From: Candidatus Thiodiazotropha sp. (ex Myrtea sp. 'scaly one' KF741663)
Lineage (GTDB): Bacteria > Pseudomonadota > Gammaproteobacteria > Chromatiales > Chromatiaceae
NCBI GenBank assembly: GCA_025655555.1
Contig: JAHXIQ010000004.1
Span: forward strand, 372,001-436,000
Length of the DNA stretch: 64,000 nucleotides
Direction: 5' to 3'
Shown: positions 1 to 64,000 of the stretch, piece by piece
Layout of the letters: each line of letters opens with the position of its first letter
Position numbering within the stretch: position 1 is the stretch's first letter
Made by a program: the position numbers and the translations under genes
Notes under the pieces: generated by a model
Told to the model about the DNA's origin: nothing
Database searches by the model: none
Seen by the model: only the letters and a program-made list of their open reading frames with translations

Positions 1-281
1 TGGTGATTTTCTTCCATAGCTGGGGTGAGGACATACGACGATTGACCACCCTCGATTGAATTAAGCCAAAACGGTATCGAGAAACCACTTTTCAAGCTGG
101 TTCAAGAAAGAACAAGTTGTTTTCTAATACTTGACGCATAGCTGCAATCAATGAGAGCGCGTCCCGCGAGTCTTGCTCCAGTTGCATGCCTCCTTCGTTC
201 TGTTGGGTTTTCAACTCGAATCGCTCGCAGCAGTTGAAAATACCTGAACACGCCAGATTGTGTTGTCAGGTCAAAAACTGG
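1..281. other. Window edge without a supported gene; possible broken short ORF
   Basis: No convincing gene lies here. On the minus strand an ATG at 187-185 has a good Shine-Dalgarno (GGAGG) directly upstream and opens a 31-codon frame ending at 92. Reading on in another frame gives a protein-like stretch (LNQLEKWFLDTVLA) ending at 61. This could be a small gene with one frameshift, or chance. Nothing identifies a product. Confidence 0.2.
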
Positions 282-953
282 TCACAATGCCATAATCTGA
301 ATAAGCTCGCTGCTGGTGAGTACATGGCAATAGATCATGTTGATAATCTCCAGCTCGCTTCTATGCAAATCCTCCGTTCCAGCGGCGCAGCAATCCTCTA
401 CCACAATGACATTGAAACTTTCGTCAGCAAGACTTCTGACTGTGGATGAGACACATTGATCGGTAAAGATGCCGCTCATCACGACATTCTTTACCCCCAT
501 GTTGTTTAGTATGAGTCTGAGATTGGTACCGGTCAGGGCGCTGTCGGTGGTTTTCGTTAGCACAATTTCATCATGTTTCGGCGCCAGCTCGGGTACGATC
601 TGAGAATCCTCCCGGTCCTTAGGTAGAAGGAGATAGTTCCACCCCGGTTTCTTCTGGCTCAGTGAGCGATCCCGACCATCCTCAAGCTGGCAGGCGATAC
701 GTGCATGAAGGACATCCATACCATTTCGGCGGAAGCGGTCCTGTAGATCGGCAGTGGTGGGTATGACGACTTCCTGCATGCGCTCCTGAAAAGGTGCCCA
801 GCGAGCCTGCTCAGCAGGATCGTCGGCAGGTTTCAGATAAGTATTCTGAACATCTATTGTCAACATGACAGTCTCGTCATGGTGCAATTCCAGGTCGGCA
901 GGTTCAGGTGCGCCTTGATAATAGAAGGATCGATATGCCTGTTTCCAATTCAT
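282..953 (-). CDS. Isochorismatase-family cysteine hydrolase
   Basis: Cytoplasmic hydrolase of the isochorismatase-like superfamily (amidases such as nicotinamidase, isochorismatases). The family triad Asp-Lys-Cys is visible as D34 (LTIDVQNTY), K134 (VLTKTTDSAL) and C167 (GIFTDQCVSST), in the right order and spacing for a 223-residue protein. The start at 953 is chosen over an in-frame ATG at 1079 because GGAG lies 5 bases upstream and the longer version would run into the stop region of the next gene. It follows the esterase gene on the same strand by 68 bases, so the two may be co-transcribed. The substrate cannot be read from the sequence. Confidence 0.85.
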   Translation of the reverse strand: MNWKQAYRSFYYQGAPEPADLELHHDETVMLTIDVQNTYLKPADDPAEQARWAPFQERMQEVVIPTTADLQDRFRRNGMDVLHARIACQLEDGRDRSLSQKKPGWNYLLLPKDREDSQIVPELAPKHDEIVLTKTTDSALTGTNLRLILNNMGVKNVVMSGIFTDQCVSSTVRSLADESFNVIVVEDCCAAGTEDLHRSELEIINMIYCHVLTSSELIQIMAL

Positions 954-1021
954 GACTTCTCCGTCATATGAGCATGTGTGATGGTGAGCAGAAAATTTCT
1001 GCTTCTCAGGGCTGAGTCTGT

Positions 1022-1969
1022 TTAATTTTCCGTCTTGCCAAAATCGTCCGGCACCCCTTCGATGGTTAAGGATAACCAATAACGCTCAAACCGATCCCAT
1101 AAGCGCTCTTCAGGCAAATCGGTATGGCTGACGGGAAATTCCATCATTTCTCGCGGCCCGGCAAGATGATTGGCGATAGCATAGACGGTTTTGGCCGGTA
1201 CCACGTCATCCTTCAACCCGAGGCCTACCACTGTCGGACAGTGAACCTCATCAGCGAAATTTACCGGATCAAAATAGCGCATCACCAGCATGACATCATC
1301 CAGGCGGTCAGTGTGGTGTGCCAGATAGCGGTTGATCTCCGCACCGGAACCGGACTTGACGAAGATATACCGGCCCTCAGTCCAACCGAATGTGGGTACG
1401 CCGACGGCCAGCAGATCAGCAGTGCTCAGTACTGAAGCGGACTTCAGGGCCAATGCGCCGGCAAAACTGACACCCTGGAATGTACGGTGGTTAGTGCGGT
1501 GGCCCAGTAACTGCTCTGCGACGTGTGCCCCCTGAATATAGTCGCAAACAGCCGCCCGGATGACCGAACTTTCCGGTGATTGAATACCGGTCAGGACCCA
1601 GCCCCAACGGGATGGGTTTTCCAGTGCCTCTTGTGAGCGGCCAAACCCCCGGATATCCACACCCAAGCAGTTGGCACCGGCCGCCGCCCAGGCCCAGCGT
1701 GGTAGACATTGACCGCCATAGCCGTGACTGTGGACGATAAGCGGGCGCTCTTTCTCATCCTGCCATCGGGTTAAAAGGCCTGTGACGCGAACGCCCTCCC
1801 AGGAGCGAAACGAGATGACTTCAAAGAGCAGATGCGGATACTGCTCCGACTTTTCCTGTGTGATGACCTTGGGATCAGGGTCGATGGTGTCCAGTAACGC
1901 GAGGGTTTCCTGCCAAAAAGTATCGAAGTCTTTTGGTTTGGTGTGTTCCGGTTTAAACAGTCGCCGCAT
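1022..1969 (-). CDS. Acetyl xylan esterase / AXE1-like alpha/beta hydrolase
   Basis: A 315-residue alpha/beta hydrolase resembling the AXE1 family (acetyl xylan esterase, cephalosporin C deacetylase), whose members are about 320 residues. The nucleophile elbow GVSFAG places Ser168. An acid at D254/D255 (GLKDDVVP) and His282 (SHTDLP) complete the triad. HSHGYGG near residue 80 fits the oxyanion loop. In-frame sequence continues upstream to 2455, but that extension overlaps the divergent gene at 2050 antisense and has no protein-like character, so MRRLF at 1969 is taken as start. There is no signal peptide, so it is probably cytoplasmic. The true ester substrate is unknown. Confidence 0.75.
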   Translation of the reverse strand: MRRLFKPEHTKPKDFDTFWQETLALLDTIDPDPKVITQEKSEQYPHLLFEVISFRSWEGVRVTGLLTRWQDEKERPLIVHSHGYGGQCLPRWAWAAAGANCLGVDIRGFGRSQEALENPSRWGWVLTGIQSPESSVIRAAVCDYIQGAHVAEQLLGHRTNHRTFQGVSFAGALALKSASVLSTADLLAVGVPTFGWTEGRYIFVKSGSGAEINRYLAHHTDRLDDVMLVMRYFDPVNFADEVHCPTVVGLGLKDDVVPAKTVYAIANHLAGPREMMEFPVSHTDLPEERLWDRFERYWLSLTIEGVPDDFGKTEN

Positions 1970-2049
1970 ATTTCTACTATAGATAATAGGGGGGAGGGTT
2001 AACAGGCTCTTATACGCCGCAAGGCTCACAAGGCATAAGGGCAAAGACA

Positions 2050-4065
2050 ATGATCGAAACAACAGATCTGACGGCAATCGATTTTTTTCAAGGTATCGAC
2101 GCCAATGCCCTGGCACATCTTGCCGAGGGGGCAGAGGTGCGTGAACTGGCACAGGGTGAAATTCTGCTGCATCAGCATGATCGGGCAATTGCCCTGTTCT
2201 TTTTGTTGAGTGGCAAAGTGCAGTTTCTGATTCATGTGGCGGGTATGGATGATCTGCTTGTCGGCACCGACAGAGAGGCGGGTGCCTTGATCGGTTGGTC
2301 GGTCTTTCGTGCACCGTACCGTCACACGCTGACCGTTCGATGTGAGACACCCTGCCGCTTTTTACGTCTGCCGCGTACGGTTTTTTCAAGTCTGTTTGAG
2401 TGTGATCCTGCCGTGGGAGAAAAGATATTGCGTCGGGTGGCAGAAGTACTGGCACGACGATTGGCCTATAACAGGGATCGTCTGATTGCTTCCAGCGGTA
2501 CAGAAGGTGATCCGCTGGTGGAACCTGCCAAATTACCGCTGCCGACGTCTCCGGGTCTTACATTCGATAGTGAAACATTGGGCAGTGACCAGGAGACGGC
2601 ATTTAGATTTTTGCGTCATGCCACTTTTTTTGAAGAGATGTCGGATGAGCATCTGCGGTCCTTGTTGGGTTTAGGACACATGGTCAGAGTGGAAGGGGGT
2701 ACGACGCTGTTCCAGCAGGATGAGCAGGCAGAAGGATTCTATCTGCTGGTCAGTGGTCGGATCGAACTTTGGTACTGCGGGAGCGATGATAAGGTCTGTT
2801 TCTTTCTTAACAGCCTGGAAAATCCAGGACAGGCACTCGGTTGGTCAGCAATCGTCAAGCCAAGTCGATACCAGGTCTCTGCCATTGCCATCGGCCCAGT
2901 CTGTGTCTGGTTATTTCCGGGTGATGCGCTAAAGGTTTTGTGTCGCCGCGATCCGGTTTTGGGTATGCAGATGATGGAGCGGATCATCTGGCTGATCGGT
3001 AATCGGCTTCGTGTGGCACGCACCCAGATGATCGCCAAACGTTACCAGAAAGAGACACTGGCAGTCTGTGCCTTATTGGAGCAGAACGCCGATGTGCTGC
3101 ATGTGACATCACCCCTACATAAAATTCCCTATCTGTTGGAAAACCGCCTTACCCTGTCCGATGCTTTCGGCACCCTGGAGTTGATCCGCAACCATGGTGA
3201 GGACGAGACGGAAAAGAACCTCGCCGGGCTTGCGCTGGATATCCTCGAGAAGGTCCATGCCGAACTCCATTTCTATCAGGGCCTGCAACGCATCTATGAG
3301 AGTGTAGCCAATGCACCGCATGCTGAGTCACCACAACAGGTGAGACGTCACTGTATGGAAAAGTTTCAGGCACTGTTTAACCAGACGGCATTCAGAATTA
3401 CCGGACAAGAAAACTTACCTGACCGGCCTGGACAGATATTCATCATGAACCATCTGGAAAACCATGCCGATAATTTACTGCCAAATGACTTTCGCTTGAC
3501 CCTGGATACCCACTTCGTCTCCAGTATGGTGATTTACCCAAAGTATGGTGAGGCGCCTGTCAGAGTCGTGCGTAAGCCCGATTTGGACTGGTACGGTTTT
3601 CAACAATACTTCGACAGACTCGATTATCTCTATGTTTATCCCGGTGAGGTGGATGAGGAGGATCGTGATCAGCATCTGACTCGGGAAGAGCGTAACCGGC
3701 GCTTTATGGACCAGGCCGGGGAGAGGTTGCGGCAAGGTGAGAATATTATCGTATGCCCAGAGGGAAGATGCTACTACACGGAGGAGTCACCTGGGGATTT
3801 TAAAGGCGGTGCTTTTCGGTTGGCGCTCAATGTTGATCCGGAGCCGCTAATTGTACCCATAGCAGTGGCAAATTTTGATAAGCGTCTGACCCATACGTGC
3901 ACATCCGCCATTGTTTTTCCTGCCTTCAAACTCTCTGATAATTTGAGTGACAGGAGTGATCCACAGGCGTTATACAAATTTCTGGACGAACTCAACCAGC
4001 AGTATAGATTATATGTAAAACAGGCGATCGAACTGGCACAAGCGTGCATGCATGAAATGAGTTAG
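2050..4065 (+). CDS. Two cyclic-nucleotide-binding domains fused to a PlsC-like acyltransferase
   Basis: A 671-residue protein with three parts. Two Crp-like cyclic-nucleotide-binding folds lie at about residues 10-125 and 190-300 (both with LLSGKV/LLVSGRIEL-type strands). A glycerol-phosphate acyltransferase-like domain lies at about 440-640. In the latter, MNHLENHAD around N467-H468 resembles the acyltransferase His-Asp block, though the spacing is not the standard HX4D, and PEGR (570-573) with FKGGAFRLA matches the substrate-binding blocks. No helix-turn-helix is seen, so it is not a DNA-binding Crp. The likely role is acylation of a glycerolipid or related acceptor under control of a small ligand; that control is inferred. 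It is divergent from the esterase, with 80 bases between starts. Confidence 0.8.
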   Translation: MIETTDLTAIDFFQGIDANALAHLAEGAEVRELAQGEILLHQHDRAIALFFLLSGKVQFLIHVAGMDDLLVGTDREAGALIGWSVFRAPYRHTLTVRCETPCRFLRLPRTVFSSLFECDPAVGEKILRRVAEVLARRLAYNRDRLIASSGTEGDPLVEPAKLPLPTSPGLTFDSETLGSDQETAFRFLRHATFFEEMSDEHLRSLLGLGHMVRVEGGTTLFQQDEQAEGFYLLVSGRIELWYCGSDDKVCFFLNSLENPGQALGWSAIVKPSRYQVSAIAIGPVCVWLFPGDALKVLCRRDPVLGMQMMERIIWLIGNRLRVARTQMIAKRYQKETLAVCALLEQNADVLHVTSPLHKIPYLLENRLTLSDAFGTLELIRNHGEDETEKNLAGLALDILEKVHAELHFYQGLQRIYESVANAPHAESPQQVRRHCMEKFQALFNQTAFRITGQENLPDRPGQIFIMNHLENHADNLLPNDFRLTLDTHFVSSMVIYPKYGEAPVRVVRKPDLDWYGFQQYFDRLDYLYVYPGEVDEEDRDQHLTREERNRRFMDQAGERLRQGENIIVCPEGRCYYTEESPGDFKGGAFRLALNVDPEPLIVPIAVANFDKRLTHTCTSAIVFPAFKLSDNLSDRSDPQALYKFLDELNQQYRLYVKQAIELAQACMHEMS

Positions 4066-4139
4066 TTGCAATAAAGTGCTTGAGAGACGCTATATCATAA
4101 ACAATATGCAAGAGACTGCAATGCCGTGGTGCTTACTCA

Positions 4140-4621
4140 CTATGACGGCTCTCGCACTAAGCGGGTAGACGTCGTGCAGTCTATTTTCGCCATAAAATGC
4201 TTTCTCGTACGGTGCAGGCGGCTCATTACCGTTCCGATCGGGATATCTAATGCTTTACCGACATCGCAGTAGGTAAGTTCCTCAAGATCAACCAGCGAAA
4301 TCACCTGACGCTCTTTCATAGGCAAAGTCGCAACAACATGTCTTACTCGTGCAACCAACTCCAGCTCCTGGCATTGGGCTGACGGTCCGAAGTCATGAGA
4401 CGGTAACTGGTCATCGAGTGTGTCGTAAAGCAACTTTTTCTGCTGTAAGTATAGATACCATTTGTTGCTCAGAATAGTGTATAGCCAGGCGAACACCTTG
4501 TTGTGATCCCGCAACTGTCTCCTGGACCAGATCATCAGCCAACGATTTCATCGTTACACCAGGCAAGCGCCAACCGATACAGCCGCTCACGCGAAGCTGC
4601 AATGTAATCTCTCAGCGACAT
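4140..4621 (-). pseudogene. Broken ECF-type sigma-70 factor gene
   Basis: Three pieces of one small sigma factor lie in three frames. From an ATG at 4621 the first frame reads MSLRDYIAASRERLYRLALAW-type region 2 sequence and then stops. The next frame carries LADDLVQET (region 2.2). The third, ending at 4140, carries QLRDHNKVFAWLYTILSN and a complete region 4 helix-turn-helix (about LTYCDVGKALDIPIGTVMSR). Comparison with the usual layout suggests one extra base near codon 26 and loss of roughly 29 bases between LVQET and QLRDH. Either the gene is dead or the assembly has errors here. The 131-codon 3' part keeps region 4 but lacks most of region 2. Confidence 0.7.
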
Positions 4622-4762
4622 TCTTGTAGTCATGAAAGAGAACTATTGGATCGCTGGGTTAATAGAAACGTTGGATCAGTGTTCTATTCCCTAACTATCT
4701 ATACCTGCCAAAACCACAAATAGATTCAGGTTTCGATCAATCCCACTGAGGCCAGTGAGTAT

Positions 4763-4778
4763 GTGTTAACAGGCCCTA
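4763..4778. repeat. Half-copy of the GGGCCTGTTAACA inverted-repeat element
   Basis: The 16 bases gtgttaacaggcccta equal the right outer end of the repeat family found in full at 11744, 13118 and 54553. No left arm or core is seen nearby. It lies in the 249-base gap between the broken sigma gene and the exported protein, which otherwise holds nothing recognisable apart from the Shine-Dalgarno of the next gene. Confidence 0.6.
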
Positions 4779-4870
4779 GTACGTGAACGCATGAATCAAC
4801 GGAAGTCGAATCCACTGAGATGAATGCCGCGTATCCACTTAAACAAGAACAATTGTTCCCGGAGGAGAGA

Positions 4871-6502
4871 ATGAAGAGATTCACTGTGAAGCTCATCAAG
4901 ACCGGCATTGCCGCTGGGCTGACGCTGCTTACGGGGGGACTTGCCGCCCATGACCTCGATGAGGCGGGCATGCATGTCTGTATTGAGGGCAATTATATGA
5001 TGGCCAATGCCATGAATGCCCCCTTCGCAGATGCCAATGGACCGGGTCAAGTCATAGAAATGAATATATTCACGGGCACTCCTGGCCTGACGGTCAATAA
5101 TCCATTCAGTGCACTCAACGCGGGTACCGATATCTGTCCCGATGATTTCGACTGCCCCGGACCCTGGAAGCCGACCGGGGTACTCTCAGGAGGGCTCAAC
5201 GGCCATGCCTTTATCACCAGTGCCGGTCAGCAGGGCTTGACGGAATTACACCGGGACGGCACACCCATCCGTACTGTCTCATACAAGTCGTTGATGGATA
5301 ATCCTGACGGACCTGAGGGGTATGGCACAGTACCGCGTCCCCTGGGCAGTCAGATGATGCCTAACGGCAATATCATCCAGGCGATCTGTGATGCCAATTT
5401 CTTTAATGCTTCCAATTCAGATCGCTCAGCAGATGCCGCGACCGGGCTTGAGGCAGATATGTACTTCCCGCCGGTAAGCAGTACGGATGAACGTGCCGGT
5501 AACAGCCGCCTGTTGGTGATCGATCAACAGACACTGGAAGTGATCGACGAATATAGCCGTCCCGCCCGTGGTAAACCTGGACACGATTTGTGGGGCTGCT
5601 TCGCCGGCATCATGTTTGATGATCGCGGTATGTACGTCAGCACTTTCCATGGTGGTGCCGTATTGGTCATCGACTGGATGGCGGGTGTGGATAAACAGAG
5701 CCGTGGTGTGGGCTCAAATGGTAATAAGCGATTCCGGCATGAAGACCGTGAGGACTTTGAACTCGATAAGAGACGAAATCGTGCCAAGGTGATCGATGTG
5801 ATTGACTTCCGCCTGGGCAAGGATGATGACGACCCTGCGAGGCGTGATTCCCTGCGTGCTATCTCCTTTGATGAGAGCGGCAATATCTATGCAACGGACC
5901 GCCAACGCTCACGCGACTGTCTGCGCGGTGAGATTCCGGGTACCCCAAACGGCTGTAACCCCGGTGTGTTTCGCCAGCGGGTGAATATTGCATCGTTCGA
6001 TGGGTACAACGATGACGATCTTCGTCGTAGTGTTGCCCTCGATCCCGGTGTCAATGTCATTGCAGGGATACGTACCAACCGGATGTCCGGCCCCGGCTGT
6101 GAATACGTTAAGGCCAATGCGGTTCTCTTCGCTACAGAATACAACTTCTATGGTTACGAAATTGAGGAAGACCTGTGTGATGTGGAGACGGTACTGGTGG
6201 CAGCCTCAGCCATGAATCCTGGAGAGATCCACAGTCCCGGGGGATGTGTCGGTGGGAATCCTGCCAATGCCTGCTTCAAGCCGGGTGGCGGCGTGGTTGA
6301 GTATCTAACACATCCCAACTGGACCGATGGCGGACCCGGCTGGGGTGGGGCTGGCTGCAGCGGTGATCCGAGCGACGCTGCCGGAAATCTGGGTTGCGCG
6401 AGACCGATTGCGAGCTTTCCCTATCGTAATCCGGATAACGGTCCTGAGATCGGTGTCGATCCCCGTATGCTGATGGTCATTCACGAGGCGTTTGTACAGT
6501 AA
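4871..6502 (+). CDS. Exported protein of unknown function, possibly beta-propeller
   Basis: Not recognised as a named family. The start at 4871 is set by a strong GGAGGAGA just upstream; an earlier in-frame ATG at 4820 lacks this. A Sec signal peptide is visible (MKRFTVKLIKTG, hydrophobic core, LAAHD). The mature part, about 520 residues, has recurring short blocks such as NGHAFITSAG, SQMMPNGNII, RLLVIDQQTLEVIDEYSRP, GGAVLVIDW and AISFDESGNIYATDR. These read like blades of a propeller with NHL/SMP-30-like strands. At least a dozen cysteines (for example CPDDFDCPG and CLRGEIPGTPNGC) suggest disulfides in the periplasm or outside. It precedes a DUF3859-like protein and a porin on the same strand, so an envelope or uptake role is plausible but unproven. 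Confidence 0.7.
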   Translation: MKRFTVKLIKTGIAAGLTLLTGGLAAHDLDEAGMHVCIEGNYMMANAMNAPFADANGPGQVIEMNIFTGTPGLTVNNPFSALNAGTDICPDDFDCPGPWKPTGVLSGGLNGHAFITSAGQQGLTELHRDGTPIRTVSYKSLMDNPDGPEGYGTVPRPLGSQMMPNGNIIQAICDANFFNASNSDRSADAATGLEADMYFPPVSSTDERAGNSRLLVIDQQTLEVIDEYSRPARGKPGHDLWGCFAGIMFDDRGMYVSTFHGGAVLVIDWMAGVDKQSRGVGSNGNKRFRHEDREDFELDKRRNRAKVIDVIDFRLGKDDDDPARRDSLRAISFDESGNIYATDRQRSRDCLRGEIPGTPNGCNPGVFRQRVNIASFDGYNDDDLRRSVALDPGVNVIAGIRTNRMSGPGCEYVKANAVLFATEYNFYGYEIEEDLCDVETVLVAASAMNPGEIHSPGGCVGGNPANACFKPGGGVVEYLTHPNWTDGGPGWGGAGCSGDPSDAAGNLGCARPIASFPYRNPDNGPEIGVDPRMLMVIHEAFVQ

Positions 6503-6625
6503 CCCGGATCGGCGTGCCAGCGTAACGAGTTGGTCGGTGACGGTATGACAATCGCCGGCCCACTCTATGAGACCTGTATTCAGCTGACTATCAGGTCATG
6601 GGTCAATATATATTTGGTAAATGGC

Positions 6626-7210
6626 ATGAAAACGCAGTACTCACTTTTGTTATGTGCTTCAGTGACGGTTCTCGGTGGTCTGCCATTCGTGCATGGCAGT
6701 GAGACTTCTACAGATATTTCATCATCATCCGCGCAGGATGGTTTGAAAATTCCCTGGGGTAAGGTGACCGAACACGGGTTATTTAACAGCCTCGATAAAG
6801 GGCGTGTGGTGGCAGATGTACAGAGCAACACCGGTAAGATGATACGCGGTGTGAAAGTTGAATTTGCAAAGCCGGCCACACATATCCCTTTACGTAAAGG
6901 TACCTACTTCGGATATAGGTATTGGTTGAAACTTCCTCCAGATCAATATCGGCCGAAATTGACCCGTCGTCTGATTCACCCTGAGATGCATTTGCCTGAT
7001 GGCACCCAGGTCAATCGATCCGAAAGAACTATCACCAGAAAAGCAACGCATGGAATTGTCACGGCACTCGATGTCTATGCCTTGAGCGAAGTCTATGAAC
7101 TGGTCGAGGGAGAATGGGTCTTCCAGATCTGGTTCGATGACAAGATGCTTGCGAGTCAACGTTTTATTACCTATTGGCCGGAAGCGGAGGAGAAGAATAT
7201 ATCAGAGTAA
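6626..7210 (+). CDS. Exported DUF3859-like protein
   Basis: A 194-residue protein with a signal peptide (MKTQYSLLLCASVTVLGG ending near VHGSE). The C-terminal half, with VYELVEGEWVFQIWFDDKMLASQRF, resembles DUF3859 domains, a beta-rich family without known function; this assignment is from memory of the family pattern. The start at 6626 is chosen because the signal peptide begins there, although its Shine-Dalgarno is weak and the frame is open from 6530. It lies 123 bases after the unknown exported protein and before the porin, and may be part of the same envelope group. Confidence 0.65.
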   Translation: MKTQYSLLLCASVTVLGGLPFVHGSETSTDISSSSAQDGLKIPWGKVTEHGLFNSLDKGRVVADVQSNTGKMIRGVKVEFAKPATHIPLRKGTYFGYRYWLKLPPDQYRPKLTRRLIHPEMHLPDGTQVNRSERTITRKATHGIVTALDVYALSEVYELVEGEWVFQIWFDDKMLASQRFITYWPEAEEKNISE

Positions 7211-7336
7211 AGATGCTAAAAGTTATTTTTTGCCACGATTCGGGAATAGCTGATACGAGCAGTATCGGCAATTCAAAGATTACGCAGATCAGATTCAAAA
7301 TATAAAAAAATCTGCATGTAAGAGGAGATAGGAACG

Positions 7337-8500
7337 ATGAGCATGACTGTAAAAGCGAGGCCGATTCTATGCTTGTTCGGCGCTTTGTCTATGCTGCCGC
7401 TCAGTGCGTCGGCATTTAACTTTAAAGATGTTATCGGAGGCGATGTCGAGTTCAGCCTTGGTGGTTACGCCAAGTTAAGTGCAATGTGGACTGATACCGA
7501 CAGCGGTACATTGGCCGGTGGTGCTGGTAGTACCGGGCGGACCTTCTACTTACCCTCGTCTATTCCTACAGGAGGTACTGGCGGAGATCAGGTATTTGAT
7601 ATGACTGCCCGTGAGTCCCGTATCAATTTCAAGGCGAAGACAAATAGTGGGCCTCATTCATTGGGTGTTGTTTTGGAGATGGACTTTCTGACCACAGGAT
7701 TTGGTAATGAGATTGTCAGTAACAGTTTTTCACCGCGCCTGAGACACTATTTTCTGACCTATGACAATTGGCTGTTCGGCCAGACTTGGTCCACCTTCAT
7801 GGATACGGCGGCCTTGCCCGATGCACTCGATTTTCTGGGTGCGCCCGAGGGTACTGTGTTCATCCGACAGCCGATGATTCGATATAGCAGGAATGGCTTT
7901 CAGATTGCATTGGAGAATCCTGAGACATTTACCGATGTTGGTCTAAATGACGATAATTCTGTACCGGATCTGGCAGCAAACTACACTATGAAGACGAATT
8001 GGGGCCATCTTAGATTCAATGGCCTGCTTCGTGAGTTGAAATACGATGACGGTACCCAAGAGGACTCGGCCAGTGGTTGGGGTTTAGGCGTCAGCGGTAA
8101 GGTGAAGGTGTTTGATAAAGACGATGTCAGATTCGCCGTGAATTATGGTGACGGCATGGGACGCTATACCAGTTTAGGCGTGGTGCGTGATGCGGTTATT
8201 GATCCGGTGAGCGGCGATCTCGATGCAGTGGAATCGGTGGCGGGTTTTGTTGCGTATCGTCATATGTGGAACAGAAAATGGCGTTCAAACCTGATCTACA
8301 GCATGGTTGATGTGGATAATCCTGCCTCTGCGCCTGGCAGCTTGAACGAAAGCGCAAGCAGTATACAGGTCAATCTGATGTATACGCCGGTTAAGCAACT
8401 GACCCTGGGTGTTATGTATCTGCAGGGTGAGCTTGAAAAAGTGAATGGAGATGAAGGTGAGCTTGACCGGATACAGTTCGCAGCCAAGTATTCATTCTGA
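7337..8500 (+). CDS. DcaP-like outer-membrane porin
   Basis: A 387-residue outer-membrane beta-barrel. It has a cleavable signal peptide (ends near SASAFNF), alternating hydrophobic strands such as RINFKAKT, SLGVVLEMDFL and FQIALENPE, and a C-terminal IQFAAKYSF with terminal Phe as needed for Bam insertion. The order GGYAKLSAMW, then RESRINFKAKT, then HYFLTYDNWLFGQTWSTFMD, is typical of the DcaP/trimeric porin group, which takes up dicarboxylates or other anions in other bacteria; the substrate here is unknown. AGGAGATAGG lies 5-15 bases upstream. A strong terminator follows at 8547. Confidence 0.85.
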   Translation: MSMTVKARPILCLFGALSMLPLSASAFNFKDVIGGDVEFSLGGYAKLSAMWTDTDSGTLAGGAGSTGRTFYLPSSIPTGGTGGDQVFDMTARESRINFKAKTNSGPHSLGVVLEMDFLTTGFGNEIVSNSFSPRLRHYFLTYDNWLFGQTWSTFMDTAALPDALDFLGAPEGTVFIRQPMIRYSRNGFQIALENPETFTDVGLNDDNSVPDLAANYTMKTNWGHLRFNGLLRELKYDDGTQEDSASGWGLGVSGKVKVFDKDDVRFAVNYGDGMGRYTSLGVVRDAVIDPVSGDLDAVESVAGFVAYRHMWNRKWRSNLIYSMVDVDNPASAPGSLNESASSIQVNLMYTPVKQLTLGVMYLQGELEKVNGDEGELDRIQFAAKYSF

Positions 8501-8546
8501 GGTTTTGCCGTACAGCTTGAATCGTTATTGTCAATTTTTACAAGAA

Positions 8547-8576
8547 GGCCCCGTAATGAATTTACGGGGCCTCTTT
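8547..8576 (+). terminator. Rho-independent terminator after the porin gene
   Basis: A perfect 10-bp stem GGCCCCGTAA / TTACGGGGCC with a 5-base loop is followed by a T-rich tract (tctttcc). It ends the porin transcript and separates it from the DUF2057-like gene, whose frame is open through it but whose real start lies beyond. Confidence 0.8.
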
Positions 8577-8602
8577 CCAGTGATGTTGCGAGGGAGATAA
8601 TA

Positions 8603-9211
8603 ATGAATAGGGCCATGCTTTCACTTTTGCTTGTCGTGTTGTCAGTTCAGGGTCATGCCGGTCAACTGATGATTGATGATGTATTCGAGATTCTGTCTGT
8701 GGATGGGCAGGAGAGTGAAGGATCACTGCTGAAACACGTGGACCGCGTTGAATTAAGCGAAGGCAGCCACGAAATTACTCTGCGCTATAAGGACCTTGCC
8801 GTTGATCCGGATCTTGGTTATGAAGCGGTGGTCGTCTCCCAGCCTTTCTCTATATCAGTTAATACCGTGGCAGGTGCCGTCTATCAGATCGAACCGGATA
8901 AATCCGCTGTACGGAATAAACATGCATATGCGGCGAATCCTGTTGTAACAATTCGATCGCCTGGGGGTATGAGAGAGGTATTGGTCAATAAGGATTTGTC
9001 GACAAAGCCTGCCAGTAAGGGGAGATATGGAGAATCTGCGACCCCTCAAACATCATCTGAGAAGCAAAAGATTTCTTCATTTTCCAAGGAAAATGAAGCT
9101 GATATACAGGAAAGACAATCTGAACCGGGTGAAAGGCTGAGACACTGGTGGGGTAAGGCCGATAGAAAAACACGACAGTTATTCATGGGTTGGGTAGTCG
9201 GCAATGAATAG
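8603..9211 (+). CDS. Exported DUF2057-like protein
   Basis: A 202-residue protein with a signal peptide (MNRAMLSLLLVVLSVQGHAG). The following stretch, LMIDDVFEILSVDG, then RVELSEGSHEITLRYKDL and VSQPFSISV, resembles the DUF2057/YccT family of periplasmic proteins of unknown role. The last third is polar and low in structure. The start at 8603 follows GAGGGAGATAATA, and the frame further upstream contains the porin terminator, so it is not coding. It may need its own promoter, or depend on read-through. Confidence 0.7.
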   Translation: MNRAMLSLLLVVLSVQGHAGQLMIDDVFEILSVDGQESEGSLLKHVDRVELSEGSHEITLRYKDLAVDPDLGYEAVVVSQPFSISVNTVAGAVYQIEPDKSAVRNKHAYAANPVVTIRSPGGMREVLVNKDLSTKPASKGRYGESATPQTSSEKQKISSFSKENEADIQERQSEPGERLRHWWGKADRKTRQLFMGWVVGNE

Positions 9212-9278
9212 GTTTTCTGTATTGGGTTTAGAATCGGGTGAGTGATGTTTGCTTCAGTCTTTTTTGGAAATAATTCAA

Positions 9279-9908
9279 CTAAATAAGTACAAAATCAAAG
9301 CTTGCAGAAAACGTGGCTCCATTTTTATTTGAGGGTATGAAATCAGCTACTGCCAATGGCCTCAGTTCCACTGGGATTCGCTGGAATAGGAAGTCCTCTG
9401 CATTGCGGGGGTCGTCAGCGATATAGATCTGGGTGACGAAAGGCCTCATACCCTGACGGAAAACTGCTGCATGGATATGCGGCGTTCTACCTGGATAGGA
9501 TACGGGGCGGATGGTACGGAATCGGTAGCGTCCCTTTTGGTCAGTCAAAGTATGGCCGAATCCCTGGAAATTTGGATCCATAGGGATTGTCTGGTTGTCA
9601 CCGGAATGGCGATATCGGCCATTGGCATCGCATTGCCATATTTCGATTCGAACGCTATCTAGGGGATTCCCACCTGCGTCAAGCACCTGCCCGGAAAGGT
9701 CGGTGATCTCTCCTGCAGCAATACCCGCTATGCCTGGAATATGCGTCAGGTCGCTATCCTTATCAGGCAGTGGAAGGTCGGGATAGAATGGCCCAGCAGT
9801 CTGGCGGGGGGTGAGCAGCCGTCCAGCGCCCCATGCCGGTAGAGACAATAGGCCTATGCCGGTACCAATAAAAAGATGTCGCCTTGTCTTGTCTATTTGT
9901 TCATTCAT
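9279..9908 (-). CDS. Exported intradiol ring-cleavage dioxygenase
   Basis: Resembles the protocatechuate/catechol intradiol dioxygenases, which open aromatic diols between the hydroxyls with a non-haem Fe(III). The four iron ligands of the family are present in order: Y99 (GRYRH), Y138 (RPVSYPG), H144 and H146 (TPHIHAAVF). The N-terminus has RRHLFIGTGIGLLSLPAWGA, a twin-arginine-like signal, so the enzyme is probably exported folded. This is a known feature of a subset of the family whose substrates are uncertain. The start at 9908 puts the RR at residues 9-10; upstream in-frame sequence to 9950 looks non-coding. No other aromatic-degradation gene is nearby. Confidence 0.85.
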   Translation of the reverse strand: MNEQIDKTRRHLFIGTGIGLLSLPAWGAGRLLTPRQTAGPFYPDLPLPDKDSDLTHIPGIAGIAAGEITDLSGQVLDAGGNPLDSVRIEIWQCDANGRYRHSGDNQTIPMDPNFQGFGHTLTDQKGRYRFRTIRPVSYPGRTPHIHAAVFRQGMRPFVTQIYIADDPRNAEDFLFQRIPVELRPLAVADFIPSNKNGATFSASFDFVLI

Positions 9909-10165
9909 ACGCCATCTCACTGATCTCACAGACAAATAATCCGACATCACCTGCTAGGGTTTGTTCATATAATAGATAACTGTGTTTATATACTTGTATG
10001 CCTTGGTAACTTGTCAATAACTGTGAATCCCTGACAATCTGCAGGACAAAGTAAGGGTTGTAAATTATGATGTTATTCAGGTAAATAGCACATGGTTTGG
10101 GTGGCTTAACGCTAAGCTTGATAACCTGAACGCAGTAGGAATACAAACAGAGACTGGGCTAAGAA

Positions 10166-11707
10166 ATGAAGAATCTTCTGCTTGTTTTGTTAATTGTTTT
10201 AAATGGATTGACCGGTTGTGCAGTCAACCCGGTCACGGGAAAGAATCAGTTGAGCCTGGTTTCCGAAGCGCAGGAATTGGAAATTGGCAGAAAAAACTAC
10301 ACCCCCTTGCGTCAGTCTCAGGGAGGGGATTATGTGGTGGATAAGGCGCTGACGGCTTATGTAAGTGAGGTGGGGCAAAAACTGGCAGCTGTCAGCGACC
10401 GCAAGCTTCCCTACGAATTCAAAGTGCTTAACAGCTCTGTGCCCAATGCCTGGGCACTTCCTGGCGGTAAGATATCCCTCAACAGGGGTTTACTGACAGA
10501 ACTGGAGAGTGAAGCGGAGCTGGCGGCCGTGCTGGGGCATGAGATCACCCATGCTGCAGCGAAGCATACGGCTAGCAGTATGTCTCGCGGGATGCTGATT
10601 CAGGGTGCGGTATTGGCGACGGTTGTCGGTACGCAGGATAAAGACTATGCACAGCTGGCGACGCTTGGTGCAGGCATTGGTGCGCAATTGGTGACCCAAA
10701 AATATGGGCGGGATGCAGAGCGAGAGTCAGATTTCTATGGTATGAAATATATGTCGAAGGCTGGTTATGACCCACAAGGTGCGGTCGATTTGCAAAAGAC
10801 ATTCGTACGGCTCTCTGAGGGGAAAAACCAGGATTGGCTCAGTGGTCTCTTCGCCAGTCATCCCCCCTCACAGGAGCGGGTTGAGAATAACCTTGCGACG
10901 GTTGCTACCCTGCCTCAAGGCGGTACGCGTGGTGAGCGCCGGTTCAAGCAAAAGACCGCGCATATTAAGCGCACAAAGCCAGCCTACGATGCCTATGATG
11001 AGGGACGCAAGGCATTAAAGGATAACGATTCAGGCTTGGCGAGGTCCTTAGCGAAAAAAGCAATACGTCTAGAACCCAACGAAGGGCACTTCCACGCGTT
11101 GCTGGGTGATGTGGAAGAAAAAAATAACCGCCATAAGACAGCTAAGCGGCATTATGACAAAGCAATAAAGCTGAATGATGAATTTTTTTACTACTATCTG
11201 ATGCGAGGCCAGGTTAATGAGACCTTAAAGGCCTCTGCGGCTGCCAAGCGGGATCTGGAAAAAAGTGTACAGTTACTGCCTACTGCGAATGCTTACACTT
11301 CACTTGGCAACATTGCAAAACGTGAAGGTGATTTGAAGCGTGCCAAGACTTACTACACGAAAGCTGCATCAAACAAGTCAAAGCAGGGAAAGTTAGCCTA
11401 TCGTTCTCTGATGGAACTCGATTTGTCAGATAATCCTCAAAATTACATAAAACTACAGACGGGGCTGGATAATGATGGCAGACTGAAAGCTGCATTGTCT
11501 AATCCAACACCAAGCAATGTCAGAGATGTGGTAGTAACGGTTCAATATCGTGATACCAATGGAAGGGTACGGAAAGTCAATCGTTCCTATAAAGGAAAAC
11601 TGGCAGCAGGAAAAAAACGAATTGTCGATCTTGGATTTGCAAAGCTCACCAAAGATCAGCTATCAAATATAAAAGCTAGTATTACTGGTGCGCGACTTGC
11701 TGAATAG
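10166..11707 (+). CDS. M48-family zinc metalloprotease lipoprotein with TPR repeats
   Basis: A 513-residue probable lipoprotein (lipobox LTGC, Cys18) with a M48 peptidase domain. The zinc motif HEITH is at 125-129 and the third ligand Glu lies in RDAERESDFYG around 180. A C-terminal helical half carries TPR-like repeats (for example YDEGRKALKDNDSGLARSLAKKA, then HFHALLGDVEEKNNRHKTAKRHYDKA). The architecture is that of periplasmic BepA/LoiP-type proteases involved in outer-membrane quality control. A second, distinct M48-TPR protein is encoded at 32247. It is followed by a structured repeat element rather than a simple terminator. Confidence 0.85.
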   Translation: MKNLLLVLLIVLNGLTGCAVNPVTGKNQLSLVSEAQELEIGRKNYTPLRQSQGGDYVVDKALTAYVSEVGQKLAAVSDRKLPYEFKVLNSSVPNAWALPGGKISLNRGLLTELESEAELAAVLGHEITHAAAKHTASSMSRGMLIQGAVLATVVGTQDKDYAQLATLGAGIGAQLVTQKYGRDAERESDFYGMKYMSKAGYDPQGAVDLQKTFVRLSEGKNQDWLSGLFASHPPSQERVENNLATVATLPQGGTRGERRFKQKTAHIKRTKPAYDAYDEGRKALKDNDSGLARSLAKKAIRLEPNEGHFHALLGDVEEKNNRHKTAKRHYDKAIKLNDEFFYYYLMRGQVNETLKASAAAKRDLEKSVQLLPTANAYTSLGNIAKREGDLKRAKTYYTKAASNKSKQGKLAYRSLMELDLSDNPQNYIKLQTGLDNDGRLKAALSNPTPSNVRDVVVTVQYRDTNGRVRKVNRSYKGKLAAGKKRIVDLGFAKLTKDQLSNIKASITGARLAE

Positions 11708-11743
11708 TTAAATCAGCAGTTGATGACTGAATGATTGCCTGAG

Positions 11744-11860
11744 TTAGGGCCTGTTAACACTAATCCAATGCGCCCTCTTGAGCCTGAAAAAGCACCAATC
11801 AAGGCGCACCCTAAGGGCACTTCCTTCGGGGCGTATTGGATTGGTGTTAACAGGCCCTAA
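11744..11860. repeat. Inverted-repeat element, short copy with inverted core
   Basis: A 117-bp element bounded by TAGGGCCTGTTAACAC and its complement; the two arms match over about 25 bases with one mismatch. The core (agcctgaaaaagcaccaatc onward) is the reverse complement of the right half of the cores at 13118 and 54553, so this copy is a shortened version in opposite orientation. TA flanks both ends. It contains no ORF. It sits directly between the M48 protease and MscS genes. Confidence 0.85.
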
Positions 11861-11925
11861 ATTGAACATATCTTCGATAATACTTATTACAATAGATGAA
11901 ATAAAAAACAGAGAATACATTTAAT

Positions 11926-13098
11926 ATGGCTGATACAAAGACTGAAACCATTATCGATGAGCCTACAGCCCCCGTTGAGTCTGTTCTTACCGAAGGTATG
12001 GAGGAGCTGGTCGAGAAGATAGATGTACCAGTTCAGCTTGAGCCCTTTGTTGCGATGTTTGGAAATCAACCTTGGATTAAAGGATTGCTGGTACTCTTCA
12101 TCTTCCTCGTTCTGGCGAAAGTTGTTGAGTGGGTGGTGATACCCCTGATCAGACGCCTCACTGCTCGTACATCAACGCATATTGATGATCTGATTGTGAC
12201 TCATATCCGCAACCCCATGTTTTGGACAATAGCTTTGATTGGGGCCTTGGTTGCAGCCGCTGTCTCTGGTGTAGATGCAGAGTCTCGCAGTGCTATGACT
12301 TCTTTTGTTATTTCGGTGCTTATTTTTCTTTGGATGTTATTTGCCGTTCGTGCATCCAAGTTAATACTATCGGCTGCCAGCCAATATGCTAAGCCAAAAG
12401 CCTTGGTAAGACCGCAAACATTGCCCTTGTTCACCAATCTGATAGCAATCGCGATTATCGTTTTTGCTGTCTATTTCATTTTTCAGTCATGGCATGTGGA
12501 TATGACAGCCTGGTTAGCATCCGCCGGTATCGCAGGTATCGCAATCGGTTTTGCCGCCAAAGATACATTGGCAAATCTGTTCTCAGGTGTTTTTATCATG
12601 GCCGACTCTCCGTACAAGATAGGTGACTATGTGGTGCTTGATGACGGGGGTGGTCTGCGTGGTAAGGTGACTCATATCGGAATACGGAGTACGAGGTTGC
12701 TGACCCGAGATGACGTAGAGGTAACTATACCAAATTCCATTATGGGTAATTCAAAGGTGGTCAACGAATCCGGTGGCCCCCATTTAAAATATCGCATCAG
12801 GGTTGCTGTCGGTGTGGCCTACGGTTCAGATATCGATCAAGTTCGAGAAGTGCTGATGTCGGTTGCCAATGAGTCTGATGCTGTGTGTGCTGAGCCGGAA
12901 GCTCGTGTACGCTTTCGTACTTTCGGTGCTTCTTCGCTCGATTTCGAACTGCTTTGCTGGGTAAATAATCCAGAGCTGCGCGGTCGCGTATTGGATGCGC
13001 TGAATACTGCTATCTACAAGAGATTCCTCAAAGAAGGCATAGAGATCCCATTCTCCAAGCAGGACCTCTATATTAAGGAGTTGCCTGGGGCAGAATAG
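11926..13098 (+). CDS. MscS-family mechanosensitive channel
   Basis: A 390-residue inner-membrane protein. After a soluble acidic N-terminus (about 60 residues) come transmembrane segments near 50-70, 100-115, 125-145 and 165-185. The pore helix is WLASAGIAGIAIGFAAKDTLANLFSGV, followed by the beta-domain FIMADSPYKIGDYVVL and PNSIMGNSKVVN, all hallmarks of the MscS fold. It opens on membrane tension to release solutes during osmotic down-shock. It is flanked by two copies of the inverted-repeat element. Confidence 0.92.
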   Translation: MADTKTETIIDEPTAPVESVLTEGMEELVEKIDVPVQLEPFVAMFGNQPWIKGLLVLFIFLVLAKVVEWVVIPLIRRLTARTSTHIDDLIVTHIRNPMFWTIALIGALVAAAVSGVDAESRSAMTSFVISVLIFLWMLFAVRASKLILSAASQYAKPKALVRPQTLPLFTNLIAIAIIVFAVYFIFQSWHVDMTAWLASAGIAGIAIGFAAKDTLANLFSGVFIMADSPYKIGDYVVLDDGGGLRGKVTHIGIRSTRLLTRDDVEVTIPNSIMGNSKVVNESGGPHLKYRIRVAVGVAYGSDIDQVREVLMSVANESDAVCAEPEARVRFRTFGASSLDFELLCWVNNPELRGRVLDALNTAIYKRFLKEGIEIPFSKQDLYIKELPGAE

Positions 13099-13117
13099 CA
13101 GACGTTCCCTTTTCTGC

Positions 13118-13348
13118 TAGGGCCAGTTAACACTGATCCAATCCGCCCTGCTGGAGTTGTTTTTGTGCCCAGCAAGGCAGAATGAGCGTGGTGTAGCTCG
13201 GCTACATGAGCTAATGATAACACCGCTGGGTGCGAAAACAGCGCCAGCCCTTCGGGTTGCGCCCCGAAGGAAGTGCCCTTGGGGTGCGCCTTGATTGGCG
13301 CTTTTTCAGGCTCAACAGGGCATATTGGATTAGTGTTAACAGGCCCTA
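13118..13348. repeat. Inverted-repeat element, 231-bp copy with internal hairpins
   Basis: The outer ends TAGGGCCAGTTAACACTG... and ...TAGTGTTAACAGGCCCTA pair over about 33 bases with four mismatches. Inside, 13150-13173 pairs with 13225-13248 (GCTGG...CCAGC arms). TGTAGC/GCTACA forms another hairpin and GCCCTTCGGGT a small tetraloop stem. TA flanks both ends. No coding frame is convincing. Confidence 0.85.
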
Positions 13349-13402
13349 AGAGCGGCTATTGGTATTTTTCACATACTTCTTGTAAGGGCAACTATACCCA
13401 GG

Positions 13403-13930
13403 CTATTTGCACTCTCCTATAGAGCCCTCTGCGCAGATTCTTCCGTCAGTCCATACTGCGTTGTCAAATTTGGCCTTGATCAGTATGGCGCGATGTAAAT
13501 TTGCACCTCGTAGATCAGCGCCACTGAGATCAGCATCAAACAGACTGGCGCCAGTAAGGTTGGCAAACATCAAATTAGAATTCCGCAGATTCACGCCGTG
13601 TAGATGAGCATACTCAAGGTTGCTTAGCATTAGGTTTGTCTCGTTGAGATTTGCCAGTTGAAAAATCGACCAAGAAAAATTAGCCCTTTCAAAATTGGAC
13701 CGATCAAGTCGGGCAGATGCTAAAGAAGATTCATGCATATCAACACCTGGCGCATCCACATCAATCAATATGGCCCAGGAGCATTGTGCTTCCGGCTCGA
13801 GTTTACAGACAGTATTTACATAGGCGGATTCGGTGATGTTTTCAGTCCAGGCCAGCGCCGGTAAATGCCAGGAGCCTATTAAAAATAAGATAAGGATTTG
13901 ATTGAAAAAAGTACGCTTCAATTGACGCAT
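13403..13930 (-). CDS. Exported pentapeptide-repeat protein
   Basis: A 175-residue protein with a signal peptide (RTFFNQILILFLIGSWHLPALAW). About 80-90 residues of A(D/N)LXX-type pentapeptides follow (for example SNLEYAHLHGVNLRNSNLMFANL, SGADLRGANL), which fold as a right-handed quadrilateral beta-helix. Two cysteines near the C-terminus (RICAEGSIGEC) and two in the region before the repeats (CKLEPEAQC) could form disulfides. Function of such exported versions is unknown. Confidence 0.85.
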   Translation of the reverse strand: MRQLKRTFFNQILILFLIGSWHLPALAWTENITESAYVNTVCKLEPEAQCSWAILIDVDAPGVDMHESSLASARLDRSNFERANFSWSIFQLANLNETNLMLSNLEYAHLHGVNLRNSNLMFANLTGASLFDADLSGADLRGANLHRAILIKAKFDNAVWTDGRICAEGSIGECK

Positions 13931-14043
13931 GTTGTCGCTCCCTGGTGTTGAATTAGATATCGCGTATCTACTGCAGGGTCGCGATAGTGTCGACCTATCA
14001 CTAGGTCCTGACTCTATGTTTTATCGTAGAACAATAATTTTCG

Positions 14044-14057
14044 TTGATCTATGACAA
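14044..14057. promoter_or_regulatory. FNR-like half-symmetric site
   Basis: TTGATCTATGACAA resembles the FNR/Anr box TTGAT-N4-ATCAA and is nearly identical to the site upstream of ccoN at 45019, which has TCAA in place of ACAA. It lies between the divergent pentapeptide-repeat gene and the DUF3012 lipoprotein gene, 114 and 176 bases from the two starts. The right arm is imperfect, so the call is weak. Confidence 0.3.
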
Positions 14058-14232
14058 TTAGCGTTCCCTTCTACAGATGATTGGAAATATTGAGTTCTGG
14101 AAATGGTGAGGATATAGATGCTTAGTGCGCGACATCACTACCATATTTTAATACCCGCTTTTAAAGAATGTTAACAAACACTTGGTAAATCTTATGTATT
14201 AATAACAACCTATACAATCAAGGGGTTATTTT

Positions 14233-14409
14233 ATGAAAAAACACTACAGGATCTTTCTCGTTTCCATGACAGGTGTTCTGTTTCTGACTCTCTCAGGTTG
14301 CGCTCAGGTTGGCAGTGAACGCTGGTGCAATAATATGAAAGATAAGGCAAAAGCTGACTGGACCGCAGGTGAAGCCGCAGATTTTGCAAAACATTGTATT
14401 TTAAAATAG
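14233..14409 (+). CDS. Small DUF3012-like lipoprotein
   Basis: A 58-residue lipoprotein. It has signal sequence MKKHYRIFLVSMTGVLFLTLSGC with the lipobox Cys at 23, then GSERWCNNMKDKAKADWTAGEAADFAKHCIL, which matches the pattern of the DUF3012 family (short lipoproteins with W-C-x3-M-K and a closing H-C). Function unknown. GGGG lies a few bases upstream of the ATG. It is 10 bases from the next gene, so the two probably form an operon. Confidence 0.8.
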   Translation: MKKHYRIFLVSMTGVLFLTLSGCAQVGSERWCNNMKDKAKADWTAGEAADFAKHCILK

Positions 14410-14419
14410 AGGTTCACTC

Positions 14420-14668
14420 ATGGATTTAACATCACTTCTGATCTTTCTCGCGATCGGTGCGGTCGCAGGCTGGTTGGCTGGTAACTTAATGAGAGGGGGC
14501 GGTTTCGGACTGCTGGTGAATATCCTCGTCGGTATAGTCGGTGCTGTGGTTGGTGGCTGGGTTTTCGGAATACTGGGTATTTCCGTAAATGGACTGATTG
14601 GGTCCCTTATTACAGCTGTGGCTGGTGCTGCGCTATTACTGCTTATCGTAGGATTAATAAAAAAATAA
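14420..14668 (+). CDS. GlsB/YeaQ/YmgE-type stress-response membrane protein
   Basis: An 82-residue, almost entirely hydrophobic glycine-rich protein with three predicted membrane segments (LIFLAIGAVAGWLAGNLMRGGGFGLLVNILVGIVGAVVGGWV). This matches the transglycosylase-associated/GlsB-YeaQ-YmgE family, often induced by envelope or acid stress; the biochemical role is unknown. Its start overlaps the tail of a GAGGTTCACTC leader 10 bases after the DUF3012 gene. Confidence 0.85.
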   Translation: MDLTSLLIFLAIGAVAGWLAGNLMRGGGFGLLVNILVGIVGAVVGGWVFGILGISVNGLIGSLITAVAGAALLLLIVGLIKK

Positions 14669-14690
14669 GGGCTATCAGTAGCTCTTTTTT

Positions 14691-14720
14691 ACAGTAACCC
14701 CCTCCTGTGGGGGTTACTGT
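14691..14720 (+). terminator. Hairpin after the GlsB-type gene
   Basis: A perfect 12-bp stem ACAGTAACCCCC / GGGGGTTACTGT with a 6-base loop, 22 bases after the stop codon. A T-run (cttttttt-like) precedes it and none follows, so it is either a processing/stability hairpin or a poor terminator. Confidence 0.55.
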
Positions 14721-15183
14721 CAATCAAATAATTCCCACGATCAAACGCTAATACATGTAATGATTATGTAATCATAGCTGGTGTATTCAACCGGTTTGAA
14801 TTGCTAGTCAGCTCTTGTTGAAATCAGGCGTTACTGAAATATTTACCTGGCTGTAGTGATCATACTTCAATGACTGTATGACACACTGGGGTGAGAGCGG
14901 ACGGATAAGATGTGTACTTTAGCTATTTTTAATATTGGTTTTATGATCTAACGTCAGGACAGATTCTGTATGCTATCTTGAATGATGATGGATATTAGGT
15001 TACCTAGGAAATCCCAGAATAATTGATTTTATTGAGAGAACATCAGAGCAAGAGTGTTCTATAGTTCAAGGTACAACAATCTAGATTCCGTTTTGTGATT
15101 GGAGTAAATCTTAAGCATATAATTTAGTGCCAATGGCATGATTATGCTTGATGGCGGAGAAATTATTCAGGGAAAAGGGTTGA
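14721..15183. other. Long AT-rich intergenic region
   Basis: About 460 bases without an ORF of protein-like composition on either strand. No RNA gene or repeat was recognised. It presumably holds the promoter of the PhnD-like/GGDEF-EAL pair, but no convincing -35/-10 pair can be singled out by eye. Confidence 0.5.
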
Positions 15184-16062
15184 GTGGACGGCAGAAATCT
15201 CGTCTTGAAATGGTCTTATCACCATTTTAGGGTGCTATCCCTAGTGGTTGGGATACTTGTGGCCAGTACAAGTATGGCAGAGTCACTGATCCTTGGTATT
15301 CATCCTTATCGGCCACACGCAGAGCTGATCGAGATGTTTTCTCCATTAGCACAATATCTCACTCAAGAGACCGGTCAGACTGTCGAAGTGCGAGTCGGTG
15401 AATCATACGAGTCTCATTTCAAAGCAATACTACAGGGCAAGGTTGATTTCGCATTTCTGGGTCCTGCAATATATGTGAAGTTAACTCGTGAGAATGAGGT
15501 TCCTCATCTACTTGCCAGACTGGAAATCAACGGACGTCCTACTTTCACTGGTAGAATTATTAGTAGAGAAGGCAGCGGGGTTGAGACGCTAGAAGATCTA
15601 AGGCATACCCACTTTGCATTTGGCAGCCTATCCTCCACAATGAGCCATCTGGTACCCAGGCAGATGCTTTATGAGGCAGGAATAGATGTGACTGATTTCG
15701 CAGGACACCAGTTCTACAGTAATCATAATAATGTTGCGCTGGCCATACTTGCAGGTGATGCAGATGCCGGCGCGGTAAAAGAAGCAGTCTACGAAAAGTA
15801 TCGACCTCTTGGGATTGTATCAATCGCTACCACGCCAGAGATTTCTGAACATCTTTTTATCGCACCGATCGGGACAGACCCAGCTAAGGTAGTAAGACTA
15901 CGTCATCATCTTCTAAGCCTGACAGCTGAAAATCCAATAACCAGGCAGGTGCTGGGTCCTATCAAGAGGACAGCTACTGCACTGGTTAAAGTAGAGAGTG
16001 ATGATTACCTTGAATTGAGGAAAATTCTCGCAGCATTGAGAGACCGAGGTGTGATCGAATGA
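15184..16062 (+). CDS. PhnD-like periplasmic phosphate/phosphonate-binding protein
   Basis: A 292-residue exported solute-binding protein of the PhnD/SsuA2 type. It has a GTG start, an N-terminal hydrophobic segment (LSLVVGILVASTSMAES), then the family blocks LGIHPYRPHAELIEMFSPLAQYL, VDFAFLGPAIYVKL, FAFGSLSSTMSHLVPRQML and VALAILAGDADAGAVKEAVYE. No ABC permease or ATPase is nearby. Instead, its stop overlaps the start of a membrane GGDEF/EAL protein by 4 bases. It is therefore probably a sensor partner that reports a phosphorus- or other ligand to c-di-GMP turnover rather than a transporter component. Confidence 0.85.
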   Translation: MDGRNLVLKWSYHHFRVLSLVVGILVASTSMAESLILGIHPYRPHAELIEMFSPLAQYLTQETGQTVEVRVGESYESHFKAILQGKVDFAFLGPAIYVKLTRENEVPHLLARLEINGRPTFTGRIISREGSGVETLEDLRHTHFAFGSLSSTMSHLVPRQMLYEAGIDVTDFAGHQFYSNHNNVALAILAGDADAGAVKEAVYEKYRPLGIVSIATTPEISEHLFIAPIGTDPAKVVRLRHHLLSLTAENPITRQVLGPIKRTATALVKVESDDYLELRKILAALRDRGVIE

Positions 16063-18644
16063 ATCGGAAGTGGCATCTTCCAACCCTGACATGGGTGGTG
16101 TTGGCTACCATAATCTTCACGCTTATTCTTTCTGCAGCTATGGGCCTCGTTATCAGACATGAGCACCAAGGGCATCTAGAATTTACCAAGAATTTGGCTG
16201 ATGGACAAATGGAAGCCATAGGGTTAATCACGGAAATTGAACTCCAGAAGGGTAGCTATGACACGTTAAACACAGTGTTTAATCAATGGGCTGGTGAGAA
16301 CAATGAAATCGATGAGATTACTCTAATCTCAAAAAATGGGTTTGTGATCGCCAGCTATGGTCCAATCAACCCTTCGGAGCGCCGTTATATTATCCGTAAA
16401 GAGATCCCATACTCTTACCGCGGACGCGCTAATCTCATGCTGGCGCAGAGTCTGGAAGGTGCCTATATGCGCACTCAGCATCTGGGACTGGAAATGCTTG
16501 CTGTTATTGCGGTGCTGTCAGGTGGTTTTTTTCTCCTCACCCATCTTTTCCTCTCTCGGCGACATGAGGCAAGACTCCTGTCGCTTGCTGTTATAGAGCT
16601 GCGTGAATCAGAGTCGCACAATCTACGGCTTGCAGCGTATCCGCAGGAAAATCCTAATCCTATTATTGCATTTGATTTGGATGGAAAGATGACGTTTAAG
16701 AATCCGGCATGTTCCATGCTGATGCGACGACTTAATGAAGTCGATATCAGAGCGATTCTTCCTGACGAGCATAAGAAATTCATCACTAGAATTCGTGATG
16801 GAGAGAACCAGCTTTTCACAGAGAAGCTAGTTGGAAGGATTCATCTACTTGCGCACTATCAAATGATTGATGTGGCAAATGAGATCTATGTCTATATCCA
16901 GGATATCACGGCACAACGTCGCGCAGAGAGCGAATTAAGGAAGGAGCGTAATCAGGCGCGTACCACTTTAGGCTCTATTGGAGATGGTGTTATTTCTGTG
17001 AATAGGGACGTAGCGATTACTTATCTGAATACTTCAGCTGAGAAACTCTGCAGGCTGGAATCGCGCGAAGTGCTGGGAAAAAGCTTCTCAGAGGTGATCA
17101 CCCTCATTGACGAGGATGAAGGCGGGTCGATTGACGCTCAGATTATATCATGTCTGGGAAAAACTGCTGGAGAAGCAATCAACAAACAGGCGTCATTAGT
17201 GCTGCCAGACGGTGAGCAATTAAATGTAGATGTTACGGCGACCAGTATCATAAGCCAAGATGATGAAATGCGTGGTGTGGTTATTGTATTGCGCGATGTG
17301 ACGCGGGAAAAGCGGCTACAGGGAGAGCTTCATCGACAAGCGAAACATGACAGTCTAACCGATCTGATGAACAGAAGTGCATTCGAATCGCACTTGGAAA
17401 ATGCTCTTGAGTCAGCGCGTAGTAGAGATCATGAACATATTCTCTGTTTTATGGATCTGGATCAATTTAAAGTGGTCAATGATACATGTGGCCACGTTGC
17501 CGGTGATGAGCTGTTACGACAGTTGGCCGTTGTGATGCGAAAGCACTTCCGAGGCAGTGACGTGCTTGCGCGTATTGGGGGAGATGAGTTCAGTGCGATT
17601 TTAATTGACTGCCCAATGGATCGGGCAATAGAGCGTATCGACTCATTGCGTGGTGAAGTGCAAGAGCACATATTCAATTGGGAGAATCATAGTTTTCGAA
17701 TCACTTTAAGTATCGGTGTGGTACCGATTGATCAATACAGTGAAAGTACGGCTCGACTGATGAGCACTGCTGATGCTGCCTGTTACACAGCGAAGGACAG
17801 TGGTCGTAACTGTATTAATGTTTATGAAAGGGATGGTGCTTCGACAAAACTCAGGCTTGGCGAGATGCAGTGGGTTGCACGTATTAACAGCGCATTAGAA
17901 GATGATCGTTTGACACTTTATGCACAGCCAATAGTTGAGTTAAATCGCAGTGAAGCCGGTATCGTTGCCCTCGAGATCCTGGTTAGAATGAGAGGTACTG
18001 ATAATGAACTGATACCACCGGGTGCTTTTTTGCCGGCAGCAGAGCGCTATGATCTGATAGAGCGCATCGACCACTGGGTGATTGAGAAAGTCATGTGTGA
18101 GCTGTCTGCGTGTCAGGGTGCAACCCCAGACTGCTTTATCAATTTATCCGGCGCAACACTCAGTCGTAATCATATTGCCCCCTACTTGAAGCGGATGTTT
18201 GAAAAGTACAGTGTCAATCCTTCACAATTGACTTTTGAAGTGACTGAAACAGTCGCCATCCAAAACCTCTCCAGTGCAATTCAAATGATTCATGAGCTGC
18301 GAGCCATTGGCTGCCGTTTTGCTTTGGATGATTTTGGTTCTGGGCTCTCATCCTTCGGTTATTTGAAAAATTTACCACTGGACTTTGTGAAGATTGATGG
18401 CATGTTTGTTAAAGATATGCATGTTGATCCACTGGATCGCAGCATGGTGGAAGCAATACATACCGTAGCTTCTACCATGAAACTGACAACGATAGCAGAA
18501 TTTGTTGAGAACGATGAGGTCAAGGAGGAACTTCGGATAATAGGTATTGACCTGGGACAGGGTTATGGTATCGCTCACCCCAAACCATTTACTGAATACA
18601 TCTCTGGCGAAAATGGCAGTAATGTGATCTGGCTACGAACCTGA
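16059..18644 (+). CDS. Membrane PAS-GGDEF-EAL cyclic-di-GMP enzyme
   Basis: An 861-residue protein. Transmembrane helices near 10-30 and 145-165 enclose a periplasmic loop of about 115 residues. PAS-like regions lie at about 195-285 and 300-420 (YLNTSAEKLCRLESREVLGKSFSEVI). A GGDEF cyclase domain with intact GGDEF at 507-511 follows, then an EAL phosphodiesterase domain from about 610. The EAL signature reads E639-I-L rather than EAL, but the catalytic Glu and the later NLS, ETE, DDFGSG and VKID motifs are present, so it may be active. It is translationally coupled (ATGA) to the PhnD-like protein, which probably supplies the periplasmic signal. Which activity dominates cannot be told. Confidence 0.9.
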   Translation: MNRKWHLPTLTWVVLATIIFTLILSAAMGLVIRHEHQGHLEFTKNLADGQMEAIGLITEIELQKGSYDTLNTVFNQWAGENNEIDEITLISKNGFVIASYGPINPSERRYIIRKEIPYSYRGRANLMLAQSLEGAYMRTQHLGLEMLAVIAVLSGGFFLLTHLFLSRRHEARLLSLAVIELRESESHNLRLAAYPQENPNPIIAFDLDGKMTFKNPACSMLMRRLNEVDIRAILPDEHKKFITRIRDGENQLFTEKLVGRIHLLAHYQMIDVANEIYVYIQDITAQRRAESELRKERNQARTTLGSIGDGVISVNRDVAITYLNTSAEKLCRLESREVLGKSFSEVITLIDEDEGGSIDAQIISCLGKTAGEAINKQASLVLPDGEQLNVDVTATSIISQDDEMRGVVIVLRDVTREKRLQGELHRQAKHDSLTDLMNRSAFESHLENALESARSRDHEHILCFMDLDQFKVVNDTCGHVAGDELLRQLAVVMRKHFRGSDVLARIGGDEFSAILIDCPMDRAIERIDSLRGEVQEHIFNWENHSFRITLSIGVVPIDQYSESTARLMSTADAACYTAKDSGRNCINVYERDGASTKLRLGEMQWVARINSALEDDRLTLYAQPIVELNRSEAGIVALEILVRMRGTDNELIPPGAFLPAAERYDLIERIDHWVIEKVMCELSACQGATPDCFINLSGATLSRNHIAPYLKRMFEKYSVNPSQLTFEVTETVAIQNLSSAIQMIHELRAIGCRFALDDFGSGLSSFGYLKNLPLDFVKIDGMFVKDMHVDPLDRSMVEAIHTVASTMKLTTIAEFVENDEVKEELRIIGIDLGQGYGIAHPKPFTEYISGENGSNVIWLRT

Positions 18645-18912
18645 TTCAATCAGGCTACGCTGTCATCTTCAATAACAAAAACACCTTATTTGATGTGCCT
18701 TTATTGAAACTGATACCAGTAACTAGAATTCCACCTAAGGCAGTTACGAAGCCCGGTATTATTTCTTTTACTTAAACTCCGCGATTGGAATCCTTTTTTT
18801 CTCCTCCTGCGTATATATCTGTGACGGGAGCAGCTCAGGCAGTATCAAGAGAAATCTCTCGGTCAGACGTTGTATTCCTAACTATTACTAATATATGGAG
18901 GAGGGTATCTTT

Positions 18913-19368
18913 ATGAAAACCCGATCTTTTCGATGGATCAAACTCACGCTGCCTTTGTCTGCGCTTTTTGCGTTTCCATTATGGGTCAATGCTGAGACGA
19001 TCACTGGAACAATCAATGGTCATGAGTGTGCTCATAGTGGCGTTTCTTGTCCTGCAGCGAGATTGGATCCACATATTTCTCTTGAGTCTGACTTTGTCTT
19101 GATGGTGGGTGAGGGAGATTATGTCTTCATGCCTAACTTATCGAGGGATATCAAGGTTAGATATGTGTTAGACACAGTACAGATTGAGGGTAAGAAACAC
19201 CCACGATTCAATTCAATCAATGTTGATATTTTCAGAGTAAAAAAAGGTGGCAAATTTGTCACGGTGTGGACTCAGAAGCAGGCGGATTTCGAGTATCAGG
19301 CACTTTACAGAGATGGTTTGGCATGGCCTGGTCAGCAGGTTGAATCCATGAACAAGCACGATAGATAA
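18913..19368 (+). CDS. Exported protein of unknown function
   Basis: A 151-residue protein not recognised as a family member. It has a signal peptide (LTLPLSALFAFPLWVNAET). The mature N-terminus carries TINGHECAHSGVSCPAARLDPH, with two cysteines 7 residues apart and several His, which could bind metal or form a disulfide. The rest looks beta-rich. GGAGGAGGG lies just upstream of the ATG at 18913, deciding this start over 18895. It is followed by a strong terminator and then a TlpA thioredoxin, which could maintain its cysteines; this link is only inferred from proximity. Confidence 0.7.
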   Translation: MKTRSFRWIKLTLPLSALFAFPLWVNAETITGTINGHECAHSGVSCPAARLDPHISLESDFVLMVGEGDYVFMPNLSRDIKVRYVLDTVQIEGKKHPRFNSINVDIFRVKKGGKFVTVWTQKQADFEYQALYRDGLAWPGQQVESMNKHDR

Positions 19369-19394
19369 GCAGAGTAGACTGTATGTTACTCGAG

Positions 19395-19426
19395 GTTGGG
19401 TTCCGCAGTGTCGAACCCAACTTTTT
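19395..19426 (+). terminator. Rho-independent terminator between exported protein and tlpA-like gene
   Basis: A perfect 9-bp stem GTTGGGTTC / GAACCCAAC with a 9-base loop is followed by TTTTT. It lies 15 bases before the next start codon, so it could act as an attenuator for the thioredoxin gene as well as a terminator for the gene before. Confidence 0.8.
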
Positions 19427-19440
19427 CCTATGGAGTCTGT

Positions 19441-19962
19441 ATGATTGGCAAGCCCATTATTTTTATTCTTCTTATCCTGTTTTCTACAGCAGCAGTTTCG
19501 ACAGGGTTGGGGCTTCGTTCCTATAACGATCCCAAGTTGGCGACTGACTTCTCGCTGTCAGATCTGGCTGGGCAATTGCATCAGAGATCGGATTATGCGA
19601 ACAAGCCTTACATTGTTAGTTTTTGGGCTACCTGGTGTGTTCCCTGCATCAAGGAGATGCCCTACCTCCAGCGGGCAGCTGAGCTTTTGAATAAAGACGG
19701 TATCACGGTCCTCACGGTCAATAGTGGCGAAGTAAGGGAAAAGATCGATAGCTTTCTCAAGCGACGTCCCATTAAGCTGCCGATCCTTTTGGATGAGCGT
19801 GCCGTCATGATCGAGCAGTGGCGGGTGCTTGCGCTGCCAACCTCCTACTTAGTGAATGCAGATGGCTTGGTTGTCGCCCGCGTAGTTGGTGGTCTGGATT
19901 GGGATAAGCCATCTGTCTTGACGCAGGTGAGAACACTCATATTAACGCCTCATAGTGAGTAA
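19441..19962 (+). CDS. TlpA/ResA-like thioredoxin
   Basis: A 174-residue membrane-anchored periplasmic thiol-disulfide oxidoreductase. It has an N-terminal hydrophobic segment (IIFILLILFSTAAVSTGLG), then a thioredoxin fold with the active site W-C66-V-P-C69 and cis-Pro region LALPTSYLVNADG. TlpA/ResA proteins usually reduce disulfides in apocytochromes or other exported proteins. The start at 19441 follows TGGAG; the frame upstream runs through the terminator and is not coding. Confidence 0.88.
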   Translation: MIGKPIIFILLILFSTAAVSTGLGLRSYNDPKLATDFSLSDLAGQLHQRSDYANKPYIVSFWATWCVPCIKEMPYLQRAAELLNKDGITVLTVNSGEVREKIDSFLKRRPIKLPILLDERAVMIEQWRVLALPTSYLVNADGLVVARVVGGLDWDKPSVLTQVRTLILTPHSE

Positions 19963-20332
19963 TGCGTGCAATCAAGGCTCAGATGAGGTGTTACCGGTCT
20001 TTACAGATTTACCCTGTATTTTTATCAGTCAATTCTGATGTGGATAATGACCCTTTTACTCAAGAGTATTGAAAGGGGCAGGTGGATTAAAGTAGCATAA
20101 CGCCTTGATTATTAACCACCTCGTCAATAAATCACCTTCAAGGTGCTCGCCTGTTCAGTTAGATTGTTAGTTGCACCTCAACAATCACAGAGTTTGGCCG
20201 ACTAATAGGGCAGGGTATCTGCTTTGAACGGGGGGTGCCTGAGATCTGGCATCGATGATAGTAATCGATATAATTATCTTGACTGATTTAGCACTGAAAA
20301 CAGTGACATAAGAACGAAAAGTAGGGCTTGAG
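19963..20332. other. Intergenic region with no recognised feature
   Basis: About 370 bases upstream of the GH13 gene. No ORF, RNA or repeat could be supported on either strand. Confidence 0.45.
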
Positions 20333-22084
20333 ATGTGTGGCGATAAAGACGATCTGATCCGGCAGGCGATACCAAGCGGCGTCATGCTCAATGCTTATCC
20401 GGATAGTATTGGAGGCAAGCTATCTGACATTGTCTCATTACTGAAACGGCCGGAGCTTAAAGAGGCGTTCTCCCTCTTCTACATTCTCCCGACATTTTTC
20501 AATAGCGATCTTGACCGTGGGTTCTCCATTATCGACTACGGTCTCAATGATGAGCTTGTTTCAGCAGTGGATCTGGATGAGTTGCACAAGCTGGGTATCA
20601 CTTTCAAATTCGATCTCATACTGAATCATCTGTCAGTAGCTTCACCACAGTTCAAAGACATGCTGGAGAAGGGGGATGAGTCTGAATACAAACATTTTTT
20701 TGTTGATTGGAACGCATTCTGGCATGCTCACGGTGAGCTAGGTGAAGATGGATATATCATTCCAAAAGAAGATTATCTGGATAAGTTGTTCATGCGTAAA
20801 CCTGGTTTGCCGATTTTGAATGTGGGCTTTCCAGACGGTTCCCAACGACCTTATTGGAATACGTTCTATCAGCAGGTCAGCTATACAGCGATTGCCCCAC
20901 AGGACCTGACCGGTATTCAGGGTGTAACTCATGAGGGGGCTGTGGCTATTGCTGCTATGGTTAACGACAACCTAAAGGCGGAGGCAGATCTACAGACGAT
21001 GGATCTGGACGGCTATGCCGGTTACCGAAGTGAAATTCTCTCGGTAATCAAGAAAAAGCGCCGATATCTTGGCCAGATGGACCTGAATCCGGAATCGGAG
21101 AAAGTTTGGGCGTTTTATGAAGAGACACTGAAAAAATTAAAGCACTACGGCGCTAAGATCATTCGATTGGATGCCTTTGCCTACCTGCATAAAAAACCGG
21201 GTGAGAAGAACTTTTTCAACAAACCGGGGACCTGGAAGTATCTGGAACGACTGAAGCAGATTGCCAAGCGGTATGAGTTGACTATCTTTCCTGAAATCCA
21301 CTCAGAATACGGCACCCACATTCATGAAGAGGTAGCAGGGAAGGGTTATCCAATTTACGATTTTTTCTTTCCAGGGCTGGTCATAGATGCTTTGGAAAGG
21401 GGGACTAACGAGCACCTGCTTGCCTGGATCTCAGAAATTACCCAGAAAGACTTGCAGACCATCAATATGTTGGGCTGTCACGATGGGATTCCCGTACTGG
21501 ATTTGAAGGGGGCGACGGTTGAGGGAGGTTATCGGGAGGGATTACTGGATGATGATCAGATCGATACGGTTGTCGATCGCGTTATTGAGCGGGGCGGCAG
21601 GGTCAAGAATCTCTATGGTGCAGACGGTAAGAAGATCTCATACTACCAGGTCAATGCCACCTTCTTCAGCGCATTGGGAGAGGATGAGCAGAAGCTCAGG
21701 CTGGCACGGGCGATTCAGTTGTTCATGCCTGGCATTCCCCAGGTGTGGTATCTCGATCTGTTTGCCGGCAAGAATGACTATGAGGCCGCTGACAAGGGTG
21801 GTACGGCCGGTCATAAGGAGATTAACCGCACCAACCTCAATCTCAGCGATATCGAGACAGGGTTGAAACAATCGGTGGTGCAGGATCAAATCGAGATGCT
21901 TCGTTTGCGCAATACCTCCCCCGCCTTTTTGGGACAACTGAGGGTTGAAACCTCGGACTCAAATTGCCTGGAATTAAGCTGGCAGAATGAAAACTGCCGT
22001 GCGATTCTGCGGGCAGATCTGCAAAGCTGTCATTTCACGATTGAGCATAACCGGGGTGATGAGTCGCTCATGCTGTCGTATTAG
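20333..22084 (+). CDS. GH13 sucrose-phosphorylase-like enzyme
   Basis: A 583-residue cytoplasmic alpha-amylase-superfamily enzyme resembling subfamily GH13_18. These enzymes reversibly phosphorolyse sucrose or related glucosides to glucose-1-phosphate. Catalytic blocks are visible: FKFDLILNHLS (region I), IIRLDAFAYLHK with nucleophile D280, IFPEIHSEYG with acid/base E321, and NMLGCHDGIPV with H383-D384. The early block MLNAYPDSIGG is typical of the group. Relatives also act on glucosylglycerate and glucosylglycerol, compatible-solute chemistry that would suit a marine cell, but the acceptor cannot be decided here. No sugar transporter is adjacent. Confidence 0.8.
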   Translation: MCGDKDDLIRQAIPSGVMLNAYPDSIGGKLSDIVSLLKRPELKEAFSLFYILPTFFNSDLDRGFSIIDYGLNDELVSAVDLDELHKLGITFKFDLILNHLSVASPQFKDMLEKGDESEYKHFFVDWNAFWHAHGELGEDGYIIPKEDYLDKLFMRKPGLPILNVGFPDGSQRPYWNTFYQQVSYTAIAPQDLTGIQGVTHEGAVAIAAMVNDNLKAEADLQTMDLDGYAGYRSEILSVIKKKRRYLGQMDLNPESEKVWAFYEETLKKLKHYGAKIIRLDAFAYLHKKPGEKNFFNKPGTWKYLERLKQIAKRYELTIFPEIHSEYGTHIHEEVAGKGYPIYDFFFPGLVIDALERGTNEHLLAWISEITQKDLQTINMLGCHDGIPVLDLKGATVEGGYREGLLDDDQIDTVVDRVIERGGRVKNLYGADGKKISYYQVNATFFSALGEDEQKLRLARAIQLFMPGIPQVWYLDLFAGKNDYEAADKGGTAGHKEINRTNLNLSDIETGLKQSVVQDQIEMLRLRNTSPAFLGQLRVETSDSNCLELSWQNENCRAILRADLQSCHFTIEHNRGDESLMLSY

Positions 22085-22098
22085 TGTTAGCAGGCCTA
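22080..22098. repeat. Degenerate end of the inverted-repeat element
   Basis: attagtgttagcaggccta differs by only one or two changes from the right end of the repeat family (attagtgttaacaggcccta). It overlaps the stop codon region of the GH13 gene. No left arm is seen, so it is a remnant or a chance match. Confidence 0.4.
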
Positions 22099-22242
22099 CC
22101 AGTATCTCCACCAGGTCTCGGTAATTCTTCGCGCATACCATCGCCTATGGCCTACTTGTAGAAGGGTCTTCATCCAAACGTGCATTGATCCGGGCTCAAG
22201 CGATACAATGTGCCCCCTCTATCTCACCCGGTCCTGGTATTT

Positions 22243-23172
22243 GTGACTGCACTTTCTATCAACAATCTCCGCAAGACCTATCGCAACGGCTTTGTGGCCC
22301 TGAAAGGGATCAACATGACGGTGGAAGCAGGGGATTTCTATGCCCTGCTGGGACCCAATGGGGCGGGTAAATCGACGGTGATCAGCGTCATCGCTTCATT
22401 GATCACCAAGTCATCCGGGCAGGTCTCTATCTATGGCCATGATCTGGACTCGGAACGGGAGACGGCCAAACGTCTCATCGGCCTAGTGCCCCAGGAGTTC
22501 AACTTCAATATGTGGGAGCCTGTGGAGGAGATCCTGCTCAATCAGGCCGGGTATTATGGTATCCCGCGCAAACTTGCCTATGAGCGCGCTGAGACCTATT
22601 TGAAGCAGCTCAATCTATGGGACAAGCGGCAGAGTCAGGCTCGCTGGTTATCCGGTGGCATGAAGCGACGATTGATGATTGCCCGGGCCTTGGTGCACCA
22701 GCCGCAACTCTTGATTCTCGATGAACCGACTGCAGGGGTTGATATCGAGATTCGTCGCTCCATGTGGAAATTCCTTCGTGAGATCAATCAACAGGGTACG
22801 ACAATCATTCTGACAACGCACTATCTTGAAGAGGCCGAGAGTCTCTGCAGGAATATCGCCATCATCGATCATGGTCAAATTATCGAACAAACCAGCATGG
22901 CAAAATTGTTGAGTCAGTTAAATACAGAAATCTTCGTGCTTAATCTTGATCAGCCGCTTGAGGTTGTACCCCATGTGCCGGGATATACCGTTAGTCTTCA
23001 GGATGGGCGGACGCTAGAGATTGAAGTATTGCGTGAGCAATCGATGAATGATCTTTTTTCTCAACTCTCGCAACAGGGTATTTCGGTAGTCAGTATGCGC
23101 AATAAGCAGAACCGACTGGAACAGCTATTCATCGATCTTGTGGGGCGCTCGAGCGGGAGTGTCTCATCGTGA
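22243..23172 (+). CDS. ABC transporter ATP-binding protein (ABC-2 type exporter)
   Basis: The nucleotide-binding subunit, 309 residues from a GTG start (TALSINNLRKTYRNGFVALKGIN is the family N-terminus; the upstream in-frame ATG at 22210 adds residues not typical of the family). Walker A is GPNGAGKS, the signature LSGGMKRR, Walker B LLILDEPT, and the H-loop TTHYLEEAE. It is coupled to the permease gene by a 4-base overlap. It resembles YadG-type subunits. The exported substrate is unknown. Confidence 0.92.
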   Translation: MTALSINNLRKTYRNGFVALKGINMTVEAGDFYALLGPNGAGKSTVISVIASLITKSSGQVSIYGHDLDSERETAKRLIGLVPQEFNFNMWEPVEEILLNQAGYYGIPRKLAYERAETYLKQLNLWDKRQSQARWLSGGMKRRLMIARALVHQPQLLILDEPTAGVDIEIRRSMWKFLREINQQGTTIILTTHYLEEAESLCRNIAIIDHGQIIEQTSMAKLLSQLNTEIFVLNLDQPLEVVPHVPGYTVSLQDGRTLEIEVLREQSMNDLFSQLSQQGISVVSMRNKQNRLEQLFIDLVGRSSGSVSS

Positions 23173-23945
23173 ATTTCTGGCGGGTGTACCGGATCGCATT
23201 TCAGACTATTGTCACGAAGGAGATACTGCGCTTTATGCGCATCTGGGTGCAGACCATACTGCCACCGGCAATCACCACAACGCTCTACTTTGTCATCTTC
23301 GGCAAGTTGATTGGTGAACGGATTGGCGAAATGGAGGGGTACAGCTACATCGACTTCATCGTGCCGGGTCTGATTCTCATGGCCGTGATTCAGAACTCCT
23401 ATGCCAATGTTGTATCATCCTTTTTCAGTACCAAGTTGCAACACTATATCGAGGAGCTGTTGATTGCCCCCGTGCCAAACTGGGTGATTCTGAGTGGCTA
23501 TGTCGTGGGTGGGGTTACACGGGGTACACTGGTCGGTGTCGTAGTGACGATAATCTCCCTGTTCTTTACAGATCTGCAGATCAATAGCTACAGCATCACA
23601 CTACTTGTCTTTGTCCTCACTTCTATCCTGTTCGCACTGGCTGGATTTATTAATGCAGTGTATGCCCAAAGTTTTGATGATATTTCTATCGTTCCCACCT
23701 TCGTGTTGACGCCATTGACCTACCTGGGAGGTGTCTTCTATTCAATTAGCTTGCTGCCGTCTTTCTGGCAGAATGTTTCTTTGATCAATCCGGTTCTCTA
23801 CATGGTAAACGCATTCCGTTTCGGCATTCTGGGAGTATCGGATATCGATCTGGTTGTTGCTTTGGGGATTATTCTCGTATTCATTGTGCTACTCACCCTA
23901 TTCAGCCTCTCCCTGCTGTCACGAGGGGTTGGGATTAAAAACTGA
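23169..23945 (+). CDS. ABC-2 type permease
   Basis: A 258-residue inner-membrane subunit with six predicted helices and the ABC-2 permease pattern (ILPPAITTTLYFVIFGKLIG, then YIDFIVPGLILMAVIQNSYANVVSSFF, and late LTYLGGVFYSISLLP and NPVLYMVNAFRFGILG). It resembles E. coli YadH. GTG start overlapping the ATPase stop. It forms a heteromeric exporter with the preceding gene. Confidence 0.92.
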   Translation: MNFWRVYRIAFQTIVTKEILRFMRIWVQTILPPAITTTLYFVIFGKLIGERIGEMEGYSYIDFIVPGLILMAVIQNSYANVVSSFFSTKLQHYIEELLIAPVPNWVILSGYVVGGVTRGTLVGVVVTIISLFFTDLQINSYSITLLVFVLTSILFALAGFINAVYAQSFDDISIVPTFVLTPLTYLGGVFYSISLLPSFWQNVSLINPVLYMVNAFRFGILGVSDIDLVVALGIILVFIVLLTLFSLSLLSRGVGIKN

Positions 23946-24136
23946 TTGGTGGCGAATGTCAGTTCACTGATGCGTGTAAATTATCTTTAAGGCGTAGAGT
24001 GAGGTTCGATTAACCCGGCATGCAAGTAGATTGAGCTCAGGACTCCGAGCATACCCTTGTCCTGCGTTGTGGCCCTTGCCAAGGGAATGACCATTGGCAT
24101 GAACCGCGATGGATCAAGGTATGCTTGAATACGCTA

Positions 24137-24568
24137 TCAGCACTGCTCCCAGGGCAAACCGTGAAATCGCCAACCACCGCTGGTACTGCGCTGATGATTA
24201 TCGTCCAGCTCACCTTCAAAGCCTTCATCGATGTGGTAGACGCGGATAAATCCTGACTCCAGCAACGCCTTGCCTGCCTCGAGTGAACGTTTACCGCTGC
24301 GGCAGATTAAAATCACCGGCGCACATCCTTCATCGATGGTGCAGACTGTGCCACCAAGCAGGAGTTTCCTGATATCTGTAACGAAATGGGGATTGACGGT
24401 CCATTCAGGTTCGTCGATCCAGGGTATATGTACAGCACCTTTAGGATGTCCGACGAACAGGAACTCCATACTCGAACGGATATCGACCAATACGGTACGC
24501 GGGTCATCATCCATCATCTGTAAGGCCTGTTGTGGGGTCATGCTATGGGGGTGTTTATCATCACTCAT
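24137..24568 (-). CDS. Rhodanese-like sulfurtransferase
   Basis: A 143-residue single-domain rhodanese without signal peptide. The active-site loop is C89-R-S-G-K-R, and the CH2A-like VLVDIRSSMEFLFVGHPKGAVHIPW precedes it. It can take sulfane sulfur as a Cys persulfide. In sulfur oxidisers, rhodanese-TusA-DsrE sets pass sulfur in the cytoplasm. Here tusA and dsrE2 lie 5 kb away, so cooperation is possible but not shown by operon structure. An extra Cys pair (VCTIDEGC) lies shortly before the active site. Confidence 0.88.
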   Translation of the reverse strand: MSDDKHPHSMTPQQALQMMDDDPRTVLVDIRSSMEFLFVGHPKGAVHIPWIDEPEWTVNPHFVTDIRKLLLGGTVCTIDEGCAPVILICRSGKRSLEAGKALLESGFIRVYHIDEGFEGELDDNHQRSTSGGWRFHGLPWEQC

Positions 24569-24758
24569 CGGGTTACGCTCGTATCGGTTGTTGTCTTTTC
24601 CTTCATGTTAGATGGTCTAGGGATGATTACAAAGAAATCCAGACGCTATGATTTCCATGGTTAGATCTGAAAAAGGGATATGTAGAAAGATTCATCAGTC
24701 TTGTGATATCCGGTGACGATGTCTTCTTACACCGACAGAGACAAGGTAGAATCACGCC

Positions 24759-25637
24759 ATGTTGATCCGATTCCTTATTTCGCTGTGGCGCCGATTGGGC
24801 TTTTTGCCTCTCTCCTGGCTGCATGCCATCGGACGAACGCTGGGTCTTTTCTATGATTGGTTTCCCAATCGGGAACGACATGCGACCCAGGTGAATCTTG
24901 AGCTCTGCTATCCGGGGCTTTCCCCACAGGACAGAAGAACCTTGCGACGTACTATCCTGCAGCAGATTGGCTGCAGTCTGATGGAACTGCCCTATATCTG
25001 GTTTCGTCCCATGGATGAGGTTTCAAGTCTGGTTCGAGAAGTCAGTGGCGCATCGTTACTGGAGAGGGATCCTGGGCAGGGCCTGATCTTGCTGCTGCCG
25101 CACTTAGGGTGTTGGGAGGTGCTTGGCCTGACTTTGCCGCCCAGTGAAAAGATCACCTCTCTCTATCGTCCACCGAGGGAGTCCCAACTGGAGGATCTGG
25201 TCAAGCAGGCCCGGGAGCGCAACGGTTCCACACTGGTGTCGACTGATACCCTGGGAGTCAAGCAGATCTATCTGGCGTTACAGTCGGGGGGCACCACCTG
25301 TATTCTGCCCGACCAGCAGCCTAAATCAGCCCGGGCATCGGTATTCGCACCATTTTTCGGTATACCGGCATTGACCATGTTGCTGATCAACCGTCTGGCG
25401 AGAAAGACCGGGGCAAGGGTAATCTACGGCTATGCCGAGCGGCTGCCTAAAGGGCGGGGATATCATGTTCGCTACTATCCTGCGCCTCCCGGCATCGATG
25501 ATGAAGATCCGCAGGTTGCCGCAGCTGCACTGAATCAGGGGCTTGAGACGGTGATCAGACATCAGCCGGAGCAGTATCAATGGTCGTACAAGCGGTTTCA
25601 CGATCAGCCTGACGGGAAACTCTCTCCCTACTATTAA
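24759..25637 (+). CDS. LpxL/HtrB-type lipid A acyltransferase
   Basis: A 292-residue lysophospholipid acyltransferase superfamily protein. It has an N-terminal membrane-associated segment (FLISLWRRLGFLPLSWLHAIG), the catalytic block LPHLGCWE (HX4E), and the LpxL-type end QYQWSYKRFHDQP. It probably adds a secondary acyl chain to lipid A at the inner face of the inner membrane. It lies 123 bases before the VWA gene on the same strand. Confidence 0.85.
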   Translation: MLIRFLISLWRRLGFLPLSWLHAIGRTLGLFYDWFPNRERHATQVNLELCYPGLSPQDRRTLRRTILQQIGCSLMELPYIWFRPMDEVSSLVREVSGASLLERDPGQGLILLLPHLGCWEVLGLTLPPSEKITSLYRPPRESQLEDLVKQARERNGSTLVSTDTLGVKQIYLALQSGGTTCILPDQQPKSARASVFAPFFGIPALTMLLINRLARKTGARVIYGYAERLPKGRGYHVRYYPAPPGIDDEDPQVAAAALNQGLETVIRHQPEQYQWSYKRFHDQPDGKLSPYY

Positions 25638-25760
25638 CCTGATTGGCCTTATCGCCCTTAACCATCAGATATTCAGAATTAAAGTGCTATTCCTCTTCGC
25701 CGCTAACGGTTAGTGACGATCCATTCGGTGATCGCCCTATCTGTATGGGATGAATTGAGG

Positions 25761-27611
25761 ATGTTGAAAGGAAAGTGCCTGTCGCTGTTGTTACTGATTT
25801 TTCTTCTACTGCCCTTTGCGACTACGCCATTTGCTGCGGTAGAGGAGCGTGCAGATGTGCGTATCCTGATCGATGTCTCAGGCAGCATGAAGCAGAATGA
25901 TCCCAAGAACCTGCGGCGTCCCGCATTGCGCCTGCTGGTGGGGCTTCTGCCACCTTCCACCCGTGCCGGTGTCTGGACCTTCGGTCAGTACGTTAATATG
26001 CAGATTCCGCTGGGACAGGTTGATCAGGCGTGGAAATCGAAGGCACGCAGGAGCTCCAAATCGATCGGCTCACCGGGTCAGTACACCAATATCGAGGATG
26101 CACTCAAACGCGCCACTGAGGACTGGGAGGGCCCATCCAAGGGATTCAAGCGTAGCGTGATTCTGCTGACCGACGGTATGGTCGACATCTCCAAAGATAA
26201 GACGAAAAACGCGGCATCACGTAAACGAATACTGCAAAAAATTCTGCCCAAACTTCAGGCACGAAATGCGTCTGTTCACACCATCGCCCTATCGAAAAAT
26301 GCAGACCATAAGCTGATGCGGGAATTGGCAGACGCTACTGGTGGCTGGTATGAACAGGTGGAAAACGCGGATCAGTTGCAGAGAGTCTTTCTGCGTATCT
26401 TCGAAAAGGTGGGTAAGCCGGATGCCGTGCCGCTGAAAGACAATAAATTCACTATCGATGATTCCATTACCGAGGCTACAGTGTTGGTATTCCACAAGCC
26501 GGATGCCGAACCTACAGAGGTGATAAAACCTGATGGCAAGACGTTTAACGCCGGGAGTACACCGGCCAATGTAGAGTGGCATCGGGACCAGGGCTACGAC
26601 ATGCTGACGATTGCAGACCCTGCCTCCGGAGAGTGGCGCATTCGTGCAGAGATGGATCCGGACAATCGTGTCATGGTGGTGACTGATTTGAAAATGAAGG
26701 CCACTGAGTTACCGAACCGCCTGATCCATGGTCAGGTCGTGCCCTTCGAGGTTAGCTTTACCGACCACGGCAAGCTGATTCGTAAAGAGGCGTTCCTGAA
26801 AGTTGTAGAGGTCTCCACGACTCAGAAGGATGTGAACGGTGAGCATGAGCCCAGGCCACTATTGGACGACGGGAGCAGAGATGACGAGACAGCTCATGAT
26901 GGTCGTTTCACCATGCAGTTCGGAGGTGAGTCGCTCAATGGGGGTCTCGGTGAACTGGTGATCAATGCAAAAGGACGTACCTTCGTACGTGAAAAACGTC
27001 TTACATTTGAGGTTGTACCACCGGTAGTACTGCAAGCGGTGCCAACAGAAAGTGGTGAAACATTGGCGTTGAGTCTGGCGGCGGACGAGACGCTCGTCGA
27101 TCCTCAAAGTCTGCAGATGCAGGCCTGGTTGGAGGATGCCGACGGAGAGCAGGTTGAGCTCACACTACTGGAGACAGCGCCAGGCAGTTATCAGTCAGAG
27201 ATTGATTTGATGGGTTTTTCTGGACCTCGCAGAATTAGTTTAAAGGCAACGGCGAAATCTCTGACCGGTGAGCAATTGACCTATCTTGATGATCCGATTG
27301 AAGTGGAGGGTATGCGCATTGCGCCGCCAGAACCAGTGGCTGCACCCGAGCCACCGCCTGAAAGCGCTCCCGAACCAGAACCAGAGCCAGAACCTGCGCC
27401 GGTGCCCGAACCTGAACCTGCTGCAGAGGTGGAAGAGGAGAGTAGTTGGGTAAGCTCCGCTATCTTGTTTGTTGTGGTCAATCTATTGGTCGTGCTGATA
27501 GCGGGTGGCGCATTCTGGTGGATACGTAAGCGAAATCAGCGCAGCATGGTCAGTCTTGTCGAGGAACCTGCAGAGCAGGCTGAGGCCGGTAAAAAGGAGA
27601 GTGGCCAATGA
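25761..27611 (+). CDS. Membrane-anchored VWA-domain protein
   Basis: A 616-residue protein. It has a signal peptide (CLSLLLLIFLLLPFATTPFAA) and a von Willebrand A domain from about residue 31 with an intact metal-site motif D38-V-S-G-S and VILLTDGMVD. A long beta-rich extracytoplasmic region comes next, a Pro-Glu-rich linker (PEPEPEPAPVPEP) near 545-565, and then a transmembrane helix near 570-590 with a short basic tail. It resembles the TIGR03503 group in design. The start at 25761 follows TTGAGG and gives a normal signal peptide. The stop overlaps the next gene (ATGA), so both proteins are co-made and probably interact. Confidence 0.8.
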   Translation: MLKGKCLSLLLLIFLLLPFATTPFAAVEERADVRILIDVSGSMKQNDPKNLRRPALRLLVGLLPPSTRAGVWTFGQYVNMQIPLGQVDQAWKSKARRSSKSIGSPGQYTNIEDALKRATEDWEGPSKGFKRSVILLTDGMVDISKDKTKNAASRKRILQKILPKLQARNASVHTIALSKNADHKLMRELADATGGWYEQVENADQLQRVFLRIFEKVGKPDAVPLKDNKFTIDDSITEATVLVFHKPDAEPTEVIKPDGKTFNAGSTPANVEWHRDQGYDMLTIADPASGEWRIRAEMDPDNRVMVVTDLKMKATELPNRLIHGQVVPFEVSFTDHGKLIRKEAFLKVVEVSTTQKDVNGEHEPRPLLDDGSRDDETAHDGRFTMQFGGESLNGGLGELVINAKGRTFVREKRLTFEVVPPVVLQAVPTESGETLALSLAADETLVDPQSLQMQAWLEDADGEQVELTLLETAPGSYQSEIDLMGFSGPRRISLKATAKSLTGEQLTYLDDPIEVEGMRIAPPEPVAAPEPPPESAPEPEPEPEPAPVPEPEPAAEVEEESSWVSSAILFVVVNLLVVLIAGGAFWWIRKRNQRSMVSLVEEPAEQAEAGKKESGQ

Positions 27612-28711
27612 TTGAGCTTAGCCAATTAACGGTACTGATCACCGGCGAAGTTCTGGTCGGTCTGCTGGTACTCTGTGGTGTATTGGTACTCTTTGCCCTG
27701 TTGAGAAAAGGGCGCATACGGAAAGCGGCACAACATTTGGCGGAGCGTGTGCAGGGCGATAAGCCCCAACGATCCGAACGATTGAAAGCTTTGCTGGCCA
27801 GTCACTATGGTTATGAGGGGAGTGAGCTGGAGCAGACTTTACACAATATCACCCAGGCTGAGATGCGGCTCTACCAGAATATCATTAACGGTTTTCTCAA
27901 GGATGATCAGGTCTTCTTGCAGCAGGTCGATGTGGATGTGGAGAACCTGGTGCTCTCTTATCAAATGTTGAAGACACCGGATGGGACTGTAGCTGAGGCA
28001 CCACAAAGCCATGATGATGCTGAAAGTGAAGAAGAGTTGCAGCACTTGAGAGAGGAGAATGAGCGCCTCTCGGATGAGTTGAAGGTCACCATGGATACCA
28101 TGGGGCGAATGCTCAATGAATACTCAACTATGTTCGCTGGTGGTGCTGATAATACCTTTGAAAAAGTAGCGCCTGAACCAGCACCGATACCGGACTCGGC
28201 TGTTGCAGATAGTGACGTTTCAATCGAGGTTGGTGAGTCTGCTGCCGAATTAACTGAGCCTCCAATAGCGGCTGACGCTACTGTTGAAATCAGCGAGCCG
28301 GTCACTACCGATGTAGAACCGCAGGAGAGTGCGGTTGATATTGATATCCCTGATTTTGAGGTAGGTGATGTAGTAGTGAATGATACTGTAGGGGATGAGA
28401 TGGATTCATCCGATGCTGACGAAGAGTCAGCAAACGCTGTGGATGAGGAGGTCTCCGAGATCATCGATGAGGTGATGGGGATTGCAGATGAGATGACCCA
28501 GGAAGAACTTGTGGAGTCTGTCAGTGAAGATTCTGCAGCGCCTGCTGAGTCTCTGATGGATGAGGTCGCTCAGGTGGATATCGATATTCCAGAAATAGAG
28601 AGCAATCCATTGGAATCACAGGAAGGAGGGGAGGGGTCACTTGAAGATGAGTGGGCCAAGCTTCTGGAGGAAGATGCCGCATCACACGATGAGAAAAAAG
28701 AAGGGCAGTAA
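27608..28711 (+). CDS. Acidic single-pass membrane protein with coiled coil
   Basis: No family recognised. The 367 residues comprise one transmembrane helix at about 11-32, a basic helical stretch to about 110, a coiled coil near 138-175 (SEEELQHLREENERLSDELK), and a very acidic, probably disordered tail of about 180 residues with recurring blocks such as VDIDIPDFEV and VDIDIPEIES. It overlaps the VWA gene by 4 bases. The VWA protein projects outside and this one inside, so the pair may link periplasm and cytoplasm; that is inference. Confidence 0.65.
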   Translation: MIELSQLTVLITGEVLVGLLVLCGVLVLFALLRKGRIRKAAQHLAERVQGDKPQRSERLKALLASHYGYEGSELEQTLHNITQAEMRLYQNIINGFLKDDQVFLQQVDVDVENLVLSYQMLKTPDGTVAEAPQSHDDAESEEELQHLREENERLSDELKVTMDTMGRMLNEYSTMFAGGADNTFEKVAPEPAPIPDSAVADSDVSIEVGESAAELTEPPIAADATVEISEPVTTDVEPQESAVDIDIPDFEVGDVVVNDTVGDEMDSSDADEESANAVDEEVSEIIDEVMGIADEMTQEELVESVSEDSAAPAESLMDEVAQVDIDIPEIESNPLESQEGGEGSLEDEWAKLLEEDAASHDEKKEGQ

Positions 28712-28775
28712 GGAAAACTGTCACGCTTTAAGCGGTTGTTTCTGCAGTTCCGTACCTGCATCCTTTTCGGACCGG

Positions 28776-28862
28776 CCCACATGTCACATTGGCGATATGG
28801 TACTGACTTGATTGAGTTGAAATCAATTTTCCACTCGCGTTATCGCTGATGCGACATGTGGG
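28776..28862. repeat. Imperfect palindrome with inner hairpin between convergent genes
   Basis: Arms 28776-28797 and 28841-28862 begin and end with CCCACATGTC / GACATGTGGG and match over about 22 bases with few mismatches. The spacer contains a second hairpin TTGATT...AATCAA. It lies in the 198-base gap between the convergent acidic-protein and dsrE2-like genes. There is no T-run, so it may be a two-way transcript end structure or a repeat copy. Confidence 0.55.
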
Positions 28863-28909
28863 TTTACTGAGTTTTTACCTTATTCACCACGTGACACACT
28901 CAGGCCCTG

Positions 28910-29515
28910 TCAAATGAATAGGTTTACGTCTGCTTTAAGTGCACGAGGCAAAAAACTTGCCGCACCGACCCACTCTTCAATCTCGGGAATAAACGCCTCT
29001 TTACCGTAATCAAACAGGTCCACTGTCATTTGGCAGGCAACGAGTTTGACCTCGGCCTCAACACACATCTCGCGCAGTTGGTCGATACGTGCAATACCCT
29101 TGTTGTCCATGGTCTTTTTCATCATGCCCGTCGCCATAGATTCAAACCCTGGTACCAAAGTCATCACCGATGTTGGCATTGGAATCTCCTTACCTTTGAG
29201 CCATGCAGGCCCTTCAGGCAATTTCATCGGCATGGCTGGGTTGCCCAATGGGCTTACCTTTAGATCCAGTTCCTGTTTCAACAGGTTTAACCCATAAAAG
29301 GTAAAGAATATGGAGACATCCCATCCCAGTGCCGCTGCCGTTGAGGCGAGGATAAAGGGAGGATATGCCATATCCAGGGTTCCCTTTGTGGCAATAATCG
29401 TCATTGACGGAATGTGAGCGGCTTCGCGCTCAGCCATCTTCTCGTCAAACCGCTGATTAAACCAGGTATCTAGATCTTTGGCCGAGATATCGACCCGTGG
29501 TGCTGTACTGCTCAT
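28910..29515 (-). CDS. DsrE2-like membrane-associated sulfur-transfer protein
   Basis: A 201-residue member of the DsrE/DsrF/DrsH-like family in its longer DsrE2 form. Blocks TIIATKGTLDMAYPPFILASTAAALGWDVSIFFTFYGLNLL, VMTLVPGFESMATGMMKK and VKLVACQMTVDLF carry the family's conserved Cys (LVACQM). The start at 29515 (MSSTAPRVD) follows GGAG, and in-frame sequence further up overlaps tusA and is not used. It is 19 bases after tusA. DsrE2 with TusA is a recurring pair in sulfur-oxidising prokaryotes, thought to shuttle sulfane sulfur in the cytoplasm towards its oxidation. Confidence 0.88.
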   Translation of the reverse strand: MSSTAPRVDISAKDLDTWFNQRFDEKMAEREAAHIPSMTIIATKGTLDMAYPPFILASTAAALGWDVSIFFTFYGLNLLKQELDLKVSPLGNPAMPMKLPEGPAWLKGKEIPMPTSVMTLVPGFESMATGMMKKTMDNKGIARIDQLREMCVEAEVKLVACQMTVDLFDYGKEAFIPEIEEWVGAASFLPRALKADVNLFI

Positions 29516-29534
29516 GATACGACTCCTTATGGGA

Positions 29535-29765
29535 TCAAGCCTTGCGGATTCTGAAAAAGAAACCATCTTCATGCGCTTCGCTGGAAACCATTTCGTTTCC
29601 GGTCTGGCTGCAGAACGAATCCAGGTCTTTAACAGAGCCGGGATCGGTTGCGGTGACTTCCAGAATCTCACCGGATGCCAATGCAGCAATGGCTTTCTTG
29701 GTTCTCAGGATCGGTAGGGGACAGTTCAGTCCCCTTGCGTCCAGGGTGTGCTTGGTTTCATTCAT
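29535..29765 (-). CDS. tusA: TusA-family sulfur carrier
   Basis: A 76-residue sulfurtransferase with the family motif C15-P-L-P (LDARGLNCPLPILRTKKAI) and a central beta-sheet half (GEILEVTATDPGSVKDLDSFC). The conserved Cys carries persulfide sulfur. It begins an operon with the dsrE2-like gene and has GGAGAAACGCG just before the ATG. A TetR-type operator sits 46 bases upstream. The role in sulfur oxidation rather than tRNA thiolation is inferred from the dsrE2 partner and soxYZ nearby. Confidence 0.92.
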   Translation of the reverse strand: MNETKHTLDARGLNCPLPILRTKKAIAALASGEILEVTATDPGSVKDLDSFCSQTGNEMVSSEAHEDGFFFRIRKA

Positions 29766-29810
29766 CGCGTTTCTCCTTCTACAGTTAAGCGGTCTTATTC
29801 CCGCAGAGAT

Positions 29811-29824
29811 GACCGGTCGGTCAA
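29811..29824. promoter_or_regulatory. TetR-type operator upstream of tusA-dsrE2
   Basis: GACCGGTCGGTCAA, identical to the site at 30472. It contains overlapping palindromes (GACCGGTC, GACCGGTCGGTC) as bound by TetR dimers. It lies 46 bases before tusA and 24 bases after the tetR stop, so it can only serve tusA-dsrE2. Confidence 0.75.
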
Positions 29825-29847
29825 TTGTAAGATGAAAAAAATAGCCC

Positions 29848-30456
29848 TCAGTTCGGATGCCTCAGTTCTATACGGATACTTTTAATTGCAGGACCCAGGA
29901 TTCTTACCACCTCGGGATCATTGCGTGTCTTAGCGAGTAGAATAACGCCTTCCAGGTAGGCCAGCATTGCCGTGGCAGTTGCTGCCGTGTCGAGGGGCGG
30001 CATCTCACCCAGCTCCACTGCCTGCTCCAGAGCTTTGTGGAAACTGGCACTGGCCTTATCGAAAACAGCATTCAGTCTGGCCCGGAGGACTTCATCCCGG
30101 GTACTGACTTCGAGGGCCAGATTGCCGAACAGACATCCGGGCATACGACCCTCAGCACTCTTGGCTGCTTTCTGCCAGTAGTAGATGGCATCGACCATAT
30201 AGTCGAGACGCTCAATAGGGGGCAGTGCTTCATCGAAGGCCTCAGCGACGAAGCCTTGTGCCCAGTCATCGGACATGTCGTCAATGACCGCCATGGCCAG
30301 ATCCTGCTTAGACGGAAAGAAGTGATAAAAGCTGCCTTTCTGTACGTTTGCCAGGGTACAGATCTCCTTAATGCCTACATCGGCATAGCTGCGTCCATGA
30401 AACAGTTCACGCGCAGTGGCTAATATTCGATCTTTTGTGTCGGCATTTATACTCAT
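29848..30456 (-). CDS. TetR/AcrR-family repressor
   Basis: A 202-residue regulator with the TetR helix-turn-helix at about 10-55 (RILATARELFHGRSYADVGIKEICTLANVQKGSFYHFFPSK) and a helical ligand-binding domain. Identical 14-bp sites in front of it and in front of tusA-dsrE2 point to autoregulation and control of that operon. No obvious inducer can be named; a Cys at about 47-50 in the DNA-binding half of some relatives is replaced here by CTLANVQ near residue 33. Confidence 0.9.
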   Translation of the reverse strand: MSINADTKDRILATARELFHGRSYADVGIKEICTLANVQKGSFYHFFPSKQDLAMAVIDDMSDDWAQGFVAEAFDEALPPIERLDYMVDAIYYWQKAAKSAEGRMPGCLFGNLALEVSTRDEVLRARLNAVFDKASASFHKALEQAVELGEMPPLDTAATATAMLAYLEGVILLAKTRNDPEVVRILGPAIKSIRIELRHPN

Positions 30457-30471
30457 GTGGCCAGTATATTA

Positions 30472-30485
30472 GACCGGTCGGTCAA
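30472..30485. promoter_or_regulatory. TetR-type operator upstream of tetR
   Basis: GACCGGTCGGTCAA, an exact second copy of the site at 29811, 15 bases upstream of the tetR start codon on the minus strand. This is a normal place for an autoregulatory operator overlapping a promoter (the adjoining TATATT reads as a possible -10 region). Confidence 0.75.
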
Positions 30486-30736
30486 GTCAAGGGTTTTGTC
30501 AGATTGACCGGATAGGATGTTTTGATTCCAATGAAAGGTGTTATTCAATCTACTTACAGGCGAGTGACCTGTTTGTACTGATTAGATTGCCGCATTTATA
30601 TCCAGCAAGGCAGAAGGCGTACTGTGTTGCCGCTCAAGATCAGCGACGACTGATGGCAGCGCCGAGTGTAATGGTCTTTGTGCTTTGAATGGTACATAAA
30701 GGCACCGCTCAGCATTGCTTGTCACTTATTCAGGGC

Positions 30737-30763
30737 AAAAAAAAGGACGCCAATTGGCGTCCT
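30737..30763 (-). terminator. Rho-independent terminator of soxYZ
   Basis: Read on the minus strand, a perfect 20-base palindrome AGGACGCCAATTGGCGTCCT is followed by a run of eight T. It lies 42-68 bases after the soxZ stop, behind a second hairpin. Confidence 0.85.
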
Positions 30764-30774
30764 ACGGGTTTTCT

Positions 30775-30800
30775 AAAAAACCAGCCGATGACTGGTTTTT
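30775..30800. terminator. Second hairpin directly after soxZ, usable on both strands
   Basis: The stem AAAAACCAG / CTGGTTTTT with a 7-base loop carries A's on one side and T's on the other, so it can end transcription in either direction. It starts 5 bases after the soxZ stop and forms a tandem with the stronger hairpin at 30737. Confidence 0.75.
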
Positions 30801-30804
30801 ATTA

Positions 30805-31119
30805 TTATTTAATTTTACCAGTCTTGCTGTCGCCTTTGCCTGTGTTATCGGTCCAGGACAATTCAATCTCATCACCCTTGGCGCCACCGGTGAATTTGAA
30901 GGAGATGTAGGGATTTTTCGAGACACCACCGCTCCACTCAGCAGTCATTACAGTAGCACCTTTGTGCTTGCAGACGACTTCCTGAATGAAGTGTGCGGGA
31001 ATCATTTTTCCAGTCTTTTTGTCTTTACGACTGCCTGTTTCCATCGGGTGGGAAATCAGCGCTTTTACGGTGGTTTCTCCACCCTTTTCTTTGGCACGGA
31101 TCTTAATCGAGTTAGCCAT
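30805..31119 (-). CDS. soxZ: SoxZ, thiosulfate-oxidation carrier subunit
   Basis: A 104-residue SoxZ: NSIKIRAKEKGGETTVKALISHPMETGSRKD and IPAHFIQEVVCKHKGATVMTAEW are the family signature. It has no signal peptide and is exported with SoxY. SoxYZ carries sulfur intermediates on the SoxY C-terminal Cys in the periplasm. Lies 58 bases after soxY and ends at a tandem terminator. soxXA, soxB and soxCD are not in the window, an arrangement common in gammaproteobacteria where sox genes are split between loci. Confidence 0.95.
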   Translation of the reverse strand: MANSIKIRAKEKGGETTVKALISHPMETGSRKDKKTGKMIPAHFIQEVVCKHKGATVMTAEWSGGVSKNPYISFKFTGGAKGDEIELSWTDNTGKGDSKTGKIK

Positions 31120-31177
31120 TATGTTTTCCTCTTGAATCTTTAAGTGCTTGTGATCAGTTAGTTACCGGTTTAACGGA

Positions 31178-31654
31178 TTAACCGCCACAGCCACCGATGG
31201 TGACCTTAACCTCTTTCTTGGCGCTGTAGAGCTTGCCGCCTGCCTTCACGACAGCAACTACGTCGCCAGTCTTGCCCATTTTGATACGGGTGGAGGCGAA
31301 ACCAGAGGCGCCCTTGCCCAACATGAAGTTGGCGACCAGGGGTACTGGGTTGTTGGAAGCGATGAGTGTGATCGACTCCGCGCCAGCAAGGGTGGTAGTG
31401 ATAGTGACCGGCACCACTGCACCGTTTTCGGCAATGTCGGGGGCCTTAACGTTGATATCACCAGACTCTGCAACTTCGGAGCTGCCCAGTAACTCGTTTA
31501 GTGCGTTAGGCAGTTCTTTGGCTTCAAAGGCGGCCTTGTTCCAGGCAGCCAGAATTTCCTGAGGTGCAAGCAGACCAGCGCCGGCTGCTACACCGACCGC
31601 GCTTGCGGCGATTGATCTTTTTAGAAAGATCCTGCGTTTCATTTCAGTGCTCAT
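31178..31654 (-). CDS. soxY: SoxY, sulfur-carrier subunit
   Basis: A 158-residue SoxY with a twin-arginine signal (KRRIFLKRSIAASAVGVAAGAG) and the C-terminal GGCGG swinging arm (residues 154-158) whose Cys binds thiosulfate-derived sulfur. Middle blocks PDIAENGAVVPVTI and ASTRIKMGKTGDVVAVVK fit the family. The start MSTEMKRR is kept because GGAGAGAATG overlaps it directly. It leads a two-gene operon with soxZ. Confidence 0.96.
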   Translation of the reverse strand: MSTEMKRRIFLKRSIAASAVGVAAGAGLLAPQEILAAWNKAAFEAKELPNALNELLGSSEVAESGDINVKAPDIAENGAVVPVTITTTLAGAESITLIASNNPVPLVANFMLGKGASGFASTRIKMGKTGDVVAVVKAGGKLYSAKKEVKVTIGGCGG

Positions 31655-32246
31655 TCATTCTCTCCAGACTGAGAAAGGTTAGTGACATTTGAGGTCGTAA
31701 ATGAAACTGAGCCGGTTGGTCAATTTCATTCCCTGCAGGCAAGAAATAGGCAGCTTTTCGCAAGACCTTGATTCCAAACATGCGGGGTGGCGTGCATTCA
31801 TAAAATTATGTGGCCGATTTTTACCGTATTGATTCCATGCACTGTTGCAGGCCGGGGCCATACAACGATGCTGTGTTAGAACAACACAAAACCGAAAAAG
31901 TTGCGGTCGTCTCGGCGATTCCTCCTATGGAATATTTTTATATTCAGCTCATGCTGATCTGTAATTATTATCATCGATCCTATGCGGGCACGCTTATGTA
32001 CCTATACAGGTAGGTCGTAAGAATACCGAAACAGTCAGCGATAGCAAGTAAAAAATTGTCTATTTATTAGTAATTTGTGATTTATTTGCATGCCACCAGC
32101 ACTGCCGGCTTGGGTTTGTTGTGTTGTGACTTGGGGTTTACCTGAATGCCTGGGAATCCAGGCAGAGCCAAAAACAGGATTGATGAATTTCCATCCTATA
32201 TCCAGAGTCAGTTAACAGTTAGTTGTTGGCCTCTGTCATCGGTATT
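31655..32246. other. Intergenic region upstream of soxYZ
   Basis: About 590 bases with no protein-like frame. A 7-bp hairpin TGCCTGG/CCAGGCA at about 32143-32160 is the only structure noted. The soxYZ promoter must lie in the first part, but no motif stands out. Confidence 0.45.
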
Positions 32247-33725
32247 TTATCCCTTGTCCTTCTTCTCCTCTTGCTTGGCGGCATCCTTCAACTTACTCAG
32301 TCTTGATTCGATTCGTGATGTCTGGTGAAAATCCTTTTTATCAACTTGCCTTAGCGCAATTTCCAACTGTTGGATGGCAGCTCGTAGACGCCCTTCCGTC
32401 ACATACGCCTCCGCCAGCAGGCGATGTGATTCAGCCTGGTTGCCTGACAATTCCTCCACCTTACTGATGAGTCGGTAGAGTCTGGTGCTGTTGGCTCTCA
32501 AGCTAATCGCGTGGGCCACCACAGTGCGGGCTTCATCGTAGCGTTTGGCGTCGGTCAGCGCTTCAATATAAGCCACGGAAAGGGCGTGGTTTTGGGGCAT
32601 CAACTGGTAGTGAGTGTCGAGGATTTTCAGTGCTTTTTGAGGATTGCCGAGCAAGCGGGTGATCTCTGCCGAGGCGAGTACATACTCCATCTGCTGGGGA
32701 CGCTGTCTGAGCAGGTTCTCTATGATCAGGGCGGATTTCTTATATTGATGGTCGGCGATGAGAGCCAGTGCATGGCCGTATTGGTGGGCTTCCTCATTCA
32801 GATGACGCCCTTCATCCAGTCCACTGGAGAAGTGTTTGACTGCTGCTTTGGGTTCCTTGAATTGTGCAACCCTCAAAGTCTCACGGGTCAGGTAGTAACG
32901 AAGGCTGCCGGGATACTGTCGATAGTTGTAGTTTTCAGCCCGTCCGAGGGCATCTGCAACACGGTTAGTGGTAACCGGGTGAGTCCTTAATATTTCGGGT
33001 ATGCCGGATTCATAGAGCCTGCTGGCATGTGTCAGGCGTTCGAAAAAGACCGGCATGGCGCGGGGATCGAATTCGGCTTCGGCAAGTATCTGAATACCAA
33101 CCGTATCGGCCTCCTCCTCGTTGCTGCGGGTAAAATTGATCTGCTCCTGGATAGCGCTGGCCTGGGCGCCGGTTGCCATGGCGATGCCCGCATCCGGAGA
33201 GCCTGCAACACCAACCAGGATAGATGCGAGAATCAGTGCTGCGGTCTTGCCGCTCATACGGTTGGCGGCATCGAAGGCGCGTAACAGGTGCTTTTGTGTG
33301 ACATGGGCGATTTCGTGCGCCACCACTGAGGCGAGTTCGCTCTCGCTCTGGGTGGCCAGGATCAGGCCGCTATAGATGCCGATGTAGCCACCAGGTCCGG
33401 CAAAGGCGTTTATGCTGGGATCTTCAAGAACAAAGAAGGTGTAGTCCTGGCCGTTTGCGTCGCTCTGCTTAAGGAGCCGATTGCCGAGGTCCTGAATGTA
33501 CTCCTCAATGAGCGGGTCATCCAAAACAGTGGTGCTCTTTTTGACGCTTAGCATGAACTCCCTGCCAAGCCGTTTCTCATCGGATGGTGTCAGGTATTGA
33601 TCTGAGGGAGAACCGAGTTCAGGCAGGTTGATCTCCTCTGCTGTGGCGTTGAAAGCCGTTACCGTCAACAGGCAGGCTGTCAGCAGAAGGCGCATGGATT
33701 TGAGACGGTACTGCAGGGATTTCAT
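32247..33725 (-). CDS. bepA: BepA-like M48 metalloprotease/chaperone
   Basis: A 492-residue periplasmic protease like BepA (487 residues in E. coli), which clears or helps assemble outer-membrane barrels. It has a signal peptide (ends near ATAEE), zinc site HEIAH at 137-141, third ligand Glu in EEEADTVGIQIL near 204-210, then about 200 residues of TPR helices (YVLASAEITRLLGNPQKALKIL, and others). It lacks the lipobox seen in the M48 protein at 10166. Confidence 0.85.
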   Translation of the reverse strand: MKSLQYRLKSMRLLLTACLLTVTAFNATAEEINLPELGSPSDQYLTPSDEKRLGREFMLSVKKSTTVLDDPLIEEYIQDLGNRLLKQSDANGQDYTFFVLEDPSINAFAGPGGYIGIYSGLILATQSESELASVVAHEIAHVTQKHLLRAFDAANRMSGKTAALILASILVGVAGSPDAGIAMATGAQASAIQEQINFTRSNEEEADTVGIQILAEAEFDPRAMPVFFERLTHASRLYESGIPEILRTHPVTTNRVADALGRAENYNYRQYPGSLRYYLTRETLRVAQFKEPKAAVKHFSSGLDEGRHLNEEAHQYGHALALIADHQYKKSALIIENLLRQRPQQMEYVLASAEITRLLGNPQKALKILDTHYQLMPQNHALSVAYIEALTDAKRYDEARTVVAHAISLRANSTRLYRLISKVEELSGNQAESHRLLAEAYVTEGRLRAAIQQLEIALRQVDKKDFHQTSRIESRLSKLKDAAKQEEKKDKG

Positions 33726-33892
33726 GTTTCTAAATGATCATTTATCAACGCGTTAGTTCCTGACAAATCTGGTTGTTTGAGGAGAGGAACGCATCCAGCT
33801 TTGTGTAGTCTATACGTTTGCATTAATCTACGTTGCCTTTTTAAAAGGGCTAAATGACCCATCAACTAGCATTTTTCATGGAGAAGTATTTG

Positions 33893-34459
33893 ATGAAAGC
33901 GCGCACTACCGTTTTTCTCGCCTGTTTTATCACTGCCGGTTCCTGTCTGGCAGATGAAAGCATGAAGGTTCATATCGAAGAGGGCAAGGGGGTGATCAAG
34001 GCATTCTTTGGTGATCTCAAAGGTGAGTTGGTCAAAGGCATGAAGACCCAGGGCCCTGTCGCTACCATCGGTACATGCAATACAGTAGCTCCCAATCTGG
34101 CAGAAGCGCACTCGCAAATGAGTGGTTGGCAAGTCGGAAGAACCAGTCTGAAGGCACGCAACTCCAACAACAAGCCCGATGCATGGGAGATGGCGGTTTT
34201 GAATGAGTTTGAGACACGGAAAGCAGCAGGTGAAGATCCGATGAAGCTGCTCAAAGCTGAGGTGGTGGATGAGGATGGACGCCAGGTTTTCCGCATGATG
34301 AAAGCGATTCCGACAGCCGAAGTCTGTACTAAATGCCATGGTGCTGAACTCGCAGAGCCGGTATCTGCGAAGTTGGACGAACTCTATCCTGAGGATCAGG
34401 CTCGAGGTTATAAGGTTGGCGATCTGCGTGGTGCGTTTACGCTGAAGAAGCCCCTGTAA
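33893..34459 (+). CDS. Exported haem-binding DUF3365 protein
   Basis: A 188-residue periplasmic protein with a signal peptide (TTVFLACFITAGSCLADE) and one c-type haem motif C145-TK-C-H149. The block TIGTCNTVAPNLAEA and WQVGRTSLKARNSNNKPDAWE mark the DUF3365/Tll0287-like family of haem sensors and cytochromes. GGAGAAGTATTTG precedes the chosen ATG. It may carry electrons or sense redox; no partner gene is adjacent. The nearby 34498 repeat follows its stop. Confidence 0.85.
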   Translation: MKARTTVFLACFITAGSCLADESMKVHIEEGKGVIKAFFGDLKGELVKGMKTQGPVATIGTCNTVAPNLAEAHSQMSGWQVGRTSLKARNSNNKPDAWEMAVLNEFETRKAAGEDPMKLLKAEVVDEDGRQVFRMMKAIPTAEVCTKCHGAELAEPVSAKLDELYPEDQARGYKVGDLRGAFTLKKPL

Positions 34460-34497
34460 TCGAGCGCCTGGTCTTTCGATCTGGCAAGATATTCACA

Positions 34498-34592
34498 ATA
34501 ACGCAATGTGCGCAGAGAAACGCGAAGGTCGCAAAGGCAGATTAACTGGTCGCCTTTGCGTTTTCTGGGTTTCTCTGCGTACTTTGCGTTAT
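34498..34592. repeat. 95-bp intergenic inverted repeat
   Basis: Arms starting ATAACGCAA and ending TTGCGTTAT pair through CGCAGAGAAACGC / TTTCTCTGCG and CGCAAAGGC / GCCTTTGCG. This is the GCAGAGAAACGCAAAG type of palindromic repeat often seen scattered in proteobacterial genomes. Located between the convergent DUF3365 and VWA-metallopeptidase genes, it could act as a transcript end. Confidence 0.75.
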
Positions 34593-34638
34593 GAATCGTC
34601 CTTATCACAACTGTCCGTCTTGCTAGAGACTTAACCCA

Positions 34639-35871
34639 TTAATTCAATTGAATCCGCTGTCCCCAAGGCGTTTTCTCCTTGCCTTTCACCAACCAAATGA
34701 CCGGATACGGGGGAGCCTGTTTGGGAAAAGCCCCCTCTGCATCAGTAAAGTAGACCAGTAGATCGGGACTCACTCCCTGGTCTGTCACCCACTCGAAAAC
34801 AGGCTCGAAGCTGGTGCCGCCACCGCCGGTGATCTTTGCCGGTAGTTCAAACTCCTCCCAGGCCTCATAGACCCAGGGTGCTCCCTCGGCGATGGAAGAA
34901 TCGCAGGCCAGCAAGGTTACACGTGCCCGCATCTGTCCTTTGAGGGCATTGATCTCCGCCAGGAATTCGCCCATCTCCTGATCCTGGATCGAGCCGCTGG
35001 TGTCCAGCACCACCACCAGCTCGACCTGATTGCTGCGCAGACTGGGCAGGATGAACTCTCCTTCACGCCGGGAGGGACGCATATAGCTGAAGTCGTCTCG
35101 TGCGACGGCTGTCATGTAACGTGCCAACAATAGTCGCCAGGGGAGTTGGGGTTGCAGCAGATGGTCGACCATGCGTGCCATGGCGCCGTCCAGTTTTCCC
35201 ACCTGCATTGCCTGTTGGGCGGCACCGGCCATTCGCTGCTGCCACTGGATGTTGAGGGTCTCCGCCTCATCGGGTGAGAGAGGCGGTGGTTGTGAAGCGG
35301 CAGACCCGGCGCCACTCTGCTGGTTTTCGCTTTCATCCCCTTCGTTGTCGGTCTCGCTCGGTTGATCTTTCGGCGACATCTCCTTTTCTGTCTTGCCGCT
35401 ACCGGTACCTTTGCTGTTCTCTTCATCGTAGACATGGTTATCGAGCGGCTCTTCGTCATTCTTCTCATCCAGACAGGGATAGATCTCCTCTGCGGTCATG
35501 CCATCAAACTGGGGTAAGTGAAGAGAACCAGGGGGTGGTTTCAGGCCATCGCCTATGAGCAACGGATTAATGGCGTAGTCGCAGGCCATGTCCCAATGCA
35601 GTTTTCTGCGGTGCTGTCGCCGGGCGAAGTGGGATAGAGCGCAGTGCAGTGCCTCATGAGCCAGCATGAACTGGGTCTCGTCCAGACTGAGCTGATCGAT
35701 AAACTCGGGGTTGAAGTAAAACTTGCGCGCATCGGTGGCGGTGGCGGGGCACCAATCAGGATTGGCCGCCTCCATGTGCAGTCGCATCACCAGGGCGCCG
35801 AGAAACGGCTTGTCCAGGATCAGCTTGGTGCGGGCCGCCGACAGCTTGGTTTCGATCTGTTCCAGGTCCAT
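34639..35871 (-). CDS. VWA-like metallopeptidase-fold protein (DUF2201)
   Basis: A 410-residue cytoplasmic protein. The N-terminal zinc-peptidase-like part has HEALH at 72-76. A low-complexity acidic/Ser-rich linker runs at about 138-200, and a C-terminal VWA-like domain has DTSGS at 290-294 and YFTDAEG later. This is the DUF2201 arrangement, nearly always beside a MoxR AAA ATPase, as here (50 bases downstream of it). MoxR-VWA pairs act as chaperones that load or remodel partner complexes; the client here is unknown. Confidence 0.85.
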   Translation of the reverse strand: MDLEQIETKLSAARTKLILDKPFLGALVMRLHMEAANPDWCPATATDARKFYFNPEFIDQLSLDETQFMLAHEALHCALSHFARRQHRRKLHWDMACDYAINPLLIGDGLKPPPGSLHLPQFDGMTAEEIYPCLDEKNDEEPLDNHVYDEENSKGTGSGKTEKEMSPKDQPSETDNEGDESENQQSGAGSAASQPPPLSPDEAETLNIQWQQRMAGAAQQAMQVGKLDGAMARMVDHLLQPQLPWRLLLARYMTAVARDDFSYMRPSRREGEFILPSLRSNQVELVVVLDTSGSIQDQEMGEFLAEINALKGQMRARVTLLACDSSIAEGAPWVYEAWEEFELPAKITGGGGTSFEPVFEWVTDQGVSPDLLVYFTDAEGAFPKQAPPYPVIWLVKGKEKTPWGQRIQLN

Positions 35872-35921
35872 TTTATAGTCCGCGAATGAACACTAGTGAA
35901 CGCAAATGAAGAGTAATAAAT

Positions 35922-36965
35922 TTACTCGTACAGCATGACATCTGAGATGGCCTGTGCCCAATCACCGAATTGGGGAACACTGAAAATTGCCTCACCGATG
36001 GCGCGGTGCATATCGGAAACCAGCATCACCCCCATCTCACGCTGAGGGAACTGGCGGGCATAGTCGAGGATTCGGCCGTGTACTTCTGCACCATCACCTG
36101 CTTCGTGAGCACGGATGGCGCGACCCACCAGGGCTGCGGCCACTGCGTATTGCAGATCGATCTCTTCCGGCGTGGGCACTTCGGCTCCCGCAAGAATGGC
36201 ATCCAGATCGGGCATCTTGTCCAGACTGTTGACGAAGGCATTCAACTCTACGCCCGCCGCCGGACCCACGCAGGCCTGCAGGGCGCCCTGCAGAAGCTGT
36301 GGAAAATCATCGAATTTCTGCAGCGCTCGGTGGGCAAACTCCCAGGAGCGTGGGGAGGGGAATGCCACCGGATTGTGTGCCGGGTCGAAGTCGAACAGCA
36401 GTTCCGGGCGGAAGCGCAAAAAGGCAATGATGCGTTCGTCGATGTTGTTTCTGTAGGCCCAGGCCACCCAGTCGTCCAGGTTTGTCTCCACATCGAAATG
36501 TGAGAAGCGATTGGCCAGCGGCGCCGGCATGCTGTAAGTGACACCCCGGTCCCCCTGCCGATTACCGGCAGCGAAAATCGCCCAGCCATCGGGGACCTGG
36601 TACTCGCCCAGACGTCGGTCGAGAATAAGCTGATAGGCGGCTGCCGAAACAGTGGGTGGTGCCGAGGTGATCTCATCCAGGAACAGGATACCCTCATCAC
36701 CATGACGCTTGGTGTCCGGTAAGAGTGAGGGTATGGCCCATTCAACGGTGCCATTCGTGCGGAAGGGGATGCCGCGAAGGTCACTGGGCTCCATTTGAGA
36801 GAGGCGGATGTCGATCACCGGTGCCTGGTGTGTCTCCGCAACCTGCCGAACCATATCCGATTTTCCAACACCAGGTGGACCCCAGAGCATTACCGGGGTG
36901 TGGTGGCCGGCGCGGGTACTGATGAACTCCTGTTCCAGGATGGTGAGCAACTGAATGGGACGCAT
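35922..36965 (-). CDS. MoxR-type AAA+ ATPase
   Basis: A 347-residue AAA+ protein with Walker A GPPGVGKS (29-36), Walker B ILFLDEI (93-99), sensor-1 region IFAAGNRQGD and the arginine-finger area PAPLANRFSHFDVE. It precedes the VWA-metallopeptidase gene in the same direction and follows a conserved-looking hypothetical gene by 9 bases, so three genes form one operon. Confidence 0.9.
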   Translation of the reverse strand: MRPIQLLTILEQEFISTRAGHHTPVMLWGPPGVGKSDMVRQVAETHQAPVIDIRLSQMEPSDLRGIPFRTNGTVEWAIPSLLPDTKRHGDEGILFLDEITSAPPTVSAAAYQLILDRRLGEYQVPDGWAIFAAGNRQGDRGVTYSMPAPLANRFSHFDVETNLDDWVAWAYRNNIDERIIAFLRFRPELLFDFDPAHNPVAFPSPRSWEFAHRALQKFDDFPQLLQGALQACVGPAAGVELNAFVNSLDKMPDLDAILAGAEVPTPEEIDLQYAVAAALVGRAIRAHEAGDGAEVHGRILDYARQFPQREMGVMLVSDMHRAIGEAIFSVPQFGDWAQAISDVMLYE

Positions 36966-36974
36966 GGTCGTTTC

Positions 36975-37532
36975 CTAATCGAATAAATTTCTGACCGCGC
37001 GGGCCAACTGCTTGTAGACATCGGGGCCGTCCACATCCATCACCTGGTCGATGACCCAGCGGTTTTCATGCTCCTCCTGATCCATCACCTGCTGGATCTC
37101 ATAGCCGAGATGACGCAGGAAGGGGTAACTGGGACCCTCATCTGTAAAGTTGAATTCGGCGTAGTCACCGGAACGCTGGTTGAACAGAGCAATGAAAGTG
37201 TTGGCATGATCACCGGGGCCGAGTAGATCGCTAGCATTATCCCTGTAGTGGTCGGCCAGCTTCATCACGAGAGCGGTAATCACTGCGACTCGGGCTTCGT
37301 TATCCAGCATGTTGTGAATCAGCCGGTCGGCGATTTGAGCCTCATAGGCGAGATATTCCGCGATAACTGCCAGTCGTTGACTGTCGTCCCGGTAGACAAA
37401 GTTTTTGCCGTGGAGGGTGATGGCCTTGTCCAAAGCGATGCGCCAGGCAATGAAAGCGATAGCGCCGCCGATCTCGTCGGGGGAACGAGCCGAGTCCTCG
37501 TCGTGCCACTGACTCTTGATTCTAATAGCCAC
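36975..37532 (-). CDS. Conserved-looking cytoplasmic protein, first gene of the MoxR operon
   Basis: A 185-residue mostly helical protein not recognised. It has no signal or membrane segment. It is rich in acidic and aromatic residues (for example GYEIQQVMDQEEHENRW). It lies 9 bases before the MoxR ATPase, with AGGAGAGATATTG upstream of its ATG, and so may be the client or adaptor of the MoxR-VWA pair; this follows only from the gene order. Confidence 0.65.
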   Translation of the reverse strand: MAIRIKSQWHDEDSARSPDEIGGAIAFIAWRIALDKAITLHGKNFVYRDDSQRLAVIAEYLAYEAQIADRLIHNMLDNEARVAVITALVMKLADHYRDNASDLLGPGDHANTFIALFNQRSGDYAEFNFTDEGPSYPFLRHLGYEIQQVMDQEEHENRWVIDQVMDVDGPDVYKQLARAVRNLFD

Positions 37533-37661
37533 AATATCTCTCCTTATTAGGTCACCATCAGCCGATATCTCAGCACCTCGTTAAGTGATGGCAGGTTGTC
37601 AACAAATCGTTCAGGGGAATTGCTGCCGGTTGGTGATAGACCTTCTACTGCAATAATAATA

Positions 37662-37680
37662 ACCTAGCATTTTACTAGGT
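37662..37680 (-). terminator. Possible terminator after phoX
   Basis: The stem ACCTAG / CTAGGT with a 7-base loop, followed on the minus strand by TATTATTATTG. It is short and T-interrupted. It lies 47 bases after the phoX stop. Confidence 0.35.
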
Positions 37681-37726
37681 ATAGGCTGGAATTCAATGAC
37701 CCTGTTGTTAAAACGGGGTTACTCTC

Positions 37727-39391
37727 TCATTCCGCTTTAAAGGGGCCCAGGTATCCTGTACTGGCCGGTCCTTCAGACGGATGCTGAATCGTACACATGA
37801 GATATCCCCAACCATTGATGTCCGGGTAGTAGTAGCTGCCGGTGACTTCAGCCCCCAATGGGGCAGTGAGAAGTCGGGTTAGTTGACCGCTATTGATCTC
37901 ATATGCCCAGAGCATGTTATTGATATGTCCCTGGCTGGAGTCCTCGGCAATGATTAACGTGTCATGGCCGTCAAGGAAGGTCAGATTGTCCGGATTGGCG
38001 ATATGCGCTGTGGAACAAAAGTTTTCCAGATCATCATCTGCCGTCTCTCCTCTAAGCGCCACGCTCATCTCTGTCGCGACATACGCGGGGTTTAGAGATA
38101 GCACATAAACCGCACCACAGGGCATGAAGGGCAGGCGGATATGGTTGGGACCGCCCTGGTCGAATCGGATATCGGCTGATCCCCGATGTCTTTGGTCTTC
38201 CATGCCCTTGTCGATGGTGGTGATGGCAACGTAGAGCTGACGTGTTGAAGGGTTGAATGCGAGTCCCTCCATTTTACGAAATTCCGTAGTGGCACCACGC
38301 AGGGCTGCATAGCGGCGGCTTTCAAGACGGGAAGCGAGTTGGTCCATGCCGGGTAAAATCTTCAGGCATTCGAGACCGAAACGGGTATTAACGCTGGAGA
38401 AGCTGCTGGGGCAGGTGCCATCCTCTGCCGGAGCTTTCTGCGTGAACAGATCGCTAAACATCGGCTTTTTTGCCATAGCGCTTTTAATCTTGCTCTCGTC
38501 GGCGTGACCCAGGGAGATCCATTCAATTCGGGCACTGCCACCATGGGAGTCATCTATCTGATGCCAGCGGGTGGCATAGAGTGTGCCGCTGGAGAGGTCA
38601 TCCGGATGATCGGCGACAAAGCGGAAGAGGGCGGTGTTGTGGGCGTCGTCGGTGATATAGACGGTACGCCGGTCAGGCATCACCAGCCCCACCTCATGAG
38701 AGAGGCGTCCCATGGCGAAGCGCTTGTCGATCTGCGTCTGCTGAAACCCTTCAACACGGATTTCGATCTGCCAGCCGTAGTCATAGGGATAGAGTGACTG
38801 TGGGCTACCGTCGATATAGGACGCCATGTACTGATAGTAGCGGTCAATCTTGCCGGTCTTGGGGTCGCGACCGGCGGCATTTGGCTCATACTCCTCGGTA
38901 GCAAGATGGGTTTGCCAGGGCGTGGTGCTGCCCGCACAGTGGTTCCATCCCCCATTCACGGATGAGAGATCCAGTGGCCGTGTCCGCTGGACCATGAGTT
39001 GACCATTGTTCGAGTCCTGTGTCAGTTGGGAGAGATACATGGCACCGGGAATCTCCTCAAACTGGGTCAGCATGAAGAGCGCGTCATCGACTTGGAGCAG
39101 GGAGGAGTAATCATTCTTCTGGGAGATGCGGGCTGTGCCATCGGCCTTGTGGATTAGATTGCCTTGATGGTCGTGCAGCAGGCCGAAGATCTGATCTGCC
39201 CGGCGTTCGCCGCTGCGGATCAGTGAATGATACCCCAGAGGGTGTTTTGTGCCTTTGTGTCGGTAGGCCTGACTGCCGCGAATGCTTGAGGCCTCATCGG
39301 ATGACTCAGGCAGGGTGACGGGCTCGAAAGTCAATCCGTGGGCCGGGCATGTCAGGATAACGAGCAGGAGTGTGGGGAGGATTCTGTTCAT
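37727..39391 (-). CDS. PhoX-family (DUF839) phosphatase-like exported protein
   Basis: A 554-residue exported protein of the PhoX/DUF839 family, monomeric Ca/Fe phosphatases. The hallmark stretch NHCAGSTTPWQTHLATEEYEPNA with the iron-ligand Cys is present near 153-175, and the GLAFNPSTRQLYVAI and NPDNLTFLDG blocks follow. The N-terminus (MNRILPTLLLVILTCPAHG) looks like a Sec signal rather than the twin-arginine signal usual for PhoX. Its ATG overlaps the stop of the smr gene upstream. No Pho box was identified. Confidence 0.85.
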   Translation of the reverse strand: MNRILPTLLLVILTCPAHGLTFEPVTLPESSDEASSIRGSQAYRHKGTKHPLGYHSLIRSGERRADQIFGLLHDHQGNLIHKADGTARISQKNDYSSLLQVDDALFMLTQFEEIPGAMYLSQLTQDSNNGQLMVQRTRPLDLSSVNGGWNHCAGSTTPWQTHLATEEYEPNAAGRDPKTGKIDRYYQYMASYIDGSPQSLYPYDYGWQIEIRVEGFQQTQIDKRFAMGRLSHEVGLVMPDRRTVYITDDAHNTALFRFVADHPDDLSSGTLYATRWHQIDDSHGGSARIEWISLGHADESKIKSAMAKKPMFSDLFTQKAPAEDGTCPSSFSSVNTRFGLECLKILPGMDQLASRLESRRYAALRGATTEFRKMEGLAFNPSTRQLYVAITTIDKGMEDQRHRGSADIRFDQGGPNHIRLPFMPCGAVYVLSLNPAYVATEMSVALRGETADDDLENFCSTAHIANPDNLTFLDGHDTLIIAEDSSQGHINNMLWAYEINSGQLTRLLTAPLGAEVTGSYYYPDINGWGYLMCTIQHPSEGPASTGYLGPFKAE

Positions 39392-39936
39392 TTTCTTTTG
39401 CTTTTGTTGGGATTGCGCAACAGTACGTAGGCTGCTCCGGTTCCCCCATCATGGCGGGGTGCAGAGGTAAAGGCGAGCACTTCTTCCCGTTGCCTCAGCC
39501 AGAGATTGAGCTTTTGTTTGAGTACCGGTTGCCGACCCTCTGAACCGTAGCCCTTGCCGTGGATGATACGGGCGCATCGGATTCCCCGTTGGTTACAGGC
39601 TGCCAGAAACCGGTTGAGATCTTCCCGTGCGTAGCGCACGGTCAGCCCATGCAGATCGAGCTCAGCGCCAATCTCCAGATAGCCTCTGCGCAGATCGTGC
39701 ATGACCCGTTGTTGTATCCCCGGTCGTGCAAAGTAGAGCTCCTCACCTGTCTCTATCTCCTGTTCGGAATAGAGATCGCTCTCCGTCTCGTCCTCACCAC
39801 CTACGGGCAGGTTCAGGGGTCTCGGTGGCAGACGGCGCCGGTAGGGCTCGCTACGGCGTTCCTCTAGCGGGCTGACATCCTTGAATGTCTCCCGGAAGAG
39901 TCGATTATCACCGGATTTGTCTTTCTCTTTACTCAT
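39388..39936 (-). CDS. Smr-domain protein (SmrA-like)
   Basis: A 182-residue protein with a charged N-terminal arm and a C-terminal Smr domain with LDLHGLT and IIHGKGYGSEGR, motifs linked to nuclease activity or RNA/DNA binding in MutS2 and SmrB relatives. It ends with the ATGA overlap into phoX. It starts about 130 bases from surE, transcribed in the opposite direction. Confidence 0.9.
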   Translation of the reverse strand: MSKEKDKSGDNRLFRETFKDVSPLEERRSEPYRRRLPPRPLNLPVGGEDETESDLYSEQEIETGEELYFARPGIQQRVMHDLRRGYLEIGAELDLHGLTVRYAREDLNRFLAACNQRGIRCARIIHGKGYGSEGRQPVLKQKLNLWLRQREEVLAFTSAPRHDGGTGAAYVLLRNPNKSKRK

Positions 39937-40066
39937 GTAGGTCGTGATTTATAACGGGTAGATCTGCATGTTAGGAGCTGTCTGGCGGAATCTCAATCTC
40001 CTGGCTGTGTGGGTGGCCATTTCAAAGGTGTGAAGGCCTCTCAATTCCAGTATATTGTGCCTCCGT

Positions 40067-40810
40067 ATGAAGATCCTTCTGAGCAACGACGATGGTTACC
40101 AGGCGCCAGGCCTGCTGGCGCTGGCTAATGCCCTCTCCACGATCGCTGATATCGTGGTTGTGGCGCCGGATCAGGATCGCAGTGGTGCCAGTAACTCACT
40201 CACACTGGTCAACCCTCTGCGTGCGCGCACCATGGAGAATGGCTTTATCCGGGTAGACGGCACACCGACCGATTGCGTTCACCTGGCCATCACCGGATTA
40301 CTCGATGAGGATCCCGATCTGGTGGTCTCCGGTATCAATGCGGGCCCCAACATGGGTGATGATGTGCTCTACTCGGGTACCGTGGCAGCGGCCACCGAGG
40401 GACGCTTTCTCGGCCTGCCGGCCATTGCTATCTCGATGAATGCGCATGAACCCGAACATATCGAAACGGGAGCACGTGTCGCCCTTGAGCTGGTACAGCG
40501 TCTGTCCCGCTGCCCGCTGACGGAAAATGTCATTCTTAATGTCAATGTACCCGACATCCCTTATGAGGCGTTGCAAGGCTTTCGTTCGACACGTCTGGGG
40601 CATCGTCATAAAGCCGAACCGGTGGTGAAGACCACTGACCCGCGAGGCAAGACTATCTATTGGGTGGGGCCGGCCGGTGCTGAACAGGATGCCGGACCCG
40701 GTACCGACTTCCATACCGTCCGAGAAGGTTTTGTCTCGGTGACGCCGCTACAGGTGGATCTGACCCGGCACAATGCGCTGAGTATCGTGGAAGACTGGCT
40801 GATTCGATGA
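40067..40810 (+). CDS. surE: 5'/3'-nucleotidase SurE
   Basis: A 247-residue SurE, a survival-related nucleotidase/exopolyphosphatase. The N-terminal metal site [15 protein letters not shown] and the block [10 protein letters not shown], then [10 protein letters not shown] and [22 protein letters not shown], are characteristic. ATG at 40067 is chosen over an upstream TTG because it gives the canonical [10 protein letters not shown] start. First gene of the surE-pcm-yqaA-nlpD-rpoS cluster. Confidence 0.96.
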
Positions 40811-40839
40811 TCATTCGGCCAGAGCATCAGGGTATCGGT

Positions 40840-41472
40840 ATGACCTCGCAACGCACGCGGGAACGTCTGATCCAGCGACTACGCGAAAAGGGTATCCGTG
40901 ATATCTCCGTGCTTGAAGCCATGCGGAATATGCCGCGGCACATCTTCGTGGATGAGGCGTTGGCCAGCCGGGCCTATGAAGACACCGCCTTACCGATCGG
41001 CCACGGTCAGACCATATCACAGCCCTACACGGTGGCACGCATGACTGAGGCACTGATGCAGGGAGCGACACCAGAGACGGTCTTGGAGATCGGTACCGGT
41101 TCCGGATTTCAGTGCGCCATCCTGGCAAAATTGGTCCGGCGTGTGTACAGCGTCGAACGCATAGAGGCCTTGCTGGATTTGGCACGGACTCGGTTCAGGG
41201 AACTTGGCATACGAAATATCCGTCTCAAACACAGTGACGGGGGGATCGGTTGGCCGGAATATGGCCCATTCGATGGCATATTGGTGACTGCAGCGCCGAC
41301 CGGATTGCCTCAGCAGCTACTGGAACAGCTAGCGGTTGGCGGCAGGCTCATCCTGCCATTGCAGAAAAGACAAGGGCAAGTGATGTTGAGGATTACCAGA
41401 ACCGTGGATGGTTATCAGCAGGAACAGTTGGAGTCAGCCAACTTCGTGCCGCTGCAGGGAGGCACTATCTGA
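40840..41472 (+). CDS. pcm: Protein-L-isoaspartate O-methyltransferase
   Basis: A 210-residue SAM-dependent enzyme that starts repair of isoaspartyl residues. It has the block LPIGHGQTISQPYTVARM and the SAM motif VLEIGTGSGFQ, with a later VTAAPTGLP. The start MTSQRTRERLIQRL at 40840 matches the family N-terminus; an in-frame ATG at 40807 overlaps surE and is less likely. It overlaps the next gene by the TGATG motif. Confidence 0.95.
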   Translation: MTSQRTRERLIQRLREKGIRDISVLEAMRNMPRHIFVDEALASRAYEDTALPIGHGQTISQPYTVARMTEALMQGATPETVLEIGTGSGFQCAILAKLVRRVYSVERIEALLDLARTRFRELGIRNIRLKHSDGGIGWPEYGPFDGILVTAAPTGLPQQLLEQLAVGGRLILPLQKRQGQVMLRITRTVDGYQQEQLESANFVPLQGGTI

Positions 41473-42053
41473 TGCGGCTCTTCTCCTCTCTATATAGTCG
41501 AGCGATGCGTTGGTCACGCCACCCGCATGCGCCGCGCTATCTCGCCGGGCTGAGTTTCGCCGAATCCTCTTTTTTCCCCATCCCTCCCGATGTGATGTTG
41601 GCACCCATGAGTCTGGCCTCGCCCAATCGTGCCTGGCATTTTGCCGCACTGACAACTTTGGCATCGGTCCTCGGTGGTCTGCTGGGGTATGTGATCGGCG
41701 TCTTCGCCTTCGATCTGATCGAGCCTTATCTGCATGAGTGGGGTTACTGGCAGGCCTATCTCAAGGCCCAGGGTTGGTTTGAAGCTTGGGGATTCTGGGC
41801 GATTTTTCTGGCAGGCTTTTCGCCAATCCCTTACAAAATTTTTACTATCACCGCTGGCGTGATATCAATGGCGCTTCTTCCCTTCCTGTTGGCTTCAGCC
41901 ATTGGCCGGGGCGCCCGTTTCTTTCTGGTAGCCGGATTGATGGCCTTGGGTGGGGAGCGGATGGAGAAGGCCTTACATCGCTATGTCGATCTCCTTGGCT
42001 GGTTATTGGTGGTTGTCTTCGGTCTGGCAGTTGTGTTTCTCAAATCTTCATAG
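41472..42053 (+). CDS. yqaA: YqaA/DedA-family membrane protein
   Basis: A 193-residue inner-membrane protein of the VTT/SNARE-associated (DedA) superfamily: FAESSFFPIPPDVMLAPMSLA, then GLLGYVIGVFAFDL and IFLAGFSPIPYKIFTITAG, the reentrant-loop prolines of the family. Members support lipid or ion transport across the membrane. Starts inside the stop codon of pcm (TGATG), so it is translationally coupled. Such a gene between pcm and nlpD is common in gammaproteobacteria. Confidence 0.92.
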   Translation: MRLFSSLYSRAMRWSRHPHAPRYLAGLSFAESSFFPIPPDVMLAPMSLASPNRAWHFAALTTLASVLGGLLGYVIGVFAFDLIEPYLHEWGYWQAYLKAQGWFEAWGFWAIFLAGFSPIPYKIFTITAGVISMALLPFLLASAIGRGARFFLVAGLMALGGERMEKALHRYVDLLGWLLVVVFGLAVVFLKSS

Positions 42054-42069
42054 GAGATGGGGTATCAAT

Positions 42070-42945
42070 TTGTGGGGCGGTAATTTTAAATTGATCATCA
42101 GAGTGTTTGGATTTTTTCTTCTTTCCAGCCTCTTGTTGAGCAGCCTCGGATGCAGTTCAAGGGGGAGTGCTCCCGTCTACTCCCGCTCTGAAACTGATTC
42201 ACCGCCCAGGGTGTCGACCAGGCAAGCTTCGCGTCCTCCTCTCTATGCCCGTAGTTACTACTTGGTTCAGAAGGGGGATACGCTCTACTCAATCGCCTGG
42301 CGACAAAATCTGCCCTATCAGCAACTGGCGTGGTGGAACGGGATACGTCCACCGGCTTACCAGATTTTCCCTGGCCAACGGTTACGACTCAAGCCACCGG
42401 AGCCCAGTCAGCGAGCAACGAAAAAACCGGGACAAGCGTCTACATCTGTACCCCGGACAAACAGCCCACCTCCACCTACAACGTCCGCGAAAACGACGAC
42501 TCGACCTGCCAAGAAACCTCCCTTTCAGCAGGGCCAATCCTCCGTCAAACCCAAACCCGAGAAACGGCTTAAGTTAACCTGGGGTTGGCCGACCAAAGGT
42601 AGAGTAGTACAGACCTTTTCGCGTGGAGACGCTACCCGTAAAGGGGTATGGATTGAAGGGGCAATGGGGCAACCTGTCACAGCATCTGAAGCTGGCAGGG
42701 TGGTTTATGCTGGCAATGGACTGGTGGGGTATGGCAACCTTGTCATCATCAAGCACGATCAGTCTTACTTGAGTGCCTACGGTTACAACAGTAAGTTAGT
42801 GGTTAGTGAAGGCGATACAGTGAAGCGCGGTGAAGTCGTGGCACGGATGGGTTCACCTAACAGCGGCAGCCAACCCGTGCTTCATTTTGAGATCAGGCGA
42901 CAAGGTAAGCCGGTTAATCCCTTGCCTTTGTTGCCTCGCAGATAA
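42070..42945 (+). CDS. nlpD: NlpD-type lipoprotein, LysM plus degenerate M23 domain
   Basis: A lipoprotein activator of cell-wall amidases. It has a lipobox at LLSSLGC, a LysM domain (YYLVQKGDTLYSIAW...IFPGQRLRL), a Pro/Lys/Thr-rich linker, and a C-terminal M23 domain (VTASEAGRVVYAGNGLVGYGNLVIIKH, LHFEIRRQGKPVNP). The usual M23 metal ligands are missing and SAYGY replaces the HxH-type motif, as expected for a non-catalytic NlpD/EnvC activator. The start is uncertain: no ATG fits the frame, and TTG at 42070 or 42091 both give a workable signal peptide. It precedes rpoS. Confidence 0.88.
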   Translation: MWGGNFKLIIRVFGFFLLSSLLLSSLGCSSRGSAPVYSRSETDSPPRVSTRQASRPPLYARSYYLVQKGDTLYSIAWRQNLPYQQLAWWNGIRPPAYQIFPGQRLRLKPPEPSQRATKKPGQASTSVPRTNSPPPPTTSAKTTTRPAKKPPFQQGQSSVKPKPEKRLKLTWGWPTKGRVVQTFSRGDATRKGVWIEGAMGQPVTASEAGRVVYAGNGLVGYGNLVIIKHDQSYLSAYGYNSKLVVSEGDTVKRGEVVARMGSPNSGSQPVLHFEIRRQGKPVNPLPLLPRR

Positions 42946-43029
42946 AAAAAGAGATTTAGTCAGGCGGTATCGAAGTTATCGGGATGCGTGTCGAACTCCG
43001 GCATGTGTCTACCTTGGGAGTGGAGTGTA

Positions 43030-44031
43030 ATGAGTAAGCGTTCCGTTGAGACGGATGATAGTACCGATAGCCCGGTGATTGACGAAGATGCTGTCCTCGC
43101 TGAAAAGGGTGAAGACAGTGAGGAAGTGGAAGTTGTCACTGAACCGCCGGAAACTACCGAAGAAGTCCTGAAATTTAAACCCCCGGAGCCTGCTGATGCG
43201 CAGATGGACGCTACTCGACTCTACCTGAATGAGATCGGCATCTCGAAACTCCTGACAGCTGAAGAAGAGGTCTACTTTTCCCGCCTGGCGCAAAAGGGTG
43301 ACCAGGCAGCCAGGCAGCGAATGATTGAGAGTAATCTTCGCCTGGTGGTAAAGATTGCCAGGCGCTATATGAACCGGGGGTTGGCCCTGCTGGATCTCAT
43401 TGAGGAGGGTAATCTTGGGTTGATCAGGGCCGTTGAGAAGTTTGACCCCGAGCGGGGTTTTCGCTTTTCGACCTATGCCACCTGGTGGATCCGCCAGACC
43501 ATCGAGCGGGCGATCATGAACCAGACCCGCACCATCCGCCTGCCTATCCATGTGGTCAAGGAGATCAACGTCTATCTTCGTGCAGCGCGGAAACTGGCTC
43601 AATCCCTCGATCACGAACCCAGTTCAGAAGAGATTGCAGATCTGCTCGACAGGCCGATCGATGAGGTAAAGCGCATGCTTGGGCTGAATGAGCGTGTGAC
43701 CTCGGTGGATACCCCTTTTGGCAAGGATGCTGACAAACCGCTGCTAGACACTATTGCAGACGAAAAGAGTCACGATCCCACGGTGGATATCCAGAATGAT
43801 GGATTGAACGCCAATCTTGATCGCTGGCTGGGCAAGCTGAACGACAAACAACGCGAAGTGGTTGAGCGGCGTTTCGGCCTGCATGGTTACGAAAACTCAA
43901 CCCTGGAGCAAGTTGCCAACGAGTTAGGCGTCACAAGGGAGCGTGTGCGACAGATCCAGATGGATGCACTGAGACGCCTCAGGGATATTTTGGAGCGGGA
44001 TGGTTTTTCCGTCGAATCGATCTTCAAATGA
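43030..44031 (+). CDS. rpoS: Stationary-phase sigma factor RpoS
   Basis: A 333-residue sigma-70 group 2 factor: [21 protein letters not shown] (region 1.2), [27 protein letters not shown] (2.1-2.2), [16 protein letters not shown] (2.3-2.4), and [22 protein letters not shown] (4.2). It is close to E. coli RpoS in length (330), and the acidic N-terminus is divergent. GGGAGTGGAGTGTA sits before the chosen ATG at 43030. The last 4 bases overlap the FNR-type gene, so the two master regulators are probably co-translated. Confidence 0.95.
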
Positions 44032-44777
44032 ACGAAGAAAATATCTACCGTATCTGTAGTGATACGGAAATGCCGCAATCAGAGGAAGTCGAATGCTGCG
44101 ATTGTGGCCTCGATCCCATGTGCCAGGTTCTCGACTATGCGGAAGCGGGTAGTGGCGTACCCGAAGGTATTCTGATGAGGCGGCAGCGTGTAGTCATGGG
44201 AGAGATGCTGTTCAAGTCCGGCCAGCCCTGTGATTACATCTATGCCGTCAAGTCTGGTTCTTTCAAGGCTGTAATTAATGAACCTGGAGACGGGGAACGG
44301 GTCGTTGGGTTCTATTTCGCCGGCGAATTGATTGGTGCCGAAGGTATGGCTGAACGCCGCTACTCATGCGGCGTACGTGCACTGGAATCGGGCCAGGTGT
44401 GCCAGTTGCAACTGGGACGGCTGATTGAATCGGGTCGACCGCTGGAAACGATTCAGAAAGCCCTTATCGAGATGCTTGGCAAGGAAGTGGCGCTGAATCA
44501 CCTTGTGACCTCCTCACTGGTGCGGCAGAGCGCCGAGCAGCGAATGGCCGCTTTTCTGTTGTCGCTTTCGGAGAGATTAAAAAGCCGAGGTTTCTCACCA
44601 GCGAGTGTTACGCTACGAATGTCCCGTAGTGATATCGGCAGCTATCTGGGTCTTGCCCGGGAAACCGTCAGCAGATTATTGACGAAATTCCAAAATGAAG
44701 GCCTGATCCGGCTTCGAAAAAAACAGCTTCAACTGATCGATCGAGCCAGCCTGAATGAGATAGCTTTTGCCAGTTGA
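44028..44777 (+). CDS. fnr: FNR-type oxygen-sensing regulator
   Basis: A 249-residue Crp/Fnr protein. Cysteines C23-x2-C26-x5-C32 plus C125 (GQVCQL) match the four [4Fe-4S] ligands of FNR. An effector beta-barrel and a HTH ([23 protein letters not shown]) with the FNR-type E-x-x-S-R recognition pattern follow. It would be active without oxygen. The FNR-type box at 45019 lies 240 bases after its stop, before the cbb3 operon, so control of ccoNOQP is very likely. Overlaps rpoS by 4 bases. Confidence 0.93.
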
Positions 44778-45018
44778 GCAGATGTTCTGAGGAGCAACTG
44801 CTTAATATCTGCAAGTTAGGTGTAAGATCTTTTTTCTATAAAGTCACGTCAGTAAAAGGGTCGAATTCCGCCATTGATTCATTACCGTGCTGTTTGCGTA
44901 CAGACCGTTTGTTTTGGTAATGATTCTCATCCCAGTTTCTTGACCATTTTTCTTGGTTACTGGAAGAGCGCTTTTAAGTTGTATTTCTTGTAAAACAAGT
45001 GCGCTTTCTTGCATTTCG

Positions 45019-45032
45019 TTGATCTATGTCAA
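45019..45032. promoter_or_regulatory. FNR-type box upstream of ccoN
   Basis: TTGATCTATGTCAA, 9 of 10 specified positions of TTGAT-N4-ATCAA. It lies 221-234 bases before the ccoN start in a 475-base gap that holds no gene. TATAAA at 45048-45053 could be part of the regulated promoter. Confidence 0.7.
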
Positions 45033-45136
45033 TTGAGTTAATGAGCCTATAAATTGCATTGAGTTTCAATGCGTTATCTAGGCGTATGTAGTGTCATTTT
45101 CCCTGAATTTCGTATTGACATCTGCATCGATAAAGA

Positions 45137-45150
45137 GTGATATATGTCAC
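45137..45150. promoter_or_regulatory. Crp-like palindrome upstream of ccoN
   Basis: GTGATATATGTCAC has perfectly symmetric GTGA-N6-TCAC arms, the core of Crp/Fnr-superfamily sites. It lies 103 bases before the ccoN ATG and 118 bases after the FNR-type box. TTGACA at 45115-45120 is nearby and could be a -35 element with a spacer of 17 to the adjoining TGATAT. Confidence 0.5.
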
Positions 45151-45252
45151 GCTCAAATGCGTCATATGGCGCACTTGGGTTTTGTGAGACGTTTTTGTCG
45201 AGCAAGAAAAATTTGGGTACTTCAATAATCTGTTTTTAATTAAGGGGGGTTC

Positions 45253-46686
45253 ATGGACGCCGCAGCCGAGCAGAAATACAACTTCGATGTTGTACGCTGG
45301 TTTACCGTCATGGCCACTGTCTACTTAGTCGTAGGCGCGTTAGTGGGTGTAATCATTGCCGCACAACTGGCATGGCCGATTGTAAATTTAGATATTCCAT
45401 ATATTACTTTCGGGCGTCTTCGCCCGCTTCATACCAATGCGGTTATCTTCGCCTTCGGCGGGTGCGCATTGATGGCAACATCCTACTACAGTGTTCAACG
45501 CACATGTGGCGTCCGGTTGTGGAGCGATAAGCTCGCCTGGTTTGTCTTCTTGGGTTGGAATCTGATCATCGTATCAGCTGTCGTGACTCTACCTCTTGGT
45601 CTGACCTCCGCGAAGGAGTATTCCGAGCTGGAATGGCCGATTGATTTGTTGATCGCTGTCGTTTGGTTGGCTTATTCGTTCAACTTTATAATGACATTGG
45701 CAACACGTAAGTCCTCTCACATCTATGTCTCGAACTGGTTTTTCCTGGGCATGATGGTGATGATTACCTATCTTCACGTGGTCAACAGCCTTGCAATCCC
45801 GGTGGATCTGTTCAAGTCCTACTCCCTCTTCTCTGGTGTTCAGGATGCCATGGTACAGTGGTGGTGGGGTCATAACGCGGTAGGTTTCTACCTGACTGCG
45901 GGCTTCCTCGGTATCATGTACTACTTCGTGCCTAAGCAGGCAGGTCGTCCGGTCTACTCTTACCGTCTGTCCGTCATCCATTTCTGGGCGCTGATGTTCG
46001 GTTATGTCTGGCTGGGGGCTCACCATCTGCAATACACCGCACTGCCGGATTGGACAGGCTCTTTGGGCGCCGCTGTCTCCCTGGCTATGATCATCCCTTC
46101 ATGGGGTGGTGCCGTGAACGGTATGATGACCCTGTCTGGTGCTTGGGATAAGCTGCGCACCGACTACGTCCTGCGTTTCATGATCATGTCCCTGGCCTTC
46201 TACGCCATGTCCACCTTTGAAGGTCCGGTCATGTCACTGAAGACCGTTAATGCGCTCTCCCATTACACTGACTGGACTGTCGGTCACGTGCACTCCGGTG
46301 CCTTGGGTTGGGTAGCCATGGTTGCTATCGGCGCCATCTACCATCTGATGAAGCATACCTTCCACACCGAGATGTGGTCTCAGAAACTGATCAATGCTCA
46401 CTTCTGGACAGCCACCATCGGTGCGGTCATCTACGTCGTCGCCATGTGGGTCTCCGGCATCATGCAGGGCCTGATGTGGCGCGCATATGATGAGTACGGC
46501 ACTCTGGCCTATACCTTCGCTGAGTCTGTTGAAGCCATGCATCCCTACTACGCCATGCGTACTGTAGGTGGCGCTATCTTCCTGCTTGGTGCAGTTCTGA
46601 TGCTCGTCAACGTGCTGATGACTGTGAAGAAGGCAGCAGGTGAAGGCAGTCTTCAGCAAGCTCGCACCGCTGCGGCTAGCGCATAA
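45253..46686 (+). CDS. ccoN: cbb3 oxidase catalytic subunit CcoN
   Basis: A 477-residue twelve-helix haem-copper oxidase subunit I of the cbb3 (C) class that reduces O2 to water with high affinity. His-rich helices with metal ligands include [39 protein letters not shown] and [20 protein letters not shown] precedes the ATG. First gene of ccoNOQP. Confidence 0.97.
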
Positions 46687-46706
46687 TTCAAAGGGGGTTT
46701 CGCAAA

Positions 46707-47420
46707 ATGGCGAATGAAAACCAATCTGTAAGCCTTCAGGAGAAGATGGAGAAAAACATCTGGCTGCTCCTGATTATTTTGGCATTGTCTCTGTCTGTGG
46801 GCGGTCTGGTTGAGATCGTACCGCTTTTCACGATCAAGAGTACGATGGAGCACAACGCAGCACCTGAACTTATCTGGCAACGCCAGCCAGGTCAGACGCT
46901 GAATGACCACAAGCCTGGTGATGGTATGCGTCCGTATACCGCACTGGAACTTGCCGGTCGGGACATTTATCAGAGAGAAGGTTGTTATACCTGTCACTCT
47001 CAGATGGTTCGTCCCTTCCGTGATGAGAAGGAACGTTACGGTCACTACTCACTGGCTTCCGAGTCCATGTATGACCATCCTTTTCAGTGGGGCTCCAAGC
47101 GTACCGGTCCTGACTTCGCCCGTCTGGGTGGCAAGTACTCTGATGACTGGCATCGCAAGCATCTGCGTGCACCGCGTTCGGTGGTGCCTGAGTCTGTCAT
47201 GCCCAACTATCCCTGGCTGAAAGATAACTCGGTCGAGGGCAAGGATATGGCGAGACGTTTCTCGGTCATGCAACTCATGGGTGTACCTTACACTGCTGAG
47301 GATATTGCCAGTGCAAATGCTGAACTGGCTGGCAAGACCGAAGAGGATGCGATGGTAGCGTACCTGCAAGTACTGGGCACCATGGCCAAGCTTGACGAAA
47401 ACAAGGTCTATCGTGAGTAG
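46707..47420 (+). CDS. ccoO: cbb3 oxidase mono-haem subunit CcoO
   Basis: A 237-residue membrane-anchored cytochrome c: one N-terminal helix (about 18-40) and a haem site C93-YT-C-H97 followed by [15 protein letters not shown], the FixO signature. It carries electrons from CcoP to CcoN. The start follows GGGGGTTTCGCAAA 20 bases after ccoN. Confidence 0.97.
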
Positions 47421-47625
47421 TTTGAAAGAGTACTTTCATACTGACTGGGGGGCGATGACCACCAATGACTGGATCGGTCTAACGATGACGGTGGTCGCCT
47501 TCTTGCTCATGATAGTCGTGTATTTCTACGCACTACGTCCAAAAAACAGGGATAAGCTAGAGAAAAATCGCTTTATCCCGATGGATGACGATGCAACTGA
47601 TAGCGGAGATAAAAATGGCGGATAA
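47413..47625 (+). CDS. ccoQ: cbb3 oxidase small subunit CcoQ
   Basis: A 70-residue single-helix protein, GTG start overlapping the end of ccoO. The membrane segment [31 protein letters not shown] and ending IPMDDDATD match CcoQ, which helps stability of the complex. An in-frame ATG at 47392 lies within ccoO and is less likely. Confidence 0.88.
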
Positions 47626-48466
47626 CAATCCTTTTCCGGGTGAAAACAATACCGGACATATATGGGACGATAACATCCGGGAGCTCAGCAACCCCCCACC
47701 ACGGTGGTGGATGATAGCTTTCTGGGCTTCTGTAATCTGGTGGATTGCCTATGGTGTGCTCTATCCCATGTGGCCCACCCTTGATGGGAACACAAAAGGT
47801 GTCATGGGCTGGTCCCAGATGCAGGAGTATAAGCAGGGTGTCGATGAGGTCACGGCTGTCCGTGCTCAGTACGAAACTCAGATTGAAGGCCTGAGCGCCA
47901 GCGAGATTTTGGCAATGCCAGGTCTTTCAGACTATACGGTCGCCTCTGCCAAGGTACTATTTGGTGATAACTGCGCACCTTGTCATGGCGGCGGTGGTCA
48001 GGGTGGCCCCGGATACCCTGTCTTGGCTGACGACGACTGGCTGTACGGTGGTAACATCGACAATATCCAGCAGACCGTCACCATGGGTCGTAAAGGCATC
48101 ATGACCGCTCACGGTAAGATCCTTTCCGATACGGAGATCGACAGCCTGGCGAAAGCGATTGAAGCAGGTAATCCTTCTTCCGATCCTAACTTCACCCAGA
48201 AGGGCTGTATCGCCTGTCATGGGATGGACGGTAAGGGTATGGCGGTACTGGGTTCTGCTAACCTGACGGATGGGATTTACCGTTTCATGCCTGCTGATGG
48301 CGAGACCCTGTTGGATAGCATCAAAAACACCATTAAGTATGGTGTCAATGATGTCACCGAACCGAAGACTCGTGAGGCTGTGATGCCGGCTTTTGGTGAT
48401 AGATTGTCAAAAGACGATATCAAGAAGCTTGCGGTTTATGTTCATAAGTTTGGTGGTGGACAGTAA
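47615..48466 (+). CDS. ccoP: cbb3 oxidase di-haem subunit CcoP
   Basis: A 283-residue subunit. It has the N-terminal motif NPFPGENNTGHIWDDNIREL and PPPRWW, one or two membrane helices (about 31-52), and two cytochrome c domains with C120-AP-C-H124 and C198-IA-C-H202. Start at 47615 has GCGGAG upstream and overlaps the end of ccoQ by 11 bases. Confidence 0.96.
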   Translation: MADNNPFPGENNTGHIWDDNIRELSNPPPRWWMIAFWASVIWWIAYGVLYPMWPTLDGNTKGVMGWSQMQEYKQGVDEVTAVRAQYETQIEGLSASEILAMPGLSDYTVASAKVLFGDNCAPCHGGGGQGGPGYPVLADDDWLYGGNIDNIQQTVTMGRKGIMTAHGKILSDTEIDSLAKAIEAGNPSSDPNFTQKGCIACHGMDGKGMAVLGSANLTDGIYRFMPADGETLLDSIKNTIKYGVNDVTEPKTREAVMPAFGDRLSKDDIKKLAVYVHKFGGGQ

Positions 48467-48553
48467 AACCTTCACTAATTCGAACGAGCATTTTTTCCAT
48501 CTGTACTGTGTGAGGCCGAGTGCCTCACACGGATTAAATAAAAGGGGATTGCT

Positions 48554-48682
48554 ATGAACGGAGATGCAGTATTTTGGGGTTCCATCATCACCGTCGTGAT
48601 AAGTGTTGTTATCATTATATTTCTTGGCTTTAAAGTTAAGAATCTAATTAAGAGCGACGCCGAGAAGCACGGTAACCAATAG
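48554..48682 (+). CDS. Small single-helix membrane protein after ccoP
   Basis: A 42-residue protein with AAGGGG 5-8 bases before the ATG. It begins MNGDAVFWGSIITVV. One transmembrane helix spans about 8-25, followed by a basic amphipathic tail. It sits between ccoP and a strong terminator, so it ends the ccoNOQP transcript. Small cbb3-associated subunits such as CcoM are known in other bacteria, but I cannot match this sequence to one. It may be a stabilising subunit. Confidence 0.7.
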   Translation: MNGDAVFWGSIITVVISVVIIIFLGFKVKNLIKSDAEKHGNQ

Positions 48683-48702
48683 ACTTTTTTGATCTATTGA
48701 AG

Positions 48703-48730
48703 AAGGGGGGTTAAAACCCCCCTTTTTTTA
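48703..48730 (+). terminator. Rho-independent terminator of the ccoNOQP transcript
   Basis: The stem AAGGGGGGTT / AACCCCCCTT with a short A-loop is followed by TTTTTTT. It lies 20 bases after the small membrane protein stop. Confidence 0.9.
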
Positions 48731-48894
48731 TGTGTGATATTTTCTGTGTATGACGTGTTGAAACTAAGGTATTTCCAATGGTTTAAGTATGTTGAATGAC
48801 ACTAAGTTATTGATAAAACGCATTGGCCAGGGAGTGCTTGAGTATATATGATTATCCTAATCTACGACCCCCTGATCTAACAGGAGAAAGACCG

Positions 48895-50331
48895 TTGAGT
48901 GAGACAAAGAATGTGGCATCCCGGCAGCAATCCGTGGATGACCTCTATGAAGAGTCGGTACATTGGCACTTGAACACGGGTGATGAGACCATTCATGCAA
49001 AACGCATGGGTGGCTACTGGCGTAATATCAAGTGGCTGGCTGCTTCAAGTTGGATCATTTTCTTTGTGGGTCCCTATTTTCAATGGGATGGCAGGCAAGC
49101 CGTACTTTTCGATATCCCTAATCGACAGTTTCATATTCTGGGTGTCACGATCTTACCCCAAGATTTCTGGATGCTCTCCCTCGCACTACTTTTTTTAGCA
49201 TTGTTGCTTGCCGTGGTCACAGCGCTGGCGGGACGCATCTACTGCGGCTTCTTCTGTTTTCAGACCATATGGACGGATGCCTTCACTTGGTTGGAGGAAA
49301 AATTAGAAGGAAGTCCACAGAAAAGGCGTAAGCTGGAGAAAGCCTCTCTTGACTTCAGAAAGGTTAGAATCAAGACGACGAAGCATCTGCTTTGGTTGGC
49401 GATATCGGTACTGACCGGTATCAGTTTTGTTGCCTGGTTTTATGGCGCTTTTGAGATCTGGCGTGATTTTTTCACCCTAAAAGCCAGTCCGGTCGCCTAC
49501 GGATTTATCGCTATGTTCACAGCGGGCACATATGTGTTGGCGGGTTTCATGCGCGAGCAGGCCTGTTTTTGGCTTTGTCCCTATGCCCGTATTCAGGGGG
49601 TCATGATTGACCAAACTACAATTGTGCCTACCTATGACTACCATCGTGGTGAGCCTCGTGGACGGATCAAGAAGGGCGTGTCCGAAGAGGAACGGACAAC
49701 GGGTGATTGTGTGGACTGTAAACAGTGCATAGCGGTCTGTCCTACCGGGGTGGATATCCGTCATGGACAGCAGGAGGGGTGTATCATGTGTGCACTCTGC
49801 ATTGATGCCTGTGACGAGGTTATGGAGAAGATTGGGCGCCCAACAGGGCTGATTCGATTCGAGTCATTCGAGTCGATGGAAGCCAACAAAAAGCCTCAAC
49901 CGCTCTACAAACGTCCTCGGGTCTGGGTCTACTCTGCCATTATGTCTTTGGCACTGGTGGGTATCGCTTACGGACTGACTTCACTGGCGCCACTGGAACT
50001 GAAGGTGATACATGCCCGTCAGCCATTATTTGTACTGCAGAGTGACGGTAGCATTCAGAATAAATATACCCTGAAGATTCTCAATAAAATGGGTGAAGAT
50101 ATTCAGGCAACTATCAGTGCCACCGGGCCGGAAGGGCTGATTCTTGTCGATGCGGATCAGGTGACAACCGCCCGCCACGGAAAGGTGACGCCGAGAACTG
50201 TCTTCGTCAAGGTGCCGAAACAGAATCTCACGCAGGAGACAACTCCAATTGTGTTTACCGTGCAGGGTGAATACAACAATCAGGTGCTATCAGGTGATCG
50301 AAAGAGCGTGTTTATCGGTCCACGCCTATAG
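48895..50331 (+). CDS. ccoG: CcoG-type [4Fe-4S] ferredoxin, cbb3 maturation
   Basis: A polyferredoxin of 478 residues involved in copper reduction for cbb3 assembly. It has several membrane helices and Cys in GRIYCGFFCFQTIW and CFWLCPYARIQ, then two 4Fe-4S motifs: CVDCKQCIAVCPTGVD and CIMCALCIDACDEV. A beta-rich periplasmic C-terminus follows. TTG at 48895 is chosen as start because AGGAGA lies 8 bases upstream, while the frame to 48823 lacks this. Confidence 0.93.
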   Translation: MSETKNVASRQQSVDDLYEESVHWHLNTGDETIHAKRMGGYWRNIKWLAASSWIIFFVGPYFQWDGRQAVLFDIPNRQFHILGVTILPQDFWMLSLALLFLALLLAVVTALAGRIYCGFFCFQTIWTDAFTWLEEKLEGSPQKRRKLEKASLDFRKVRIKTTKHLLWLAISVLTGISFVAWFYGAFEIWRDFFTLKASPVAYGFIAMFTAGTYVLAGFMREQACFWLCPYARIQGVMIDQTTIVPTYDYHRGEPRGRIKKGVSEEERTTGDCVDCKQCIAVCPTGVDIRHGQQEGCIMCALCIDACDEVMEKIGRPTGLIRFESFESMEANKKPQPLYKRPRVWVYSAIMSLALVGIAYGLTSLAPLELKVIHARQPLFVLQSDGSIQNKYTLKILNKMGEDIQATISATGPEGLILVDADQVTTARHGKVTPRTVFVKVPKQNLTQETTPIVFTVQGEYNNQVLSGDRKSVFIGPRL

Positions 50332-50419
50332 CAATCTGTTGTATCATAGACAACTCACTCGGGAGGGTGGACTGTTATGTCCGCCCTTCGTCGTTAAAGA
50401 TTATTTATAACTGGCAATT

Positions 50420-50923
50420 ATGACAGAGAAAAAATCAGCTTGGCGGAGCCCGTGGGTTATCGGCTGGATCCTGATGGTGGTTATCTTCTTCACCATGAAT
50501 ATGATCATGATCTACCTGGCGCAGAGTGGTAGTCCTGGTCTGGTGGTGGATGACTTTTATGATCGCGGGCAGGATTACGAGAAGAACATGCTCAAACGTC
50601 AGGCAAGGAATCCCGGTTGGCAGATGAAGATCGAGCTGCCGAAAAAATTCGGTGTTGACGAACCGGTTATATGCCGGTTTTCCGTGCTCGATAAAGCAGG
50701 CAATGCTATTGATCCCGACAGCGTTACTTTCTATGCTTACCGGCCTTCAGATGCTAAGCAAGACTTTTCTGTTCCGATGCAGAAAGTGGGAGCCGGCCTC
50801 TACGAAGCTGAGGTTAGTTTTCCGTTGTTGGGCGTATGGGATATGCTTGTCAGCGTCACGAATGGTGAGGATGAGTACAACACACCGAAACGGATCAGTG
50901 TCGGTATCGATTTGATTCCCTGA
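50420..50923 (+). CDS. ccoH: FixH/CcoH family cbb3 assembly protein
   Basis: A 167-residue protein with an N-terminal membrane helix (WVIGWILMVVIFFTMNMIMIYLA), the FixH block PGLVVDDFYDRGQDYEKNM and a periplasmic beta domain. It is needed for assembly or stability of cbb3 oxidase in other bacteria. It lies between ccoG and ccoI. Confidence 0.92.
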   Translation: MTEKKSAWRSPWVIGWILMVVIFFTMNMIMIYLAQSGSPGLVVDDFYDRGQDYEKNMLKRQARNPGWQMKIELPKKFGVDEPVICRFSVLDKAGNAIDPDSVTFYAYRPSDAKQDFSVPMQKVGAGLYEAEVSFPLLGVWDMLVSVTNGEDEYNTPKRISVGIDLIP

Positions 50924-50931
50924 GTCACGAT

Positions 50932-53433
50932 GTGTCTGAATTGAATTCAGCGCAGACCTGTTTTCACTGCAGCCTGCCGGTACCTCCGCACGAAGAGGTT
51001 GAGGCTGAGATCGAAGGCGAAATGCAGCAATTTTGTTGCACCGGCTGTAAAGCGGTTTGCCAAGCTATTTTTTCAGCAGGCCTTGAAGGTTTCTATCAGC
51101 GCACACCTGAGGATGCCTGTCTCGCACCCCCACCAGAAATCCCCAAAGAACTGGCACTCTATGACCTTGACGAAGTGCAGGAGGAGTTCGTTGGTGGTCT
51201 GGAAGAGGAGCGGGATATTCATCTGCTTATCGAAGGCATTCACTGCGCGGCTTGTGTTTGGCTCATCGAACATACGCTGAATGCCATGCCCGGTGTGGTT
51301 ACGGCGCAAGTCAATCTTTCCGGTAAAAGGCTTCATGTTAAGTGGCATAACGGACGTCTCCCGTTATCACAAATCATTCAACGGTTGGGACAGATCGGCT
51401 ATGCCGCTGTTCCTTATGATCCCGAGGTGGCCGAGGGTGCACTGAAAAAGCAGAATCGCCATCTGCTCTATCGCATGGCATTCGCTGCATTCGGCATGAT
51501 GAATCTGATGTGGATCTCCATTGCCCTCTATGCCGGCGCCAGTCAGGGTGAGTTCCGTAGTCTCTTCCATTGGGTGGGTTTTGCACTGGCGACACCTGTG
51601 TTGCTCTATTCCGGTTATCCTTTCTATAAAGGCGCCTGGTCGGGCTTGAAGAATTTTCACCTGGGGATGGATCTGCCGATTGCGATCGGTGCCTCGATCA
51701 CCTATCTCTATTCCGTTTACGTGACCCTGACCGGCAGCGTGGTGGGGGAAGTCTATTACGATACCGTCGTCAATTTTCTTTTCGTCATTCTGGTCGGTCG
51801 TTATCTTGAAGCGATGTCCAAGCGCCAGGCTGTTGCTGCGACGCAAAGGTTGCTCGATCTTCAACCGAGGGTTGCCACGCTTTTTCAAGATGGCGGAGAG
51901 AAGATGGTGCCTATTCGAGCCGTCAACATAGGGGATATCGTACTGGTCAAGCCGGGAGAACGAATCCCTATCGATGGACTCATTATCGAAGGTCGTGGCA
52001 GCGTTGATGAGTCGATGCTGACTGGTGAATCTCTGCCTGCAAACAAAGGGCCGGGTGACGAAGTCTCTGCAGGTACGATCAACAGTCATGGTGCCCTGCA
52101 GATCGAAGTGAAAGGCTCACTGAAGAATACTGCCCTTGGCCGCATCATCGGTCTGGTCGAGGAGGCTCAGGGCTCGAAAGCGCCGATCCAGTGTCTGGCA
52201 GACCAGATTGTACCCTGGTTTGTAGCCGCTACTCTGGGATTGGCGACAGTGACCTTTCTCTATTGGGTTGGCAGTTCGTTGGAAGTGGCACTATTGGCTG
52301 CAACCTCCGTGTTGATTATCACCTGCCCATGCGCATTTGGCCTGGCGACACCCATGTCTATCGCAGTGGCCTCCGGGCTTGGCGCTAAATACGGCATCTT
52401 GGTCAAGAACGGTGAGGTGCTGGAAACGCTCTCTTCCATCAATCATGTGATTTTCGACAAGACGGGAACCCTGACTGAAGGGGGTATGTCTGTCGTTGGT
52501 ATCTACACGGAAGCTCATGTGTGGGAAGGGTATAAAGAAGATGATGCGACTGAAGAAGTCCGCTCACTTATGATGAAGCTGGCTGCGGTGGAGCGCTTTG
52601 CGGAACATCCAACCGCTCAGGCCGTGCTCGATTGGGTAGCGTCCCAGTCACTGGACCAGCACGGGCTGAAAGCAAAGAATTTCGAATACAGACCGGGGCA
52701 GGGTGTCAGTGCTACGGTGGATGGCGAGGAGATTTTTGTAGGTAACCCAAGTCTGCTGACTCACCATAACATCAATGCTTCAGAAACATTCAAGACACTG
52801 GCCGCTACGCTGGATAATCGGGGTGTGGGTTCGATTCGAGTGGCCGTGGATGGCAGGGAGGTTGCATTACTGGCAGTCGAAGACAGAATTCGCCCAGATG
52901 CCAAAGAGTTGATCGATGCACTTAAAGCCGAGGGGTTAAGTCTGACACTACTCAGTGGTGATAGACAGGACGCCGCCGAGGCAATCGCCCAGCGGCTAGG
53001 CGGTATGAATGTAATTGCCGAGGTGTTGCCTGAAGAGAAAGATCAGGTAGTGCAACAATTACAGGCCAAAGGAGAGCGGGTTGCTATGGTGGGTGACGGT
53101 GTGAACGATGCGCCGGCCCTGGTACGTGCCGATGTGGGAATTGCCATGGGTTCGGGAACTGATGTCTCGATCGCCAGTGCCGATATTGTTCTGATGAGTG
53201 GTGAGCTGGAGAAAGTACGCCTTGCCATCGGCCTCTCCCGACGTACGCTGAGTACAATTCGACAAAATATAGGCATTTCAATTACCTACAATATCATTAT
53301 GGTGCCCTTGGCCATGTCGGCGATCGTCACTCCACTGGTAGCAGCGATCTCGATGCCGATGAGTTCACTGGCAGTGATCGGTAATTCAGCCAGAATCCGC
53401 ACCCTGTTCAAAGGTGTTAAGATAAAGTCATGA
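50932..53433 (+). CDS. ccoI: CcoI copper-translocating P-type ATPase
   Basis: An 833-residue P1B ATPase that supplies copper for cbb3. It has an N-terminal Cys-rich extension (CFHCSLP, CCTGCKAVC), a metal-binding domain with C105-AA-C108, eight helices, the translocation motif C465-P-C467, phosphorylation site D509-KTGT and hinge GDGVNDAP near 721. GTG start 8 bases after ccoH. Confidence 0.95.
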   Translation: MSELNSAQTCFHCSLPVPPHEEVEAEIEGEMQQFCCTGCKAVCQAIFSAGLEGFYQRTPEDACLAPPPEIPKELALYDLDEVQEEFVGGLEEERDIHLLIEGIHCAACVWLIEHTLNAMPGVVTAQVNLSGKRLHVKWHNGRLPLSQIIQRLGQIGYAAVPYDPEVAEGALKKQNRHLLYRMAFAAFGMMNLMWISIALYAGASQGEFRSLFHWVGFALATPVLLYSGYPFYKGAWSGLKNFHLGMDLPIAIGASITYLYSVYVTLTGSVVGEVYYDTVVNFLFVILVGRYLEAMSKRQAVAATQRLLDLQPRVATLFQDGGEKMVPIRAVNIGDIVLVKPGERIPIDGLIIEGRGSVDESMLTGESLPANKGPGDEVSAGTINSHGALQIEVKGSLKNTALGRIIGLVEEAQGSKAPIQCLADQIVPWFVAATLGLATVTFLYWVGSSLEVALLAATSVLIITCPCAFGLATPMSIAVASGLGAKYGILVKNGEVLETLSSINHVIFDKTGTLTEGGMSVVGIYTEAHVWEGYKEDDATEEVRSLMMKLAAVERFAEHPTAQAVLDWVASQSLDQHGLKAKNFEYRPGQGVSATVDGEEIFVGNPSLLTHHNINASETFKTLAATLDNRGVGSIRVAVDGREVALLAVEDRIRPDAKELIDALKAEGLSLTLLSGDRQDAAEAIAQRLGGMNVIAEVLPEEKDQVVQQLQAKGERVAMVGDGVNDAPALVRADVGIAMGSGTDVSIASADIVLMSGELEKVRLAIGLSRRTLSTIRQNIGISITYNIIMVPLAMSAIVTPLVAAISMPMSSLAVIGNSARIRTLFKGVKIKS

Positions 53434-53452
53434 GTTGTCGCGACGGAGTTGA

Positions 53453-53656
53453 ATGATGGACGTTATCTATGGCTTGATACCCGGCATGATCCTATTGGGG
53501 CTGGCTGCAGTAGGTGTGTTGTTCTGGGCAGCCCGTAGTGGTCAATTCGACGATCTTGAGGGAGAGGCGCACCGTATCCTGATGGATGACGACCTGCGGC
53601 CCGCTAAAAAGAAAAAGCCCAAGCAGCGGATGCCCGATGCGGAAGATCAAGAGTAG
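53453..53656 (+). CDS. ccoS: CcoS, cbb3 assembly protein
   Basis: A 67-residue single-helix protein (GLIPGMILLGLAAVGVLFWAARSGQFDDLEGEAHRIL), the CcoS signature with the FDDLEG turn, followed by a Lys-rich tail. Last gene of ccoGHIS, which delivers copper and cofactors. A second ATG at 53456 is an alternative start. Confidence 0.93.
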   Translation: MMDVIYGLIPGMILLGLAAVGVLFWAARSGQFDDLEGEAHRILMDDDLRPAKKKKPKQRMPDAEDQE

Positions 53657-53660
53657 CCAT

Positions 53661-54359
53661 TCATCCCTGTTGCTTAAGCGTCTCTTCGTACTGCCTGTTG
53701 TTCTCTTCAATGCGGTTGGTGAGTGGTTCGATCTCACTCAGTGGCATGTATTGAATTAACTCTTTTCCATCTGGATTGAGGCCGATACTGATGCCATTCT
53801 CTGTGTAGATCCAGTGTGTGACGCCAGTTTCTGTCTCAGTGATCTTTTCCGCCGGTTGGCCGAAACGGCTGGTCACCAACTCTTCATCCAGATTGGCATA
53901 AGGTATGTAGTTGATCAGTTTGATCGGCAGGTCGGTGGCCAGAGCGTGGTCCTCACTACTGAGTTCCACTTTGTGAGTGGACTGGCTGGTACGGCTGATA
54001 CGGCTGCCACGGTCATAGAGGCGTGACAGTAGTTCACTGTCTGCATCCAGTACCAGAATGAAGTCGGCTCTGAGTCCGCTCAGAAAGACACGCTCGAAAT
54101 ACGCCTCCAGCGCAGGATTACCGTTATGATCAATGAAAAGATTGAGTTCACCCTGCATCTGAAATACCTGTCTGGCATCGTTCAGCGAACTCGTCCCCAG
54201 GGTTAAGTCGAATACCTCCAGTGCACCTTGAGGGGTCAGGTGTGTCTCCCAGGGGAGTTTGGGATCGCTGTCCACCTGACGCCCGCCAGGCAGTAGAATG
54301 GCAAGTGCGATAGCGACCAGGGAGAGGGACAAAACCCAGAAGATGATCTTTTTTTCCAT
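53661..54359 (-). CDS. Membrane-anchored protein of unknown function
   Basis: A 232-residue protein not recognised. It has one N-terminal helix (IIFWVLSLSLVAIALAILLPGG) and a periplasmic body. The start at 54359 is favoured by GGAAAG and the membrane segment; in-frame sequence to 54431 is not protein-like. The gene converges with ccoS, the stops being about 4 bases apart. No partner can be named. Confidence 0.7.
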   Translation of the reverse strand: MEKKIIFWVLSLSLVAIALAILLPGGRQVDSDPKLPWETHLTPQGALEVFDLTLGTSSLNDARQVFQMQGELNLFIDHNGNPALEAYFERVFLSGLRADFILVLDADSELLSRLYDRGSRISRTSQSTHKVELSSEDHALATDLPIKLINYIPYANLDEELVTSRFGQPAEKITETETGVTHWIYTENGISIGLNPDGKELIQYMPLSEIEPLTNRIEENNRQYEETLKQQG

Positions 54360-54552
54360 TGGAATAACTTTCCGGTATTGATAATTGACGAGGTACACTA
54401 ACGAATCGGTCCCGCGATGTCTTGCTGCCAATGCGAATTGAGTACTGAGTGGGCATCCATCCGTTGTGTCAGCATGACCAGAGGAGATTCTACAATGGGA
54501 AGCAGTCTTTGGTTCATAACAATTCTCAAAGAACAGCCCTGGATTGGGCTGT

Positions 54553-54848
54553 TAGGGCCTGTTAACACTAATCCAATAGGTTCTGCTGGGACTGTTTTTG
54601 TACCCAGCAAGGCAGAATGAGCGATGTGTAGTCACTCTACATAAGCGAATGATAACGCCGCTGGGTGCAAAAACAGCCCCAGCCCTTCGGGTTACGCCTG
54701 AAAAAGCGCCACTCGGCGTTGCACGTCGTTCATTTGGAATAACCAAACTTCTCTCCTCGCGCCCCAAAGGAAGTGCCCTTGGGGTGCGCCTTGATTGGCG
54801 CTTTTTCAGGCGCAACAGAACCTATTGGATTAGTGTTAACGGGCCCTA
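54553..54848. repeat. Inverted-repeat element, longest copy (296 bp)
   Basis: Outer arms starting TAGGGCCTGTTAACAC pair over 33 bases with one mismatch, extending through the copy-specific CCAATAGGTTCTG. The core has the same internal GCTGGG...CCCAGC stem and TGTAG/CTACA hairpin as the copy at 13118. It has an extra insert of about 68 bases after GGTTACGCC (gcctgaaaaagcgccactcg onward). The insert starts with GCCTGAAAAAGCGCC, which is the reverse complement of the GGCGCTTTTTCAGGC near the element's end. TA flanks both sides. ORFs inside it are chance. Confidence 0.9.
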
Positions 54849-55048
54849 GCAGGCATCTTATTGTTTTCACTTCTCTTTTGGTTTAAAAAGTGGCTGGTCA
54901 AGCGGCTCCTGACGGAACAGGATGAAAGCTGATTGTTGCTTTTCTGGACAGGGATAGCGACGGCTTATTATCAGGGATGCATTTCAACCGCTCCGATGGT
55001 AGCCTCCCACGCTGTGACTTTATTTTATAGGCAGGGTGGGCTGCACAG

Positions 55049-55612
55049 ATGAAATTCGAAATCTCTGATGACCTGACACGCAAGGCCAAAATTCCCCACG
55101 ATATTTTTCTGACCAATCTGATCGGTAACCACATCCTCTGGTTTGTCGCTGCGTTGGGATTGGTGCGCTCCTACTGGCAGCCCCTGGCGTTAGTGCCCAT
55201 CGTCTCCCTTTGTCTGCTCATTTATACGCTCTGGCGCGCTAAGCAGTCCAGGCAGAAGGATCCCTGGTATGTCATGGTGCATTGGCAGATTGCCGCTGAG
55301 AGGAGCCGCTTCTTCATCTATATGTTATTGGCGGCGTTGACCGTCGCACTGCTCGGCTGGATCGGTTATTCCTATCTGGGGATGATGAAGGTTGCTGTGA
55401 TGGCATTGGTCGGCGGCGTCAGCATACTGCCAATCATGGTGACGGTGCTTGTCCTGATCCTGATGGAGTCCGATGCCCTGCATCAGGCTACGCTGCATAA
55501 ACTGAGTCAGCGGGTGGTTGATAAATATCCTCTGCCCGATGATGTGGTTGTACTGGATGACGAAGACTCGCATCAACAGGATGTTTCTGCAGAGGCTGAG
55601 GTTAAATCATAA
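55049..55612 (+). CDS. Inner-membrane protein of unknown function
   Basis: A 187-residue protein not recognised. It has about four predicted helices (HILWFVAALGLVRSYWQPLALVPIVSLCLLIYTLW, FFIYMLLAALTVALLGWIGYSYLG, VAVMALVGGVSILPIMVTVLVLIL). An acidic tail ends in VVVLDDEDSHQQD. It overlaps the convergent Mth938-like gene by 11 bases. Confidence 0.72.
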   Translation: MKFEISDDLTRKAKIPHDIFLTNLIGNHILWFVAALGLVRSYWQPLALVPIVSLCLLIYTLWRAKQSRQKDPWYVMVHWQIAAERSRFFIYMLLAALTVALLGWIGYSYLGMMKVAVMALVGGVSILPIMVTVLVLILMESDALHQATLHKLSQRVVDKYPLPDDVVVLDDEDSHQQDVSAEAEVKS

Positions 55613-55973
55613 ACAGAGCGGCTGCGACCCGACGACCCTCCGCCATCAGGATGTTATAGGTTCGGCAGGCAGCGGCCGTATCCATAACCTCAAGGCCTAT
55701 ACGGCGCTGCATCAGTGGCTGGGTCAGGGAGGGGTGGGGAAACTGCTGCTGTCCGCCTGTGCCGAGCAGAACGATCTCCGGGCTTAGATCCGCCAGTAAC
55801 TCGAAATCATCGCTTGCCAGCTCTTCTATGGCCGAAGGTGACCAATCACTGATGATCCGGTCTGGCATGATGATCAGGCTCTTTCGGTAAGCCACCTGAT
55901 TGATGATGACCTCTCCCGCGGCATAGCGCTGAATAGCCTGTCCATCACTGGTATTGTCGAGAACAAATTTCAT
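55602..55973 (-). CDS. Mth938-like (DUF498) protein
   Basis: A 123-residue Mth938-like domain protein. IINQVAYRKSLIIMPDRI, EIVLLGTGGQQQFP and TAAACRTYNILMAEGRRVAAALF are the family's blocks. Relatives include small proteins of unknown function and the NDUFAF3 assembly factor of respiratory complex I. The C-terminal end overlaps the convergent membrane-protein gene. Confidence 0.88.
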   Translation of the reverse strand: MKFVLDNTSDGQAIQRYAAGEVIINQVAYRKSLIIMPDRIISDWSPSAIEELASDDFELLADLSPEIVLLGTGGQQQFPHPSLTQPLMQRRIGLEVMDTAAACRTYNILMAEGRRVAAALFMI

Positions 55974-56095
55974 CTCTCGACCTTACCTCATTCGTGTTTT
56001 TGAAAAAAGCGCCAGAATACTTGTATTTAATTGATCTTTAGCAGTCTGTCGGTTAACTTTAGATCCTTTGGGTCAAGCAAAAAGTCGAGGTTCCA

Positions 56096-57301
56096 GTGTC
56101 CACGCCAGAGATGGAAGAATTCCGCAGAATCAAGCGGTTACCACCTTACGTTTTCGCCATAGTCAATGAGCTTAAGGCGGCAGCGCGAGCGCGTGGCGAG
56201 GATATTATCGATTTTGGCATGGGGAATCCCGATCAGCCGACACCACAACACATCGTAGATAAGCTTTGTGAGGTGGCGAATCGCAAGGACACCCACCGCT
56301 ATTCCATGTCCAAGGGTATCCCTCGGCTCAGACGAGCCATGAGCAGTTGGTACAAAAAGCGCTACGATGTGGACCTGGATCCAGAGACTCAGGTGATCGC
56401 CACCATTGGCTCGAAAGAGGGTCTCGCGCATCTCGCTTTGGCTTGTATGGGACCCGGCGATTCCGTGTTGGTGCCAAATCCTGCTTATCCCATCCACCCC
56501 TATGGTTTCATCATCTCGGGTGCTGATGTGCGGCATGTACCCATGGTGCCGGGGGTCGATTTTTTTGAAGAACTGGTCAAGACGATCAAGGACTCATGGC
56601 CTCGTCCCAAGATGTTGGTACTCAATTTCCCCGGCAACCCGACGACACAATGTGTCGAGCTCGATTTCTTCGAAAAAGTGGTGGAGATTGCAAAAGAGTA
56701 CAATGTCTGGGTCGTGCACGATCTGGCCTATGCCGATATTGTTTTCGATGGCTATGTAGCGCCGTCGATTTTGCAGGTGCCGGGTGCCGATGAGATCGCT
56801 GTTGAGTTTTTCTCACTTTCCAAAAGTTACAACATGCCGGGCTGGCGTGTCGGGTTTATGGCGGGTAATAAAACGCTTGTTGCGGCCTTGGCAAGAATAA
56901 AATCCTATCTGGATTATGGTACGTTCACACCCATTCAGGTGGCGGCCATTGCAGCCCTGGAAGGGCCGCAGGATGTGGTGCATGAAATTAGGGATATGTA
57001 CCAGAGCCGTCGCGACGTACTATGCGATGGGCTAAATAATATCGGTTGGCATGTGGAGCGCCCCAAGGCGACCATGTTTGTCTGGGCACCGATACCTGAA
57101 GCCTATCGGTCAATGGGCTCTCTTGAGTTTTCCAAGAAGCTGTTACAAGAAGCCAAGGTGGCTGTCTCGCCAGGCGTTGGATTTGGCGAACATGGAGATG
57201 ATCATGTCCGTTTCGGCCTGATCGAGAATGAGCATCGAACCCGTCAGGCGGTTCGCGGTATCCGCGATATGTTCCGTCGTGATGGGCTAGTCAATAACTG
57301 A
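56096..57301 (+). CDS. alaC: Alanine transaminase, AlaC-type aminotransferase
   Basis: A 401-residue class I/II PLP aminotransferase. The block [39 protein letters not shown] and the PLP-Lys region [19 protein letters not shown] are typical of AlaC/YfdZ. GTG start. It is followed by homoserine dehydrogenase at 33 bases, which is the common arrangement. Confidence 0.9.
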
Positions 57302-57334
57302 ACAAATATAGAATTAATCGCAGGAGATAGTATC

Positions 57335-58648
57335 TTGAATCCAGTCAAAGTGGGTCTGTTGGGACTGGGGACCGTGGGCGGCGGCACCTTGAAGGTATTG
57401 ACCCGAAATGCCGATGAGATTGCCCGCAGGGCAGGGAGAGGGATCAGGATCAGCCATGCTGCAGCGAAAGCCTTTGACCCGGAACTGCTACGCGGTGTCG
57501 ATGATATAGAGGTTACCGAGGATGCCTTCGATGTGGTGAATAACCCTGAAGTGGAGATCGTCATCGAATTGATAGGCGGCTATTCACCAGCTCGCGAATT
57601 GGTTTTAAAGGCCATCGAGAATGGAAAACATGTGGTGACTGCCAACAAGGCGCTGATTGCCCTGCATGGCAACGAGATCTTCGCCGCTGCCCAGGAAAAG
57701 GGTGTGACGGTCGCCTTCGAGGCAGCCGTGGCAGGTGGCATACCGATCATCAAAGCCGTACGTGAAGGGCTGTCGGCGAATCGTATCGAATGGATTGCCG
57801 GCATTATCAACGGTACGGGTAATTTCATTCTCACCGAGATGCGTGACAAGGGGCGCGATTTCGCTGACGTGCTGAAGGAAGCTCAGGCGCTGGGCTATGC
57901 GGAGGTCGATCCGACCTTCGATGTGGAGGGTATCGATGCCGCCCACAAGCTGACGATTCTTGCCTCTATCGCGTTTGGTATTCCCTTGCAGTTCGATAAG
58001 ACCTATACGGAAGGCATTACGAAGATTGAACCGCAGGATGTGGAATATGCTGCCCAGTTTGGCTACCGCATCAAGCATCTCGGCATTACGCGGAGAACCG
58101 ATCGGGGGATTGAGCTGAGAGTACATCCGACTATGATTCCTCATCGTCGATTGATCGCCAATGTGGATGGGGTCATGAATGCTGTGCTGATCAAAGGCGA
58201 TGCAGTCGGACCGACACTCTACTACGGCGCAGGTGCGGGTTCCGAGCCGACCGCATCCGCTGTGGTGGCCGATGTGGTCGATGTGGTTAGAGCGCTGACA
58301 TCGGATCCGGAAAACCGGGTACCTCATTTGGCTTTCCAGCCCGGTGAGCTGGTCGATCTGCCTATTCTGCCTATTGATGAGGTAGAGACGGCTTTCTACC
58401 TGCGGATGCAGGTGGAAGACAAGCCTGGCGTGGTCGCAAGGATCGCTGGGATTCTGGCAGACTCAGGTATCAGTATCGAGGCGATCCAACAGAAGGAACC
58501 CGCCGAGGGTGAAACCACCGTCCCCCTCGTGATGCTGACTCAAAAAGTACTGGGTCAACAGCTTGACCAGGCAATTGCTGCCATTGAGCAGTTGGAGAGT
58601 GTCTCAGGCCAAGTCATGCTGATCCGGGTCGAGCGACTCGACGGTTGA
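57335..58648 (+). CDS. hom: Homoserine dehydrogenase
   Basis: A 437-residue NAD(P)-dependent enzyme that makes homoserine for threonine and methionine. It has the Rossmann motif GLGTVGGG, the active-site block GIINGTGNFILTEM, and FDVEGIDAAHKLTILASIAFG, with a C-terminal ACT regulatory domain (YLRMQVEDKPGVVARIAGILADSGISIEAI). TTG start with CAGGAGATAG upstream. Threonine synthase follows. Confidence 0.95.
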   Translation: MNPVKVGLLGLGTVGGGTLKVLTRNADEIARRAGRGIRISHAAAKAFDPELLRGVDDIEVTEDAFDVVNNPEVEIVIELIGGYSPARELVLKAIENGKHVVTANKALIALHGNEIFAAAQEKGVTVAFEAAVAGGIPIIKAVREGLSANRIEWIAGIINGTGNFILTEMRDKGRDFADVLKEAQALGYAEVDPTFDVEGIDAAHKLTILASIAFGIPLQFDKTYTEGITKIEPQDVEYAAQFGYRIKHLGITRRTDRGIELRVHPTMIPHRRLIANVDGVMNAVLIKGDAVGPTLYYGAGAGSEPTASAVVADVVDVVRALTSDPENRVPHLAFQPGELVDLPILPIDEVETAFYLRMQVEDKPGVVARIAGILADSGISIEAIQQKEPAEGETTVPLVMLTQKVLGQQLDQAIAAIEQLESVSGQVMLIRVERLDG

Positions 58649-58756
58649 AGAGATAACAAAGCAGCAATTATTAATGATTCTGAGCAGCTGCCGCTAACCC
58701 CTGTTAGGTATTTCGTGTGGCGGTTCAAAGAAAGAAGGTTTTCAGAGGTTACTAAC

Positions 58757-59902
58757 ATGACGTTTCGCCCCCGTTACACTGGTTTGATTGATAAATACCG
58801 TGATCGTCTTCCGGTACATGACGATACGCGCATCATCAGCCTCGGAGAAGGCAATACACCACTGATACGTCTGCAGAATATTCCCCGGGAACTGGGCAAG
58901 GATGTTGACATTTATGTCAAATATGAAGGCTTGAATCCCACAGGTTCATTCAAGGATCGTGGTATGACCATGGCGGTAACCAAGGCTGTCGAAGCCGGGA
59001 GTAAGGCCATTATCTGCGCCTCTACTGGTAATACTTCGGCAGCAGCAGCTGCCTACGCCGCGAGAGCAGGTATCACGGCTTTCGTCCTTATCCCTGATGG
59101 TAAGATCGCGATGGGTAAGATGGCGCAGGCTATGATGTATGGCGCGGTCACTATTCAGATCAAGGGGAATTTTGATGACGGCATGCAACTGGTCAAGGAA
59201 GTGGCCGAACATGCTCCTGTCACAATTGTAAATTCCATCAATCCCTATCGTCTGCAGGGTCAGAAGACGGCTGCTTTTGAGATTATCGAAGAGCTGGGTC
59301 ACGCGCCTGATTACCACTGCCTGCCAGTCGGTAATGCGGGTAATGTCACAGCCCACTGGATTGGGTACTGTGAATACTCCTGTTCATCTGGCGACCATGT
59401 GACCGAGGCCTGTGCGTATTGCGGTGGAAAATGTAAATTTGCCGGCGGTGCCATAACTGGCAAGCGTCCTAAAATGGTTGGCTACCAGGCAGCTGGATCT
59501 GCACCTTTCATGCGGGGAGGCCCTGTCAAAGAACCCGAGACAGTGGCGACGGCAATTCGGATTGGTAATCCGCAGTCCTGGGACCAGGCATGGAAAGTTC
59601 AGAAAGAGTCTGGTGGTTGGTTCGACGAATGTACAGATGAGTTGATATTAGCTGCGCAAAAGCTGCTTGCCGAAAGAGAGGGTATCTTCTGTGAGCCGGC
59701 ATCAGCTACCTCGCTGGCAGGTGCCATGCGGGATATTCAGTCAGGTAAGATACCAGAAGGCTCAAGTATCGTCTGTACGCTGACGGGGAATGGTTTGAAA
59801 GATCCCGATACTGCAATTAAACAATCTACATCACCCGTAGTTAGTATTGATGCTGAACTGGATGCTGTTAAGCGAGCTATTTTTGAAAACACGATAATCT
59901 AG
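58757..59902 (+). CDS. thrC: Threonine synthase with cysteine-rich insert
   Basis: A 381-residue PLP enzyme making threonine from phosphohomoserine. The PLP Lys lies in PTGSFKDRGM, and STGNTSAAAAAYAARAG and LPVGNAGNVTAHW are family motifs. Between about residues 205 and 226 it has five cysteines: C205-x3-C209-x9-C219-x2-C222-x3-C226, a zinc-ribbon-like cluster that short bacterial ThrC proteins do not usually show, to my knowledge. The start at 58757 is set by GAGGTTAC and the family N-terminus. The gene lies 108 bases after hom and is probably co-transcribed. Confidence 0.92.
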   Translation: MTFRPRYTGLIDKYRDRLPVHDDTRIISLGEGNTPLIRLQNIPRELGKDVDIYVKYEGLNPTGSFKDRGMTMAVTKAVEAGSKAIICASTGNTSAAAAAYAARAGITAFVLIPDGKIAMGKMAQAMMYGAVTIQIKGNFDDGMQLVKEVAEHAPVTIVNSINPYRLQGQKTAAFEIIEELGHAPDYHCLPVGNAGNVTAHWIGYCEYSCSSGDHVTEACAYCGGKCKFAGGAITGKRPKMVGYQAAGSAPFMRGGPVKEPETVATAIRIGNPQSWDQAWKVQKESGGWFDECTDELILAAQKLLAEREGIFCEPASATSLAGAMRDIQSGKIPEGSSIVCTLTGNGLKDPDTAIKQSTSPVVSIDAELDAVKRAIFENTII

Positions 59903-60318
59903 CTACTTCATGAAGAGAGAAGCTGTCGTGGTGAAAGCAACGAAAGTGGTACCTCTCTGATTCACTATATGAAGATCGATGTTTGCAGAAATAAAGAAAT
60001 TGTAAATATTGATGTCAACGAAAATCTTAGTATATGCACTATGTGAATTAGACGCTAACATTAGACCCGGATCAAAAAATGTTGGTGGGCCTAGCGCACA
60101 TTAGCCTGTTGACTCTTCAGTTATTCATATCGCTTGTACCATTGGGTGTATCCACTTGAGCTAGATAGAAATGATTTCGATAGTTCACATATATCTGTCT
60201 ATGCTGGTTTACAAGTAGATGTAGCGCTTAACAAAGAATGATTCTACAAATGTATATGCCCCACACTTTTGTAAGAGTGGTTTGATATGGAATTTTCATG
60301 CCGATTATTTATTAACTC
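59903..60318. other. Intergenic region between thrC and glycan genes
   Basis: About 416 bases with no supported gene. The base composition turns AT-rich here, marking the border to the surface-glycan genes. Confidence 0.5.
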
Positions 60319-61890
60319 ATGACATCAGATAAAGCAAATAAAACTAAAGACACGTCAGGAAGAGACAGGATTGTAAAAAATGTCTTTACCAGTTGGGGTA
60401 GTCACTTGGTTTTGGTTATTGTCGGCTTTATTATGCCTCGAATGATCGATACTCACTTAGGAAAAAATTCGTTGGGTATCTGGGATATGAGTTGGTCATT
60501 CGTAAATTATTTATCGCTTTCTGGAATGGGGGTGGGATCTTCCGTTAATCGGTATGTAGCTAAGTACTATTCTGGGAATGACTTTCAGAGTTTAAATAAA
60601 GCCGTATCATCAGTTGCAGCCATACAGGTTGTTATAGCTTTTATAGTGGTGACTGGCACGGGAATGCTTGTCCTGTTCCTGCCTAATTATCTGATTGATT
60701 GGAATAATGATGAGGTGTCTCAAGCAATATCAGTAATCGGACTTCTTGGTTTAAGCTTAGCCGTCCAGATGTTTTTCGATTCTTTTCGAGGTGTGATTAC
60801 TGGTTTACATCGCTGGGATCTTCATAATGGATTAAATGCATCAGCAAGTTTGTTAGCTGCTGTTCTTATGATTGTTTCACTCACTTTCGGAAATTCATTG
60901 GTCAGTCTTGCTGTTATTTACTTGATTGTTACTAGTGTTACAGAATTAATTCGGGTTTACCTCGCATTTTCAGTTTGTCGAAAACTTGACTTAAAAGTTA
61001 AATATATCAGTAAGTTTCATATAAAGAAAATGCTGAAGTTCGGCTTAAAATCAATTGTTGCAGGTGCATCACCTCTTGTGGTTTTACAAACCATCAACAT
61101 CTCATTGGCCAGTAGTCTTGGTGCAGGTGCGCTTGCGGTATTTATGCGGCCAGTTGCGCTGGTAAGGCATGTTGAAACGTTCTTAAACAAGTTTTCTCAT
61201 GTCTTGACACCGACAGTAGGCTCATTAATGGGTATCGGAAAAGACGAAGAGATTAAAGATTTTCTTATTCAAACAACAAAATATTCCGTATCTATAACGC
61301 TTCCGATGGTGCTGATATTAGCAATACTTGGTGATCATATTCTAAACGTATGGATGGGTCCGGATTATGCTAATAGTACAGTAATAAGTGTCCTTGCCTT
61401 GGGCTCATTTTTTTCGATATCTCAAAGTTCAGTGTTAAGGGTTCTGATGGGAATGAATATGCATGGAAGAGTTGCAGTTTTTACATTTATCCTCTCAATA
61501 ATGCTGCTTATTGCGGGTGTAATGATTAATAATCATTTTGGTTGGACGTTGGTAAATGCGGCTATCTTAACTGTGTCAATACTAACCATAACGCGTGGAT
61601 TCATTATTCCAATGTATACATGTAGAAAAATAGGGATATCGTATCTACATTATTTTAGTAAATCGTTCGGTTACCCGCTATTCGGCGGGTTGGTTATTTT
61701 ATTGTGGCTATTTTTTAGTAGATGGCTTGGTGCGGATAATTCTTTACAGGTATTGCTTGTTGGGTTGTTAGGAACAGCGGTAATTTACCCAATTATTTTC
61801 TGGTCTTACATAAAACCCGCATTTGAAGCGAGAAAGGCGAGAAAGGCGAGAAAGGCGAGGAAAGCTATCGAATATAATCAAGAGTTGTGA
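60319..61890 (+). CDS. Polysaccharide flippase (Wzx/MATE-like)
   Basis: A 523-residue membrane protein with 12-14 predicted helices and the polysaccharide-biosynthesis-export pattern (NVFTSWGSHLVLVIVGFIMPRMID..., LNKAVSSVAAIQVVIAF). Such proteins move lipid-linked glycan units across the inner membrane. The C-terminus has a four-fold ARK repeat from a 9-base tandem repeat. The gene is AT-rich, converges on the glycosyltransferase gene, and overlaps its end by 13 bases. Confidence 0.85.
   Translation: MTSDKANKTKDTSGRDRIVKNVFTSWGSHLVLVIVGFIMPRMIDTHLGKNSLGIWDMSWSFVNYLSLSGMGVGSSVNRYVAKYYSGNDFQSLNKAVSSVAAIQVVIAFIVVTGTGMLVLFLPNYLIDWNNDEVSQAISVIGLLGLSLAVQMFFDSFRGVITGLHRWDLHNGLNASASLLAAVLMIVSLTFGNSLVSLAVIYLIVTSVTELIRVYLAFSVCRKLDLKVKYISKFHIKKMLKFGLKSIVAGASPLVVLQTINISLASSLGAGALAVFMRPVALVRHVETFLNKFSHVLTPTVGSLMGIGKDEEIKDFLIQTTKYSVSITLPMVLILAILGDHILNVWMGPDYANSTVISVLALGSFFSISQSSVLRVLMGMNMHGRVAVFTFILSIMLLIAGVMINNHFGWTLVNAAILTVSILTITRGFIIPMYTCRKIGISYLHYFSKSFGYPLFGGLVILLWLFFSRWLGADNSLQVLLVGLLGTAVIYPIIFWSYIKPAFEARKARKARKARKAIEYNQEL
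61828..61863 (+). repeat. 9-base tandem repeat in the flippase gene
   Basis: GCGAGAAAG occurs three times exactly, then GCGAGGAAA once, encoding ARKARKARKARK. The unit length keeps the frame whatever the copy number. Repeat slippage would lengthen or shorten a basic tail. Confidence 0.85.
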
Positions 61891-63029
61891 TTTAGTATAT
61901 CTTTGTAAACGCGATATGTTTTTTTGGCAACAACATCTGGATGAAATCTTTCTAGAGCAATACATCTCGATGTGTCGCGCATACTATTCATAAGTTTTGT
62001 ATCAGTAATGATCTGCTTGATACGGCGGGCGATGTCGGATACGTCATGTGGATTAACTAAAAAACCACTTTCCCCATCTTTAACCATGTAAGGCATTCCA
62101 CACATATTTGAGGTAACAACAGGTATACCTGCAGCCATTGCTTCCTCAATCCCCATTGGTGAGTTTTCTTCAAGGGAAACAAGAGCAAAAATTGTTGCTT
62201 GGGATAACTCATCTTGAATTTCATTGCTATTAATTCGACCAAGCAGTTTTACCTTATTTTCGAGTTTCTTTTCCTTGATTGTTTTTGCGACTATTTCTCC
62301 GTACTCATGATTAGAAACAGAGCCGGCGAGTCGTAGTTCCACGTCATGCCCATCACTGGAAAGCCTTTCTATTGCATTAATCAAATTAAGAGTATTTTTT
62401 CTAGGCGAAATAACGGCAGCACTAAAAATAATATTTTTGTTTGCAGCGTTTTCGATGCCAAAAAATCTACTAGAGATTGGGTTGTCAATATCGTGAATTA
62501 CTGATTTCGAAACCTGTGAAACTTTTTCACGAACATAAGGGCTTATTGAAATAATATGTGGTTGATCCGACCAGCCCTGATGCTCAATTTGTTTCCATAT
62601 TTTTGAGCGTATCCATGGCAGATTCTTCTGAGATAACAACGTGTCACCATGAATGAATCCATGAACGGTGAACACTCGAGGATAGTCTAGCTTGCTCACC
62701 ATTAATCCATATGTATCGTGAGCATGAATTATGTCGGGATTCAGATCTGAAATATAAGAACTTATAGTATCTCTACCGCTGAATAGCGCATTAATGAGCT
62801 CATTCTTAGCGGTTCTTGGTAATCTGTGTATTGTTGAGCCAAGCCATTCATAATGTCTGGGGCTAGTAATGCCTTTATCCAATGTGATTACGTGCACATC
62901 AAGTTGACTGATTTCAGAAAGGCTTTTCACCAGGTTTACACTTACAGCCTCTACCCCGCCATACGGATACTCTGGATCTGCAGGGAATTGCGTGACGATA
63001 GCTAGCTTGATTGGTTTGTTTGTAATCAT
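61878..63029 (-). CDS. GT4-family glycosyltransferase
   Basis: A 383-residue GT-B fold enzyme. The N-terminus QFPADPEYPYGGVEAVSVNLVKSL and the C-terminal block GIEEAMAAGIPVVTSNMCGMPYMVKDGESGFLV (E-x7-E type nucleotide-sugar site) mark family 4. It probably adds a sugar during surface glycan synthesis. It lies 4 bases after the next glycosyltransferase (transcribed right to left), so they share an operon. The sugar and acceptor are unknown. Confidence 0.9.
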   Translation of the reverse strand: MITNKPIKLAIVTQFPADPEYPYGGVEAVSVNLVKSLSEISQLDVHVITLDKGITSPRHYEWLGSTIHRLPRTAKNELINALFSGRDTISSYISDLNPDIIHAHDTYGLMVSKLDYPRVFTVHGFIHGDTLLSQKNLPWIRSKIWKQIEHQGWSDQPHIISISPYVREKVSQVSKSVIHDIDNPISSRFFGIENAANKNIIFSAAVISPRKNTLNLINAIERLSSDGHDVELRLAGSVSNHEYGEIVAKTIKEKKLENKVKLLGRINSNEIQDELSQATIFALVSLEENSPMGIEEAMAAGIPVVTSNMCGMPYMVKDGESGFLVNPHDVSDIARRIKQIITDTKLMNSMRDTSRCIALERFHPDVVAKKTYRVYKDILNHNS

Positions 63030-63033
63030 TTAT

Positions 63034-64000
63034 TTATTCGGTTTCATTTTCGAAGATTTCAAGAAAATTATTCATTGCATTGTTTGTTGAGTGATTTGCT
63101 AAATAGTATTCCCTGGCACGATTAGACATCGACTTCCAGATGCCTTCGTTGTCTCGCAATAAAATAAAGGCATTAATAAATTCCTCCGTGCTTTTTACAT
63201 TGATACCAATATCGTTGTTAGTTATCACAGTGTCTGGATTGATCGTAGATACAACAGGTAAACAATAACTCCAGGCTTCAAGAAAAGTGTTAGGGAATCC
63301 CTCGTATAAAGAAGTATTACAAAAGGCAGAGACAGCGCTGTAACGTTTGTTTAATTGTTCTCTATTTAGTTTTCCATGAAGGATGACATTACTTATAGCG
63401 CTCGCTCTGTCAAGAATGTTCCTGGCATATTCAAGTTCCTGATCTGCACCGCCAGCAATTTCAAATATAATTCCATCGAGTGACTCTGCTATGTCAAGAA
63501 GGACCTCGACACGTTTTACAGATGCAATTCTTCCGACCCATAAAACATGAAACTTACCATCCTGTAAATGTTTGGGTTGTATGAGATTATCCATTGGTCC
63601 TGGGCAGGGCATTGGTAGGACTTCCGAGTTTAGGGAAAAACCCAATCGTAGAGAATTCTGTTGAGATTTTGTTTGGCAAATTATCCTATTAGCATTCTTG
63701 AGCCCATACTTATATAGGACTTTTTCACGATAAGTACGTAAGGACGGAAGATTGATGTCACAATCAGGATCACTTGCAACTGAGTAAATAAACTTTCTGT
63801 TGTTTAGTCTACACCAGAGCGCGACTTGGCCAGTGACATACTCTGCGCAGTTTTGGTAATAGACATCTGCGTTGGCTTTTTTAAGTGATCTTATAAGTGA
63901 ATGCCATCTCGGGTAAAAAAAACGTATTCCAGGTATGCCGTCATCTCTTCTACAAAGTTTAATAACTGTTACATTGTCTATGATTTCATCATTTAAATCG
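63034..64000 (-). CDS. Glycosyltransferase, 5' end outside the window
   Basis: A partial GT4-like enzyme. The frame stays open from 63034 to the window end (at least 322 codons), so the start is beyond 64000. The start inside the frame at 63645 would be a TTG and is not the true one. The C-terminal part has the GT-B signature FHVLWVGRIASVKRVEVLLDIAESL and YEGFPNTFLEAWSYCLPVVST with the E-x7-type site. The upstream part reads DDGIPGIRFFYPRWHSLIRSL, the N-terminal Rossmann half. First gene of the minus-strand glycan operon seen here. Confidence 0.88.
   Translation of the reverse strand, partial: DLNDEIIDNVTVIKLCRRDDGIPGIRFFYPRWHSLIRSLKKANADVYYQNCAEYVTGQVALWCRLNNRKFIYSVASDPDCDINLPSLRTYREKVLYKYGLKNANRIICQTKSQQNSLRLGFSLNSEVLPMPCPGPMDNLIQPKHLQDGKFHVLWVGRIASVKRVEVLLDIAESLDGIIFEIAGGADQELEYARNILDRASAISNVILHGKLNREQLNKRYSAVSAFCNTSLYEGFPNTFLEAWSYCLPVVSTINPDTVITNNDIGINVKSTEEFINAFILLRDNEGIWKSMSNRAREYYLANHSTNNAMNNFLEIFENETE

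Follow-up and report, generated by a model that had tools for sequence, protein, structure and literature searches.

The repeats dispersed along the 64,000-nt window (the whole stretch of DNA that was analysed) are copies of a small mobile DNA element without a transposase gene; by its kind, the element is a MITE, a non-autonomous transposon. Taken as a whole, the observations are best explained, with somewhat better than even confidence, by a transposon that is mobilised in trans and whose folded hairpin dimer is under selection. The interiors of bacterial MITEs are usually regarded as disposable, and the MITEs themselves as remnants of ISs. In this element, compensatory change has preserved the interior fold across great distances, while the ends that face the transposase have changed.

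Architecture of the element and its copies in the window

In its usual form, the element is about 269 bp long, flanked by TA, and built as an inverted dimer of a 133-bp unit that consists of a terminal repeat, an arm and a 100-nt imperfect hairpin, with the same sequence motif in both hairpins on opposite strands. Across 96 unique paired elements, collected by seeking end pairs up to 420 bp apart, 48 have lengths from 267 to 271 bp and 78 carry TA on both flanks; the longest is 323 bp, which is too short to hold a transposase. Among the loci listed in the half-unit profile search, no larger version with a gene between the two halves was noticed; complete halves are mostly separated by 3 to 30 nt, and the others are decayed, rearranged or cut by contig ends. 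The two halves run in the same direction at one locus (L175) and are separated by a wide gap at another (L191).

The terminal sequence TAGGGCCTGTTAACAC occurs eight times in the window with up to three mismatches, as compared to 0.37 times on average and at most twice in 100 shuffled sequences, bearing out the preliminary description of repeats with common ends. The complete element (54553–54848, + strand, 296 bp) contains TA-flanked terminal repeats, covarying arms that form a basal stem, hairpin A, a CCCTTCGGG linker and hairpin B. Its hairpin module A, of 100 nt, lies at 54585–54684 (+ strand; 101.2 bits and E = 3e-25 with the covariance model R1). Module B lies at 54690–54815 on the − strand, with an end estimated from the sequence (R1 match at 54690–54789, 51.4 bits; half-unit match at 54689–54848), and is interrupted by a nested 27-bp insert, a mini-hairpin whose 20-nt core has one mismatch (54765–54784, + strand). 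The same site is likewise occupied in the relatives G158 and G155. The second copy (13118–13348, + strand, 231 bp) is internally deleted; hairpin module A is complete (13150–13249, + strand; R1 83.9 bits, E = 1.6e-20), and a single nested mini-hairpin insert (13265–13284, + strand) sits at the deletion junction. The third copy (11745–11859, + strand, 115 bp) is a short derivative that retains the ends and part of one outer stem, along with a single nested mini-hairpin insert with one mismatch (11809–11828, − strand).

All three had been described as full copies. This holds for the 54553 copy, where both hairpins are present, but not for the other two, because hairpin B is mostly gone from the 13118 copy and nearly all of both hairpins from the 11745 copy. 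The start of the latter had also been placed one nucleotide off, while the positions of the other two stand. Both reported terminal-repeat remnants are present, a solo one at 4763–4778 (− strand) and a degenerate one at 22080–22098 (− strand), and a decayed copy that had been missed lies at about 30569–30770 (+ strand; right end estimated by eye), a weak match given its E-values of 1e-4 (nhmmer) and 0.0021 (R1). The arms differ between copies as claimed (AGGTTCTG/CAGAACCT in the 54553 copy and GCCCTG/CAGGGC in the 13118 copy), and so does the inner stem (TGTAGC/GCTACA versus TGTAG/CTACA). The statement that the window lacks a transposase was upheld for the nine window proteins scanned against Pfam, the part covered.

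Rfam gave no match in the window at the gathering score and none inside the elements of seven loci at E up to 1, where the five hits lay elsewhere and comprised three tRNAs and two sub-threshold miRNA models; a known RNA family was therefore dropped as a reading. The integron attC site was also considered and dropped, as its core-site motif does not fit.

Conservation of the fold by compensatory change

Pairing within the element has been kept while its sequence changed. The structure A1, derived from 28 elements, was applied to 23 further elements, each of which shares less than 85% identity with the 28 and with the rest of the 23: of 2169 base-pair cells, 1987 are paired (91.6%), as compared to 37–40% in slid controls, with two-sided changes at 82 of the 95 pairs. 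In the covariation test, two-sided changes occur at 70 of 95 pairs (42.5 when shuffled, 32–36 when slid), and the score is 0.434 (0.146 shuffled, 0.062–0.078 slid). Moreover, minimum-energy folds of single sequences, calculated for four source sequences, recover 14 to 16 of the 20 best-covarying column pairs of 14 other rows, all less than 85% identical to the source and to one another. The folds of individual copies are also far more stable than those of shuffled sequences (z = −17.95 for the 54553 copy as DNA; z = −11.10 for the 13118 copy as RNA). Both the single-sequence folds and the 23-row test avoid circularity; they support the earlier proposal that a folded form matters, and they exclude identical arms produced by recent duplication. 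In L195, and probably in L344 too, one hairpin has its inner part flipped.

The hairpin-only model matches 91 of 369 sampled genomes of the class Gammaproteobacteria and 112 of 398 of the phylum Pseudomonadota, where Infernal itself describes its E-values as rough and one family accounts for 55 of the 72 phylum-sample hits outside the class. Overall, the conserved hairpin dimer occurs in at least two proteobacterial classes, with terminal repeats that vary. That so elaborate a two-hairpin fold is kept in many distantly related bacteria suggests that the fold itself has a job.

Strand asymmetry within the hairpins

Hairpins A and B tolerate wobble pairs on opposite strands, in each case on the strand that reads inward from the hairpin's own end. 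In 26 later rows, unfiltered against A1, the ratio of GT to AC cells is 41:18 in hairpin A, 11:21 in hairpin B and 17:18 in the basal stem (Fisher test of A versus B, 0.0018); in 15 rows from A1, the ratios are 24:16, 10:29 and 11:10 (0.003). These counts are of cells, which are partly shared by descent, and the pair counts from A1 alone are weak (hairpin A has 14 pairs with GT and 12 with AC). Because the tolerance falls on opposite, inward-reading strands, each hairpin seems to be selected as a folded single strand.

The fold would most likely act in cis as RNA, through transcription that enters the element from flanking genes, at a probability just short of even; action in cis as single-stranded DNA that is displaced at each end when the element is transposed or replicated would be only slightly less probable. 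No sigma-70-like promoter was found in the three element regions scanned, so RNA from the element would need read-through, and on a simple view of transcription none would reach the copies that lie between divergent genes (8 of the 23 intergenic ones). A terminator-like hairpin in B appeared in two of these three regions, little above chance, and a role as promoter or terminator was dropped because the scans were near chance. The orientation of neighbouring genes, called by a simple longest-ORF script, was uninformative: among 34 own-genome copies of at least 100 bp, 8 lie between divergent, 8 between tandem and 7 between convergent genes, 1 lies within an ORF and 10 are unassessable. The complementarity of the conserved box of hairpin B to the E. 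coli rrnA rRNAs did not exceed that of shuffled sequences, 30 of 200 of which equalled it.

Terminal repeats, target sites and mobilisation

The terminal repeats differ from host to host. A search for ISs with matching ends and TA sites, as had been proposed, found five IS5-family ISs outside the window (L127, L184, L211, L227 and L111; 818–828 bp), which carry TAGGGCCTGTTAACAC and TA at both ends, with one mismatch in one of the ten ends. In the three ISs that were scanned (L127, L227 and L111), both frames match DUF4096 and DDE_Tnp_1; the frames of L127 and L227 match the NCBIfam IS5 model, with one of the four exceeding its cut-off, and tblastn relates both L184 and L211 to L127, which is an IS of Pelomonas. 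Further, a second type of terminal repeat, GGGTCTGTTGACGTTT, is found at both ends of another IS5-like IS (L397), with one mismatch at one end. Since two terminal-repeat types match the ends of two different IS5-family ISs, mobilisation in trans is the best account of these sequences; we infer which transposase acts in a given host.

The half-unit model covers only positions 1–23 to 1–31 in L127, L134, L184, L187, L211 and L227, and reported nothing in L111. The ISs with the same ends thus lack the hairpins, which indicates that the transposase needs no hairpins for its own IS. The idea that a mobilising enzyme is involved is retained, but the recognition of a cruciform is not; the better explanation is that an IS5-family transposase, encoded elsewhere, recognises the terminal repeats in the ordinary way. 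In the element's own genome, the IS orfA query found no match, so no acting transposase was identified there; the query matched in 2 of 22 genomes of the genus, and PF01609 has only two matches in the own genome. Candidate parent ISs in that genome (L061, L062, L063 and L086; ends 650–1900 bp apart) were rejected, as tblastn with IS5 frames gave nothing. L061 encloses two ORFs that were judged by eye to be ordinary chromosomal genes.

Empty sites were found in the relative G155 for the 11745 copy, and in both G155 and G158 for a second element (L003:161-483). Both fit TA duplication, where one substitution in the relatives' TA means that a clean single TA is not seen. In the own genome, 25 of 38 unique paired copies are at least 260 bp long, and the full-length copies seem to be those that multiply. 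One pair of similarly deleted copies (L016 and L017) is 96.1% identical, as compared to 98.3% and 96.5% identity to full copies, and on the basis of this pair the shortened copies look like dead ends. Shortening looks like the result of slippage, in which either the short repeats at the feet of the hairpins or the nested inserts recombine.

Proposed mechanism and alternative explanations

In the proposed mechanism, an IS5-family DDE transposase acting in trans would recognise the terminal repeats, and the TA target would be duplicated on insertion. The interior would not be filler but an inverted dimer of a 100-nt hairpin under selection, each hairpin folding as a single strand, in the strand that is read inward from the end on its side; copies of full length would multiply and shortened ones die out. 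SINEs offer an analogy, as their folded dimeric RNA helps the use of LINE proteins. By this analogy, the true payload of the transposon may be a folded nucleic acid: an ancient twin-hairpin core may persist across Proteobacteria by swapping its terminal repeats to suit the available IS5-family transposase, and may, as RNA or single-stranded DNA, capture a transposase that otherwise prefers its own copy, an extension that we consider rather unlikely. How non-autonomous elements win a transposase in trans is a long-standing question that now becomes testable, with the folded core as a possible reason. Moreover, the structural models A1 and R1 can be used to annotate many blank intergenic regions.

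The fold could instead work as DNA, with hairpins or a cruciform on the 5′-ended strand at each end aiding assembly, the choice of strand or the repair that follows strand transfer. The strand asymmetry fits displaced 5′ strands at both ends equally well as inward RNA, hairpins that share a motif on opposite strands are natural for a two-ended DNA complex, and the three scanned regions showed no internal promoter. However, ISs with the same ends do without hairpins, and favouring GT over AC is the usual signature of RNA, although DNA has the same preference; this specific role is possible, if on the unlikely side. An ordinary MITE without a functional core, whose long hairpins stay paired because replication switches template and one arm is copied onto the other, is improbable. 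Quasi-palindrome correction is an established process, and the flips in L195 and probably L344, together with the foot deletions, indicate that strand-switching events do occur in the element. Template switching could make the arms agree, but it could not conserve unpaired loops: correction would erase internal loops, yet AAGGC, GAGCG, AGCGA and AACGCC are unpaired and conserved in distant hosts. Further, arms in the own genome still carry mismatches, 10 of 28 cells at columns 26/255 are unpaired, and template switching predicts no strand asymmetry, which was counted in two row sets.

A REP/REPIN or TIRtron, in which a REP-associated tyrosine (Y1) transposase mobilises the hairpins, would account for imperfect hairpins that lie between genes in inverted pairs and at high copy number; of the 22 genomes of the genus, 21 have Y1 matches, and section 16 of PMC3733652 describes tyrosine transposases with long terminal repeats. 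Such an origin is nevertheless very improbable. The 30 Y1 loci examined, among more Y1 matches that exist, contained one complete element (L297) and one partial (L276, E = 5.5e-6), the match at L279 was not significant (E = 0.084), and the link was dropped on these loci; TA flanks and IS5-type ends are also unlike the REP group. A trans-mobilised transposon with a selected hairpin dimer is thus the preferred explanation.

Comparison with known systems

As far as the searches show, the literature searched holds no earlier description of the conserved, covarying twin-hairpin core. The sequence of ERIC presumably differs from that of the element, and a search of E. coli genomes with one element (L346) gave no match at E up to 0.001. 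ERIC resembles the element as a short intergenic repeat with a host-dependent copy number and is reported from Enterobacteriaceae and Vibrionaceae (PMC10969869), but it is listed as 127 bp long (PMC2759123, PMC2229807) rather than about 269 bp. REPINs with RAYTs and TIRtrons likewise form inverted hairpin pairs, but in the account of PMC3733652 they associate with Y1 HUH transposases, an association not seen in the 30 Y1 loci. The R0 and R2 repeats of P. fluorescens, proposed as MITEs, share their inverted repeats exactly with a resident IS, and differ in their lengths of 89 and 110 bp (PMC2718517).

The closest likeness is to IS-mobilised prokaryotic MITEs, as described in a review (PMC10969869) and for MITEAba12 (PMC6382973) and MITEPsy1 (PMC3189936). 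These similarly lack a transposase gene, have ends in common with an IS, duplicate their target, and are mostly intergenic, stem-loop forming and present in many copies; MITEAba12, for example, is 113 bp long with an 81-bp core, and occurs in Acinetobacter and one Moraxella genome (PMC6382973). Unlike the MITEs in these descriptions, the element has an interior in which a conserved, covarying hairpin forms an inverted dimer, combined with terminal repeats that change.

Copies in the window and the source genome

The sequence TAGGGCCTGTTAACAC occurs eight times in the window at up to three mismatches, compared to 0.37 times in shuffled sequences. The preliminary description had proposed three full copies of the TA-flanked element; all three exist (11745-11859, 13118-13348 and 54553-54848), with arm pairs as it gave them, but only the copy at 54553 is complete. 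Weak matches mark a decayed fourth copy (about 30569-30770), and solo ends are located at 4763 and 22080. Across the source genome (3.98 Mb in 9 contigs), GGGCCTGTTAACA is found 137 times at up to one mismatch versus 2 times for the reversed control, and the 13118 copy matches 87 pieces (E ≤ 0.001). Two of the genome's elements (loci L015/L157 and L067/L150) have flanks that are 92-98% identical to Candidatus Thiodiazotropha (ex Monitilora ramsayi) contigs, so the genome probably belongs to that genus.

Element architecture

The fetched loci yielded 134 end pairs, of which 96 are unique. Lengths of 267-271 bp account for 48 of the unique pairs, with other groups at 230-231, 295-298 and 323 bp; TA flanks 78 of the 96 on both sides. 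Chance probably explains some of the shortest pairs. The element is an inverted dimer whose unit is a terminal repeat, an arm and a 100-nt hairpin module, because a 133-position half-element profile aligns end to end with each half of complete copies, the two matches lying in opposite orientations and usually 3 nt apart. Both modules share AAGGC..GAGCG..AGCGA..AACGCC, read inward from each module's own end. Among 61 aligned elements, sequence conservation is higher in the interior of hairpin B (GCGTTGCTCGTCG..CATTTGGA..ACCAAAC..CTCCTCGCGCCTTG) than in the corresponding segment of hairpin A; therefore, the two halves are not equivalent. In L195:685-951, and probably in L344:1501-1708, one hairpin has the reverse of its usual orientation, as though it had turned over between its two stem arms, and both modules point in the same direction.

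A 27-bp repeat, TGCGCC-CCGAAGGAAGTGCCCTTGGGG-TGCGCC, is nested within the element (54765-54784, 13265-13284 and 11809-11828 in the window). It occurs at 24 places in the source genome with at most two mismatches, 4 of them outside the element, occupies several different GCGCC positions in the element, is flanked by repeated (R)CGCC, and has tandem copies in L181 and L224. This resembles a further, very small palindrome, mobile or expanding, within the element.

Conservation of the fold

In an alignment of 28 elements, scored with the structure derived from it, standard pairs fill 93.1% of 2648 cells (one base pair in one aligned row), compared to 77.2% in shuffles and 34.6-43.2% in controls with shifted pairing partners (slides). 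Two-sided changes occur at 70 of 95 pairs (shuffles 42.5, slides 32-36), and the covariation score is 0.434 (shuffles 0.146, slides 0.062-0.078). Because structure and alignment share this origin, two non-circular tests were made. One compared the minimum-energy fold of a single sequence with covariation in 14 other rows, each less than 85% identical to the source sequence and to one another; for four source sequences, the fold holds 14-16 of the top 20 covarying column pairs and 27-31 of the top 60, where 0.26-0.27 are expected.

The other test scored 62 later-fetched loci (L333-L394) with the structure, two of which were excluded as belonging to the source genome or the same genus; 33 have a complete 255-285 bp pair away from contig ends, and 23 remained under the 85% filter, the others being dropped. 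Here, 1987 of 2169 cells pair (91.6%; slides 36.7-40.2%), distributed as 357/362 in terminal repeats, 284/320 in arms, 635/728 in hairpin A and 644/690 in hairpin B, and two-sided changes occur at 82 of 95 pairs (slides 37-46). The proposal that pairing is kept while sequence changes is thus borne out. For the arms, the two-sided count (14 of 14 pairs; slides 11-14) is uninformative because every arm pair varies.

Wobble is better tolerated on the top strand in hairpin A and on the bottom strand in hairpin B, as seen from GT and AC cells tallied only at pairs whose commonest state is non-wobble. In 26 later rows, filtered against one another and not against the first alignment, GT:AC counts, which are cells and not independent events, are 41:18 in hairpin A, 11:21 in hairpin B and 17:18 in the basal stem (Fisher A versus B, 0.0018); in 15 rows from the first alignment, they are 24:16, 10:29 and 11:10 (Fisher 0.003).

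Insertion, deletion and decay

The 11745 copy is absent from a relative's genome (G155): the site there is CCTGAGT-TC-AATTGAA, compared with CCTGAGT-TA[element]TA-AATTGAA in the window. A 323-bp copy (L003:161-483) is missing in both G155 and a second relative, G158, and here too the TA has one substitution; the 54553 site is filled in both. In L010, L018, L019 and L030, the TA target and the element's first G create the stop codon TAG of the preceding gene, which fits the TA of stop codons as an insertion target.

The window and loci L001-L100 contain 23 solo ends, 16 of which precede CTA, as well as three 18-bp palindromes, GGGCCTGTTAACAGGCCC; both are what deletion between short direct repeats at the foot of the hairpin would leave. 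Decay to an end alone is seen directly where a 57-bp derivative in L150 corresponds to a solo end in L067, the loss having occurred between CTAAT repeats. Among 38 unique paired copies in the source genome, 25 are at least 260 bp long. From sequence identity, internal deletions appear to arise repeatedly and need not breed, since L016, a deleted copy, has a full copy as its nearest match (98.3%) and shares 96.1% identity with L017, which is similarly deleted. The length and deletion data suggest that the complete core may be required.

Distribution

TAGGGCCTGTTAACAC is present in 30 of 146 genomes of the family. A covariance model of the 100-nt hairpin alone matches 91 of 369 genomes of the class (E ≤ 1e-4) and 112 of 398 of the phylum (E ≤ 1e-6), where both samples include the source genome, 10-11 candidates were scored per genome and E-values are rough; 55 of the 72 matches outside the class in the phylum sample belong to one family. 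Among the matches listed in the contig scan, named hosts with complete elements are Gammaproteobacteria and Zetaproteobacteria, some Desulfovibrio loci have ends alone, and some Burkholderiales and Verrucomicrobiota loci carry only the insertion sequence (IS). Three Desulfovibrio contigs (L179, L185 and L206) have a GGGCCTGTTAACACTAAT end and nothing that matches the model's hairpin part, and may represent a different MITE or IS with the same ends. Named plasmid copies have both halves in Halomonas, Azotobacter and Pseudomonas, and one half in Methylophaga. One query had no match in phage records, and one other query had none in E. coli genomes. Copies also lie on contigs classed as viral in IMG/VR (L113, L115 and L117), which are possible vehicles of spread.

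Candidate mobilizers and relationship to known repeats

Five ISs, between 818 and 828 bp long, have TAGGGCCTGTTAACAC with TA at each end; nine of the ten ends are exact and the tenth has a single mismatch. They were found in Pelomonas sp. Root1237, in Burkholderiales, Xylophilus and Verrucomicrobiota MAGs, and in a viral contig. In three of the five, the scanned frames match DUF4096 and DDE_Tnp_1; in two, they fit the NCBIfam IS5 model, with a score above its cut-off for one frame out of four. A Variovorax plasmid match with 82.6% identity is annotated as an IS5 family transposase. Within the genus, genome G159 (L236 and L238) has a more distant relative with the 13-mer at one end and a divergent other end; genome G153 (L237) has a shortened copy, and the IS orfA query found no match in the source genome. 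The half-element profile detects no hairpin module in the ISs themselves.

The module is also found within other ends, for example GGGTCTGTTGACGTTT, GAGCCTGTCTGTGAATAA, GGGGGTGTTAACAAT and GGGACTGTTCTCAATG. In L397, an IS5-like IS ends in GGGTCTGTTGACGTTT on each side, with one mismatch on one side; scans of viral contigs found no GAGCCTGTCTGTGAATAA ends, and found GGGGGTGTTAACAAT ends without an IS5-like match.

Overall, the element has the testable characteristics of an IS5-mobilized MITE. No Rfam family matches it in the window or in the seven loci scanned. In the literature searched, nothing relevant to its end or core strings was found, nor, by topic, any description of a twin-hairpin core; because most subscription journals and all preprints are outside that scope, this is weak evidence that the core is novel. 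ERIC and REPINs are likewise intergenic repeats that fold; in contrast, the REPIN group is linked to a Y1 transposase, a link that this element did not show among 30 Y1 loci.
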